Both the position numbers and the translations under genes were made by a program. From the NCBI GenBank assembly GCA_963920765.1, contig OY987242.1, forward strand, positions 29,474,002 through 29,538,001: 64,000 nucleotides of DNA, given 5' to 3'. Shown one piece after another: positions 1 through 64,000 of this stretch. Origin of the DNA: Ulota crispa. Lineage: Eukaryota > Streptophyta > Bryopsida > Orthotrichales > Orthotrichaceae. The notes under the pieces were generated by a model that saw only the letters and a list, made by a program, of their open reading frames with translations, was not told the DNA's origin and made no database searches. Every line of letters begins with the position of its first letter. Position 1 is the stretch's first letter.

Positions 1-1593
1 CACCTTGGAGAAACTATTCATGCTTTTGGTTTGCATTATGATCATTTTTCTATGCTGAGAAGTGCACTTTGAGATTTATTAATCATTGTCCTGCTAATTC
101 GTCAGACTTCTCTGACCTAGGTGGCACCAACTAAATCATCAACAATGCAATAGCATCAGTCATCTGATAGGCTACCAAAACCACTTCATGCTCATTATGC
201 TCTATAACGTCATATTCATTAAATTGGGAACTTGTGAACATTTTGGGAATTTTGACCTTTTTCTGTCAAGTTTTCCAATGAAATGAGATATATATCTTCC
301 AAAAATATGCTCTTTATTATCCAAGAAGCTTATAATCGTTTAGAAATACGCTTTTTATTACCCAGAAGCTGAGAAAGCGACCTATTTATTTCACAAAATA
401 ACAATACTTTTGAAATTTTGAACAAAAAATTCATTAATTAGGTTTAAGGTGATCACCTCACCCTCTCAAATAGGTTTAAGATGATCACCTTAAACCTCTC
501 AAATGGGTTTAAGGTGACTTTTGGGTTTCAAGTGAAGTACAACTTGGGAATCGTGTTTTCCCAATTTAATGAATATCGTGTTTTATACTTAAACTCTTTA
601 GGTTGCCTTATCAAACATAAGAGCCCACATAGGCAGATTTCAATATCCATAATTTGGTTACATAATGAGAACTAAAAATTATCTTGCTTTGATGAGTAAT
701 TATGTGAAGTAGTGTGAAATGCCAAGAAAATAATACAGGACAACTGGAAAAGCGTTTTACTTGCGTACCATGTGAATTGGGTCATATACATGTGGGTTTT
801 CATTCCTGTTAACTTAACCGCTTCCTACGAAGTAGTTAGACGAACAAGTCTTCTGTGGACCCATTTCCAAAGCTAGAGTGTGTCCACAAGCAGAAAGCAG
901 CACAGATTTTATTGGCTCTTTTCATTCAGTTCTGTGAGCAGAATGATGTTCTACTGCCGCGAATGAAAAAAGCATTGAAACAAATATATTTGTAAAAAAT
1001 CTGAAGAAAACTTGGTTAGCAAAAAAATTTGCAGACCACAGTGAGAGATGGAGGAATGAAGATGTATGGGTTGAATTGAGAGATAATAATAAAATTATCA
1101 CATCATGATCGACGGTGCTGCTGGTAGCGCTCATAATTCAGCAGCAGAGCTGTGAAGATGCATAGCCTTATCTTCAAGCGGTTGGAATCGCCCAAGAAAA
1201 TGGAGAAGGTGAAGGAACTTGACAAGCAGGACTGCTCCGTGGAGGCCGAGCTACTACTAGATGCTCAGCACAATTTGTTTAGGTCTACTGCAGATGAATA
1301 CTGTCAACCTTGCAACTTGCCCAGTCTTAGTGTCAATCTTCCTCACTCTTCCACTTGTAGCTATGGCATTCAGGCGCTCCTTCACAATGTCCACCGAGGG
1401 TATGCCACTGACGGTGAGCACACCCCTGACCGTGACCACCAGATGATGATCAGCAGCATCACCTGTGACCGTGACGACTCTTCTCCCCGGCACGAGTCTG
1501 ACATCCTCAGGTCCTCATTACTACTCCTCTCTAATCTCATCTCACCGTCCTGAAACAAAAAAACAAAAAAATACAAAAAATACAAAAACGAAA
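1..1593. other. Intergenic, short tandem repeats, no convincing gene
   Basis: No gene can be supported here. Around 437-520 a unit of about 34 bases built on the palindrome GGTGATCACC occurs two to three times. Around 300-375 a short phrase (cgctttttattacccagaagct-like) occurs twice. A GC-richer patch at about 1150-1550 is open on both strands. The minus-strand reading at 1257-1493 ends in a protein-like stretch (SVDIVKERLNAIATSGRV), but it has no recognisable domain, start or splice context, so it is left as a possible gene remnant. Confidence 0.5.
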
Positions 1594-1912
1594 GGGAAAT
1601 TACACATCGGGCACAAAAACAAAAAATATTACATATAGGGGCATAGTTTCAAAATAATTACAAGTAGGGGTACAATTTCAAGACCCCTTTATCAAAATTT
1701 TCTTGTTTAGGTTTGATTTGGAGAGGTCTCTTAGTTTCTTGGAAGTTAGTTAACATTAGTGTAATGTGTCTAAATCAACCAATGTTTAAACCAAAATTTT
1801 ACAGGAATTTACAAAAAAAATAAATAAATTGTGCCCTTATTTGTAGTTATTTTGAACCTATGTCTCTATGTGTAATGTTTTTTGATTTTGTGCCCCTATT
1901 TGTAATTTCTCT
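1594..1912. repeat. MITE-like inverted-repeat element
   Basis: The two ends are inverted copies of about 26 bases. The left end reads GGGAAATTACACATCGGGCA and onward; the right end, read in reverse, gives GAGAAATTACAAATAGGGGC. Phrases such as gggcacaaaa and a tag resembling ttacaagtagggg recur inside each half. At about 320 bp with no coding capacity it looks like a non-autonomous DNA transposon. No clear target duplication is visible, so the superfamily is not assigned. Confidence 0.6.
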
Positions 1913-2172
1913 CCAAAAAAACCCACAATGCTATATCAGTGTTTTTTTTCGCCTACCACAAGCCACATGCCCTCTCAAGTATGGAGAATTCTGAGAGGGA
2001 GAGAGGCATATTGGTTCAATTTCTGAGAGGGTGGCCTCATGAAGCCCAAAAAAAAACATTACACTATATCATCAAACCCTAATCCAATTTCAACAGGATT
2101 ATAATTCCATTCAACTTTTTGATAAGAGAAGCGTGAGGAAAATGTTGTGAATGTGTGAGTTGTGTGATGTAG

Positions 2173-4040
2173 ACAATGGAAGCAGAAGAAGGAAGAGGAG
2201 CTTGAGGAAAGGAAAAGAGAATCGCATGCTAAGCTAAACCAAGTAAACCCTAATTACTTTGCCAAGATCAACTATCTTTCACTAACTTAGTAGGGAGTCG
2301 CCAAATTTCGGTCTTTCAAGCTTCTTCTTTTTTTTTTTCATTTTTTCTAGAGAGTAAGCATCGTCACTCAAAATACCAAGAATCACGTAGTTGCCCCACC
2401 AAGTGCTACAACATAGACTGTTTGTCAAAAACCAGGGCAAGACAAGTTTTGTGCTGTTTTTTTAAAGAATGTAAAATAGCTTAAGAAACAAAATGAACCA
2501 AAGATGGTAATAGATTGTGGAGCAGGCGACAGCTGAACGAGAGAAGTTTTATAAAGAAAGAGAAGCACAAATCGAGGCCAAGAAACAACTAAACAGGTAA
2601 TGAAGGTTGTGAGTCTGGGTCAAGTTAGGAAAACTTTGAGACCTCAAAGAGCCCCCCAATATTTGAGCTATTATTTGGAGGCTAGGTATGCTAGCATGAG
2701 TACAGCAAAAAAAAAGACTTGTATTTATTGCTATCTTGTATGAAGGACCTTAGTCATATACATAATCTAAAACAATATAAAAGGTGTTGTATTAAAAAAC
2801 ATGTAAATGAACTCACTAATCACTATCCAAGTACTTCACTCATTTATATCATTAGAATAAAACAGAATTTATGGTTCTATTGTACATACAACTTTGTCCA
2901 ATTGCGATGGCACAACAACATAATTTTTATGATTGCATTGGACTCAAAGGGTGGGCAAAAAGAGGGGAGTAGTGGTTTGTTTATTGAAATATGTACATAT
3001 TTTGGGAACCTCTTTGAGACTTTGGAGGGGGCTCTTTGAGGGCTCAAAATTTTCCTAATGTCATTCCTTTAAGCAACTTCACCAATGTAAAACAAAATTG
3101 CTTTTGCGGTGAGTTTGAGAGCTGGAGTAGCTTATTATATATAACAAATCAAAGAAATAGCACCATTTGGCATTCAATTATATGTGCTGGCTTACTTTCT
3201 AGTTGTCAAACGGTTCTATTCCAATTGCCCAATGGGTTCTATTTTAGCAAAAGCAAGAATAAATGGCAAACTTCCATGGTGGCATTAGAATTGGAAAATG
3301 TAAAAATGACAAACAATTGTCTGTAACAAACTTGTTTTCATTTTAGCATTTATCAATGCAACTCTAGTATGGAAGTTTGATTTAAGTATTGACATAGAGA
3401 GCTTGGTCATATCTCATATTCATGCCATTTTTTGACATTTGAGTTTCTATATTTTTAGACCCTTGATTGAGTATGATTGTCAAATATCCAATTGTTGAGG
3501 TTATGTCTAGGAATATGAAAATTTACCCTCATTTTGGAAAATGCCCTTCCCTACTTCTATATAGTGGTATATTGTTTTTCATAAAAAGGCTCTACCTTTA
3601 CACCACCAAGTATATTTTCTTTGTTTTAAAGGGGAATCATGTTAGGTAAGTGTCGTTAAAAATACACTTGCAAGTGTTTCATATATTTAGAACAATGAGG
3701 ATTCATTTGAATTCCTATAACTATAACTTGGATGAATGCAATTAGAGAAAGAGAAGCAAAATTCCATGCTGAGGTGGAAGCAAAACAACATGAGCAACTA
3801 GCAGGGGGTAATTTGTGGGAGGCAGTGGTAGCTCTTGTTGACCTCCATGGAGGAGGTGACTTTGGGAAGTCCTCATGTAGTGCAGGATCCGCAAATAATA
3901 AGCATTCATTGTCGCCCAAATCTGTTGTGGATCATCAACTTTCTACTCCCAAGAAGCAAGATGGTTCTAGCAAGACTCGACAACGGGATTATTTGCCAAA
4001 AGCTACCAAGAAACCCACTGATTTGTCACGCATGAAAGAG
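2173..4040 (+). CDS. Clathrin light chain, partial (three exons found)
   Basis: Clathrin light chains bind the clathrin heavy chain and regulate coat assembly in endocytosis and at the trans-Golgi. Three exons join in one frame: 2173-2242, 2526-2596 and 3746-4040. All have AG/GT borders and compatible phases. They encode a charged, coiled-coil-type stretch (QWKQKKEEELEERKRESHA, then EKFYKEREAQIEAKKQLNR), then REREAKFHAEVEA and a Trp-containing segment (GNLWEAVVALV). They finish with KKPTDLSRMKE, which matches the KPTDLSRM motif near the C-terminus of plant clathrin light chains. The first exon (N-terminal acidic region) and the last exon (usually LLKLK..NPP) were not found in the flanking sequence. 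The linker before KPTDLSRM is also longer than usual. It may be a gene with distant outer exons or a decaying copy. Intron 2 holds a MITE. Confidence 0.72.
2635..3058. repeat. MITE-like element in clathrin light chain intron
   Basis: Inverted ends of about 32 bases (TTAGGAAAACTTTGAGACCT... and, reversed, TTAGGAAAATTTTGAGCCCT...), both continuing into CAAAGAGCCCCC. The 424 bp element lies wholly within the intron between 2596 and 3746 and has no coding capacity. Target duplication is not obvious. Confidence 0.6.
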
Positions 4041-6366
4041 GTTAGTACCCACTACACTATGTTTTCTTTTTTTCTTTTTACTTTTTACTTTTTTGCAATA
4101 GTAATTCTCAACCAAGTACATTCAAGGTTCTTCAATGTTGTTGTATGGGTGCCAAAACTCCATATAACATATATGGAGTTTTTTGATTGTATGATAGTTT
4201 AATGTTGCATATTACCACAACACTAAAAAAAATAACTCATAGTAATGATATATGATTATAGTGCAATTGCCTTGCTTCCTACAGAATACAAAACATGTGA
4301 TTGAGGGATTAGTGGCTATTTTAGTTGACCATAAAAGTTACCAGAGATACAATATGTATACACATTGTGCATAGTTTTATAAAATATGTATTTCATGTCT
4401 TACAATAATAGGGTCATTGGAAATTTTGCGTTGTATGGATAGCGGCCCATTCAAACTTTAGGCTTTTCTCCAATTTCATTAATCACATTGTAAAACATGC
4501 CATTTATAAAGATCCAAGTTTGATATCACCACATAAAATAATGAGCATTGTATGTGTTCATTTCAATTTACTTAAAAATTGGGTCCAAAATTTACCATAC
4601 AACCTACTCAAAACTAATAAAAATTATATGAGGTTACACAAAGCTTCATTTTTCCAACTCACAAAGTTTGAAGTGTGCATGTTGTTTCAAGACAAAGGAA
4701 GTATTTAATTATATGATGAATTATACATTTGTAGAGTATCCACTATCTACTACATAATATGAAGGCATTATTTGTACTTTAATACAAGTGTATTAACAAT
4801 TTTCAATAGCAAAATGTCAAAGTTACAAATGGCATATCAAATGTCTAAGGACCAACTTTTGAAAGAGTTGGAAATTTCATCCGCTATTTAGATCATGGTA
4901 GATGGGATCGTTGGAAGAATAAGAGGGTTTAGAAGGCTTCTTCTACTTGCTGACCTTCACATTATCATGTAAGATGATGTTATACTAAGGCCCACTTTAT
5001 ACTTGGAGCTTGATTGAGGGTTGGCCCAAAGTCTCCAAATTTCAACTAATGGATTGTTTGGTTTATCCAAATCTGGCCCAAGGGCATTATATTAGGGCCT
5101 AGTTGGAACTACAACTAATCTCAAGTAGAATCTTGGATGGCATTATTTTGACACTAATACATTGTGCCCATGTTAAAAATTTAAGATGAGCTTTTCAAAA
5201 GCCCAAACCAAATTAAGTTCCCAATAGTTGTTCTTTATTCCATTCTTGTGCAAACAATTTTTGAGCTTGGAGTTCCCTCATCCTTTCAAGCTACAGGGCA
5301 ATGGCACCTTCCACATGCCATTTGGACATGGGAATGAAGGAATGACTGCCAAGGCATTGGCGCTATCCACGTGTTATCTTAGCATGGGTGGGATGCTAGT
5401 TCATCTAAATCAGGCTGAAACTTGTCTCAATTGGGACAACCTTCCATCCAGCCCCAGGCCATGAGTTTCGAATTAGCTGCATTGTTTCCTCTGTTAGCAA
5501 ATTTAGAGAGATTGGAGGATGTGACATTAGAGGAAGTAAGTTAATAACGTAGAGGAGAAATGCTGCAGTAATTCTATCTTCCTAAGATTATTAACATAGG
5601 GAACACACTAAGTACTTGCTATGAAACTTGCACAGATTCTCTTGAAGCTTCAGCATCAATCTGTGGTGCACTGATCAACGAGGTGCCAAGGATTGAAAGT
5701 TTGTACAACAAAATCCAGTTCTCTAGCCAAACGCTCGACATCGAGCTTTTGCTTGCATTTGAGTATTATATAGCAACTATCACACTAATGCAATTCACTC
5801 TCGGGAAATACAGAGTAAGCAACATAGACGTAGCATCCCCAGATTACATGGGCCAAAGTTGACATAAATGAGAACAATCACACTCAGCTGAACCTTTTTT
5901 CAATAGCATTTTCGAATATTTTGCACACTATCAGTGTGGAACGGTGCCGGATTATTTGACTCTCATTGTGTTCAACTGTCAAGCAGTCTATATAAAAGAG
6001 TGTTAAGAATTTCTCTCCGGTTAAAGCCAAGAGGTAATGTACATTTTTAGTCTTTCAAAAACCTACCTGAGACAGAATGAAATAAAAACTATATTTCTAC
6101 AATATATAGGTCATTTGTAAGAATATTTCTGTAGACTAAATGAAGCAGTGAGAAGATTGGTGACACATCTCACGCGCACTCCTGATAGAAAGCGTGCAGG
6201 TCGTAAGTAGTAGGCGTGACATGTGTCATCAAACGTCTACTATAAAGCTTATCAATGTCATTGTCTATATTCAAACTTCAAATACCGGAAGAATAGTATA
6301 CTTTGGATAATGACCAACATGCCAGGCTTCAGTGCTTCACTCAATGCAATGCTGGTTGCCTTGCTG
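4041..6366. other. Intergenic stretch, no supported gene
   Basis: AT-rich sequence downstream of the last clathrin light chain exon and downstream of the convergent alpha-amylase gene. A good acceptor at about 4262-4281 is followed by a short open stretch that is in phase with the upstream exon but does not resemble the light-chain C-terminus. The part just below 6366 is presumably the amylase 3' untranslated region. Nothing else is recognised. Confidence 0.5.
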
Positions 6367-9300
6367 TCACTTCTTCTCCCAAACGCAGTAATCTTTTCCC
6401 ACTGCGGCGACCTTGTACTCTTCCTCGTTCGGAGTCAAGTGACCCATGTCAAATCGAGGTCCAATCTTCAGTACAACACGGTCATCAATTTTGGCAACGT
6501 ACATGTCACTCTCAGCTGCACAAATGTCCACTTTGCTCTTCGCATTGATGTCGTTCCGCTTCCTCACATCAATCAGCGTGGAAATCTCCTCTTTCAGTCC
6601 CCAGTCGAAGAAATGATCGTAAAACTGACCACATTCCAAATCAACCAAACCACGTCAATCAGTAACGAGTTCCAGGGCCACTTCACACTATGGCCAAAGG
6701 TAAAGAGGCCATTGGTTTCCACCAATCAGATTGCAAGAACCGAAGAATTTGGCCTTTCAACCCTTCAGGCCAAAGTCCAAAATCTATCATGTATCAAATT
6801 GCCTACATGGCAGCACTTTATCATCCAAAGTGATAGCTTCCGACCAACTTACAATGCAAGGGTTGCCAGAGTGAGTGAGAATGTAAGCATATCCTTGCAT
6901 GACATGCTCTCCAGGGAAAGGCCAATGTCCTTGTGTAGATCCAGTGTCGTGGTTGTCTAGAAACGTCACAGCTTTCGAAGGCCAGTACCCGATCATCCCC
7001 GGTGGCTTGTTGTTGGAATCTCGGAGACGCCAAAGCTGGCCTTTCACAGCATCCTGCAGAATTCCTTTCGTGGTGAAATCGAAAGCGGTGGACTTCTCCC
7101 CAGTCTCGTGGACCCAGTCCACCAGTTGCTGCCGGTGGTTGTCCTGGTTGTGTTCCAATCCATCGCCACCGTAGTTCAGGCTGGTCCAATACTCGCCGAC
7201 TGCAAACTCGGGCTCCGTTTTCCTGATGTAGCGGCCGACGAAGTAGCCACCATAGCCCTTGGCGAAGTCGAACCTCCAGCCGTCGAAGCCAATCTTATAC
7301 TTCATCCAGTTCATCCAGGCAATCAGATCGCTCTGCACACGGTCGTTCGTGTGATCGATGTCGGGTGCGGCACTAAAATCTTCTCCCGTGTCCGGAGCAC
7401 CTGCGTAAACGTAGAAATCCAACGATTCAGCAAATATAATGGTGCTTAGATAAGGTCAACACTTCAAGCTAGAAGAAATATGTTAACCATATCCAAACAT
7501 TGATCATAAAGAAGCACCCCATTTGCATTACTTCCCCTTGTTCTGGTGCTTGCAACTCTGGAGCTTTCCCACCCATGTTTCTAGTACATTAACCAAACGC
7601 CTTTCTAGTTGATGAGGCACAGGCAAAAGGGGAGTGGGATTGTGATCCTATCCAATTGTTTCTGTTACAAAGGTTGACGTTAACCAAGCACCACTATAGT
7701 TTGAATGTTCGGAGCACTGCAAATGATACTAAAAGAGACCATGAGGACGTTACTTTCATCGAGCTATATTTTTTTTTCTGATCAGCACATGCGAATGTTC
7801 ATGGCCAATTCTGAATGCAAGAAACGTCCTGACTTACATCTTTCACAACGTAATCAGTCGCATTAGTCATCTTATAACCGTGAATTGTTCATCCTTTAAA
7901 GGTTAATGTTCCTTACCTGTGCCGTTGCCGAAGGGGTAGTCGTTGCCCACGATAGCCCAGGGACCCCAGTCCAGGGCATCGTCGGGAGTGCCGCCTTCGA
8001 AGATGACCCACTCGCCTCGTTCGTCCTGAGCGTCACCACATCGGTGGTTCACCACAATGTCGGCGATGCACCGAACTCCAGATTTGTGGAATCGGTCGAT
8101 CGTTTCCCGCAATTTTTCCTCGTTGCCGTACTTGCAGTCGTTCAGATCGTAGAGCCTTCCTGGCATATATCCTGTAGCAAGTTCCACGTCTCTCAGTCGC
8201 TGTACTACATGTAGTTCTAATCAAGAGTTATGTCTAAACCCTAATATGAGAAAAATAAATGCAAAGAGCTGACCTGCACTATATATATTTCTAATCAAGA
8301 GCTGTGTCTAAACCCTAATAAGAGAAAAATAAATGCGAACAGCTGACCTTGAGGAGCCACGGAATGACTGGATGGAGGAAACCAGACATCAGTGATCCCT
8401 GCTGCTGCCAGCTCCTCCGCTGTGTTGCCGAGGACGTCGTACCAGCAGGGGCTCTTCCACGACTCCCAGTTGAAGCCCTGCACCAATTCCACAAAACATT
8501 TAGCCATATCCACCACAAATCCATCTTCCGTATAAGGTAGCAACACCCATAACCATCATTATACCCATAACCATCTTGGAAAATCTGTGGAAGTGAATAG
8601 ATGTAATTACAAGAATATACAACATGTGAACATGAAACCTTAGTGTTAGTATTAGGTGCAATTGCAGTCGGCTCTTTAAAAATTCACAACTTATTCTCAA
8701 AGTATCCAAATAACACATTCAAAAGTGCAAATTCATCATTTTTCTCTTGCTGATAGGACCCAATAATTTGCTAGATGTTTAGTAATAATCATCATATTCA
8801 AAACCCTTAATTTGAAGGTTATGGGTGTTGCTACCTTCCAGCAAGAAAAGACACGTACTTGAAGATTTGCAGCTACGAGAAATACTATCACAAGCAACAA
8901 CTACTTCTACTTATAGGCATGTTGAAGCTGATCGTAGACCTTACATTCACATCTCTGAAGTTGCACATTGCCAAAATATCCTAAGAATCTAGGAATCTGC
9001 CAAAGACATGGCCAAAATCTTTCTAATTACGAAATCGTGTTATATCCTAATGATGCTGAGTACACACCAAGCTGGACAAATCCAATAATTTACAAGGCAA
9101 TGCAATAAGAGAGGGTTGGCAAGTTCGGTACCTGAAACATGATAACTCGCAGAGGATCTGCTTTGATGTTGCCACCACGTGGCTTGTTAAAACTGCGAGT
9201 ACGAGTGAGTTTGCCTTTAGTAACCTCTTTCACAGCCTCAACTGTCCCTACTACGGTCTCCTTCACGGCTTCTACTCCTTCTTTGACGCCATCAGGAGCT

Positions 9301-9578
9301 TTTTTCAAACCTTCTTCCACAGTTTTCACTGCTTCCTCGGTGGCCTTTTTCCCGGCCTCCAAGACTGCTCTAGCCGACGAGGACTTCCGTGGCCGCGACG
9401 CAGAGCAGATACTCTGCAACCGTTTGTAGTTGTTGCAGTAGGAACCTGATGAGGCGGAGGAAAGCGATGGAGCCATGCTTACATGATCCCTCGCCATGTT
9501 CGTAACCCCAGGAAAGGCTGCATTTGTCAGTCTAGCGCATCCACTTGCCTGCGCCGTCGGCCTGGCCATGGCGGCCAT
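6367..9578 (-). CDS. Alpha-amylase, GH13, with plastid-type N-terminal leader
   Basis: Endo-hydrolase of alpha-1,4 links in starch. Five exons (9578-9132, 8477-8348, 8171-7917, 7400-6853, 6624-6367) with GT-AG borders and matching phases give 545 residues plus stop. The barrel begins near residue 150. The GH13 catalytic triad is present: nucleophile D322 in WRFDFAKGY, acid/base E347 in AVGEYW, and D429 in FLDNHDTGS. Other family marks are [22 protein letters not shown] and the C-terminal plant amylase sheet domain ending DYCVWEKK. Residues 1-70 are Ser/Ala/Arg-rich, as in a plastid transit peptide. Residues 71-122 form an unusual Ala/Val/Lys/Glu helical linker. The start chosen is the first ATG after a likely acceptor at about 9614, which suggests an intron in the 5' untranslated region; a second ATG lies three codons later. 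Intron 1 contains a MITE. The gene looks intact. Confidence 0.95.
8534..8837. repeat. MITE family A copy 1, in alpha-amylase intron 1
   Basis: About 304 bp with inverted ends AAGGTAGCAACACCCATAAC and its reverse complement. Two other copies lie at 19457-19768 and 57221-57514, sharing internal sequence such as tagatgtaattacaag and caatttgctag-like blocks. This copy is in the opposite orientation to those two. TA dinucleotides flank most ends, as in Tc1/mariner-type MITEs. Confidence 0.75.
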
Positions 9579-10378
9579 GGCTGCCCTGCTTGCCACTTCC
9601 TGCACAACACTACCTGCAACAAGCAAACATGCACCATTTTCAACACTTTGAAGAAAATCACATCCTACTTACCCCTTCCAGCTTCTAGTACTACAATCAG
9701 CGTACCAGTTTCCATGGCAACTCTGTTCTAAGACATAAAAAAACCTCTAAGCAAGACGAAGTACCATCTCTCGCAGATCCAAATTTGAAAAGACAAGGTG
9801 AAATCTTGCAGCGTGATTTGCGAAGTCTTGACAACCTACTAGAATCCACTAGACATGCAATGCAATGAAACTGGTGCTGTGGGTTTCTGACAAACGCTTC
9901 AAGCGAATTGTGGCAAATCAAAAATGGCAACAAAAGCATGTTCAGGGTATGGGTTAGGCGTACTTTGAAAGAGTCAAGCAAGCACACCGACTGCGCTATC
10001 TATGTCTGCGGAAGGGTTTCTCCAATCGTCGAGCTTGCCGGGCTTGCCCTTACTGGAAAATCTTTGAGAGGGATTGGAAAGTAAGTTATCTACGCCGCAA
10101 TTCGCATGTCCGAAGATGAGTGGCGCGGCCAATTGCTTGCTACAGACACGGCGAGTGTGGCACTGGAACAAACGCAATGCTGGGTGTCACGATGAGGAAC
10201 ACGCTTTTAAATCTCCGCCAAGCCAAATGCAGATCTAGGAAAGCTGTAGATTGGAATAGGCTCGTTAAGACATAGTACTCTACAGGTGTCGCGCTGTGGG
10301 CCTGGGTTATGGATGGTGCGACACGTGTAGCAGGTCCGCTTGATCCGTACCGTCCGTTTTGCGATCCGTGGGCTTGGG
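9579..10378. promoter_or_regulatory. Upstream region of alpha-amylase
   Basis: About 800 bp between the amylase start codon and a foldback element. It probably holds a 5' untranslated exon, an intron ending near 9614 and the promoter. No specific TATA box or known amylase cis-element could be placed with confidence. GC content rises at about 10200-10400. Confidence 0.35.
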
Positions 10379-11513
10379 CAGCCGGGGCTCGGTTTACTGC
10401 ACATACGTCGATCTGGGCCCCGCCCCTGTCAGGGCCGACAATAAACTGTCTCCCTGGCTGCCGTGCTGCCCTGTGCGACTGAACTGCTCAGAGCGACTCA
10501 AGCTTCGGTCGAGCTTCATGTGGTCAAGCTAGGAAGTGGAAATCAAAATATTGGCATAAATTTCAAAGCTCTAATTGCAACTATTTGGTCACAATAAATT
10601 TTTAAGTCCAAAATCACTAAAATTATATAGTTGTGAGTAGGAGATGCTACAAACAACTCTTAGTGAAATCTTTAGTGTGCTCATACGCTCATAACACTAA
10701 TTTGAGGAGTTCTTAAATAGTGAGATAGGGCACTCAAAACCACCATGTCAATCACTCAAAATCATCATGTCAATCACCCAAAACCATCACTTTGCTACCC
10801 AAAACCATCACTTTGCTACCCAAAACCAATTCTTTTCTACACCCAGAAATGATTAACAAAATCATGTGTCACACTAGCTTGTAAGCAATGCCTTTAGGGA
10901 CACCCACGGAGAGGGAGCTACCTTACAAAAAAATCAGGTCCAAATTGACACGTCCAAATTGACTGAATGTGTCAAAATTGATTTTTTTGTAAGGTAGCAT
11001 CATCCCTCTCTGTGGGTGTCCCCAGAGGCATTGCTTACAAGCCAGTGTGACACATAATTTTGTCAGTCATTTCTAGGTGTAGAAAAGAATTGGTTTTGGG
11101 TAGCAAAGTGATGGTTTTGGGTGATTGACATGATGATTTTGGGTGATTGACATGGTGGTTTTGAGTGCCCTATCTCACTATTTAAGAACTCCTCAAATTA
11201 GTGTTATGAGCGTATGAGCACACTAAAGATTTCACTAAGAGTTGTTTGTAGCATCTCCTACTCACAACTATACAATTTTAGTGATTTTGGACTTGAAAAT
11301 TTATTGTGACCAAATAGTTGCAATTAGAGCTTTGAAATTTATGCCAATATTTTGATTTCCACTTCCTAGCTTGACCACATGAAGCTCAACCGAAGCTTGA
11401 GTCGCTCTGGGCAGTTAAGTTGCAAGGGGCAGCAAGGCAGCCAGGGAGACAATTTACCTTGACAGGGGCAGGGCCCAGATTGACGTATGTGCAGTAAATC
11501 AAGCCGGCAGCCG
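10379..11513. repeat. Long foldback element, about 1.1 kb
   Basis: Two arms of about 550 bp (10379-10935 and 10978-11513) are near-perfect inverted copies, separated by about 40 bp. Outer ends read ggtttactgcacatacgtc and, reversed, gatttactgcacatacgtc. Inside, cccaaaaccatcactttgct and catgtcaatcaccc-like phrases recur two to three times within each arm. No protein is encoded. A transcript through it would fold into a long hairpin. It lies about 0.8 kb upstream of the amylase start codon. The terminal structure does not identify a superfamily. Confidence 0.85.
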
Positions 11514-11573
11514 AAGGCAAAGGAAAATTGGATGGTCAGGTAAGCTTTTAAGTTAGCAAAATTTTTTGAAGCT

Positions 11574-12019
11574 CACTGGCTGAGGGCATCTCCACCGATT
11601 GGCACTTTCAAAGATGCGCCAGATGTGGTCGAGAGGCCCCTGCAAAACATGAATGCGTGGGATCTCCACCCATCCCCGCACTTTTGACTTGCCAGAAAAT
11701 CGTTGGGATTAAATTTGGTTGTCTAGTGCCATGCAATTCCACGAGGATAGAGGTACGCATGTGGGTCCCAAGACACAATAGCTTGCTGGCAAGTTCATAG
11801 TGGAGGGCAACATTCACAATCTGTTTGAGGTCAAGATCTCAAGCGCGCTGAGAATTCTCCGAACCCCGGCAACTCCTTGTCCCCGCAGCCAAGTCTGGCG
11901 AGGCCATTCAAAATTTGGCTCTCTCAATGTCACCAGTGGAGATTGCAATGATGAATAGTCCCTTCTAAACACATTGTTTGAGTGTCTCATGCCAACCAGT
12001 GGAGATGCCCTAACCAGTG
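11574..12019. repeat. MITE-like element with CACTGG ends
   Basis: Inverted ends of about 31 bases: CACTGGCTGAGGGCATCTCC at the left and, reversed, CACTGGTTAGGGCATCTCCA at the right. The 446 bp element is non-coding. CACTG is reminiscent of CACTA/EnSpm termini, but the expected 3 bp duplication is not seen (gct versus ttt), so the class is left open. Confidence 0.6.
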
Positions 12020-12320
12020 TTTTTTTTTTTGGCAACAAAGTGCTCTGTTGTCCCCTCAACATTGGATCTTTTTTGGAGGGAAGGACTTATAGTAACTGAA
12101 ACCAGCACTCTGTGGCCAGAAAAAAAAACACTAGCCCTGAGGGACAGGGATGGGTCTCAACTCTCAAGTCCCAAGTTGCCGTGCCAGACAAATTTATTGA
12201 GAAGTGTGATGTGTAACTTCCATGGCCTCAATGATCAGTCCATTGTTGTTCTATATTTCAATCCTGTCTGATCAAATCAGAGAAGCACCTCAAAAAACAA
12301 GAAATATAGTAACTTAGTTA

Positions 12321-12708
12321 GAGCATACGCACCCTTGCATGCAATTTGGCCCTGCGAGAGTGCTTGGTGCGGTCCTTCCATTTGACACGCCTCATTTTAA
12401 ACGTGTCAAAGTCCTATACAATATAAGGCTTGCTTAAATGTAACTTGAACACCAGAATGTTTAGGGTTTGATGAATTGTTAGCATGCCCAAATCCAAGAC
12501 AATTGAAACTTGTTGAATGGTCAACACAAGAAGCCCGCAATTGAAACTCAACATTTGTACGTCCTCCATGAAATGCGCTCAATGCTTGCTTGTACCTACT
12601 TAAGGGCAAGGGTAGGGCATCCAAGATTTGAGCAAGCCCTTAATCGTGAATGCACCTTGGACACCTGCTTCTGAGAGCTCCAGGTGGCGTGCAAGGGTGC
12701 AGATGCTC
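12321..12708. repeat. MITE with TA target site
   Basis: Inverted ends GAGCATACGCACCCTTGCAT and, reversed, GAGCATCTGCACCCTTGCAC (19 of 22 match), flanked on both sides by TA. 388 bp, non-coding. Confidence 0.68.
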
Positions 12709-12758
12709 TAATGGACAGATACTAACAATGATATTTGATCGAAAAGTGTCCATATTAA

Positions 12759-13974
12759 CCCCTAAATGCTCAAGGCCATTTTTCTTAAAAAAAACACTCA
12801 AAAATGTCACTCATGTGAGACCATGAGAGAACACTTTTCTTTTTACTACAAATTTAACAGTAAAATCTTACATAAGACTTATGCAAGAAACCACAATAAG
12901 AATTTCATGAAGTTTGACCATACGGATTGAGAGATATGATTATTTGAAGTTAGAATATATGGTTTTTTTAACCTCTAAACATGTCACCCATAAAAACTGA
13001 TTGTTTACATTCTAAAATAATTGTGATGTCTAACCACTCTCCATATCTGAGAGCCAAGGTTAACCCCTAAATGCCCAAGGCACCCAATTTGGGTTTCCAA
13101 AAAACTTTAGGAAACTTTGAAACCTTGTTGAAGGTATGGATTTTATCATTTCTAGGTTTTTTTTCTTGGAAAAGTTGCGCGCTAAAGTTAGCTTCAGTGT
13201 TCAAATTCAATTTCCTCCATATCTTATTCCACTTGTTTTTGGTGGAAGGTTAATTACAAGCATACATTTGGTGACATGAATAGTGTCGAGAATAGTGTCA
13301 TGAATAGTGTCACAGAACCTATGAGAAGTTGCCACATTGAAAAGATGGGCATCAAGTTGAGCAAAAGGTGAAGATTTCCTTTGGGCACTCCCTTGGGCAA
13401 TAAGGGCCTTTTTTCTGAAATTTTGACATCTAAATAACTCTAAAAGTGCTTTTGGACTAATTTCACTTGGAATTTCTTTGTTATAAAAATTAGAATCCTT
13501 TCACCGTTGAAAATTCTTTCATTCATAATGATTTTGGTCAATAATTGAAGTTGAAAATTTCTTTGTATTAGACAGTTGGGTTTTGACAATTGCATTGCAA
13601 GCTCATTTGTGAAATTGTGGTCATGGATTTGGAAGGGGGGCTGTTGGTATTGAAGTAACAACAATAAATACTAAAGCATCCTAAATGATTTTTTTCCAAT
13701 TTTGTATCCAAAAGTTACCAATTTGCATTAGAAGTTTCGGGTAGCTCCAAAATAAGCAAAAAATTCCATACTCACCATCATTCAATCACAAATATCTTAA
13801 AATCCGAGCGGTCATTTTGGATTCTTTTTGGGTAGCTCCATCTAGAAGCCTTGAAGTTCAAGATTCAACAGTTACAATTTTATTTTGATGTTTAACAATG
13901 ATCTTACAAGGACAATTCAAAAACTTGAAAACTGCCTTCCAAAAACAAGAAAAACACCCTTGAGCATTTAGGGG
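12759..13974. mobile_element. TTAA-flanked piggyBac-like non-autonomous element
   Basis: Both ends carry the 17-base inverted repeat CCCCTAAATGCTCAAGG, bordered by TTAA at 12755-12758 and 13975-13978. A second left-type end (TTAA then CCCCTAAATGCCCAAGG) lies inside at 13060-13080, so this is probably two elements, one nested in or abutting the other. No transposase is encoded. Confidence 0.75.
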
Positions 13975-13978
13975 TTAA

Positions 13979-15237
13979 AATAACACTCCAATCGCACTAG
14001 GGACTATGAACTCAAATAGAACCAATTTATTAAAAAACAATTTTTGTTCGTTTCCTAAATAATCACATTATAAACTTTGGTGAGAATTCTTACACTAAAG
14101 CAAGAAAATTTGGAATATTAGTTCCTTCAGTTAGCAAGGAAATCTTGACCCTTCAAAATATCTGATTAGGGTTTTTGTTTAAATCTTTTTTTAAACTTAT
14201 AATAACATTTTGTATAGAATGCTGGACAATAAAAAAGTTGTAATGGAGTGGTTAAATTTCTTTTTAATAGTTATTAATCAATATGATATATCTACATATT
14301 GAATGAATACACCATATGTACCTTTAGGACAAATAATAGATGTTCAATTTACATTCAAAATCTTTCACCCACATTCCATGAATGTTGATAGATTTGTCAT
14401 TTCAAATGAAAATTGTAACTAGCATTGCCAAATTCTTTTGAAACAAAGTTGTTATACTATTTTGTAATTTTGTTTGAAAAAAGAGTAAAGTCCCTTCAAT
14501 ATATAAAGGCAAAATAGGTTAAAAATTGGGGAAGGTATACCAATATCCAAGAAACATATGAGACAAGTCTATAGTGAAGGAGCATTGTCACAAAGTGCAA
14601 ATGATTCTTCTTTAGTGATTCTTTTCTTCAATGTCTGAGCATGACAACGCTATTTGGTGAGCACAAAACGGTGAGCCATGAGCAAGGATCCAAGATTTCA
14701 TGAGCAAAAACAAATTCTCAACTCAAAAATAATGGAATAACTAAAATAATAACAATTGTTTCAAGAGACGATAATTTAAATAACACAATTATGGGGCCCT
14801 CTATACACACGGTTGTAGATGGGAAAATTTATTTTGACAAAAAAATCCCAGCTCACAACTCATGGCTCACGGATCCCACTTGGAAAATCCAAGAACAACA
14901 ATTACTCAAAAACAACAAACAATTTTATACTGCAAAATTTGATTGTTATTTTTGAGTTTTACAATTCCAGACCAGCATGGAAGTTTGCCCCTTCATGAAT
15001 GAATGAAGCACCTTTTTTTTTGCATAAATCCGAAAGACAAGCTCTTCCTGTTGTTGAATAATGATGACATGGTGAGCTCAAGATAAGGATCTTCGATTCC
15101 TTTTTTCTGATTTGATTCAAAGGCTTGTTGAGACCAGCTCCTCAAGAACGTCATGAAGTCATATGTACATATTTCACATTCCCTTTCAAAACTTAGCTAA
15201 CTCCGGCTCCATTTTCACATTTTTCCCGACATCTGGA
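13979..15237. other. Intergenic, nothing recognised
   Basis: AT-rich sequence between a TTAA element and the 3' end of the F-box gene. It presumably includes that gene's 3' untranslated region. No open frame, RNA gene or repeat end is supported. Confidence 0.5.
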
Positions 15238-17047
15238 CTAGAAGCTAAAACAGGAGAAATCCAAACTCCTAGTCCAGCGCCGTGGTTTGAAGGCAAAATC
15301 TTGGTCCAAGTGTGAAACAATCTCGCCCACTTTAGACACAATGGTTTCATAACTAATCGGACTACTGGTATGAACACAAATCTCCAGAGAAGCCAGGCTT
15401 GGTTTCAGCAAGATACCCAAAGTGGTAAGACAGGAGTCAAGATTTTGAGGTATCATGTGGAGTATGAGGCGCTTGAAGGGAGGCCATTTCTCCACTTTGG
15501 ACAGCTGATCCACATTCATTTCCATGGAGTGCCAGAGTCCAGGCCCAACATTCAGAACGGCAAGTCTTTGACACAGCAGGAGTTTGTCGAAGCAAGGAAG
15601 GTTGAACGGGATGCCCTTGAGAACACCCAACCATTGTCCCTCTTCCCCTAACGCCATGCATGGTATATCCAAGAACAATTTCTCCAGATTGACATTGGCA
15701 GTAACAAGGCTCGAGAGTATGTCAAAACTCGAAGTCCCGTACAGTAACTCCTGCAAATTGAGAAGATCCTTCAAGTCCACCTTCCACGACTCTCGAACTT
15801 CGAGATTGAAAGCCATGAATTTCAAACCAGTGGCACTGATGGTGAGGCTCTCGGGACACAGCATCTTCAGCTGCAACTTTTCAAGGTTCGGCAGTTGAAT
15901 GCTCACGTCCTTGGCCATCGTTGACAGACCGAGACATAGAACCTTCATGTATGGGAAGTCCAAACAGCCATGGGTTACTCCAAACACTCCCAGCAGAACC
16001 AACGTCGTTAAGTTTCTCATGAACTTATTGACGAGTTGTAACGTGTCACCTGTCACTTTCACACACCGCATTGTGAAACTCCTCATCGTCGGCATGGCCT
16101 CCAACTCAGCCGAGTCGATAAACATGTTCCGCAAATCCATGCTCTTCAGTAATTTGCCTATCAACAACAAAAATAATAGGCGACATCACTCTACCACGGA
16201 CACCACGAGTACTAACTGTTCATCGAATATATTGTTCAGCTATTTTCCACGACCTGGGGTTCGTCAATTCAATACTAACACGACCGTGGCCTTGACCGAG
16301 GCATCCATCAGGAACAAGCATAAAGTTTATAGGGTCTAATGTACTGTACAATACTGTACTGAGGAGCGGCACGGCGAAATTTAGTAAGAACTGGACGTGG
16401 TTGAAGTGCCGGTAGTGTCCAAACTTACAGTTCTGAGATAATATTTTGAGGATGCTCGTTCTGCGCATGATAGCCTGCTGTCCATAATCCACAATACACA
16501 AGTGCTGGAGAGTCGCTCGGACAGAAGGTATCCATCTAATCACATGAAACGGGTCGCTGAGCCAAAAATCTGTTCTTCTTCGCTCTCCTTCGGGAACAGT
16601 CTTTGACTGCAGCTTTGCCTCAATCTCTATCCTGATCTGCAGAAGCAAAGGCTTTCCCTTCAGGAAATCAACCACCACTTCCCTGAATATGAAGAGGCTT
16701 TTCTCATCACCAGAAGAGCCTTGGTCGTCGTCGTCACTGCTGGAAGCGGACGCCTGTTGCCCATGTGCAGCAACGGACGTGCTGGCTTCACCTATTGAAT
16801 TCGAGAGCGTCGTTCCAGCTCTTACAGCCTCATGGTACTTGTTTGGACAAATCAACCGCACTGAACGAATCCGACTCCCAGCTTCCTTGAAACTTTTGCA
16901 CACGCAAACAGCACTTGCGATGTGGCTTGCATTCTCAATTGCAAGTCTGTTAAATATATCTTCGAGTATGTTTTGAGGCAGCGCTAACACCTTGGACGCC
17001 GAGGTGCCTCGAAACTGCATCTGATTTTCGAGAACATTTAAATCCAT
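15238..17047 (-). CDS. F-box protein with degenerate leucine-rich repeats
   Basis: F-box proteins are substrate receptors of SCF (SKP1-Cullin-F-box) E3 ubiquitin ligases. Two exons, 17047-16429 and 16157-15238, join through a 271 bp intron (donor GTAAGT, acceptor ttgatag) at codon phase 1 to give 512 residues. The F-box lies at about residues 21-58 (LALPQNILEDIFNRL, then CVCKSFKEAG). It is followed by a Ser/Asp-rich low-complexity stretch (SSSDDDDQGSSGDE). The second exon is rich in Leu at LRR-like spacing (LVLLGVFGV, LCLGLSTM, LEKLQLKML, LQELLYG, LEKLFLDIP), as in plant F-box/LRR proteins. The start is the first ATG, and the reading frame is clean throughout. The substrate cannot be inferred. 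Confidence 0.88.
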
Positions 17048-17478
17048 TTCTACAATACAAGCTTTTAATCGACTGGAGCATTTCTGTACAGAAGAAACCG
17101 TTCACAAAAAACCACAAACTCACAAGTTTGGGAAATGCATCACCACCGTGGATTCACTGAACCTGTTGCTCTCAAAAGAGGGCAGGAGGCTCAGCACCTA
17201 AGAATTATGCATTCACTTCACCTATAACTGATGAGAGATCAGCTCATGACGTCTGAATTTTGTACATTCCACTCACGTGCTTGACACTAAGGCCATCACA
17301 TGTGACATAATCGTCGCCACGCAGCAGAGGTCACGATATTCTGAAATTGACCTGATTCACAGCCTATTAACACGAACGTTAAGTTGGTGAGATTTTTCTC
17401 ATCATGGTGGCCTCACGGTAGCCTTTCTGATGAGTGATGTTGATCTTTGGTGTGAATGGGCTATGAAACAAAAGTCCA

Positions 17479-18482
17479 TCAGCACGTGACTTCATGTACC
17501 TGGCATGGTCTGTAATAAAGAATATAATAGTTTGTAACGATGATGCTCCGCACGGCATGAAAGTATGCAATTGTGGAAATATGCTCCAGCTCATCACGAA
17601 TAACTGAAGCAAAATCTCGAGGATCCATTTCCTCCAGTTTGAGTGACGTCTACAGAGGACTCTACAACCGGATGACAAGTGCATTAATTATTCACAAAAC
17701 TCCACACCCCTACCCCCAAATTGGATCCTCAAAACACCGACAGATATCATTGAAACGCTGTTAGTCGGTAGTGCGAAACTGTCAACACAGGCATATGAAC
17801 TTAACCTTTCATCTAGCCTGAGCTTACAGACTCAGATACCACAACAAATACATTCAACAATATTCTATGATTTCGAAGCTGCTTCAGGTCGAATGATGGT
17901 GATGAGTTGAACAGCGCAGGAGTTCAGAAGTTAGCGTGTGCAAATCATTTGGAATTTAGCTTTTCTTTTCAAGAACAAGGAATTGATTGCAACTGGATTG
18001 AAGTGATTAGAAGTTTGCATGCACCGGTTCTGAGAATCACAACAGTGCATCTATAACCAAACTTCATAATAGTGCAGACAGATCCAGATCGTGAGACATA
18101 CCTTGTGCTCAACAGAAAGCCGCATTGAATTGAGATTACCATGCCGATATACAAAATCTCGCTCACGACGACAGGTCTGTTGTACGTTCAGAGCGCTCCA
18201 GTTGTTTTCAAGCACCGCCAGTCCAACCGCCACACCTGCCCCGACAAGCAACGCAATCAAACTTATTGCAAGGCACTTGAGAAGGAGAATTAAAAGTGCC
18301 GATGTCTTTGCAGATTCATTCGCTCCAAAGCAAACCTCGGTATCTCGTAAATTACAAGTTCCTGAGTAAGCGTACCATACATTCCTGGGCAGCAATGTGA
18401 CGAATAAGTCGTTCCGAATGGAGCCCACCGATTTCCTTGTTTTCAGCTCAACTGTGACCCTGGAAAAAATACCGACATTCAT
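17479..18482 (-). CDS. Unrecognised two-exon membrane protein
   Basis: Exons 18482-18102 and 17649-17479 join in phase 0 (donor GTATGT after SVEHK, acceptor ctctgtag) to give 183 residues. One strongly hydrophobic segment of about 27 residues (LILLLKCLAISLIALLVGAG, continuing VAVGLAVLE) near residues 70-96 predicts a single membrane span. The second exon encodes EEMDPRDFASVIRDELEHIS and ends RPCQVHEVTC. I do not recognise the family. The next gene, the F-box gene, starts 432 bp downstream on the same strand. The model is inferred from open frame and splice sites only; further 5' exons are possible. Confidence 0.4.
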
Positions 18483-18910
18483 TGGCGCATTCCCAACCTC
18501 AGGTCAAAGCACGAGATTCTACCCTCAAACCCTACTTTAAGGACACTTAAACCCTAATTTTAGGACATTCAAATCTTAATTAAAGTTATTAGCCTCCAAT
18601 TCTCGCACCATGTGGCAAGTACCTTCACTTGTCGGTCGCCCTACACCCTAAAAATCCGGTGATTTTCGTTCCGACGCGTACCGCACTTGATTTTTTTTTG
18701 CCACTGTAGACTTTTCCAATTGGAGCTCTCCAGTGCTCTACTATTGACTGACTGGTCAATGCGTGCCTCTATATTCAAAGATTTTCAGATCCGAAAGAAG
18801 CAAAGAAGATTTTAGCTTCCTACTACTACACTTGTAACTTTCTGCACAGCTAGCTTCGTCCATCAAGAAAAAGGCTCTGACCTGATTTGCTTAACGAAAA
18901 GTTGCAGAGA

Positions 18911-18980
18911 ATGAGGAACAGTAGTATCGCCGACGACGTGGAAGGATTACCGATACAATGCTCGGTGGTCAGTTCAACCG
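18911..18980 (+). CDS. Possible first coding exon of an unfinished gene
   Basis: An ATG opens 23 codons (MRNSSIADDVEGLPIQCSVV, then SST) that run straight into a strong donor, CCG|GTAAGC, at 18981. The upstream 430 bp, shared with the minus-strand gene starting at 18482, is less AT-rich than the surroundings and could be a divergent promoter. No matching second exon was found before the MITE at 19457, so the gene may be truncated or its next exon lies farther on. Confidence 0.25.
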
Positions 18981-19456
18981 GTAAGCTTGTGGAAACTAAT
19001 TCAATTTTGAGCAGCGGAGGGGAATGATTTTATACAAAATCTGTACAGTACAGTGTTTTTTCCGCCGCATGCTGAAGAATCTGCGGTGCCATGCGCAACG
19101 TGGTCGCCCCCCTGGCCTGGCTTGGTCCTCGCGAGCTGCAAGCGGAGGAATTTTTGACGTTTGCTTGTCTCGTGCTATCTCGGAATTAGGGTATCGCCGA
19201 GGGTAACGTCCTCGTTTGAACTTGTGTTTGGTATAAACTAAGTCAGCTGGCTGATCTTTGCAGCATAAAGGAAAAAGAAAGAAAAAAAACCGGGTTTAAC
19301 TTACATTGCCATGTGGAGGAAGTAAAATCAACGAATCTATGAATTTTTATTATAAACCACTGAAGTATTTGTGTCAGTAAGAGAATCTCGTGCAACCCTG
19401 CAATTATCTAGGTCACTTCAATTTCTCTCTATCCCCAACTGTGCAACTCTCTAAGT
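18981..19456. other. Intergenic, nothing recognised
   Basis: Follows the possible exon donor. A short open frame at 19024-19206 is Arg/Cys-rich and unconvincing. Confidence 0.4.
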
Positions 19457-19768
19457 AAGGTAGGAGCACCCACAAGCACTAGTTAAGGTATTTGAACATG
19501 ATGATTATTAATAAACATCTAGCAAATTATAGGATCCTATTAGGAACAAAAAAAATGAGTTTGCACTTTCGAGTGTATTATTTGGTACTGTGAGAATAAG
19601 TTGTGAATTTTTAATGAGCAAACTGCCATAGCACCCATAACCACTTTCAAGATTTCATGTTCACATGTTGTACATCCTTGTAATTACATCTATTCACTTC
19701 CACAGATTTTCCAATATTTCAAAAATGACAGTTATGGGGACACTGACGCTTATGGGTGTTCTTGCCTT
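19457..19768. repeat. MITE family A copy 2
   Basis: Left end AAGGTAGGAGCACCCACAAG and right end, reversed, AAGGCAAGAACACCCATAAG. The interior matches the copy in the amylase intron (8534-8837, opposite orientation) and the copy at 57221-57514 (same orientation). Confidence 0.72.
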
Positions 19769-21283
19769 ATAGTGCCAGTTAATCACAAGTCAAGGAACTC
19801 CCTAAAGCAATAAAGTAATCTATGATGATAAGAAAATGTAGCTTTAAGAGGGTTTAGAGACTCCTTCAAATAGGGCTTATTTGAAGGGGGAAAGTAAATG
19901 TAAAGGTTGACACACGCTATAACTGGTTGCTTTCATCCGGAAATGATAGGGGCCTAGACATTTGGAGGGTTGCAAAAGATGCTCTTACTACACTTTCTAC
20001 AAACTATATTTTCTCTTGGGATTAGCAAGTTGTCCTAACTTACTTATTGCTTTTGGAAGTTCCTTGACTTGTGATTGGTTGGCAACACATTTAGTGAGTT
20101 GCAATGTTAGGGATACAAGTGGCCATTCCCTTTTAAATGGAAAGATTTCTATTGAAGTGACCTCCGTAATTGGAGGGTTGCAAGAGATGCTCTCAAATAA
20201 GCCATATTTGAAGGGGTCACTAAACCCTATTACAAGCTATAATATTTTCTCTTGGGATTAGCAAGTTGTCAAAACTTACTTATTGCTTTTGGAAGTTCCA
20301 TGACTTGTGATTGGTTGGAAGTATATATAGTGAGTTATACTGTTGGAGATACAAGTGGCCATCCCCTCTTAAATGGAAATTTCAATTGAAGGGTGCTTTG
20401 TAATTGGAGGGTGGCTTGAGATACGTACTCTAACATGATATAAAATATTCTCTACTATTGAGCATTGGGGTGTCAAGCATGAGGCATCTGTTAGTCACCC
20501 AAATTTGAAATTCAAAAAAGAGGGAGAGGAAAAGGTAGGGAAAAGGAGGATGAAATATCATTAGAAATTTGAAGGGGAGGGAGGAAAAAGGGCAAGGAAG
20601 GGGCGGGTGAAAATATACCTCAAAAATCATTCTAAATGAAGAGAAACATGGTGCAAAAAAATGCAAGACATACTCATAAGACATTAACTGTGAAATGTGA
20701 AAATTGGAATTAGATTATACTTCACTTATGATGAAACATGTGTACATAAATAAAGTCTAGGACACTTCAATCTATGCATTGGGCTTCACTAGGTCCCTAT
20801 GTCCCCTTCAACTCCTACTCTATTTTTACTACAAATTTAGTGCAAACCCTCCCAAATCTTAGGGTCCCAGGAAAGAAGAAGTGGGGTTTTTGGTAAATTT
20901 GTTCATACTAATCAAACAAACCAACAACTCTCAACTCTCAAGAAGACCCTGGTTTTTTCCTTGCAAGGGATTTTTTCAAATCCTAGGGTCCAATGGTTTT
21001 GGGAAATACATGACACTAGTGTTCACAACTTAGTTCCAAATAAAGGAGTAATGGGGTTATCAAAGCAAGGCATTTTTTAACCCTTGAATGCTGGGAAGAC
21101 CCTTTATGGCCGTATCTCTCATTTTTCTTGTATTTGAGTGGGTTCTCGATGGAATTAGGGGTGACAATGTAATTGACTTAAGTGTGGGCTCCTAAGTCGC
21201 CTTCAACGTGACATCTAGCAACCCAAATTATACAATACAATGCTTGAAAATTGGTAGAGCACAGGGAATACTATATAGGCTAG
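19769..21283. repeat. Gene-free stretch with a tandem duplication
   Basis: Between 19964 and about 20405 a unit of 208-234 bp occurs twice head to tail, with a third start at 20406. Each unit opens with ggagggttgcaa and contains tctcttgggattagcaagtt and gaagttcc(t/a)tgacttgtgat. The rest is AT-rich. A TTAA followed by CCCTTGAATGCTGGG at 21077-21095 looks like an orphan left end of the TTAA element family. Confidence 0.6.
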
Positions 21284-22168
21284 TGTATAGTACCCAAAAG
21301 AAAGAGTACATAACACCCTTTTATGGCATCCAAAGAAGTATGTATAACAAAGAATACAACTGACATTTCATTCTCACATTTTTAATATGCGATCCTCGTG
21401 CAATCTTAATAAAGCATATCAAATTTCAGTTACTAAAACCCAAAATCTTATTTTTGATAAATGGTTTTGTGTCAAAATCATGGTTTTACAAGAAAGTTGT
21501 TCAATAAATAGTGGTGATGAATTTTTGGGATTTGATTGCATAGATATGTAAGAGACATCCATACGCACATCTTCCTTTCAAACAAACATTTCCAAAAAAA
21601 TATTTATTTTCCCTCTATAGAGATTTTAATGTTAGAGTGATTATGACCAAATTTAGTAAAATACATATTTCTTCATGGAAATTAGTTCTTGCTATTTGAC
21701 TCATACATTGTGATTAGGTTTGTACCTTTAAACATGATGATATGTTTCTTTTGCCAAAAACTAGTTTCCATGAAGAAATATGTATTTTACTGAATTTGGT
21801 CATAATCACTCTAACATTAAAATCTCTATAGAGGGAAAATAAATATTTTTTTGGAAATGTTTGTTTGAAAGGAAGATGTGCGTATGGATGTCTCTTACAT
21901 ATCTATGCAATCAAATCCCAAAAATTCATCACCACTATTTATTGAACAACTTTCTTGTAAAACCATGATTTTGACACAAAACCATTTATCAAAAATAAGA
22001 TTTTGGGTTTTAGTAACTGAAATTTGATATGCTTCATCAAGATTGCATGAGGATCGCATATTAAAAATGTGAGAATGAAATGTCAGTTGTATTCTTTGTT
22101 ATACATACTTCTTTGGATGCCATAAAAGGGTGTTATGTACTCTTTCTTTTTAGTACTATATAGTATGT
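21284..22168. repeat. Long foldback family B, copy 1
   Basis: Arms of about 405 bp (21284-21690 and 21761-22168) are near-identical inverted copies around a 70 bp spacer. The arms share phrases with the foldback at 39445-40328, for example atggttttacaagaaa, gatttgattgcat/gatttgatagcat, and the spacer phrase catacattgtgat. This shows one family with a conserved layout. There is no coding capacity, and the superfamily is not identified. Confidence 0.8.
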
Positions 22169-24266
22169 ATGGGGGGAGCCCGGCCCACCCTCCCAATTGC
22201 ATCTTGCTGATTTTCAATCCACACCGTATTGGTGAGATACGGTCCCGTATACCAGAGGCTCGGAGGCCCAATAGGCGTTCAAGGATTAAACTCACCCAAA
22301 TCAAGGATCTTACCACTTGCCTTTTTTTCCTTTTCTTTTTTATCTAAGCATAAGTACAAGTTTACAATTATTTGTTCACTGAGACTGAAAATATATAAAG
22401 CTAGTAAATGTTTTAAAAAATTTGACAAAAATCATAGATAGCCAGGGCAGTATATGACACCATAAATGCACTCAAAGAACTCATTTCTTTATCTCATAAC
22501 TTGAGAGGAATATTTGTATTGCAAATATGTATATCTCAAGATATAACTATAATAATAATTGCATGTTTCCAAGATAATCTCTTTCACCTCATTCAATTTT
22601 ATCAAAAGTTCAAAGAATGGCCAATGTCAAGTGGCTAACAGAATTTTGGATCAAGTATGCTCACAAACCTACACTAGACCTTTTATCATTGTTAAAGTTT
22701 TCAATTCTCTTGGTGATTTCTTATCAAGAACTCCGGTTCTCCTGAGTTTACTGTCAATTTCTGAAGGCAAAACTGCCAGGGAAAATTTAGACCCCCTACT
22801 GAATAAGAATAAATTTCAACAAACTCGTACTTTTGGCATTCGGTATGTGTTTTGTAGCAGATACCAAATACAATTACATTTTCATAATGCCCTAAATTCC
22901 TATACATTTTTAGACAATTTACATTATTGTAGAGGACACATGGCAATAGCTGACAAGAGCTTAACAATATTTTTAATCCTCTAGTATCTGTAGGGGTTGA
23001 TATGGCCATTGAATCACAGTGTTAATTCCTGATTAATTATCCTTCTCAAATTTTCCCTCTTCTACATAAACTTGCCACAACAAACAGTGAAACTCCAAAA
23101 TTGGAAATAGCGTACACACTTCAAATTACAAAAAGAATATTTTGGACTCACCTCAATGATATATGTATATCAGTCAGTCAGAAGTGCACGCAAATCACGA
23201 GATTTTGAAGTAGCTGCAAGAAGACAAAGAAGTCCAAGTTGGAGCCTTCATGTTTTTGTACTACTTTTGAAGATTTTCTATAGCGATTATGGTACGTCCA
23301 ATTACCATGCAATGTTTCTTGGTTATAAAAAAAAAAAAAGTCACAATTAATTCTGCTCTCTACGGTGTAACAATTTTAAAAAATGGTCAGTTTAAAACAG
23401 CGGATCGTTCATGGCTTCGTCCATAAAGAGTCAGATCTTGTAAAAAAAAAAAACCCCTGTGGGGAAAAAATCGGGTGCGTCCCGAGATGTCGGTCATTGT
23501 ATGATCATAATAATATGGAATACATGAAAAAATCCCTCAATAGGGGAAAAATCTAGAAACCCAATGGGGGAAGAAAATCGGATGACTCAACTAGAACTCA
23601 TATATAGTCCTAAGGAGGTACCACGTAACACGGTGGTACATAGCGCTAGCTAATGCTACTGCCGTCGCGAGTGCAGCATAGAGGTGGGGTAGTGAGCCAA
23701 TGATTCAGGAAGGAAGATTTAAGAGCTTCGTTTTCTCTACAGTGCTGGTGAATGGAACGCTAAGGGGCGAGTCCTATATGTATGGTGCTTGTTCATGCTC
23801 GCTTCATGACGCAGTCGAGTGCTGGTGTTTTGTTGCTAAACCACCAAGAGTCAGATCTTATAATCCACAGCCTATTTTGTGGAAGGTGCTTCTAATCGAC
23901 ACTAGTTGCACTCTCTGCACAGTCTCTTCTAGTAAGGACCAATTGAAGCCACAAATCCAAGCTTCTATATTTGCACCGCACCGTGTGACCATTAGTGGTT
24001 CTACGTTTGATCATTCCAACATTCAAGAAGTCGCTTACTGATCCAAATAAGAGCCACAGGCCACAGCCTCTTTCATTGAAGCACTGCTCCTGTGCTCCAC
24101 AAGACCGCCATTCCACCATGCACAAACTTTCAAACCACCACAAAAAATAGAGCTCTATTTCTCTTAGACTCTTCAAGTCCACCTTCTGGTTCAAACCGTT
24201 AACATTTGTAAGGACGATGAAAAATAGCTTCCGGAATAGAAATGACTCAGTTTGCTAAAACAAATA
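22169..24266. other. Intergenic, diverse repeat-like remnants
   Basis: No gene is supported. The phrase gagtcagatctt occurs twice (about 23428 and 23848). A GC-richer stretch at 23600-24190 carries a minus-strand open frame (24194-23892) beginning near VDLKSLREIELY; this faintly echoes the VDLKDLLNLQELL segment of the F-box gene and could be a paralogue scrap. That is a weak resemblance. Confidence 0.4.
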
Positions 24267-24550
24267 TTCCCTCCGTCTCAAAATGATCTTCCTAAAAGCA
24301 TGGGCATGCTAGCCAAACCCATGTCATCAAGTGAGTGGCCACCGGTGCTCTTCAAAAGTGTCTCAAAATTTCAATTTTCAAGCATTTTGAAACCACACTT
24401 TGAAAACTAATTTGAAACTCAAAATTTCAGAACAATAGGAGGACATCAAACTCTATTCATAAGTCAAAAAATTTGAAAAATGGTTCTTTTTCAAGCTCAA
24501 TCTAACATTTTGTGTAATAGGAAGATCATTTTAAGATCATTTTGGGACCG
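24267..24550. repeat. Stowaway-like MITE, right end decayed
   Basis: The left end reads TTCCCTCCGTCTCAAAATGA followed by TCTT, a classic Stowaway/Tc1-mariner MITE terminus in plants. The right end retains only AAGATCATTTTGGGAC before diverging. About 285 bp, non-coding. Confidence 0.65.
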
Positions 24551-24985
24551 CAGAATCCTCTCTTCGCTCTTCCAATCTGCCAACTCTACCAATTCTCATA
24601 TCAAGATTCAACGAGGATGGAAACCCCGAAGCAAAATTAATAATAAGGTCGTAGATGTCCAAGTCCGTGTTAGTCCCCTAGACGTCAATGCGTGTTTCCA
24701 GGTTCGTCGGACAGAAACATCGTTGCATGTGCCATAGCCAGAATCTATATTCTACACGGAATGAAAAACAGGAAGCCAATTTTCAGCAGCTTTCCTTCAA
24801 AATCAATCAATGACAACCGAATTATCACACGAAGGTTTTAAGAACGTCCAGCAAGAAGAGTTGAAGATAGAAACAACATACTGCAGCTCACTCTCAGGAA
24901 CTTCAAGAAGAAATCATGTACATTTTTGAAACAGCAAATTGAATTTTCAACTCGGCGATTGTAATAACTTGTTTCTTACTTGTTA

Positions 24986-25564
24986 CTCCCTCTGTCCCAT
25001 TATTAAGCTCCAAAAAACTTCTCCATGACGGATTAATTATATTTTTAGTCATTATGCTAGTGATAAATGCATTCTAGAATCAATATACCACCTACCAAAT
25101 ATCTGCAAAATCTCAAGTTTTTATGTTGATGTTTAAACACCCAAATTTCATGTAAAAAGTACCATATTTGTGCATAGTTTGTGAAGGCTGCCCGCTCCTC
25201 ATTATTTTAGTCTTTGTACTAACAACACATGCATTCTAGAATCAATATACCATCTACCAAATGTGTACAAAATCTCCAATTTTGATGTTGCCATTTGGGC
25301 ACCCAAATTCCATGCAAAAAATACCATATTTGTACATGCTGCGAGCTCCTCATTATTGATGATTTAAAGATTAGCAATAATGGTACCTCATATGGACAAG
25401 GCCAAGCTTGTCAAGAGAGCAATGCTCTTTAATTGCTTAACTTGCCCCCATGAGATCATTGAACATAACAAACGCTTTCTCAACAATTGAAATTAAAAAA
25501 AGGGAACTTTTTAGTGAGACAAGAGCTATGCCTAATTTGGAGCTTTATATTGGGACAGAGGGAG
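24986..25564. repeat. Stowaway-like MITE with internal duplication
   Basis: Ends CTCCCTCTGTCCCATTATTA and GGGACAGAGGGAG are inverted, flanked by a TA duplication at 24984-24985 and 25565-25566. At 579 bp it is long for a Stowaway. The interior contains a tandem duplication of about 140 bp: gcattctagaatcaatatac occurs at about 25069 and 25231, each followed by a similar block ending ccatatttgt. Confidence 0.8.
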
Positions 25565-25566
25565 TA

Positions 25567-26067
25567 CTTGTTTTTTTGCTTACTTACTCCTGACTTGTTT
25601 CAAAACGGTGAAACTTGCCTCTCAGACCAAAGAATGAGTATAAGCATCGTTGGAAACCTACTCTTCCACTCCACCATTTGAACCAAGGACTGGTATTCCA
25701 TATAGACAAGTGAAGACATACAAAAAAGTTAACACACACATCTATGCAGTCAGCTGAAGGTGATTCTCGAATTTTAGAAAAGACCAGATTGATATTGGAC
25801 TGGTGCGGGAATTCAGTCCTGAGGTTAACGTGTGTGAGTCACAGCTAAGCTTTCTACAAACAATATTTCCTGGCAAAACAATAGACCAGGATCTCCTTCT
25901 ATTCTACAAGTAGCATACCTTTTGGGCTTCAACACTAAGCTAAAGTGTTACAATCTGAATTCAAAGTCAATCTATGGATATTCTGGCAAAGATGCTATTT
26001 GCACCAATCATGTAGTATGAGCAATATTTGGAGCAGAGAGACAGCTACCAAATGTCAGCCTGCTGAA
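25567..26067. other. Intergenic, nothing recognised
   Basis: AT-rich stretch between a MITE and the terminal exon ending at 26068. It presumably includes the 3' untranslated region of that minus-strand gene. Confidence 0.4.
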
Positions 26068-26313
26068 CTACATGAAGTTTTCTGGCAGTTCCTCTTTGAA
26101 GCGCTCATAGTTCCGTATTGTTTTCCACTGCTCCGGGTAAGACCTCCTGAGTTCAGGGAAAATTTGAACTGCTTTGTGGCTGCTCAAAACTGCATCGTCC
26201 AAAACTTGGATACTTCCAAAGTGCGCAGTATCGTTTCTTGCCAAAATACAAATACGCGACATTGCCTGCATATCCTCTCTCTTGCTAGTCATGCACACGG
26301 CTTTTGCAGCACG
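26068..26313 (-). CDS. Terminal exon of an unrecognised gene
   Basis: After a good acceptor (ctgttgcag at 26314 and above) a clean 81-codon frame runs to TAG. It begins RAAKAVCMTSKRED, contains MSRICILARNDTAHFGSIQV, and ends PELRRSYPEQWKTIRNYERF, then KEELPENFM. Its GC content and mixed composition look like real protein, in contrast to the flanks. I do not recognise the family. Upstream exons would lie above 26314 on the minus strand, but a TTAA element occupies 26820-27458 and no further exon was found, so this could be the surviving tail of a broken gene. Confidence 0.45.
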   Translation of the reverse strand, partial: RAAKAVCMTSKREDMQAMSRICILARNDTAHFGSIQVLDDAVLSSHKAVQIFPELRRSYPEQWKTIRNYERFKEELPENFM

Positions 26314-26819
26314 CTGCAACAGGCAATGAAAACGTGCATTAAGGTTAAGGTAAACAATTACATTCAAGTGATGGAAACAACAACAAATAGTTGCCGCTGT
26401 AGGAGTGGCATTAAATAATAACACCATATTCGTTAATATGGAAAAAAAGCAGGTACCATTTTGTACTCCACCTTAAACCCAAAAAGTTACCTTAAACCAG
26501 ATTCTAAGGTATCAGATTCAGTTTGAGCCACTAAGATTTTTTCCCTCGCAAATTCCTCCTCTCAAGTGAGGACACATGTACAAAAAAACGTTGCGAGCTA
26601 GGTTTTATGAGACCTCTTAAAACTTTCACCTCAAAATTTGAAAGTCCCAAAATGTACCATTTTTCCTAAATTAACCAATATGGTGTTAAATAGATTTCTT
26701 ATAGCTATATGCTAAACCATGAGTGGTATGTTTAATGAAACCCTAAAAAGACATCACACCAAGAATGTCAGCTCATAATGCAACAAAGTAGCCAATCCTC
26801 TTCCCAAAAAGTAGGTTAA

Positions 26820-27458
26820 CCCCTCAACGCCCGAGGGGCGTTTATTTCGCCCCTTTGAATTTTCTTCAAGGATACCGAAAGTTTTTTGAAGATTTTTTAT
26901 GTGGTTATTATTATATCTAAATTGTTGTTGAAGTCTAGTTTTAGCATCAAGAGTCTAATCTTGAAAATGAATTAACATGATTTGTCTATTCAAGATTTTG
27001 TGCAAGGGTGTCTATTGCAAATCTTCACTTTCTAGTGTTGAAGGCTCTTGGAAATGAACCTCAAGTACACTAGAACTTGGAGAAAAAATTGCATTAAAAA
27101 TTCATTTAAAAAAATTGTAGAACAGATTTTGAGAAGCTGTAAATTGATTGGGATTATGCATGTTGTACTTTACAAACTCATATTTTTTTTGGTACCCTCA
27201 ATTTCAGGTTTGAGATGCAAAACAGGATTGAAAGACTTCAAATCACTTTCATAGTTTTAACACCCTCATGATTAAACATTATAATATTTCAATCCATAAG
27301 TGATATAGTTGTGATTTTTTATTGTATGCAATCTATAACATGTGTACTTTGAATTTGTACAGTTACATTTCAAAAAAATTGATTGATCAAAATACCAGCA
27401 GTTTGTTCACTTTCAAGCAAATTCTGAGATACTCCAAAATTCCACGGGCGGTGAGGGG
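26820..27458. mobile_element. TTAA-flanked piggyBac-like element
   Basis: 639 bp, with TTAA at 26816-26819 and 27459-27462. Inverted ends CCCCTCAACGCCCG and, reversed, CCCCTCACCGCCCG (13 of 14). Non-coding and AT-rich inside. Confidence 0.78.
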
Positions 27459-27462
27459 TTAA

Positions 27463-27911
27463 CTTACCCCAACATACTCTTGAACTTTCTCACTCGTATC
27501 GTAGAGCTGCCTGCCATCGTCAACGGCTACTCGTCTTTTGCCCGCCGCCCACTTCGAAACCTCGTGGGCGCAAATCACCAACTCCTTTGCACTCGAATGC
27601 TTGGCTACGCATCGCAGTTTCTTCACCTCCTTTGATAGCCCCCTTGCCTCTTTTTAGATCTCCTTCCACTCTCCTCTCATCCTCTTGTCTGAAACCCTCG
27701 CCTCCTTGGCCCGTTTCTCCATAGCGGCCACCCTCACCTTGTCCTCTTTCTCCATATCGGCCAACCTCACCTTGGCCTTTTTCTCCAACGCAGCCCACCT
27801 CACTTCCGAATCCTCGGCCACGGCCACTTTCCGAAACTTTGCCATCTCCTCCAGTAAGAGGCTCATTTCCTTCCCGCTCGCCATGACCTCAACACAAGCA
27901 ACAAAACACAA
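27463..27911 (-). pseudogene. Coiled-coil protein remnant
   Basis: Minus-strand reading from an ATG near 27883 gives a Lys/Glu/Ala-rich coiled coil with a repeated pattern (RWAALEKKAKVRLADMEKED, then KVRVAAMEKRAKE). A stop falls near 27655, after which the same frame continues with protein-like sequence (KEVKKLRCVAKHSSAKELVI). GC content is higher than the flanks. It may be a host gene fragment or the accessory protein of a DNA transposon. No family is assigned. It abuts the TTAA element at 27458. Confidence 0.3.
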
Positions 27912-28228
27912 TCAGAGTCCAACAAAACACAACCGGGGTCTAACAAAACACAATCGAGTCGTGACCTAAGTTAGCTTCTGGTAGGGAGACCACGATCAAG
28001 AACTTCGGAGGGAACAAGGGCTCAGGCCACCAATACCCAGTCCATGCCAAAGCATGGCTGTTTTGATATTCCCAAATAAAACATACCACAGGGCGGGTGC
28101 GCAGGCAAGCACGGACGAGCGTAGGGAATGGTGATGGGCCGAGGGGCAGGCGAGCGGCAGCCGGTGCGCGCGCTAGAGAGAAAGAGTGCGGCCACCCCAG
28201 TCACTGTTACGTACCTCCCACGGTCAGT
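27912..28228. other. GC-rich intergenic patch
   Basis: Contains a triple short repeat (aacaaaacacaa(t/c)c) at 27899-27958 and a GC-rich block at 28095-28200 without a convincing coding frame. Confidence 0.4.
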
Positions 28229-28600
28229 AACTTAAATCATCCAAATATCCTAATTAAACAACAATCTGTATTCATAAAAGAATAGCATTCAATCAGTTAG
28301 GGCCTATCATATAATAGCGTTCAATCAATCAGGGCTACTTAAATCATCCAAATATCCTAATTAAACAACAATCTGTATTCATAAAAGAATAGCGTTCAAT
28401 CAATTAGGGCCTATCATATAATAGCGTTCAATCAATTAGGGCTGGGCATAAGTTAGATTTCGGCATGACTAGGATCAAAAAGGTATAAATGGATAAAGTA
28501 AAATCACCTATGACTCTCTTTTATCTACTTCACTAAACGTTAACAACAAGTCACTAGCAGTTGCACCGTCACTAGTAGTTGCACCAATAGTATTAACTTA
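28229..28600 (+). mobile_element. Helitron-like fragment with a tandem duplicated start
   Basis: The sequence from 28265 (A then TCTGTATTCATAAAAGAATA) through cagttagggcctatcat, gggcataagtta, ggcatgactaggat and aaaggtataaatggataaag matches the 5' part of the Helitron-like element at 60803-61286. The opening 107 bp is tandemly duplicated (starts at 28229 and 28337). The 3' hairpin end is missing, so this is a truncated copy. Confidence 0.6.
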
Positions 28601-30082
28601 ACGGACAGGTCAAAAGCTCAAATATTTTATAGATTGTAGATGATCTAGGAGCTCTTCAAAAAAATTGTTACATGGTAGTAAAATTGAAAACTTCCTGGTT
28701 CCTTTTTGAACTTCTAAATGAAATCCAAGGTTTTATTTACATTTATAGTTTTTGTGTACGTAACCATCTAGTACATGAAATTGTAAAGAATTTTCAAAAT
28801 TTTCAAAAACTTATCATGATTTCTAAGACGCACAAAAAGAATTGTTTATTTAAAGTCATTGACAAGTCCAAAATCTAATAGAATAAAATAAAAGAATATA
28901 GTGGACCAATCAATATTATTCACACAAATTCTACTTGTTGTCTAGTTTAGGAATCATCAATATACATTTTCTACCCAATTTTTGAACAAAAATAGTCAAA
29001 TTACTAGAATTCTCAAAGCATCAACTTCCAAAAATTTCAAAATGCAATAAAACTACCAAGTATTTCTTGCAATCACCCCCATGGCAGTTTTGCTTGGGGC
29101 ATTAATGGATTACAAAACGATCCATTTAGTACAATCTCTTTGGCAGTTTTGCTTGGGGCATTAATGGATTACAAAACGATCCATTTAGTACAATCTCTTT
29201 TTTAGATACTGTATGTCACTTGACCAACCAAAACATGAGCAAAAGTCAATTCACACTGTCCCCAATCCAAAAGTACACTAAAACCTCAAAATGTAAATTA
29301 AGTGAGAGGTAAAGTTAGGATCTATAGCTTCTCTATGTCCTAAATCTCAAGCCCGAAATTATTTCAGATGTGTAGTACTTAAAAGAAATTATGGTGCCAA
29401 GTTGAACTTTTCGTTGAATTTTGCTCAAGAATTGGATATAGCAACAAACAAACCCAACTTGTGAGCTAAGTCCCAACAACGCCCAACAACTTACGTTCGT
29501 AAGAAATTCAGGAATCTTTTTTTCCTTTTGATTATTTACTCCACAATTGGGATCTAGTGTTGAACTAGCACCTATAGAAATTGGAAAATTGTGACATTGT
29601 GTGGACCGCCCCTGACGCTAACATAAATCATTCACTTTTGTCTTTGCCTCCATCATCCAAAGCCTTCTTCCACTCTAGGTCTTCTTTGGGCTCTGAACCG
29701 GAATCCGATTACGTATCCAAATCTGCACTCAAGTATTCATACTATTAACATGAAGATCTCACATCTTAAAAATGCTGAAATGATCTATTGATTCACGTCT
29801 ACGGCTCGATGCTTATAATTAGGATTGAGGACAGGCCCTGGTACTACGCTCGGTACGCTGCTCCACATAACTTTCTGTCTTGACATCTCATATGAATTTA
29901 CATAATTACTCACAGCAATGATTTTGATCTCCCATTTCGTGTTGATGTTTCAGTTACCAAGTACCCAAATTTTTATTGTGTACCGGTTTGTAAGATTAAA
30001 TGCCAACTACATGCCGGGCTACATACGCCTTATCAGACGCATTCCTTGACCTTGTTTGATGCACAATCCTTGCTAGTATTAA
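28601..30082. repeat. Gene-free stretch with a recent 59 bp duplication
   Basis: Two perfect head-to-tail copies of a 59 bp unit (29082-29140 and 29141-29199), each beginning tggcagttttgcttggggca. The remainder is AT-rich with no supported gene. The 3' untranslated region of the ceramide synthase locus probably lies just below 30083. Confidence 0.65.
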
Positions 30083-31880
30083 TTATCCTAGTGAAAGTTC
30101 AAAAATAAGAACCTTCTTCTGAGCATGACTTTTGGAACCTTCTGATGGCACGAAAATGCGAAAAAACTAGAGACGGAGCTAGAAATACCTACGACAACAA
30201 AAGCGAAAAAATTACCAGAGCGGATATCATCTGATACTTTGCCACGATCTTGCATTAGCCTCAATATCATACGCCAGATTAAAATCCACCAATATATATG
30301 CATCACTTGCAAGGAGAGCAGCAGAGTGTTGAAAACGTAGTAGTATAAGGTCTCTCCCACCATTAGCTTGCTAAAATAATGTGGAGATTCACAGCTGAAG
30401 AAAGAAAAAAATCAACTATTAGGATCGACAGATTGGTGGCACCTCATGAAGACATCCTGCTTGTGAAAGTACAACTTTTGGATTACACCTCAGGTGTGCT
30501 ACAGAATGTCACGAGCAAGTAAAAGTCGTATCCAAAGTCGTATCCAAAGGAATTAATGATTCAAACAAATAACATACCTTGCACTTTCTATGAGCACGAA
30601 GGGAAATTAAGATGATTAGCCGCAAAATAACCCATGATATGCCAAACATAACAAATGAGATACCGAGAACAACCACCAGGCCGCTATATTTTGTCAACTT
30701 TCCAACTTCCAGAAATACATCGCTTGCATCATGTAATGCCAGCACCACCAATCCAAAAAGTGCTACTCTGCCAGCCAAACATGAATTCCAAGCTCAGAAG
30801 GTGCAACCGGCAAAGTACAGATAAATCACTTGTCCATGGGCGAAGCAATAAATTTTGCAAAGACAGTCCCCACTCCCCGAATACCAAATGCGTTATAGAG
30901 CTCGAAATGACCTACCCTGAGAAGAGATGAGATGAATTCGAAGCACACATGGTAGAAAATGCTGAAATCATCAGAGATTGAGCAAGAAAGCTTTACTTCG
31001 CAAGGTAAGAAACTGCAATTAGAGTCAACGATGCGACATGATGTGACATACTAACACCAAAATCTGAACGCCGCGTCTCCCAAAAGTTGAGTGCAAAGAT
31101 ACTATACAAGTAGAACCCGCCAGCGAATCCATATAGGAACTTTAACTTGAGCCTGCGTCAAGATAACAAAGATGCACCAAAAATGGTAAGTACCTTTTCG
31201 TAACTAAAGAATTTAATATGTGCAATTTGGAACGTATGTGAATTAAGCTCTTACAAGTTCCAAAGCTCTGTGCGGTCCCAATCTTTTTCAATTTTCAACA
31301 ACAAGCTCACTGCACATCAACTTGGAAATATGACGGTACTTTTAGACTGTCACAGCAACTGAAACCGACCACAAGGTGACAACACGTTCATTAACAAACG
31401 ACATCTAGAGATGCACCTTACTTTATCAATTGATCTGGCCACCTTCGATCGCCAGGTCTAACCCAGAAGTATTTGGTCTCTGTAAACCATGGCTCATCAG
31501 AGGTGACAGCCAAAGCTAATATTTCAGCACTTCAATAAAAAAACGCACTTCCACGAAGACTCCTTAAATTTGAACAGCTTCTGCCGTTTAACTTCTACCT
31601 CATTTGGAATAATCTTCAAAGAGTCTGTGTACCCGGAGATAAACCTCCGCCCCAAATTCTACATCCACAATGAACAATGTCAATCCTCAAAGCTCACACT
31701 TAGCACCGGAAACATCAGAAAAAAAGAAAATACACAAAAGAAGGCAAGAACGATGAATGAATGACTTACCTCAAAAATAAGCTAGCTTGTCTGAACAAAA
31801 GCGTAATACAGCAAATACGAGTAATCCATTTCAACCATTCTCATAACCGCAACTCCTAAAGATATCCTCAGCTCTGAATT
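30083..31880 (-). pseudogene. Ceramide synthase (LAG1/TLC domain), apparently broken
   Basis: Ceramide synthases are ER membrane enzymes that N-acylate sphingoid bases. Clear homologous exons are 31422 and above ([20 protein letters not shown]), 31152-30997 ([20 protein letters not shown]), 30767-30578 (LALHDASDVFLEVGKLTKY), 30370-30216 (YYYVFNTLL, HIYWWILIWRM, RGKVSDDIRS) and a short tail at 30141-30083. The LAG1 motif His pair (SHH) and Asp pair (LHDASD) are present, and most exon borders are GT-AG in phase. Three places break the frame. One is an extra base between CVFLL and SAEILALAV near 31530. One is about one base too many after LRLI near 30605, where the family's FPF-type segment falls out of frame. 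The third is a frame problem in the N-terminal exon near 31800. Neighbouring genes show no such faults, so a pseudogene is more likely than sequencing error. Confidence 0.75.
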
Positions 31881-33012
31881 ACTCGACTAAAACACCTCCT
31901 CGCTCAAAGTGTGAGCATCCTCTGGTGTTGAAAAAGCCCCGGGGGTCAAAAACACAAGGAACGCCCCCAGACCGGCCCAGCGATCTCTAATATTGTTCCT
32001 CTTGGAGGGAGTACAAAGAAATGCTTCAGTCACGGCCAACTGAAGAACATACCTACCTTACTTACACTCCCATTGATGATCCTCTAACTCCTCCTGGCTA
32101 CGTGCTAACATTTCCAGATTCCTTGTCTGTATCCTGATAGCTCAATTCTGGAATCGTCTGCACGCAGTTGACATTGGAAAGAAATGGCTGTGAGAAACTA
32201 AACGAATCGAACTCGTTGGCACAATCTTAGGCAACAACAGAGGAGGAAAATATAATTAAAGAAGTAAAACACAAAACATCAAGAAGTAAATAAGATCCTG
32301 ATTATCCTCCCTTTCTCTCTCATGAAAAGAAACAGCACTACGGTAGGAGGCTCATTTTGAACCGCCCAGTGCACAGAGATTTTTCAATGGGTCACATTTT
32401 TTTATGTTCAAAAATTGTACTTGTATATGCACCATTTTAGGAACTTAAGAGTGTGACATGAGCCACTATTGTGTGTATGTGCTTATTGGTCATAATTGTG
32501 TTCAGATTTGTCTTTCAGTAAAATATAGATATATGTCATACTAAAATAAATGAAAACTTGTTCTCAATCATGATTTTGAGTATTAGAATATGGAATGGGT
32601 GCTTGCACGCTTTAAGAGCGTTATTGGAGCATTCTTAACTTTGTAGTGATTGCTTTTTGGACTAATGTGCTCCATTTACAAGCCGCCTTTGCACCATGAA
32701 TGCTACCACCTATGATAAAAAATAGCTACCTATGCACCTTTTGCTTTGATAAATTGTAGTTAATTCATACTAACTCAAAAAAATTCAAATTAAACGGCCA
32801 CAAAACTGTCTCTTCTTTGGCTTTCTACCAAAAACATTTCCATTTTATCAAGTTGCCTTGATTGTTTTCCACAAAGCGCACTTTCCATTACATGGTCCAT
32901 CCACGAGCCTCCTATCTTACCAGAGCAAGTTAGGGTTTGAAATTGGTGTGAGTAATAGAAACTCCAGAAGTCACCACTCCGTTGATCGATAATCCGAGCT
33001 TTCTATAACATT
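31881..33012. other. Intergenic, upstream of ceramide synthase locus
   Basis: Probable promoter and 5' untranslated region of the ceramide synthase locus lie near 31880-32300; the rest is AT-rich. No open frame or repeat end is supported. Confidence 0.4.
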
Positions 33013-33212
33013 TCAAAAGGGATCCTGAAAAAAGAGAGAATTCTATTAAATCAAACCAAGGGCAATCAAGAACTCACCAAATCCGGCTTGAAAATGTTGT
33101 GCACGGCCGCGGCGCCGGTGAGAAGCGACGAGAAGGCCACGACGTAAGAGAGCGCCATGCTGGGGCTCTTGATCGCTTGCTTGGGCACCTTGTAAGCCGC
33201 AGCGACAGCCAT
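33013..33212 (-). CDS. Brawnin/UQCC6-like small membrane protein (microprotein)
   Basis: Two exons, 33212-33078 and 33024-33013, encode a 48-residue protein with GT-AG borders in phase 0. The first exon gives a short basic leader (YKVPKQAIKS), one predicted membrane span (MALSYVVAFSSLLTGAAAV) and the motif VHNIFKPDL; the second adds only DPF and stop. The order membrane span, V(V/A)H, two residues, aromatic, basic-PDL matches the Brawnin (UQCC6) family, whose animal member assists assembly of mitochondrial respiratory complex III. That assignment rests on a short motif, so function is inferred. GC content of the first exon is far above its surroundings, and the start is the only ATG in a good context. 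Such a gene would be missed by length filters. Confidence 0.55.
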
Positions 33213-33993
33213 GGCTGCTGTCAATTCGTGCAAAAGAATGCTTCTGCCTTCGTCTTTTTCAAACCAAAAACTCTCCGAAAGAACAAAGACGACGACGACG
33301 ACGCACTTTCATCCCCAATTCATCCGAAAAATCTTCCGTATCTCATCCATCGTTTGTCGACTGGGCGATTGGAAGTCACGATTAGTAACCCTAAATATCC
33401 TTTCAGCGGTGTAATGACAAAAGTAGGAACTCATTACGAATAAGCGAGAATTTTGATCAATTTGAAATTTTAAACTTAGTACGATTAGCGTTCTCTAGTT
33501 GGCGAAACTTAGCAGGATTGCTAACAGATTTTTCTTGTAGCTAGAAAATGTAAACTTTCCAGTGTTAAATCTAAAAAAATAGCGTTTTAGTAGTATTTTT
33601 AGCCACTTGTGTTAAAAGTAGAAATCATATTTGGGATTAATATTACAAATGAGCAAGAATCTTGATCAATTTGAGACACTTTGTATGAATATTTTTTTAG
33701 ATTTTCAAGAAAAAACAACAATAATATTATTCTATAGTTGTCTTAAATTAGAAGTGTTGATCTGATCTAAAACTATTCATTGATTTGGGGTGCTTGGGTT
33801 AAACTATAGATGCAAAGATTAGATTTTTGGGCATTTTGGTAACCAAGTTTGACAGTACTATGAGAGGTGAAGAATTTTTGGTAAGAATTTTTTTAGTTCA
33901 GGGATGAGCTCTTAAAACATGTTTTTGATCCTAAATATGTAAGTGTTTTTAATAAACTTTGGGTAGTTTTGTATTTGATATGCATTTGGATCC
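33213..33993. promoter_or_regulatory. Divergent intergenic region
   Basis: 780 bp between the start codons of the minus-strand microprotein gene and the plus-strand RING gene. It must hold both 5' regions. The first 200 bp are GC-richer and the rest is AT-rich. No specific promoter element is called. Confidence 0.35.
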
Positions 33994-36900
33994 ATGGGAA
34001 ACAAAATCACTTGTAAGCGCCCAAGTGTTGATGAACGCTATACCCGGCCCCAAGGATTATATCCTCAACGCAATGTCAATCGGAAAAAATTATGCCGCCT
34101 CATTCTCAATTCTAAACTTGCTCCTTGTTTTCCTGGTGAAGATGAAACAAATGCAGATTTTGAAGAGTGCCCAATTTGCTTCTTGGTATGAAGAAAAATT
34201 GCTATTTATTGCAACTTTTGTTTATATTTGCAATTATAATTAATAGTTTAAGTTCAAATTTTATTTGTTGTATACTATTGCAGTACTATCCAAGCTTAAA
34301 TCAATCAAAATGTTGTTCGAAAGGTGTATGTACAGGTAAATTGTTGCTCCATGTTTTCAACGATTTATAGTATAAAACATTGACATATAACTTTTTGTAC
34401 TCTTGAAGATAAAATTGGATTGGTTGGTTTACTTTGATCAAAAGTATGTATCTAATGTTTCTTTACTAATTTTGTATGATTTTTTTTTCTAGAGTGCTTT
34501 CTTCAAATGAAGTCTGTACATGCAACTCGAGCAACACAGTAAGAAATTCAATGCCAACATAACCAAGATCAATACACCAAACAAAGTTCATATCACTATT
34601 GCATTAAGTTTTGTGGTACTCAAGTTTGAAAATTATAATGTCATTACTTACAACCTTGAATTTGAATAGGTGCCCCTTTTGCAAATTTCACAACTATTCA
34701 ATTGAATATAGAGGTAGCAAGACAATTGAAGAAAAAGGCATTGAAGTTGTTGTAAGTTGTTTGAGCCCTTTGGTCCTATGCAACTTTGTTTTATAACAAC
34801 TACCTTATAAGTTAAAGCAATACAATTGAAAATCAAAAGTTATATTTTGTTAATACAAAGAACCAAATTTAACCAACAATTGGATAAAAATGAACTACTC
34901 AAGTACAGTAGAAGTTTTAATGCTAACATAAACTAATGCGGTTCTTATTAGGAAGAACAAAAGTTTATAGAAGCCAAGATACATATGCATAAACAAGATT
35001 TGTTGGACAATAAAGATCAAAGAGAACATTTTCCATCCAAAGCCTCCAAAGATAAAGTAAAAAATGGAAGTCTATTGGAACTTTCTTCATTACAATCCAA
35101 TAAAGCAATACATATTGAAATGCCACAACATGTGAAATTTACATTTGATGTTGAAAAATGGAAACAAAATTTATGTGAACCTATTTATTGCTATGATCAA
35201 CATTGGTTGCGCAAACCTTGTGGACCAAGCCTTAGTGCTGGACCATCAAGTTTCACCACATGTGGCTCTCATTGTGAGTCCAATTGTTCCAAGTGTTTAA
35301 TGACGTTTCACAAAAGAAGAATTTATGATGTATTGGATGTAAGTACCCCTCAATCAAGAGTGATGAAAGAAAATAAGTTTGAACCTTATATAGGAAGGTG
35401 GCCATCAACTTGGAGAAATCATCAATCTCTACTATCTCAAAGCTTCCCTTTGCCAACTAGGATGCCCAATTATCATTATTGTCATAATGATATACTTAAT
35501 TCTAAAGCCTTACAACATCTTTTGCATGATGTATCATCAAATTTTGATGGCATATCTATATGTGAGGATCCAAGGATTCAAAAAGCTAATAATCTTACAC
35601 AAGTAAGATATAGAAGTATGCATAAGTAATCACATTATTACACCCAAAATAGTATTTGCATGTTTAAAAAGGATTGTAGATCTTTAATGGTTTGGTTTAT
35701 AAAACATCAAATTATCAAAATAATGGTCTTAAAAAGAAAATTTTAATGGATTTTTGTAAGAATAGTGGTATTATGTATAATAGCATTTTAAAATAGTGTA
35801 AATCAAACAGGAGTTTATGACATCAAGTATGTCTAAAAAATCTAATTCATTTGATGATATGGATTCATCATGGGTATGTGAGGATTTCAAAAGTGAAGGA
35901 AGTTTGATCCCTACTCCCACCCCTTCTCAAGGTGAACAAGCAACAACGCCTTTACTATCAAATACTAAAGTATGCAACAATATGGATCCTACTATGTTGA
36001 CTTATGAAGCAAAATTACCCTCAACTAACAACATCCAACATAGGTGTGGCTTTTGGATCAAGTTTTACCTTAAATATATGTTTATTTTGTTAGAATTGTT
36101 AATTAAGTGTATATTTAAAGGGCATTGATATGTGTACCACACCTTTTCAACTATTGTACCACACCCTTGGGGTAAATTCTAGATTTCTACCATCAAAAAG
36201 CTAAATTTGAAAATTTGGAATTCAGGTTTGGATTTAGAGACTATCCTTTCGTCTAGAACCACATGAAAAGTAATTGAGCAACACCCAATGACAAAGTTTA
36301 GCTAGAGGAAGAAAAATATTACTTTTACTTTTATTTATAAAAAATATAAGCTTTTTAATTGGGTGTTGTTTGATTAGAACCTTTTTAGGATTCTAGACTA
36401 AATTAGGGTTTTTAAGTCCAAATCTAAATTCCAAATAATGAAATTTAGCTTTTTGATGGTAGAAATCTAAAATTTCCCTTGAGGTGTGGTACAATACTTG
36501 AAAGGGTGTGGTACAAATATCAATTCCCATATTTAAATTGTAAATATTGATAAAATGTTCTTAAAAGGTGGATTTTTGTCATTAATTATATTGCATAAAT
36601 TATCCTCTAGTGGTTGGATTTTCACTTATAAGACAAAATTTTAGACTTTATGAAGCCTTACAAATTATAAGTTTCTATGCTATATCATTTCCGCAACTCT
36701 TATGTAATATTAAACATGTCTGTTGACAAACGTGCAAGAAAATAGTACTTTACTTCTACAGCACAAATTATAAATTGAAAACACAAAGTGCCTTCTTGAC
36801 ACATAATTAAAAAAAATTAAATGTTGTTAAAAATGATTATAAAAACTTTGAGAGTCAAATTTGCTTGGATTTCCTCTAATGACCTTCTAAAGCATTTTTG

Positions 36901-37923
36901 ACATTTGCTATGATTTGAATAGGAATTATGAATTTGATTTTGATTTGGAAGAAATTATGGTGATGGAAGCACTTTGGCAATCAATTCAAGTACGCATTAT
37001 TTTCATCCATTAAAGTATAATGAAAAGAAGTATATTATTTTGATTAAATGCACAAAAAGAAATCAGATATTACAATAAGTTCACTATAAAACTTTGTAGT
37101 AAACAAAACAACTAAAACAATATGTATTTGAGTTTGATATTAATGTTGATAAAATATTTCTTGTATTTAGGACCAAGGAACACAACATGGGCAAAATGCT
37201 TATGAACTTGTTAAAACAAAATCAACTGATCATGTAGATCCAAAAACTCAATTTCAAGTTAATGTTGAACCACAAGAAATTTTGAAATCTCAATGTCAAA
37301 TAATTGAACCTCAAGGTAATGACAAAGTTCAACATCAAACTAATTGGAAAGAAAGGGGGCTAGCAAGTGCTATTGCAACTTTAGCAGAACAACTAACAAT
37401 GAAGAAACAAGCCATATTTAAGCCATATAATCTTAGCAATAATACTTTTCTATGTGAATGTGAGCCAATTGAAAATGATAATGCAGGAGAATTTGACGCT
37501 CAACCGTATGAGTTGACAAATGTAGAAACTAGATCTAAGGCCGTCTCTAAGAATTTATCCAATACAAAACCCAATAAGATTGAAACATGCACAAAGAATA
37601 ACTTGCATGGTATTGCAATGAGTTTGGAAACCATTCCTAAGAGAAAACAATGTATAGAGACTTCAAACAATGAATTTGAAGTTAATGAAGCTTTTATAAA
37701 TGAATGCCAATATGATCAATGCTTTGAACAAGTTGAAGATGGAGCAAGTACCTCAACTCATAGTGCACATTCAAATAATACCTTATATGTGGCACAAGCA
37801 AATTCACCTAATGCTACAATAAATAGGTGTGCATGTGACATAAATGAAAACATGATGCTACCTAGAAGCTTTGAAGAACAAATGATGTTGGCCATGGCCT
37901 TATCAATTGCCAATGCTCATTAA
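33994..37923 (+). CDS. RING-type E3 ubiquitin ligase, GW2/DA2-like
   Basis: GW2 (rice) and DA2 (Arabidopsis) are RING E3 ligases limiting seed and organ size. Eight exons (33994-34185, 34284-34335, 34493-34538, 34670-34751, 34952-35602, 35811-36043, 36923-36989, 37171-37923) join with consistent phases into 691 residues. Family marks run in order. The N-terminus is [20 protein letters not shown], then GLYPQ and [17 protein letters not shown] at about residues 59-104 starts [18 protein letters not shown], continues through ECFLQMK and ends TQCPFCK. After it come [41 protein letters not shown] and the C-terminal [13 protein letters not shown]. The known proteins are about 400-425 residues; here the region after the RING is expanded by some 250 residues, mostly in the long fifth and last exons. 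Codons are strongly A/T-ending, unlike the amylase gene. A GTAAGT lies inside exon 5 at 35339, so a shorter splice form is possible. Intron 6 contains a MITE. Confidence 0.92.
36125..36523. repeat. MITE-like element in RING gene intron 6
   Basis: Inverted ends of about 85 bp: TTGATATGTGTACCACACCT at the left and, reversed, TTGATATTTGTACCACACCC at the right. The phrase gtaccacacc occurs twice in each end. 399 bp, non-coding. Target duplication is not clear. Confidence 0.75.
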
Positions 37924-38868
37924 GGATTTTAATTTAGGATAACAAATTTTTGCCAATTAGCAAATGTATGATAATCTTTAGTTTTGTGGTTTTTATGAGT
38001 TCACTAATTTCTTTTATTAATTGGGTTTTTATTATATGTTCAAAGCAATGGCCAAATGTTTTTAATATCAATATAATTGTAAATCAATTAACGTGATGTA
38101 TGATATGTAAAACCATTACAAACAATATATTTATCTTATAGTTGGTAGATTGAAAACACAATGTCATTAAGTTTTGTATTTGCGCATGCGATGTTTATTT
38201 AATGCGTCATTTCATATTTGATTTAGTTGGATATTGCTTTGTACCACAAAAGCACAAGAGATGCACAAAGATTCAAAACTTAGAGTTTAGTGAGGAGGTA
38301 CACTCATGTGGAGTTCAAAGAGTTCCATTGAACAAACCTTCAGTTGGCATAATTTGATGAGTTTTCAAGTACTGCTCATGTTAGCTTTAAAATTTGTATA
38401 AAATGACCAGAAATCTCAATAGAGATATACTAACCCAATACTTAATTTTGATTTAGTGATGACAAAAATTAAATTTGGAACTTCTATACAAACATTATAG
38501 AATAGTTGACATAATTTCCAAGATATTAAAAGGCAAGTCAAAAACATATATAGAATATGATTTTCTATAAACAAAAAAAATATGAACACAAAGTTCTTTA
38601 TTTTGGCATGGGCAAATACATCACTTTATTATTTTCAACCTAACCAGAGTTGGAGAATTTTAAAAAAAGTTGATTAAATATTTCATTGGGAACAGAACAC
38701 TTGTTTTTTGTGTTTTTTTTTTAAAAAATTTGTAAAGGGGTTTGGAATGGAGTGTTTCATGATTTGCATCTTTTTATGCCAATTGAATCTAGAGCATTGC
38801 ATTTGGAAGTGCACAAAACATTTGAACTAAAACTATAACAATTGTGGAAAAGAAGTTACATTCTTTGC
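37924..38868. other. Intergenic, downstream of RING gene
   Basis: Presumed 3' untranslated region followed by AT-rich sequence. No gene or repeat end is supported. Confidence 0.45.
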
Positions 38869-38872
38869 TTAA

Positions 38873-39224
38873 CCCTTAAACAATAGGTCGGTCACTGTGG
38901 TTGCACGCTACAATGGTGTGGAAAATTGGCCACTAAACTTAATACTATTGCCAAAAGTTACATAAGTCAAACATGTAATGTTGTCCATGTGAAAATTGCA
39001 AGAAGGGTAGCATGGGGCTTAACACCATTTTTTGTGAATCTTCTCATAAATTGGGATTTTTAAAAATATGAGTGCATTCAATGAAAATATTATATGCCTT
39101 TCAAGATGAATCATGTCTCCAAAATCACTTTAAAAACAAAGAAGATGAAAATTGACTTCTTAAATCTAGCAAACTATGGTTTTTTGTTATTTGGACCAAA
39201 AACATCTGCATCTATGTTTAAGAG
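38873..39224. mobile_element. TTAA-flanked piggyBac-like element
   Basis: 352 bp, with TTAA at 38869-38872 and 39225-39228. Inverted ends CCCTTAAACAATAGG and, reversed, CTCTTAAACATAG. Non-coding. Confidence 0.65.
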
Positions 39225-39444
39225 TTAAACATAACATTTTTATAAGAATTTGAGGGAAAATATTGAATATAGGCTTGAAAAATGGTTGGATATCAAAAAT
39301 AGGTTTGGTCTTTAAGGAATATCAAAAGTAGACCTTGCAACTATGGTGTTCAAAACATTGGGCATGTCTAAAATTTCCAAATTAAATTGGTTTGTGATAG
39401 CTTTGTTTACAGTGACCATTCTGACCAAGACCACAACATCAATT

Positions 39445-40328
39445 GCAATGTACAATACCGTCTGAGAAGTTTTCGTCACCTTGTTTTCCAATCAAAGGAC
39501 TTTCCATCATACGGGACATAATCAATATTTTGTTAATCTTGAATCATATAAACTTTATTCTTATGTAATCCCAATGAAGCATATCAAGTTTTGACTTTTA
39601 AAAACCAAAACTCCATTTTTGGTGAGTTATTTTGTTACCCATTCATGGTTTTACAAGAAATTTGATTGAAAAATATTGGTGACGAATTTTTGAGATTTGA
39701 TAGCATGGGTATGTGGAAAACATCCATATGCACATCTTCCATGCTAAAAAAGACCCCCTTAAGTAACAAAAAATATTCTAATTTTTTTCAGTGTAACTTG
39801 TGATATGCCCAAATTTTATGGAATAGATATTTCTTTGTTATAACCAAATTTTGTTATTTGATTCATACATTGTGACGAAACTTGTACATTTGAATATGAT
39901 GCTACATTTACTTGGTGAAAAGCTAGCTAAAAAATAAAAATGTATATTTTACAAAATTTGGGCATATCACAAGTCACATTGAAAAATATATATACAATTA
40001 TTTTTATTTACTTAAGGGGGGCTTTTTTAGCATGGAAGATGTGCACATGGATGTTTTCCACATACCCATGCAGTCAAATCTCAAAAACTTGTCACCAATA
40101 CTTTTCAATCAATTTTCTTGTAAAACCATGAATGGGCAACAAAATAACTCACCAAAAATGGAGTTTTGGTTTTTAAAAGTCAAAATTTGGTACGCTTCAT
40201 TGGGATTACCTAAGAATCAAGTTCATATGATTCAAATTGACAAAATACTGGTTATGTCTAGTATGATGCAAAGTCCTTCAATCGAAAAAACATGGTGACG
40301 AAAACTTCTAGGACGGTACTGTACAATG
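39445..40328. repeat. Long foldback family B, copy 2
   Basis: Two arms of about 415 bp invert around a centre near 39860-39905. Outer ends read tacaataccgtctgagaagt and, reversed, tacagtaccgtcctagaagt. Arms and spacer are homologous to the foldback at 21284-22168, though more diverged from it than its own arms are from each other. Non-coding. The right end abuts a Mutator-type transposase scrap. Confidence 0.8.
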
Positions 40329-40757
40329 GTCTTTGGAATTCCTTGTTCTCTTGATAAAACATGCACTTGGAATTCCTTGTTCTCTTAATAAAACATGCAC
40401 GTGCTATAAATGGCAACATAATGGCATCCCATGTCATCATGTTGCAAGTGTATTTTTGAACACAAGAAGAGAACCACATGCTTATGTGCACAAGTGCTGC
40501 ACAATAGCCTGTTGCCAAGAAGCATATGAAGTGGTTGTACATTTTGTGTTACAAAGGAACTGTTGAAAATTAGAAGAAGAGGGGAGGTGGAATTTGATGA
40601 AACCATGCTGCCACGAAATACTCATTGGTCAACCAAGCCAATCCAAAAAAAGAACGCACTCATATCAAGGCATAAGGAATTTCAAAGCACACAATATACA
40701 CTAATTGCAACTGATATGGTGGTATTGGTCACTAGAGGTAAAGTTATCACGAACTAA
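40329..40757 (+). mobile_element. MULE/FAR1-type transposase fragment (SWIM zinc finger)
   Basis: A plus-strand open stretch at 40333-40566 encodes CTCYKWQHNGIPCHHVASVF, a SWIM zinc finger (CxC ... CxH) as found at the C-terminus of Mutator-like transposases and the FAR1/FHY3 family derived from them. It is preceded by an exact 33-34 bp direct duplication (ggaattccttgttctct at 40336 and 40370). A different frame at 40563-40757 continues with a basic, Lys-rich tail. No catalytic DDE core is visible, so only a C-terminal scrap remains. Confidence 0.65.
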
Positions 40758-41041
40758 TTTGTTTGGAAATTAATAAACGTGCCCAATGTTTTGACCACCA
40801 GAATTACAAAACCTATTTTGACATTTAGTTGAGGCCTACTTTTTAGATTATTTAAATACCAGGCCTACTTTTTATATTCAATTTATTTCAGCCATTTGCC
40901 AAGCCTATTTTATAAATTTTCTCAAATTTAAATCATAAACTTACGAATTTCCAATCGTGTCCTTGAAACAAAATATTTGTACATTGTACCATCATTACAT
41001 GTGAAAATAGTGGATTGTACTCCATTTGAGGTCAGCCTTAA

Positions 41042-41277
41042 CCCATGAGCGCCCAGCCCAAATTTGTGCTGTGCTGGTCCTCAACAATTTGGTACTAAAA
41101 TTTAAAAAATAACATTTGAAAGAATTAGCCATTCATATTGCACAAGGTTTAGGATCCGCAGATGTATGAAAATTTTGATAAATTTTCATTACACAAATCA
41201 AAAGATTAAAACGATCAAAGACAATAAACTATTAAATATGGAGAGGCTAGATTTGGGACGGCTAGGGCGCTTAAGGG
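41042..41277. mobile_element. Short TTAA-flanked piggyBac-like element
   Basis: 236 bp, with TTAA at 41038-41041 and 41278-41281. Inverted ends CCCATGAGCGCCCAGCC and, reversed, CCCTTAAGCGCCCTAGCC, matching apart from one gap and two substitutions. Non-coding. Confidence 0.75.
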
Positions 41278-41768
41278 TTAACTCTTCACATACAATATTC
41301 ATTCCCTCTAAGATTGGATTTTTGGAATTATAGTAGATTAAAAAATACATAAAAATTCTGTGATCTCTTCTAAAAAATCAAATAGTATACATCAATATGA
41401 CTCGAGTTTATTGATGGCACCTATTGCGACTGTTTTATTTGTGATTCATAGATTTTTGAATTTTGAGGAATATGGTAGTCCTCGAATCGGAGGAGTTGAC
41501 CCCCGAGAGTGGAGGATGGTGGGTAGCATATACTAATAAAATAACGACTTCTAAAATTTGATTATCAGTGCTTAGAATAATCATCAAATGACTTAATTTC
41601 AGTCATTGGGACATTTACAATTGTTGTGTATTGATTGTTTAGAGCCTGTTTTTCTATTAGTGCATGTAATTTTTGAAATTTTGAAATTTAAAAATTTATG
41701 GCCTTAGAAAAAAAATCGAAATAAAATCTTCACTTAAAAAAAAAATTTCCCATCTCAACATGGATCAA

Positions 41769-42719
41769 CCCCTAAAGAACCAAGCCCTCTTTTTCTTGTT
41801 TTCTTTTTTTTGTCAAAATCATTAAAAACTGCCACTTCTAGGGGATGAGTAAGAAGGTAAGTTTATTTATTTATTTTGGAAATCTAATTGTAGGATCTCG
41901 CCTAAGACTAGAAGAGGTACTTGTAGGAAAAAAATCAGGTCCTTCTAGATGGAGAGGAGGGAGATATCTACATTTGAAGTAAAAAAAAGAAAAAATTTCT
42001 TTCCTTGTTGCCCAAAAAATTCAAAAGCCTTTGACCACTCTTACATGAAAAAACTACTCTATCCAAAGTTGTGCTTTTATTTTTCTATGTAGGAGATCAA
42101 GTTAGGTATATGTGGGAGAATTTTCAAATCAAATGGAACTACACAACACATGGGAAAAAAATAGTAAGTAAAAAGAAGCAGAGAATGAGTCAAAACACTA
42201 AATTGTTAAGAATTTAATTATAGAAATGAAAAATGCCAATCCCAACGGTTATAACATTGTAATAAACAATTTAATTCCTTTGGTTTAATTTTTATTCCAA
42301 AGTATTGAAAACTGAGTAAAATAAAGGACTTCAAAGTTTATTTTAGAGTAGAGAATCCATAACTGCCCGCAAACAAAAACTCCTCATAACTTTCATCTCA
42401 TTGATTGAAATTGAAATATTCAAAGCTTCCCACCTATAAAAAAATCTAAAGAATCAATTTCAAATTTTTATTTTAAAAAAATGGGAATTTTAAATAAATT
42501 TTTTGGGCTACCTGGACGGGCAACCCTACCCAATTTTTCAGAAATTCTTGCACAACCTCTTAGTTAAATGTGAGATTGAAGAAAAAACTAAATGCCCACG
42601 TAGATTTTTGAATTCCCGATTTTCCATAAAAGTTTCAAAAAAGCACACAAAGTAGTTTAGCCATAGATACATGCCCAAAATCCCATTTGTCCCCTGAGGG
42701 GACAATGGTCCTTTAAGGG
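41769..42719. mobile_element. piggyBac-like element flanked by TCAA on both sides
   Basis: 951 bp with ends CCCCTAAAGAACCAAGCCC and, reversed, CCCTTAAAGGACCATTGTC. The four flanking bases are TCAA at 41765-41768 and again at 42720-42723, in direct orientation. TCAA is not a palindrome, so these four bases are a target duplication and not part of the inverted ends. The right 450 bp is homologous to the palindromic elements at 48128-48839 and 54197-54914 (shared phrases: ctcataactttcatctcat, acaaagtagtttagccata). Confidence 0.8.
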
Positions 42720-42950
42720 TCAATCCAAAAACTTGTAAAAGAATCATAAAGCGTCTGATGATCAAACAACTCATATAATTGAAAAAATATTTAAAATTCA
42801 CTTTCTAAGCATACTAGAATGCACTTCATTTATTTAAACACAACTCCTATTGTAAGCATTTGAGATTTTTCATGGTCCATGTTTTGGACTTCGACACTCT
42901 TCAGGGTTGGGTTTGATGTTTTGTTAGATTACTAACTCCTCATGGCTTTG

Positions 42951-44211
42951 GATATCTCAAAATAGGGGGTTTCAGATATTTCAAAATAGGGGTTTCAGAT
43001 ATCTCAAAATAGGGGGTTTCAGATGTCTCAAAATAGGGGGTTTTAGATATCTCAAAATAGGGGGTTTCAGATATCTCAAAATAGGGGGTTTCAGATATCT
43101 CAAAATAGGGGGTTTCAGATATTTCAAAATAGGGGTTTCAGATATCTCAAAATAGGGGGTTTCAGATATTTCAAAATAGGGGTTTCAGATATCTCAAAAT
43201 AGGGGGTTTCAGATGTCTCAAAATAGGGGGTTTTAGATATCTCAAAATAGGGGGTTTCAGATATCTCAAAATAGGGGGTTTCAGATATCTCAAAATAGGG
43301 GGTTTCAGATATCTCAAAATAGGGGGTTTCAGATATCTCAAAATAGGGGGTTTCAGATATCTCAAAATAGGGGGTTTCAGATATCTCAAAATAGGGGGTT
43401 TCAGATATCTCAAAATAGGGGGTTTCAGATATCTCAAAATAGGGGGTTTCAGATATCTCAAAATAGGGGGTTTCAGATATCTCAAAATAGGGGGTTTCAG
43501 ATATCTCAAAATAGGGGGTTTCAGATATCTCAAAATAGGGGGTTTCAGATATCTCAAAATAGGGGGTTTCAGATATCTCAAAATAGGGGGTTTCAGATAT
43601 CTCAAAATAGGGGGTTTCAGATATCTCAAAATAGGGGGTTTCAGATATCTCAAAATAGGGGGTTTCAGATATCTCAAAATAGGGGGTTTCAGATATCTCA
43701 AAATAGGGGGTTTCAGATATCTCAAAATAGGGGGTTTCAGATATCTCAAAATAGGGGGTTTCAGATATCTCAAAATAGGGGGTTTCAGATGTCTCAAAAT
43801 AGGGGGTTTCAGATGTCTCAAAATAGGGGGTTTCAGATGTCTCAAAATAGGGGGTTTCAGATGTCTCAAAATAGGGGGTTTCAGATATCTCAAAATAGGG
43901 GGTTTCAGATATCTCAAAATAGGGGGTTTCAGATATCTCAAAATAGGGGGTTTCAGATATCTCAAAATAGGGGGTTTCAGATATCTCAAAATAGGGGGTT
44001 TCAGATATCTCAAAATAGGGGGTTTCAGATATCTCAAAATAGGGGGTTTCAGATATCTCAAAATAGGGGGTTTCAGATATCTCAAAATAGGGGGTTTCAG
44101 ATATCTCAAAATAGGGGGTTTCAGATATCTCAAAATAGGGGGTTTCAGATATCTCAAAATAGGGGGTTTTAGATATCTCAAAATAGGAGGTTTCATATAT
44201 CTCAAAAAAAG
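42951..44211. repeat. 24-bp satellite, about 52 units
   Basis: A near-perfect tandem array of the 24-base unit atatctcaaaatagggggtt + tcag. Most units are identical. Variants include a 23-base form (tttcaaaatagggg, one G fewer), a gatgtctc form in a block of four at 43789-43870, and a ggttttag form. The 23-base forms recur at a spacing of 190 bp (42973 and 43163), showing a small higher-order duplication at the left end. Because 24 is divisible by three, the array is open in frame as an eight-residue repeat (FEISETPY on the minus strand); nothing suggests it is translated. Homogeneity implies recent expansion or conversion. Confidence 0.97.
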
Positions 44212-45396
44212 GTGAATGAATGGTCGTGAACAAGTTTTTGTTCATGGTGAATGTGAAGTTACAAACGTGAAAGAGTCATGAGGACTTCCAGGAGGTCCTC
44301 ATGACTTGTGCACACATGAACGATGTGAAGCCTCTCCCTCTTGACCTCTCCCGCTAGCTCCAACTGTGTTCTTGTCGCTCTCGCACCTGCACCCGCTCCT
44401 GTTTGTGTTGTTGCCAGCCTCTCGGCTCTCGCTTTGAGCCTCTGGCTCTTGCTCCGTGCCTCTAGATAGTTTGGATGCATAGCACAGTCCGGGGAGTTTT
44501 TTAAACTTAACCGGCCAATATCCTACATTCTCTTGGGCCAACCGGTTATCTAGAGTATACTACCGGCTAAGCCTATAGAAAATAAGGTATATTCCCTTTT
44601 TTTCCTCTAGAATGGTCAATTTTTTTCCTAAACTTTTGAATTCAATTTGGCAGTTCTCAAAATCAACCGGCTAGCTTGTAACTAAATGCCGGTACTCCCC
44701 AGACATTGATGCAAAGTTGATTGCCAGGTGAAGGTCATTCAAGGAATCGCAATGCGCAGGAAGCAACAATGGTGGAGCTGAAGAGATCTTGATTAGAAGC
44801 GGATAATTGTGAAGATGAAGGGTTCTAGATTAGAAGCAACAATGATGGAGTTCAAGGGATCTGTACAGAATTAGTGATTGTGGGCAGAGTTGAAAGGATG
44901 GTGAGTAGTTCACTACAATTCAGATATTTGAATGGATGATCTTGAGGACATGAACGGTGGCTTGACTAACTTGTTCACCAATTTCATTCACGTGAACGAA
45001 ATTGCCTCCGAACGACATATCTGAAACCCCCTATATATAATATATTGACAAGGGGACATGTTTTGTGGCTATGGACGGTGAGAGCATGGTTGCTAGAATC
45101 ATCTCTAATGTCTCACTCTGTAAACTCCTATATTTTGCTTGGTGAAAAATCAGAACTTGTGATTAGTATCATTAGAAGCACATCAAAAACTTCTTTAAAC
45201 TAAATGATTTTTTTTGTATTTGAGAATTAGACAACCAAAATAGATTTCATTAAAAGGAAACTAAAAAGATAAAAAATATACCATGGCATGGTAAATCACG
45301 CTTGAGAAAAAAGTCCATAAAAATAACCCCACATTATACAAGGGATCTCAAAATACACTAAAGAGAAGTATTTTAGTTCCCTTGGGCAGTGAGACG
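44212..45396. other. Gene-free flank of the satellite
   Basis: Contains a GC-richer patch (44290-44470) with a minus-strand Ala/Arg/Glu-rich open frame of no known family. Near 44990 it holds the inverted phrase ttcattcacgtgaacgaaat, followed by cagat-like satellite remnants (gaaaccccctat at 45024). The same combination reappears at 57135-57190. Confidence 0.45.
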
Positions 45397-45400
45397 TTAA

Positions 45401-47152
45401 CCCCTAAAAGACTTGAGCCATTTTGAAATGGTCAAACTTCATGTCTAAGTTAAATTTTTCCTTTTAAAGTGTGTTCAACCAAAAAATTTATATTTTTATT
45501 GCTTGAAACTATGCATGATATATCACTGCAAGAAATTTCAATTTGTTTCATGAAAAATTGTAATTTTTATATATATTTTTCAAAAATGAACATAAAAAAG
45601 TTAAAATAGCAAAAAAATCCAAATTATTTGAATTTTGTTCAAGAGGTACAAGCAGCATTAGTGTGAAAAAATTTCAATTGGTTATTTAGTTTTATACACC
45701 CAAAAAAGTAACAACAAAGAATTTAAACTCAAATTTGACTATGAAACTAAGTTTATCCTTATATGTAATTAATGTATATATTTTTTATATTTTTTTGCTA
45801 GAATACACATTCATTTTTTGTATATGTTTTTTTTAATGAATTTGGTGGAAACTTTTAATTATTGTGATTTTTTAAATCTAAATGTGGAAATAAAATCATA
45901 TCAATTAGAATATATATTTAAAAAATTGTAACTTCTACCATAACATAATGGTAGAATGAGAAACATGGTTTTTTAGTTTAAATTTAAAAGCCATTTAAAG
46001 AGTAAAAATTATAAATGAAAAACACACCATATTAGGTTATTTGGATTCTAACACTTGGAGCTTTCAATGGCAATAACTCTTTCAATTTTTGACATTTTTT
46101 TAAAAATAAAATGGAAAAGAGAGAAAACTTGTCAAGCTTTGTTTTCTTAGTTCAAACCACATACCAAAAATTGATATTTTGAAAGTTACAATAAAAGCTG
46201 ACCAAAGGGCATCCACTTTTTTTGATGCACAAACCTTAACCCCTAAAATTCTTTTGTGTTTAGAGGCCCAAAATTGCTTCAAAATACTAATCCCAAAAAC
46301 AAGGTTAAAATCTTCATTGAAACTTACTTTTTCACAAATCCAACTGTAGGATCCTTTAGTTGACTTGCACAAGTACATTGTCCCAAAATTTCAAAATGAA
46401 CATCCCCACCAATGGCAAGATCAATGTGCCTAAACTTCAAAATGTAGGCTTTTCTGGTCCTTCTAGAAGGTGAACTTTTGATTTTCAAACTTTGTAGAGA
46501 AAAACACATATGTTGTATTTCTTGTGCAATTTTTGCAGTATGTTGGAAAATGAGTTGAAAGCATATATAAAAAAAACTAACCAAAAGATACTTTGGATTT
46601 GTTTTTACAAAAATTGTAAAGTGAAAGGTATTGATGAATGAAAGATATAACTAATATGCTAATAAGTTTTGGAAGAATTTGAAAATTGTTAATCCCAATT
46701 GTGAGAATGCTCTAACAGACAATTAGTAACTTTAATTTTCATTTTCATTTGAAAATTTTCAAAATTGAGAGTAAAAGATAACTTTATATATTTTTTCTAC
46801 CCTCTTCCTACCTTCATTGCCCGCAAAAGAAAACTCCTTGTAACTCTTACCTCATTATTTGGAATTGAGTGATTCAATTTTTCTTAAGTAAGTATCATTC
46901 TATACAATTATATAAAAATAAAAATAAATATTTTAGAATATATTTTTTGTTGCCCGATTTGACATGGAAATTGAAAAAACCTTATAACTTTTGCATTACT
47001 TATTGGAATGACATGAAATAAAACTTCACATGTAGATTATGATGAGTAGCATCCATCCTAAAAATTTCATGAAAAATTTCCAAATTATGAAGTCAATAGA
47101 GCATGCCCAAGTTCTCATAAAGCCCTAAGTGGGCTTCTTGGGCCTTTAGGGG
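45401..47152. mobile_element. TTAA-flanked element(s), nested left ends
   Basis: The outer ends are TTAA plus CCCCTAAAAGACTTGAGCC at the left (45397) and, reversed, CCCCTAAAGGCCCAAGAAG at the right, closed by TTAA at 47153-47156. A second left-type end (TTAA at 46236 then CCCCTAAAATTCTTTTG) lies inside. So either 46240-47152 is an element inserted at the tail of another, or the left part is a truncated copy. No transposase frame is present. Confidence 0.65.
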
Positions 47153-47866
47153 TTAAAAAGTCAATGAAATTCTCACTTGTTTCAAAGTCAAAAGTCAAAA
47201 ATAAAGGAATATGCCTACCGTATTCTTGCAAGTCACAACATAGGGTCACCGAATAATCGAAATTGTGTATCCACATTGTAAATAATTCTACGTGTCCTCT
47301 GTCCGTACGACATGTGGCAGTCTGAAAATGAATGTGACTTGGCAGCTTTGCCACGTAGGGCCCTCCGGATTGGTACTCTATTCTGATTCTTCAGTAGGGA
47401 CTAGGGGTGCTGCAAACTGTAATTACTCAAATAACTGTCGGTGCCTGTTCATGCTGATTACTCAAACCTATCCTACCCACTCTACTCATGTAAATAAAGT
47501 AAATAGCCCTCAAAATGACTATGTCAGTCTATTAGATGTCACCTTGGATGTGCACCCAAAATCAAAATAATGGTACAAAGGTTTTATATGTTTGTAAATG
47601 TGTACGAGGTTAAGTGCAAGTGTTTGTGTAAGGTAGATGTCCCCAATCCCGATCATTAATGTACTCAGTCTGCAGTCTGTATATATCAAGTTTGAAATGT
47701 ATCCATTGGGAACAGATGGTCGGAATTGGGGACGGGCTGCTAAACGATTGGGAATGGGCACAATTAACTTAACTTTTGTGAGCATGATGAAATGATTTTG
47801 GATTTTTTATGCTCAATTTTAAGAAAGGCTATGAGTACAATCTAGGTGAATTCAAAATTATTTTAA

Positions 47867-49439
47867 CCCCTGAAGGACTATGGCCTTCATTTTGTCAAAA
47901 AACACTCAAAACTACCACTTCTATGGCAAAGAGTAGTAAAGTTTGAAATTAGGCATTTTGCATATCTGACTATAGGATCTTTTGCTAGACTACTATAAGA
48001 ATGTGTCATACAAAACTCAAGAACTTTGACTGCATAAATTGGAAGATATATGCATTTAAAGTGTAAAAAAAAACTTTTTTTGCACCTTGCTGACTAGATT
48101 ATTTAACTTTGAACATTTTTAACTTAACCCCTAAAGGCCCATTGTCCCTTCAAGGGACAAATGGAATTTTGGGCATGTACCTCTGGCTAAACTACTTTGC
48201 GTGATTTTCTGAATTTTTTATTGAAGGTGAGGAATTCAAAGATCTGCGTGGGAATAAAAAAAATCTTCATTATGACATTTACTAAAGAAATTAAAAATGA
48301 ATAACTCAAAAACAGGGGACTCCGGGCAGCCCAAAAACTTCTGCAAAAATTGCATTTTTTTCAAATAAAAATCTGAAATAGGTTCTTTAGACTTATATAG
48401 ACATGGGGAGGTTTGAATCATTCATTTTTGATAGATGAGATGAAAGTTATGAGAAGTTTTAGTTTGCGGGTAGGTGTGATTTCAAGACCACACCTACCCG
48501 CAAAATAAAACTTCTCATAACTTTCATCTCATCTATCAAAAATGAATGATTCAAACCTCCCCATGTCTATATAAGTCTAAAGAACCTATTTCAGATTTTT
48601 ATTTGAAAAAAATGCAATTTTTGCAGAAGTTTTTGGGCTGCCCGGAGTCCCCTATTTTTGAGTTATTCATTTTTAATTTCTTTAGTAAATGTCAGAATGA
48701 AGATTTTTTTTATTTCCACGTGGATCTTTGAATTCCTCACCTTCAATAAAAAATTAGAAAATCACGCAAAGTAGTTTAGCCATAGATACATGCCCAAAAT
48801 TGCATTTGTCCTCCAAAAGGGCTCTTGGTCCTTTAGGGGTTAAAATTTTTGCACCACAAAGTTTGGAATTCTATTTTTGCATGGTAGTAAGTTGAGTTGG
48901 GAATCTTGGGAAATTATTAAAAAAAAAAAAAACTTAATTTTCATTCTTTAAAAAAACATTAGGTACAAGAAGGTATGAGATTGAACAAAAACTTAAATTG
49001 CTAATAACATTGCAATGGAATTGAAATGCAATTATCCCAATGCTAAGATTGTTCTAGAAAGCAAACCTCACCCTCTCCAACAATTTGTTTTGAGTTGCTT
49101 GAAAAACAAGATTGTCCAAAACTTTCTCATAACTAGTCCAAATGGAATGAATCAAAGCTTCAGATGTAGATAAAGATATAGTCTATAAGAAAAAATAAAT
49201 ATATATTTTTTCAAATTTTTATAAGATTTTTTTTTGCTGCCCCTAGTCCCCAAATTTGTGCTTATTTGGGCATAACTTTTGCTCCCTGGCATCAATTGGA
49301 ATAAATTTGAGATTCCCTAAAAGCTAATGTGTTTTTCTATTTTCAAAAAAAGTTTCAAAAAATTAGGACAAAAATTGAGATTGTAGGTACCTACCCAAAA
49401 TCCCATTTGTCCCCTGAAGGGACAATGGTCCTTTAGGGA
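47867..49439. mobile_element. TTAA-flanked element with a second element nested inside
   Basis: Outer ends CCCCTGAAGGACTATGGCC and, reversed, TCCCTAAAGGACCATTGTCC, with TTAA at 47863-47866 and 49440-49443. The complete palindromic element at 48128-48839 sits inside. The outer right arm is homologous to the same element family (cccaaaatcccatttgtccc). Confidence 0.72.
48128..48839. mobile_element. Palindromic TTAA-flanked element
   Basis: 712 bp with TTAA at 48124-48127 and 48840-48843. The whole element is a near-perfect inverted repeat: arms of about 350 bp meet at 48472-48493 (ggtgtgatttcaagaccaca...). Ends read CCCCTAAAGGCCCATTGTCC and, reversed, CCCCTAAAGGACCAAGAGCC. It is related to 54197-54914 and to the right half of 41769-42719. 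Confidence 0.88.
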
Positions 49440-49486
49440 TTAACATGCACAAATAAAGGCAGCTATTGTATCAAAGAGTTTCTTAA

Positions 49487-50406
49487 CCCTTTAGTAACTA
49501 GTTCACCACTTTTGGGTTGGTTTCGGTACTCTGTGGTTCTTGTTGTCTTCGTTTAATTAATTAGCAAAAACACAAAACATAATGGAGTTGGAGCATCAAC
49601 TTGTACTCCTACTGGAACAATTTTCAAAGCAAGGCATACATAAACATGGTAGCTATGCGTGTTTTACATATGAAGCTGGGACTCTCGGGTATAACAAATG
49701 AAATATTAATTTAGTGCAACCGTGACGTGGCCCCAAATTTACACATTGCACCCAAAGTATCTGGTGCTAGTTCTCTAGCAGTTGTGCAAAAGATGCATGG
49801 TTTATTTAGAAGTTCTTTGTATAGCGTATTTTAGCTACAACATCACGTATTCCGTGAGGTCTTAGGCTCCAAAGGTTTGCAATGCTAAATGTGGGACCTT
49901 GTACCTCAAATGACACTCAATGTATATGATATTAACCAATCGGATTTTGTGGAAACATGTTCCATGCATGATGTATTCAACCGTATATGTGTGGCCATGT
50001 TTGTATTCTTCTAATGCTCAATTTTACAATTCATGCCGTCAAATGCACATATTGGCTCAAATTTTGTAATTTTTTTAGAAGTGTAGTAACATAGAATGGG
50101 GCAATAGCCTCTACAAATCCCACCACTATCAAAAGTTTCAGTTTCACAATTGACACTAATTAGTTAGAGTGTCTCACGTTTTTGCACAACAAATTTTTTT
50201 GGATCATCAAGCTTCTCACGGTCCTCACGTGGAGTTGTTCCAATAGATCAAACGTTTTTTTTATACTAATATCGCCAAAGTTTATAGCTTTGATAGGTCC
50301 GGTTCGATTTGATTTTAGAACCACATATTTTATCCTTGAATTTGTTTTGCAAACCATATAGTGAAAATTTGAGGTGCCCCCCAAATGGTTGACAGTCACT
50401 AAAGGG
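49487..50406. mobile_element. TTAA-flanked piggyBac-like element
   Basis: 920 bp with TTAA at 49483-49486 and 50407-50410. Inverted ends CCCTTTAGTAACTAGTTCAC and, reversed, CCCTTTAGTGACTGTCAACC. Non-coding. It lies only 40 bp beyond the preceding element. Confidence 0.78.
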
Positions 50407-50410
50407 TTAA

Positions 50411-50910
50411 CAAGAGGTTAAAGTAAAAGTAGTTCTATAAGAAATAATGTTCTTACATAATCACAAGATAAAAACCCACTCATTGTCAAAAATGATCTTC
50501 AAAGTCACCTTATTATTACTTTTTTACTTTCTCATCATGCTAGGTACTCCAAGTGTTCATTCCATATCCAAGTTTACGAAGACATTTAATTGATAGGAAT
50601 CAATTAGAGATTTAATTAGCTTATGGGTTTCACATTGGTCTCGCTATAATAGAGATGCAACAATATATTAAGAAACGTTGGACATTAAATGAAAATCTTA
50701 AATGGGTCATTTCCCAAAATTTGTTAGGAGACTATTCCATGCTCTTTACAATATTGGTCAATTGATGACATCATTATTATGACTACCTCTACAAGTTCCA
50801 AAATGAAAACTCTAGGTAAAGCCAATCTAAATCACTTTGAACAATTATAACTTATATTTCATGTAAATTTAATTGATATTAGTAGCTTGATTAGAGCTCA
50901 ATTCATCTAC
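50411..50910. other. Intergenic, nothing recognised
   Basis: AT-rich sequence between a TTAA element and a MITE. No supported feature. Confidence 0.45.
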
Positions 50911-51210
50911 ACTGAATAGTACATTAAGGTTGCTTTAACAATTAGGTTGCCTTATCCTAGAAAGTTACTTCATTACTCATTGCTTGGCCACTTGGAGACA
51001 CGTGCAACTCTTTAGATATTAGAACTTCACTTGGTTTATGAATTGGACCTCCCTACATTATTATTCCCCAACTTTGCTATTGTTGCCAAGCCCTTCAAAA
51101 ATGGTTTGTCGTAGTGAATATTGATGAAAGTTAGTGTAGTACCAATAAATCTTTGTATAGTATAGAATGTCCAAAAATTAGTGTGGGGCAACCTAATGGC
51201 ACTATTTAGT
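50911..51210. repeat. MITE family C copy 1
   Basis: Inverted ends actgaatagtacattaaggt and, reversed, actaaatagtgccattaggt. The interior (aacaattaggttgcctta, attgttgccaag) matches the copy at 53280-53579. A half copy in inverted orientation lies at about 51640-51765. Non-coding. Confidence 0.65.
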
Positions 51211-51215
51211 AGGGG

Positions 51216-51640
51216 TAATCACAGCTTCTTGGAGAATGAAAAGAAAATGAAGATTGAGAATTGGCTAAGTGAAAGTAGAAGCCAATAGGAGCTTGTTTTT
51301 TGTGAAGGTGGTGAGACACCCCATTTGTGTGTGATGGAGAATGGAGAATGGAGAATGGAGAATGGTTTCTTTAGAGAAAAGCAAAACAACCAACGATTAG
51401 AGGAGCAAAAATAACTAGGGTGAAAAACAATTCACAAGCGAGGAAAACAAGCAAACCATGGTAAGAACTTCACACTCTAACTCATTCTCCACTCCGTTCT
51501 TCACCTCCGGACGGAGGAGAAGAATGGGATGTTGAGAAGTTCAGCACGCGAAGAACGATGAAAGCTCTGGTAGCCACCAGCGACGCGACACATCTGCGTT
51601 TCTCATTCTCAACTTGCCCAAGAAAGTACCGTGACTATCC
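51216..51640. repeat. Probable inverted-repeat element between MITE C pieces
   Basis: The left part (ggtaatcacagcttcttgga) and the right part read in reverse (gatagtcacggtactttctt) are imperfect inverted copies, each followed by gagaatga. The interior includes a 7-base tandem (ggagaat, four times, at 51340-51365). It separates a MITE C copy from an inverted half copy. Confidence 0.4.
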
Positions 51641-51954
51641 ATACACTAAATATTGCGTTTAGGTTACCCACACTAATTTCTTGACATTTCACACCATTTA
51701 AATATTTACTGCTATTATAGTAATAATCATAAAAAATTATTGCAACAAACAGTTTTTAAGCCTTTAAGGTATGTGGTTGATTTGAGGGGTGGGCAAGAGG
51801 TTTTCCCATTCTTGTCATGACCCTTGATGGATGAATGGTTGATGAATGAATGGTTGATGGATGAAGGATTGGTGGATGAACGAATGCACAGTAAAATGTG
51901 AATTAGTGAACAATGAAAAAAGCCTTGAAGGCGGACATCTTTGGATGATGAATT

Positions 51955-52212
51955 TGTACATTTGGAGTTAGACAACTCCACTTGGATGACAACGGTACTA
52001 CACTTGAGGACAAAGGTACGGGATGTACCTTTGAGGACAAGTGTACGGAATGTACAACTTGAGGACAAAGGCATGGGATGTACCCTTGATGATAAGTGTA
52101 CGGAATGCACCTTTGAGGACAAGTGTACATGATGTACAACTTGAGGACAAAGGCATGGTATGTACACTTGATGACAAGACAAAGAATGGAACTTGGAGCT
52201 AGACAACTCCAA
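51955..52212. repeat. 27-28 bp minisatellite bounded by a repeated hairpin
   Basis: About seven imperfect units of roughly 27 bases (cttgaggacaaaggtacggg + atgtac type) run from about 51997 to 52180. On each side lies the same 20-base hairpin sequence, ttggagttagacaactccac at 51957 and ttggagctagacaactccaa at 52191. The open frames across it are a consequence of the repeat. Confidence 0.75.
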
Positions 52213-53279
52213 GTAAAAGATGAGATTTGATATGAGTTATATTTAGAATATTTCTAAATGTAACTAAGACTTTTACCTTAGCAAAGAGTTGGAGATGAAT
52301 GTTAAAGATAGAAAGATAAAAATAGTTAAAGTAATCCTATTTTTATGGAAGGGTTGATAGTATAAGATGGAGCTCGGAGGGTGAGGAGATTAATTCTTGT
52401 TGGGAATTAATCTCTCTCTATGGTCGGGAGGTTAAGCTCCTTCTAGTTTTTATAGTTTATTGTGTATAGATTATTGTTTTATATGCGTGTTTGGATGATT
52501 GAAGTTACGGACCTGATGAGGTTTGTACTAGTTCTAAACTCAATATAGAAGAGAAATATATACCTAACTTTGATTTGTAATGAAATATAACCGTACCATT
52601 GGAATGGGATTTGATGCTTGGACCCTCACAATAAATTTGGTGGCAACGAGGGTGGCAATTGAGGGTTCCTTTGTTGCAAGTAATAATAGATCTCTTAGTC
52701 CGTATATGGTGAAGTGAGCATGCATACAACAAGCTACCTTTGCCATCATATTTCTTTTTTGTTCTTATAGGGCCAAGTTTCTCATTTTTTACCATCAAGA
52801 ACCATATGGAACTCCAACATGGCTTTTTCCAAATTTGTGTAAGTCAGTATGAATGCTGAGTCTCTTTTGCATTTAGAGTAGTCTTTCTCCAGTGATTTAT
52901 GTATTTTCAGCCTGCATGTAGGCAAATTTTTCAATCCCACATGCTGGCACAAATCTTCATGGAATTTGTCCCATTACATTCATTTCCAAATTCCTCACAC
53001 TTGTCTCCTTTCATCCACAACCAATTTCATTGTCAAACTTTGGCTACCAATGATAATGTGTCTAAATCAATCAGAAAGTGGTTGATGAGACCTTAAAGGG
53101 TTAAAGGACCTGTCAATAACAATGAAGCTGCTAAAAGACAAAATAGCCGTTCTCAAGTCATAAAGCATGTGAAATCCAAGTATTTAGAGCCTTGTACAAT
53201 ATGTGCTTCCAAGTGGCCAAAGGATGAGTCATGAGGTAATTTACCAGAGTAAGGCAACCTACTTGTCAAGGCAACCTAC
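52213..53279. other. Intergenic, nothing firm
   Basis: AT-rich. An orphan right-type TTAA end (CCTTAAAGGGTTAA) lies at about 53089-53102. A short plus-strand frame at 52899-53096 is not recognisable as a protein. Confidence 0.4.
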
Positions 53280-53579
53280 ACCAAATAGTGCATTTAGGTT
53301 GACTTAACAATTAGGTTGCCTTACCATGGAAAGTTACCTCATGACTCATGATTTGACCACCTAAAGGTATATGCAACACTTTAAATATTAGGATTTCACA
53401 TGGTTTATGGCATGAATACTGCTAATTTGTCTTTATGTAGCTGTATTATTGTTGCCAAGGCCTTTAAAAGTTGCTTATTGCAGAAATTATTGCTAAAAAT
53501 TATTGTAGCAGATGTAAATATTTAAATAGTGCAAAATGTCAAGAAATCAATTTGGGGCAACCTATATGTACTATTTGGT
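53280..53579. repeat. MITE family C copy 2
   Basis: Inverted ends accaaatagtgcatttaggt and, reversed, accaaatagtacatataggt. About 300 bp and homologous to 50911-51210. Confidence 0.7.
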
Positions 53580-54192
53580 GTGAATGCAACATTCAGTGTA
53601 TTGTAGTGTAAATTCCTTGTATTCACTCTTCTGAAGGTCACACTGTACATTGTTAACCTTCACTGGGGGGTTCCCTTTTGCTCCCCCAATATGAGGAGCC
53701 CCCAGCGAATGGCATTTGAACCACGCACATGTCATTAGATTTGTGAGCTGCGGTTTGGGAGCTGAGTGGGCGCTTTTTGCCCCCCAACAGGCACATGCAG
53801 CTCAAGTGTAGTAGGCCACTAACTTTTTTCCTGCCCTCGTTTGCCTGGATTACGTAGCCAGCCCCAAGGTTTTTACCTGGTTTAGGGTTTAGTTGTTTCT
53901 TATTGTTTTTGTGTTCTGCTTCAACCCTTGTGACTTGCAGCTCTCTGCTGCAGGTTCCTTTTACAGCTTCTACCAAGTTTTTGTCATGTTCTTTTAAAAT
54001 TTATTCTCTAGTTTTTGTTTTTGTTTTGTTCATTTCTTGTTTATCTTTTTTTAATAATGAAGTTCTATTACTGTAAGAATCTTAAAATAGAGTAGGAAGT
54101 ATGCAATTCTCCTGATGCATTTTGAAGCCGTAGTTTCCATTATGCAATTTCTAGTTTTGACTTTAGAATCAGAATTACAACGTTTGTATGCA
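53580..54192. other. Intergenic, GC-richer patch
   Basis: At 53640-53960 GC content rises. On the minus strand ggttcaaatgcc resembles a tRNA-type B box, so a SINE remnant is possible but unproven. Two TTTAGGG-like units near 53880 are too few to be telomeric. Confidence 0.35.
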
Positions 54193-54196
54193 TTAA

Positions 54197-54914
54197 CCCC
54201 TAAAGGACCAAAGTCCCCTCAAGGGACTTTCAGGGTTTTGGGCATGTATTTATGGCTAAACTACTTTGTGTACTTTTTTGAACTTTTATGGAAGATGGAG
54301 AATTCAAGGATTTGTGTGGGCATCTAATTTTTACCTCATTCCAACATTTATTGAAGAAGTTAAAAATGAATTTATGAGAATTTTAGTTCAGCGGGCAACC
54401 CAAAAACTTTTTAAAAATTTGCATTTAAAAAAAATAAAAATTCAATGTTAGTTCTTTAGACTTACATATATGTGGGAAGCTTTTAATCATTCAATTCTAA
54501 TTGATGAGATGAAAGTTATGAGAAGATTTAGTTTGCAGGTAAATGTGGAGAATCTCAAAATAATGCCTACACGCAAACTAAAACTTCTCATAACTTTCAT
54601 CTCATCAATTAGAATTGAATGATTAAAAGCTTTCCACATATACGTAAGTCTAAAGAACTAACATTGAGTTTTTATTTTTTTTAAATGCAAATTTTTAAAA
54701 AGTTTTTGGGTTGCCCGCTGAACTAAAATTCTCATAAATTCATTTTTAACTTCTTCAATAAATGTCGGAATGAGGTAAAAATTAGATGCCCACACAGATT
54801 TTTGAATTCCCCATCTCCCATAAAAGTTTCAAAAAATCACACAAAGTAGTTTAGCCATAGGTATGTGCCCAAAATCCCATTTGTCCCCTAAAAGGGGGCT
54901 TGGTCCTTTAGGAG
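54197..54914. mobile_element. Palindromic TTAA-flanked element, second copy
   Basis: 718 bp; the left flank is TTAA at 54193-54196 and the right flank is TTAG at 54915-54918, one change from TTAA. The arms invert around about 54550-54560. Arms match those of 48128-48839 (gggcatgta, ctaaactactttgtg, gatgagatgaaagttatgag). Confidence 0.85.
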
Positions 54915-54918
54915 TTAG

Positions 54919-55717
54919 GGCAGTAAAACTGCTCACCTTCCCAAATGAACTTTGTATTTACATGTTCTTATTCATAGCCTTTTAGTAATGTACAGTGCAC
55001 ATACATTTGAGGAGGTGGGCGGTTTTAGAGCCCTATGGCCTTTCCATTTCAAAATTTCATAACTAGCTCCACAAAGTTTTAAAAATTATGAAAAAACTTG
55101 GGCTAGATGCCAATTCCTCTTGTCTTTCAAGTAAAACTCACTGAAAACTATTTCAAAAATTTCCACCTCCCAAAATTCAGTTTCAACCCTTAAATGGTTG
55201 GTTTCTGAGTATCTTACCTTACCTTCATAGGGGTGAAACAGGAGCAGAAATTACTGTGCGGGAGGGGTCCCGTACGTGAGGTCCAGTGAAGTTGACTGGG
55301 AGGAACGGGTTAGCCAGGTTAAAAGCCTAAAGAAAACGAGTGACCCCGGGAGTCCGGGACTCCGCTCCATCCGCCACCTGTCTGACACATAGGCATCCAA
55401 TAAATAGTAAACCTTTTCGGAAATTTAAAAGCCTCCAGAGGTGCTTCCTCGCACCCATCCTCCCTCACTAGATCCTGGCCTTCCACGTTGCACAATCGCA
55501 TCCGTCCATGAGAGGTGCGCGCCAAGACTTATACGCTCTCTCCATCCTTCCTCATCAAACCCTACACGACTCCAAGCTCCTCCGCTTTGTTGCAATTTCT
55601 CCCTCGTACGAGCTTCTCTTACTTTCCAGCTTTTGTTTACAGTTTTAAGGATTCAATTGCTTTCTTCTCGGCGTCTAAAAGCGCTAGTCTGAGTACGTCA
55701 GTTGAGAAAAGTTTGAA
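54919..55717. promoter_or_regulatory. Upstream region of the small basic protein gene
   Basis: From about 55240 the sequence becomes GC-richer and pyrimidine-rich (cacccatcctccctcactag, ctctctccatccttcctcat), typical of a plant promoter and 5' leader. No single promoter element is called. Confidence 0.45.
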
Positions 55718-56396
55718 ATGGAAGAATTGAGACACGCTGATGCGAAAGTTTACGCTGCCACTCATCCCGGAGTTCGAGCTCATGGACATGTCAACAGGTA
55801 CATTCGATTATTCTCTCCATTCTTATCACCGCTTTTTGTACTGTAGTATACTAATGCCGCTTCTCAAAGCATTTTAGTTAGTTCATTGAAGTACGCATTC
55901 ATTGAGAGAGTCGTGAAGTGAGAGAAGTAGCGAGCTCATTGAAAGGCAAAATGGCTTACGTCTCTCTAGAGATAAAACATTAAATTGTAGACGGAGTTGG
56001 CAAGTGTATTGATAGTTTACTATTGCTGTTTCTCTAAGCATTTTAGTTAGTTCATTGAAGTACGCATTCATTGAGAGGCGTGGTGTGAGAGCAGTAGCAA
56101 GGTCATTGAAGGGCAGAATTGCTTAACGCTCTCTTGAGATAAAGATTAATACGTAGACGGAGTTGGCGAGCATACTGATGATGATTGGGAATGCGTCGTT
56201 GTGCAGATACAATCCTCGGTTGAGGTGGAAACTGAGCAGATTCAATCCTATGAACAAGTTCCGGCTGGGAAAGTACAAAGTCCAGCATCCAGTGAAATTC
56301 CAGGAAGCAAGAGCGAGGAGCCGGTTCAACTACGTGAATCCTCTGTTTTACATCCGTCGTATTAAGTTCAATTTGACGCATGCTGGCAGGCGTTAA
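55718..56396 (+). CDS. Small basic protein, 89 residues, family not recognised
   Basis: Exons 55718-55797 and 56207-56396 join AG|A through a GT-AG intron. They give 89 residues starting MEELRHADAKVYAATHPGVR and continuing with an Arg/Lys/aromatic-rich second exon (YNPRLRWKLSRFNPMNKFRL, then GKYKVQHPVKF) that ends LTHAGRR. Such composition fits an RNA-binding or ribosome-associated small protein, but I do not recognise the family and claim no function. Third codon positions favour C and G in this frame. The +1 frame across exon 2 is also open for about 50 codons with an acidic, Ser/Glu-rich reading, but splicing phase favours the basic one. A pyrimidine-rich leader precedes the ATG. The intron contains a tandem duplication. 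Confidence 0.55.
55861..56185. repeat. Tandem duplication in the intron
   Basis: Two head-to-tail copies of about 165 bp (starts near 55861 and 56031) each contain gcattttagttagttcattg, aagtacgcattcattgagag and tagacggagttggc. They differ at scattered positions. The duplication reaches almost to the acceptor at 56205. Confidence 0.75.
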
Positions 56397-57220
56397 CTTA
56401 CTACTATAGCCTATTGAATTGTTGATGATCATAACTGAAGCTAGTGTGAATTAAGATTTTTGTTTTCTTCTAAGGTGTATAATGAGGTCTTCGGTTACCC
56501 CCTATGAAATATTTTATTAGTTAGTTGGTATTTTGTACATAGTTTTTCGAATGTGCTACTTGCTAGTTAAAGTTCAGGAACAATTAAACTTCCAGATTTT
56601 GTTCTTCGAAAAGTTTTTTTGGCCCGCTTTTTTAGCGGGGCCATTGGTTTGCAAAGGTTTTAACGCAATGGCTTTGCCAGAAGGATCTTACATAGGTTGA
56701 ATACTACGTGTATGCATACTGGGTTGTGATTTGCATACCGGGTGTTTGTCGGATGTGAAACTTGTTATGGTCCTGATATTTTCTAGACGTGAGCAAAGTC
56801 AAAAACATGTCGAGACGGTTATGAATTTCATTTACAGCTCTTCTCTAAAGACGACTTTGCACAATGTTCGTAAATGTGACATTTTTCACAGAACCTCCAT
56901 GAATTCTATTTTTGATAACAGAGATTGAAACTTCTGCAATGTATAATTCAATGTGAAATGTGTAGTAGAGCAACTATAAACTTAAAATGAGTATCACGAA
57001 CGTTAAAATCTACTGTCCTACACCGATTAGTACTGGGAGCTGTAGGTTACCTAAATTTATATATGTCCATACGTGTAATCTACAGAAGAACAGAAGTTGC
57101 AACAACTGTTCCTCTTGACCTCCACACAGTAGAAGGTTTGAAATAGGGGGTTTGAAATATGCCGTTCACCACCAATTTCGTTCACATAAATGAAACAACT
57201 ACAACTCTTTATTTATCAGT
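56397..57220. other. 3' flank and satellite echo
   Basis: The 3' region of the small gene is followed by AT-rich DNA. At 57130-57190 the phrase tttgaaatagggggtttgaa plus ttcaccaccaatttcgttca echoes the 24-bp satellite unit and the inverted phrase near 44990. Confidence 0.5.
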
Positions 57221-57514
57221 AAGGTAGAAGAAGCATCCATAAGCATGAGTTTAAGGGTTTTGAACATGATTTATTATTTGTAAATGTCTAGCAAATTATA
57301 ATCAGTTTGCACTTTTGAATTTATTATTTGGATACTATAAGAATAGGTTGTGAATTTTTAAAGAGCAAACTGCCATTGTATCCATAATAGTATTAAGATT
57401 TCATATTCACATACTGTACATCCTTGTCATTACATCTATCTACTTCTACAAATTTTCCAAGATTTCAGAGGGCACGTTTATGGAGACTCTCACGAGGATG
57501 AGTGTTCCTACCTT
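57221..57514. repeat. MITE family A copy 3
   Basis: Ends AAGGTAGAAGAAGCATCCAT and, reversed, AAGGTAGGAACACTCATCCT, with flanking TA on both sides. The interior matches the copies in the amylase intron and at 19457-19768. Confidence 0.75.
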
Positions 57515-57930
57515 AGGTTGTCCACAGTCGCCGAGTCAGAGTAAGAGCTTTACGTTGTTGGAACTTGGTACAACTGTACAAGTTCTAAATTATACACAGG
57601 TTTCCAGTCCGTACTAACCCCAGTTTGAGAGGTTTGTACAGTACCAGTTACTAAAGACAATCAACAAGTTATTTATTCATCTTTAAATTCACTTTTTTAT
57701 CTTTGTGAGTTTGCATTCAAGCATGTGCAAGTTAAGAATAATACAATGTTATATATTACAAGTAAAATAAATTGGCAAGAAAGCAATCCTCACCATTAGC
57801 TTAGATGTGCAATTCACCTAACTAAGCATTCATGTTCGTTTTTTCTTATGCTTAATATTTTTCACAATTTTCACAAGAGCGAAAGACTTCCTCCTTAACC
57901 CTTAACCCCTTAGAGACTGCCGAACCATCC
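57515..57930. other. Intergenic, nothing recognised
   Basis: AT-rich stretch ending in a duplicated left element end: ttaaccccttagagactgcc occurs at 57902 and again at 57931. Confidence 0.5.
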
Positions 57931-57934
57931 TTAA

Positions 57935-58844
57935 CCCCTTAGAGACTGCCGAACCATATTTTGGTTTGGGAGAGTAGTTTTGGCCTATGCAATACAATTG
58001 CTCAATAATTTGGAAAATGATTTTGAAGAACGCTTGTGATCACAAGAATTTTGCATTCAACCCAAAAAACAATAATAGAATTGAATACGGGAGTTGATAA
58101 ATAATGGTGTTTATACGTCATGGCTTCAAAATACATGTTCATATTTGGTCAAAGATGGATCAAAGCAACAACACAATACATCAAACATCCAGGAAGAATA
58201 CCAAATCTCAATTGTGCAATCTTAAAAAAAATCAAATTACTCAAAGAATACGCTTGTATTGTTTCTCTATACAATAGTAGTACAATTGTACTATTTGAGA
58301 ATCCATTGAAGTGATGCTATTAATTTATTTATTAAAAAAATCATCTTACATTTAAGGCCAATTCTTGATTGCTTTTATCAATTGGATTTTCCGTAACAAT
58401 TATCAAATTTTTTGTAGAATCATTTTAGGATAGCATAGAGAATGGGATTTTTGACCCTTTTTGTTTAGTTAGCCACACATTGTGATTGCTATTTTTGTCT
58501 ATTTTGAGTGAAACTAGTCTTGTTGGAAAGGTGGGAAACCTTGCTTTTTAGAAATGTAGTGTGGTTTTGAATGTTAACGCTTCTTGCATGAAGCGTTAAC
58601 ATTCAAAACCACACAAGCATGAAAAACTAGAGATTTTCCATATACGGCTCACTCACTCATTATAATATTTCACCTCCAACAGTAAATCTAGTTGAAATTT
58701 TGATAAATTACAACAAACAAGGTGTCCACATTTGTATACGGTTGGATTATTCAAATTGGGTCCATAATTGTTTCAAATGTACATCTAATTTTATTGCCCC
58801 GGTTTCTAGTGGATTTTGGGAAAATGTGAGTGGTCTTTAAAGGG
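57935..58844. mobile_element. TTAA-flanked element with duplicated left end
   Basis: TTAA at 57931-57934 and 58845-58848. The left end CCCCTTAGAGACTGCCGAAC is present twice (also at 57906, 29 bp upstream, with its own TTAA). The right end, reversed, reads CCCTTTAAAGACCACTCAC. Inside, a perfect short hairpin (gaagcgttaacattcaaaac with its inverse) lies at 58565-58610. Confidence 0.6.
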
Positions 58845-58848
58845 TTAA

Positions 58849-59067
58849 AGGACCATAGGGCATAGTATATATGTTGTCATATAATCGGTATTTGCTACCA
58901 GTAAGAAGTTTTAGTTTGGGATCTCAAGTAGCTCACTAGAACTGCTTTGATCTATTCTCCAACTTCTTTGTTGATCTCAAATGCAGTAAAGGTTTGAATC
59001 TATTTCAAATACAAAAAAAATGCCTTGTATTCTATTGGTCGCAGCGGCACGCTGTGTCCTCTAGGGA
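58849..59067. mobile_element. Short TTAA element, copy 1 of 3 in series
   Basis: About 219 bp between TTAA sites at 58845 and 59068. It is homologous throughout to the next copy (tttgggatctcaagtagctc, actagaac(t/c)gc(t/a)ttgatcta). Its left end starts at AGGACCATAGGG and lacks the CCC(T), as if the junction with the preceding element overlaps. Confidence 0.65.
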
Positions 59068-59071
59068 TTAA

Positions 59072-59297
59072 CCCTTAAACGATCATAGGGAACCGTATGT
59101 ACGTTGACGTATAATTGTCATTTGCTATCGACAAGAAATTTGAATTTGGGATCTCAAGTAGCTCACTAGAACCGCATTGATCTATTCTCCAATTTCATTG
59201 TTGATCTCAAATGTAGTAGAGGTGTGGATCCATTCCAAACACAAGAAAAATATCCCATATTGTACTAGTCGCAAAGGGCCTTTCGGTCGTTTAAGGG
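59072..59297. mobile_element. Short TTAA element, copy 2 of 3 in series
   Basis: 226 bp, with TTAA at 59068-59071 and 59298-59301. Ends CCCTTAAACGATCATAGGG and, reversed, CCCTTAAACGACCGAAAGG. It shares both TTAA sites with its neighbours. Confidence 0.8.
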
Positions 59298-59301
59298 TTA
59301 A

Positions 59302-59525
59302 CCCCTGAAGGGTCCTTGGGCTTTGGAGCTACGGTACCAAATACAGTCGCAACCAATATTCAGAAGTTTGAATTAGCTAGAAATCAAGTTTTATAACCAT
59401 ACATATTGAAGGGTTGTATGGTGGTGGGTGCATAATTTTTTTTGGAAAGCTCTCATAGCAGGTCAAATACGTCTGTACATACGGCCATACATATGGTCGC
59501 AAACGGCTTTTGTGACGTTCAAGGG
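59302..59525. mobile_element. Short TTAA element, copy 3 of 3 in series
   Basis: 224 bp, with TTAA at 59298-59301 and 59526-59529. Ends CCCCTGAAGGGTCCTTGGG and, reversed, CCCTTGAACGTCACAAAAG. The interior differs from copies 1 and 2 but keeps the same size and contains tacggccatacatatggtcg. Confidence 0.7.
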
Positions 59526-59529
59526 TTAA

Positions 59530-60186
59530 TACTTAGAAGAATTAGCAGTTTTTGTAATCATTAAAATTTGAGATTTCAATTGACTACATAAGAAACCAAC
59601 ATATACATTTTCAAACAAGTCTCTTCAAGATTTCTATTATGGAGCTTTGTCATAAGTGCAAAAACATCTTCATTAGTGATCTTTAGACCTTGCTAACAAT
59701 GAGTTTCAAAGTTTGAATAAAAAAACTAGGATATCAGTTCATCAAGAGAGACTAGCATGTTCTAATCATCCAATCTATATATATTAGTGGACCCTTGTAC
59801 CCACTGTTTTGGCGGAGAGCCATCACAGGAGGAGGTCCTTGCAAAAATATTAACATGACCTTCCTCATAATCACCTTCTTCAAGCTTCTTCTCCTTTCCG
59901 TTACAATGAGCTTACTTGTACTATGCCTACCTACGCGCTTTGCTTCTTTCTCTAAGCGTCTACCACCTATTTCCGTGTATACCCCATCCCCAAAGACAAC
60001 CATAACCACCACATAACCATAGAAATAAGAATAACCGCCACATAACTGCCATTTAATCTTCTTGGAGCAACACTCAACTACCCAACTAATAGAGATTTTA
60101 TTCTATTACAGACACCCAACTACCCAACTAATAGAGATTTTATTCTATTATAGACACACAACTACCCAACTAATGAAACCAAGCCT
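59530..60186. other. Gene-free stretch with a 41-42 bp direct repeat
   Basis: The unit caactacccaactaatagag + attttattctatta occurs two and a half times at about 60077-60173. On the minus strand near 60200 a Helitron-like start (TCTATATTAATAATAGG) may begin. No gene is supported. Confidence 0.5.
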
Positions 60187-60377
60187 ATTATTAATATAGA
60201 TAGATATACATATATAGATATAGATATAGATATAGATATAGATATAGATATAGATATAGATAGATAGATAGATATAGATATAGATATAGATATAGATAGA
60301 TAGATAGACATAGATATAGATATAGATATAGATATAGATATAGATATAGATATAGATATAGATATATATATAGATAT

Positions 60378-60418
<41 letters not shown>
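60187..60418. repeat. GATA/TA microsatellite
   Basis: Runs of tatagatagata and atagatatagat patterns followed by (TA)n from about 60380 to 60414. Open frames across it are repeat artefacts. Confidence 0.95.
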
Positions 60419-60421
<3 letters not shown>

Positions 60422-60802
60422 TAGAATACATCTCAAAAGTGTCCTTGGTGGTAGTCCTTGTCAATTCTGTAACTAAGGACAACAAATCCGTAACCGAATT
60501 ATGAAGATGTGGGTGCATGGGGTTTCGTCACCGAATTGTGGGGATGTGAGTGCATGGGGTTTTGTAACCGAATTATGGGGATGGGAGGCATGGAGATAGG
60601 GGGCATGGGCATTAAGGGCACAGGGATGGGGGCACGGGCATGGCCGGTGCATTATGAATTTGAGATTTTCTATAGTATTGGGTTTCTCTATATTTCTCAA
60701 AATTTGAAATTTAAGAACAAAAAAAGGAGAGACCAAGGTAGGGAAAGAAGGGCAATTTGTGTGGAGGTCTGTTGGTACAACGGGAAGGAGGACTTGTATA
60801 TA
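60419..60802. other. Gene-free stretch
   Basis: Contains a direct repeat (gggtttcgtcaccgaattgt / gggttttgtaaccgaattat, at about 60519 and 60556) followed by G-rich ggcatgggg-type motifs to 60650. No gene is supported. Confidence 0.5.
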
Positions 60803-61286
60803 TCTATATTAATAAAGAATAGCCGTCAGTCAGTTAGGGCCTATCATATGATGGAGTTCAATCAATTAGGGTCGGGCATAAGTTAGGTTTGGGCATGACT
60901 AGGATCGAAAAGGTATAAATGGATAAAGTAAAATCACTTATGATTCTCTTTTATCTACTTCACTAGACGTTAACAAGTCACTGGCAAGTGCACCACAATT
61001 TTCTCTTGCCCAAAAGAGGGCATGAGGATAAGGGGGCACGGAGATAGGAGGGGATAAAGGGACACGAGGATATGAGGGCACGGGGATAAAGGGACACGGG
61101 GACAAGGGGGCACGGAGATAGGAGGGGATAAAGGGGCACGAGGATATGAGGGCACGGGGATAAAGGGACACGGGGACAAGGGGGCACGGGGATAGAGGGC
61201 ACGGCAAAATGGAGGCACAAGGATCAAGGAGCACGGTAATAGGGGGTGGGGGCATAAACCCGTCAGTATGTTGGGTAGTATACTAG
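60803..61286 (+). mobile_element. Non-autonomous Helitron-like element
   Basis: Begins A|TCTATATTAATAAAGAATAG and ends GGGTAGTATACTAG|T. That is the Helitron pattern: 5' TC, 3' CTRR, and insertion between A and T. An imperfect hairpin (cccgtcagtatgttggg) lies about 12 bases before the end. Its right half is a purine-rich minisatellite (units such as gggcacggggataaaggg) at 61010-61230. No replicase or helicase is encoded. It is homologous to 28229-28600 and to the next element. Confidence 0.75.
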
Positions 61287-61800
61287 TACATATATAATAG
61301 AAATACGGTTCAGTCAGTTATCAATGAGTTAGGGTCGGGCATGACTAGGATAGGGTCAGGCATGACTAGGAGAGGGCCGAGCATGACTAGGATTGGAAAT
61401 TCATAAATGGAATAAAGTAAAATCACCTATGGCTTCACTAGATGTTAACAACATGTCACTAGTAGTTGCACCGCCATTGGAAAATCACTTATGGCTTCAC
61501 TAGACGTTAACAGTAGGTTACTGGTAGTTGCACCGTCACTGGCAGTTGCACCGTCACTGGTAGTTGCACCGTCACTTGCAGTTGCACCACATCTTTCTCT
61601 TAGCCAAAAGAGGGCACGGGGATAGGAGGCAGGATGATAGGGGGCACGGGGATAGGGGATAGGAGACACATGGATAGGGAATAGGGGACATGGGGACATG
61701 GGGATAGGGGAGCGCACAAGGATAGGAGACACGGGGATAGGGAGCATAGGGATAAGGGGTGGGGGGCATAATCCCGTCGGTACGACGGGTAGTATACTTG
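61287..61800 (+). mobile_element. Second Helitron-like element, adjacent
   Basis: Shares gtcagttagg-like start, gggcatgactagga (three times), aaaatcacctatggcttcact and the 3' end with its neighbour. The terminal hairpin is perfect here (CCCGTCG GTA CGACGGG at 61773-61789), followed by tagtatacttg. The last four bases are CTTG, a departure from CTRR, and the 5' end is degraded. Internal repeats: gttgcaccgtcac(t/c)gg several times, and a G-rich minisatellite at 61600-61770. Confidence 0.65.
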
Positions 61801-62600
61801 TTTTAAGATAAGTGAGGAAAATTGCTTGCCAAAACTTGCAAACTTGTCACATCATTTTGTGAGATTCTACTTTCATAACAAAAAGATGTTTTGTGCCAAA
61901 TCAAGTACACCTCGGGTGATAATTGTTTGTACCTCTAAAAAACTCCTTGGTAGTGCATAATGTTATGTGCAAATGAAAATGCAAAATAAACATTGACAAC
62001 TCTACAAGCTTCCATATACAATGGTGCTTAGTTAGCATCAACCTTTGTAAAAGCTACAACTGGATAAGGTCACAACCCCACTCCCCTCTAGCTCTAAAGC
62101 ATGTATTATGAGCTTGGTTGAAGTCAAGTGCTTGCATATTATCAACATTTTCTTTTCATCAATGCCCATTTTGACTCATTAGTTAGAAAAGCATTTGATT
62201 GATGTACCAAAAACATTGGTTAAAAAGCACCTCCAAAGTTGTAACCCCTAGAACTAGGGAAAGTAATACAAATAGAGTGTTGTTTATGATCAATGCTTGG
62301 GTTTGGATAAGGTCAACACAAACATAGTTGTCAAACACACATCTAACCTTGTTTGTAACAATAAAACATATCAGACAGCTTTTCCTTACAAGATCAGAAG
62401 AGGATAAAAAGGTAACTTTATTGCCACACTTAACATAGAACTCTCATAGAATTATAACAAGAATCAATACTGAAAAGCTCTCAGACATGAATAAAACTTG
62501 CAGTGCCTCTGATGTACTACCCGCCTAGATCGTGTAAAACGCATTACATAAATAAAGCTTTTCCAATAATTGGTCAACTGCAATTTCAAAATGCATCCTA
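61801..62600. other. Intergenic, 3' flank of PheRS gene
   Basis: AT-rich. It includes the presumed 3' untranslated region of the minus-strand tRNA synthetase gene just below 62601. Nothing else is recognised. Confidence 0.45.
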
Positions 62601-63980
62601 CTACTTCATTCCTAGTCGGCATATGGGATTGGACTTGATAAGCCTCAAGTCCACCTGCAAAAATCAACCTCAATGTTGTTATTATTAACCATTAATCAAT
62701 AATCAGTTTTTTCTTCCTTTTTAATTTATCAAAAACAAGCTCTTTGTTTTCTAAAAACTACCTTGTTGCAAGAATAAAAATAAACTGAAGCAAATTTGCA
62801 GCCAATTTCACACAAAAAAATCTGACAAATGTAGCTAAGTTTGACAAGCTTCCTACTAGTTTTTTCTTATAGCTACAAAAAATTGTAGAAATCACAATTT
62901 TAGAATTCGAAGTTTTAGGACATGTAACAGTGTTTGGTTAAGTTCGAAAAAACGTCCCATTTGAGAGATTACTGGAATATAGAAATCTCACCTTATGACC
63001 AAAAAGATCACGAATGTTATCAATCCCGTACATTATCATCGTTGGCCTGAACAGAAAAAAAGCACATAACTGGTTTAATTACATGCAATTCCCCAATTTT
63101 GCACTTCACCAGCAGAAATTGTTTTGCAGATACATATGTGGATTTTGCAAAATCTTGGAGAAATCTAGCTAAGACTAATACCATTTTGTTCCTTGTTTTG
63201 GCCCATAATTCTCATATATTTGTTATTATAGGTTTTGTAGTTTTGAAGTTTCGACACTACAAAGGGCCAAGCGCATGATTAGAAGCCCAAAAGGAGTACC
63301 AAAATTATACACAACAAAGGTTAGTTCATTCAATTTTGAGACGTTGTAGATTTTCAAGCAAGAAAATAAAAATTTAACTAAATTATGACTATCGAAATAG
63401 AAGTTCATTGGTGAAGTTATGCTAATTTCATTATTTTTATTTGAAAAAACTGCTGCAAGTTTGTAAAAAACGTAGTAACTTGTACCTCTCCAACGACAAG
63501 CCCCAAGCAATGACTGACACATCCGCTGGTAAGCCCATTGGCTGGAGCATTTCAGGCCGGAACATGCCTGAGTTACCCACTTCCACCCATTTCTTCAGCC
63601 CCTCGTGATAACTACAAACACAAAAAAACATTAGAAATCTAGGTTATAGCCAAAAAAAGAAGCGAAAAATAAACATGAGTGCATCCTAAAGGAACTAAAA
63701 CACAAGATTCTTGACCATTTTACCTGAAAATCTCCATACTTGGTTCGGTATATGGATTATAGGCTGGCTTGAAACGCAGCTTTTTAATCCCTGCGGGAAA
63801 CAGATTGCAACAAAAACACTTAACAAAATGCTAAACATATCAAAAACCCAAAAAGTGAGCAGTAAATAATGAAAGTTACTAAACTCACTAATTGAAGGGA
63901 GAACTTACCAAGTCGAGCAAAAAACTCATTCAAAACACCGATGAGATCCCCAAGCGTGAGACCTCTGTCACATACAAGAC
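62601..63980 (-). CDS. Cytosolic phenylalanyl-tRNA synthetase alpha subunit, 3' part
   Basis: The alpha subunit carries the catalytic core of the heterotetrameric class II enzyme that attaches Phe to tRNA-Phe. Five exons are visible: 63980-63909, 63790-63724, 63611-63486, 63046-62992 and 62654-62601. All have GT-AG borders and matching phases; the 5' part lies beyond the window. Sequence marks in order: [20 protein letters not shown], then [20 protein letters not shown] (motif 2 region), [20 protein letters not shown], then [12 protein letters not shown] (motif 3 with its Arg), [13 protein letters not shown], and the terminal [17 protein letters not shown]. It is typical of the eukaryotic/archaeal type alpha subunit. 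No disruption is seen. Confidence 0.95.
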
Positions 63981-64000
63981 CTGCAGTATCAAACATGAAA

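Follow-up and report, generated by a model that had tools for sequence, protein, structure and literature searches.

Non-autonomous piggyBac elements, including palindromes with unlike tips, in the genome of a plant, most likely a moss

Introduction

The locus considered here raises the question of which transposase superfamily accounts for a crowd of short, TTAA-bounded intervals in plant DNA, and how such elements were moved. It is a stretch of 64,000 nucleotides (hereafter the window) from a 275 Mb plant genome, most likely that of a moss. PiggyBac transposons are best known from animals and are a workhorse of genome engineering. Terminal inverted repeats of the superfamily begin CCY or CCC. 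The CCC ends are where the transposase cuts, forming hairpins over TTAA before it inserts in a new TTAA, which is duplicated. An earlier sequence-only reading had listed 12 intervals of the window as a piggyBac-like radiation of miniature elements (MITEs), and had pointed to genome copies, an autonomous partner and empty sites as the evidence to seek. It regarded the superfamily as not usual in angiosperm genomes. PiggyBac is already in print for plants and has been named as an angiosperm MITE superfamily (PMC10004981); among plant repeat annotations (PMC6890710, PMC8319324, PMC10004981), tables for two genomes place it at trace level, with 1,230 copies and 0.00% in C-fern and 1 copy in Stipa. 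A paper on the moss Niphotrichum was dropped as a lead, both of its text matches being to "piggybacking".

Ends in the window and in the genome

The 12 intervals have TTAA at 23 of their 24 outer flanks, the exception being CTAA at the right flank of 54197-54914, and 20 of the 24 ends start with CCC(C/T)T, the others being the right ends of 38873 (CTCTT), 47867 (TCCCT) and 54197 (CTCCT) and the left end of 41042 (CCCAT). When TTAA is required and no more than 2 mismatches to the motif TTAACCCYTNAANGNCC are allowed, the window holds 14 forward and 12 reverse ends, forming 20 inward pairs 100-2000 bp apart if nested and alternative pairs are counted, as against a mean of 0.6 ends (maximum 3) and zero pairs in 100 dinucleotide shuffles; the motif was drawn partly from the window ends themselves and the shuffle test is thus not independent. 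The whole-genome count is independent, and there the search for further copies returned 24,790 exact matches to the motif, split equally between strands, vs 2 for the reversed pattern. Allowing up to 2 mismatches gave 91,378 matches vs 4,442 in the control, which corresponds roughly to 43,000 element-equivalents, so that short piggyBac-type copies number in the tens of thousands. They make up several families, and the transposase elements to which these are linked have ends of at least five types; two MITE families gave 7,557 and 6,703 first-look candidates, 40 of which were scored in each. Matches to left-end and right-end blocks (5,673 vs 5,059; controls 0 and 3) gave no clear left excess. 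Rfam at gathering scores, a tRNA search and Pfam on 8 reading frames found nothing in the window.

Elements of the window

The elements measure 232-1,760 bp from TTAA to TTAA. The left boundary that had been given for the first interval (12759, with TTAA at 12755) is corrected here, as the element that ends at 13977 starts at the TTAA at 13060. This 918-bp element (13060-13977, forward strand) derives by deletion from a transposase element of the E012/E022 type, with the left and right ends joined and the transposase region missing: its segments 13057-13174 and 13427-13979 show 77% and 85% identity to one and the other end of E012, and the ends of E022 match too. It descends directly from a transposase-bearing element by internal deletion; most of the elements in the window are tied to a transposase only through the type of their ends. 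The TTAACCC at 12755-12811 (reverse strand) is a stray end resembling E025/E038-type right ends (81% over 58 bp to that of E038).

Ends of the E009/E014 type bound the 647-bp element at 26816-27462, those of the E010 type the 244-bp element at 41038-41281, and those of the E058 type the 928-bp element at 49483-50410. A 360-bp element at 38869-39228 has degraded ends, and one of 1,760 bp lies at 45397-47156. The 918-bp element at 57931-58848 has an 86% copy upstream of the E058 transposase. The outer element at 47863-49443, about 865 bp without its insertion (its relatives are about 930 bp), is interrupted at 48124 by a nested palindromic element of 720 bp (48124-48843), which is 94% self-complementary; a 726-bp palindromic element at 54193-54918, with flanks TTAA/CTAA, is 89% self-complementary. 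In both, the two arms match the E025 left end and the tips are unlike. Elements of 234 bp (59068-59301) and 232 bp (59298-59529) belong to a short tandem array and share the TTAA at 59298-59301. A 1,349-bp candidate at 51756-53104 has a poor left end (3 mismatches, against 1 at the right). We also observed a TTAA-bounded candidate of 1,213 bp at 21077-22289, absent from the earlier list, with ends of at most 2 mismatches and an 865-bp palindrome matching the E026 locus.

Transposase partners

The piggyBac transposase domain PF13843 has 120 matches in the genome, all above the cut-off, and 110 of them contain stop codons; the radiation thus looks largely past. The domain was absent from 14 control genomes, a set that says nothing on plants, its sole named member being a cyanobacterium. 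Element ends were sought at 14 transposase loci, and transposase-bearing elements proved to share the TTAA-CCCYT termini of the MITEs. Paired ends of the motif type flank the transposase in E012, E022, E014, E010, E025, E026 and E038, and the homology between E009 and E018 (90.5%) spans exactly from terminal TTAA to terminal TTAA. Some flanks are imperfect (TTCA at the left of E018, TCAA at the right of E022); for E034 and E058 only the right end was found, the pair at E059 is uncertain, and paired ends were not found for E020 and E060. E060 was considered as a single-copy domesticated gene and rejected, as relatives of about 70% identity exist (50 candidates).

The closest solved transposase to the L012 piece is piggyBat (1.7e-16), followed by piggyBac of Trichoplusia ni (3e-13), and the L012 tail weakly matches piggyBat. 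At 30 loci, the three Asp motifs expected of a DDD transposase of the DDE_Tnp_1_7 family occur singly in 15, 19 and 16 cases and together in unbroken pieces in 6, and the Cys pattern of the C-terminal zinc domain, defined by a loose regular expression, in 19.

Empty sites and assignment to piggyBac

When the flanks of 48124-48843 are joined, all 40 scored genome matches span the junction uninterrupted. Ten of these relatives were read, and eight have TTAA and two TTAT at the junction; a further relative, L006, has TTTA. A search of 287 kb of sequence with the joined flanks of candidate pairs gave six spanning matches, of which one is the L006 relative of 48124-48843 and two are the tandem neighbours at 59068-59529. 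For 51756-53104 the matches are to window positions 53564-53379 (75%) and to L005 (76%), each with one TTAA; the sixth, a weak match (72%) for the insertion at L005, is without TTAA. Empty sites for the remaining window elements were not found in the 287 kb. The empty relatives hold a single TTAA, and TTAA is thus the duplicated target. The sequence-only reading had allowed for empty sites that assign TTAA to the element; the opposite was found in 8 of 10 relatives.

That TTAA nevertheless belongs to the element would agree with its presence in nearly every copy, and is very improbable given relatives that already carry TTAA (8 of 10) or TTAT (2 of 10), the two further TTAA sites found for 51756-53104 and the sharing of one TTAA by adjacent elements at 59298-59301. 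Elements of the Tc1/mariner kind, duplicating TA and favouring TTAA as their site, deserve a hearing, as TTAA includes TA and a single-TTAA empty site alone does not separate a 2-bp from a 4-bp duplication; we give this reading very little weight, the enzyme between such ends being a piggyBac transposase. PIF/Harbinger (Tourist-like) MITEs, which are described as abundant in plants with a 3-bp TAA/TTA duplication (PMC10004981), might mimic TTAA, and to these we assign almost no probability: TTAA stands at 23 of 24 flanks and on both sides of 11 of the 12 intervals, a 3-bp duplication would not yield palindromic TTAA twice, and the domain found on transposase elements with such termini is PF13843, rather than that of a Harbinger enzyme.

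Thus, the assignment to the piggyBac superfamily, which had been drawn from the ends, is near certain in view of the PF13843 elements with the same termini, the deletion derivative in the window and the single-TTAA empty sites. We conclude with high confidence that the window intervals are non-autonomous piggyBac elements, comprising MITEs and deletion derivatives, which several related transposases encoded elsewhere in the genome would have mobilized in trans; the PF13843 transposases between the same CCCYT ends are the kind of partner that had been called for. The proposed plant MITE radiation stands as regards a plant host and a large scale, and its angiosperm framing gives way to a host that is most likely a moss.

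Dyads, palindromic families and unlike tips

A dyad centred exactly on bp 25 was counted in 11 of 68 end clusters (some spotted by eye before counting, and two, L007 and the window end at 53104, perhaps not true or well-preserved ends), as against a background mean of 0.5%. In the window it is seen in the left ends of 26816-27462 and 57931-58848 and in the right end of 45397-47156, and the E025-type left end (28 members) has it at bp 24. Among 50 non-dyad clusters no favoured position was found between bp 28 and 89. Of 29 elements, 12 have a dyad at neither end, 16 at one and 1 at both, which is not clearly unlike independence (about 12 one-sided and 3 two-sided expected); the uncertain E059 pair has it on both ends. 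In T. ni piggyBac the left end is reported to hold a palindrome centred near bp 25, to which the dimer of the C-terminal domain binds, and the requirement for dissimilar ends has been called enigmatic (PMC7351741). We infer similar roles for the dyad and for tip asymmetry in the moss elements: the dyad at bp 24-25 of one end would serve as the docking site for paired C-terminal zinc domains, and transposition would require two unlike ends.

Two abundant families, about 75% alike, are near-perfect palindromes of about 720 bp, both arms of which come from the left terminus of an element with a transposase. A pure left-left palindrome was abandoned as a reading once the tips were seen to differ: among 20 sampled copies, 19 have tips that are unlike each other over bp 14-30, the exception being L087/L088 with two like tips, and in nine of nine copies the arms are 53-76% alike at bp 14-30 vs 90-97% at bp 46-350. 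The second tip was also scored as a transplanted right end, and right-end tips were not clearly right-end-like. A need for two unlike ends would explain why palindromes with left-end arms keep different tips, and the 19 of 20 copies fit such a need.

The unlike tips might instead be an inherited accident of the founder, not kept by any need for asymmetric ends, an explanation that we rate as a serious contender, appreciably below an even chance. Copies of a family share descent from a founder, and the two families may even share one, so the 19 copies are not 19 separate events. Against this, two families have kept their tips distinct while elsewhere the arms of each copy remained 90-97% alike; both halves of the dyad changed together in the 54197 family (TTGTCCC..GGGACAA vs AAAGTCCC..GGGACTTT); and the native T. 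ni transposase is reported to move LE35/RE63 and not LE35/LE35 (PMC7351741). In the moss elements, the ends seem to retain the asymmetric design on which the animal enzyme depends.

Comparison with known systems and implications

T. ni piggyBac (PDB identifiers 6x67 and 6x68), as described in PMC7351741, shares with the moss elements the TTAA target, CCC-type ends and a PF13843-type transposase with a Cys-rich C-terminus, and its left-end palindrome may have a counterpart in the dyad seen in part of the moss ends; the sequences of end and dyad differ, and the moss has thousands of miniature copies. The T. ni right end also has a palindrome, displaced, whereas no fixed second position was found in moss right ends. 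For piggyBat of Myotis lucifugus (PDB identifier 9c0f), the account in PMC11707139 gives palindromes in the left end and none in the right, an arrangement shared by those moss transposase elements that carry a dyad (4 of 9). The piggyBat left end is said to have three motif-palindrome repeats, and host and scale differ. The coral CMITEs, as presented in PMC2872659, are likewise piggyBac-related, with one element-derived family and tandem arrays; they have a conserved internal region of unknown origin, whereas the moss has tens of thousands of ends, and left-end palindromes whose tips are unlike. Plant repeat annotations share the superfamily name, and the moss differs from them in its 91,378 motif ends and demonstrated transposase partners. 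What is unusual compared with known plant piggyBac is the scale.

The broader proposal, to which we give only a shade less than an even chance, is that the moss lineage hosted perhaps the largest piggyBac radiation in plants, about one tenth of the genome, including two palindromic families with a dyad and a non-dyad tip, and that an asymmetric docking rule is common to moss, moth and bat. Two repeat tables from vascular plants give only traces of a superfamily that can abound in a land plant, and bryophyte repeat libraries therefore deserve checking for it. With some 43,000 element-equivalents, whose many families of ends have passed the filter of past mobility, the rules of the ends, namely the position of the dyad, its permitted variation and its presence on both ends, become readable from sequence. 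If the proposal holds, the moss genome would be a natural saturation experiment for asymmetric docking of the C-terminal domain.

Terminal motifs in the window and the genome

The sequence-only reading had described 12 intervals bounded by TTAA on both sides with ends beginning CCC(C/T)T. With all intervals read, TTAA lies outside 23 of the 24 ends and the CCC(C/T)T start is present at 20 of them, and the left boundary of the interval ending at 13977 has been corrected to 13060. With TTAA fixed and at most two mismatches, the motif TTAACCCYTNAANGNCC occurs at 26 window ends, among which there are 20 inward pairs, against a mean of 0.6 ends and zero pairs in 100 dinucleotide shuffles of the window. 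Thirteen elements occupy 9,757 bp (15.2%) of the window. At 57902-57947 the end CCCCTTAGAGACTGCCG is present twice, spaced 29 bp and each time preceded by TTAA, and 58968-59529 is a short tandem array in which adjoining elements have TTAA sites in common (59198-59301 and 58968-59071 are 86% alike). Tandem arrays are also reported for coral piggyBac-like MITEs (PMC2872659, in excerpt).

The assembly comprises 274.8 Mb in 157 contigs, with the window at 29474002-29538001 of the first. The exact motif occurs 24,790 times (12,388 and 12,402 on the two strands) and the reversed-pattern control once on each strand. With two mismatches allowed anywhere, the counts are 91,378 (45,566 + 45,812) for the motif and 4,442 (2,218 + 2,224) for the control, and the difference of ~87,000 ends thus corresponds to ~43,000 element-equivalents. 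At the genome mean, 64 kb would hold 21 ends; the window holds 26 under a slightly stricter rule. Our guess is that these elements occupy roughly 10% of the genome.

Elsewhere in the window, a tandem array at 42951-44207 (24-bp unit, 52.5 copies, 97% matches) is the source of long but spurious open frames on the two strands, and the minus-strand open frame at 6787-7455, which we took to be plant alpha-amylase-like, has no Pfam match. Contig C157 carries uninterrupted psaA and psaB genes. In the PDB they are matched best by chains of 8htu, 6l35 and 7ksq with 7kux and 7xqp, structures of photosystem I from the moss Physcomitrium patens, which marks the genome as that of a plant, most likely a moss. 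Of 48 PsaA/PsaB matches, 46 are fragmentary and on other contigs, and are probably plastid DNA transferred to the nucleus.

Transposases and the elements that carry them

A genome search using the piggyBac-transposase profile PF13843 gave 120 matches, all listed above the cut-off, of which ten are stop-free over the matched stretch. The larger piece of one transposase locus, L012, matches piggyBat from Myotis lucifugus (1.7e-16) and Trichoplusia ni piggyBac (3e-13), and its C-terminal piece gives weak matches (2.5e-4 and 9.1e-4). Regular expressions applied to unbroken pieces of 30 loci detect the first Asp motif in 15 loci, the second in 19 and the third in 16, all three in six (L011, L012, L019, L025, L034 and L037), and the Cys pattern in 19. 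Another locus, L060, harbors at 3650-5341 a transposase subfamily with two stop-free matched pieces and an apparent intron-like gap; paired TTAACCC ends are absent in 8 kb, and relatives at about 70% are present elsewhere in the genome.

Flanks were extended at 14 transposase loci (E handles). E009 and E018 are 90.5% alike, their homology being bounded by terminal TTAA positions over 5.03 kb, with TTCA as the left flank of E018. E012 (5.7 kb) and E022 (right flank TCAA) carry CCCCTAAATGCC on both ends, and E014 (5.1 kb) and E010 (6.0 kb) also have paired ends. Right ends of the TTAACCCCTAAA type are found on E025, E026, E034 and E038 where their mutual homology stops, and E025, E026 and E038 align with one another at their left ends starting at TTAA, which gives element lengths of 8.8, 8.5 and 8.3 kb, nested insertions included. 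Only a right end was found at E034 and E058, the E059 pair is uncertain, and E020 and E060 show no end pair in their extended flanks. The superfamily call, previously drawn from the ends of the window elements, is upheld by elements with PF13843 transposases that end in the same termini, and membership of the piggyBac superfamily is as firm as sequence allows.

The window element 13060-13977 consists of a ~310 bp left part and a 585 bp right part of an E012/E022-type element, with the transposase region missing. Its segments 13057-13174 and 13427-13979 are 77% and 85% identical to E012, and 68% and 77% identical to E022. Judged by this alignment, it descends directly from a transposase element of this type. 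End type suggests ties, weaker than descent, of 26816-27462 to E009/E014, of 41038-41281 to E010, and of 49483-50410 and 57931-58848 to E058.

Palindromic elements and empty sites

Self-complementarity reaches 94% in the element 48124-48843 and 89% in 54193-54918, and the two elements resemble each other at about 75%. Each of the 40 copies scored for the latter matches on both strands, and 40 scored places yield 80 matches to the former. Both arms of each palindrome match the E025 left end over 179-213 bp at 78-86%, and the E025 right end aligns poorly with them beyond about the first 17 bp. Three other large palindromic repeats (36102-36535, 39557-40217 and 10526-11372) have no TTAACCC ends and are probably MITEs of another kind; several transposase loci have relatives of the first in their flanks.

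When the flanks of 48124-48843 were joined and the best 40 of 2,399 candidates scored, all 40 matches spanned the junction, 36 of them covering all 204 bases. As expected if TTAA is the target, a single TTAA stands at the ungapped junction in eight of ten relatives read; two have TTAT, and a more distant relative, L006, has TTTA. These uninterrupted relatives are themselves TTAACCC-bounded elements of ~930 bp, and therefore the palindromic element had inserted into a second member of the group. A single TTAA is likewise present in two sequences related to the 51756-53104 flanks (75% and 76%); a weak relative (72%) of the insertion site of L005, a sequence from elsewhere in the genome, lacks it.

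Architecture of the ends

The arms of the palindromes differ at their tips: in nine of nine full copies, arm likeness is 53-76% at bp 14-30 versus 90-97% at bp 46-350. In 19 of 20 copies read, which within one family are not independent, one tip is of the TTGTCCC/AAAGTCCC kind and the other of the AAG..CCC..TTTT kind; in the exception (L087/L088) both are of the latter kind.

Among 132 ends grouped into 68 clusters (75% over bp 1-45), a dyad of at least 6/7 complementary pairs is centred exactly on bp 25 in 11 clusters. Background centres past bp 34 average 0.5% of clusters, and even taking the worst of them (4.4%) the binomial probability is 1.8e-4. The dyad sequences vary (GGGGCG..CGCCCC, AACCA..TGGTT, GACCA..TGGTC), and thus it is the symmetry that is preserved and not the letters. 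On the left end of the E025 type, the dyad sits at bp 24 (TTGTCCC..GGGACAA), and in the palindromic family of 54193-54918 both halves have changed together, to AAAGTCCC..GGGACTTT.

In T. ni piggyBac, the paired C-terminal domains dock on one end only, at a palindrome lying within bp 17-33 with a minor-groove centre at about bp 25, and the native transposase moved LE35/RE63 but not LE35/LE35 (PMC7351741, in part). In piggyBat, such palindromes are present on the left end and absent from the right end (PMC11707139, in part). In sequence, the moss ends look laid out on the same plan, and the dyad is likely to be the docking site of the C-terminal domains. At a looser threshold of 5/7 (chance 5.3% per end), 29 elements have the dyad on one end in 16 cases, on both in one and on neither in 12; 18 of the 58 ends are positive, a rate at which independence predicts ~12 one-sided and 3 two-sided elements, so that the count alone is no proof of a one-sided dyad. 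Among nine transposase elements the dyad is on the left end in four and on the right end in none, and the uncertain E059 pair has dyads at both ends. A retained requirement for unlike tips is plausible, at somewhat lower confidence than the docking role.

Relation to known plant elements

The sequence-only reading held piggyBac to be unusual in angiosperms; it is named among angiosperm MITE superfamilies (PMC10004981, in excerpt). It is also reported from every taxonomic group examined (PMC4438587, in excerpt), and C-fern and Stipa repeat tables list it at trace level. Given these listings, its presence in plants is not new. For the moss Pohlia nutans, DNA transposons are put at 23.68% (PMC9247546, in excerpt), and a search of that text counted zero mentions of piggyBac. 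No publication on piggyBac elements in a moss was among the matches listed, subscription papers and repeat databases being outside the search. Relative to the literature searched, what is new in Ulota crispa is the scale, the demonstrated transposase partners and the architecture of the ends.
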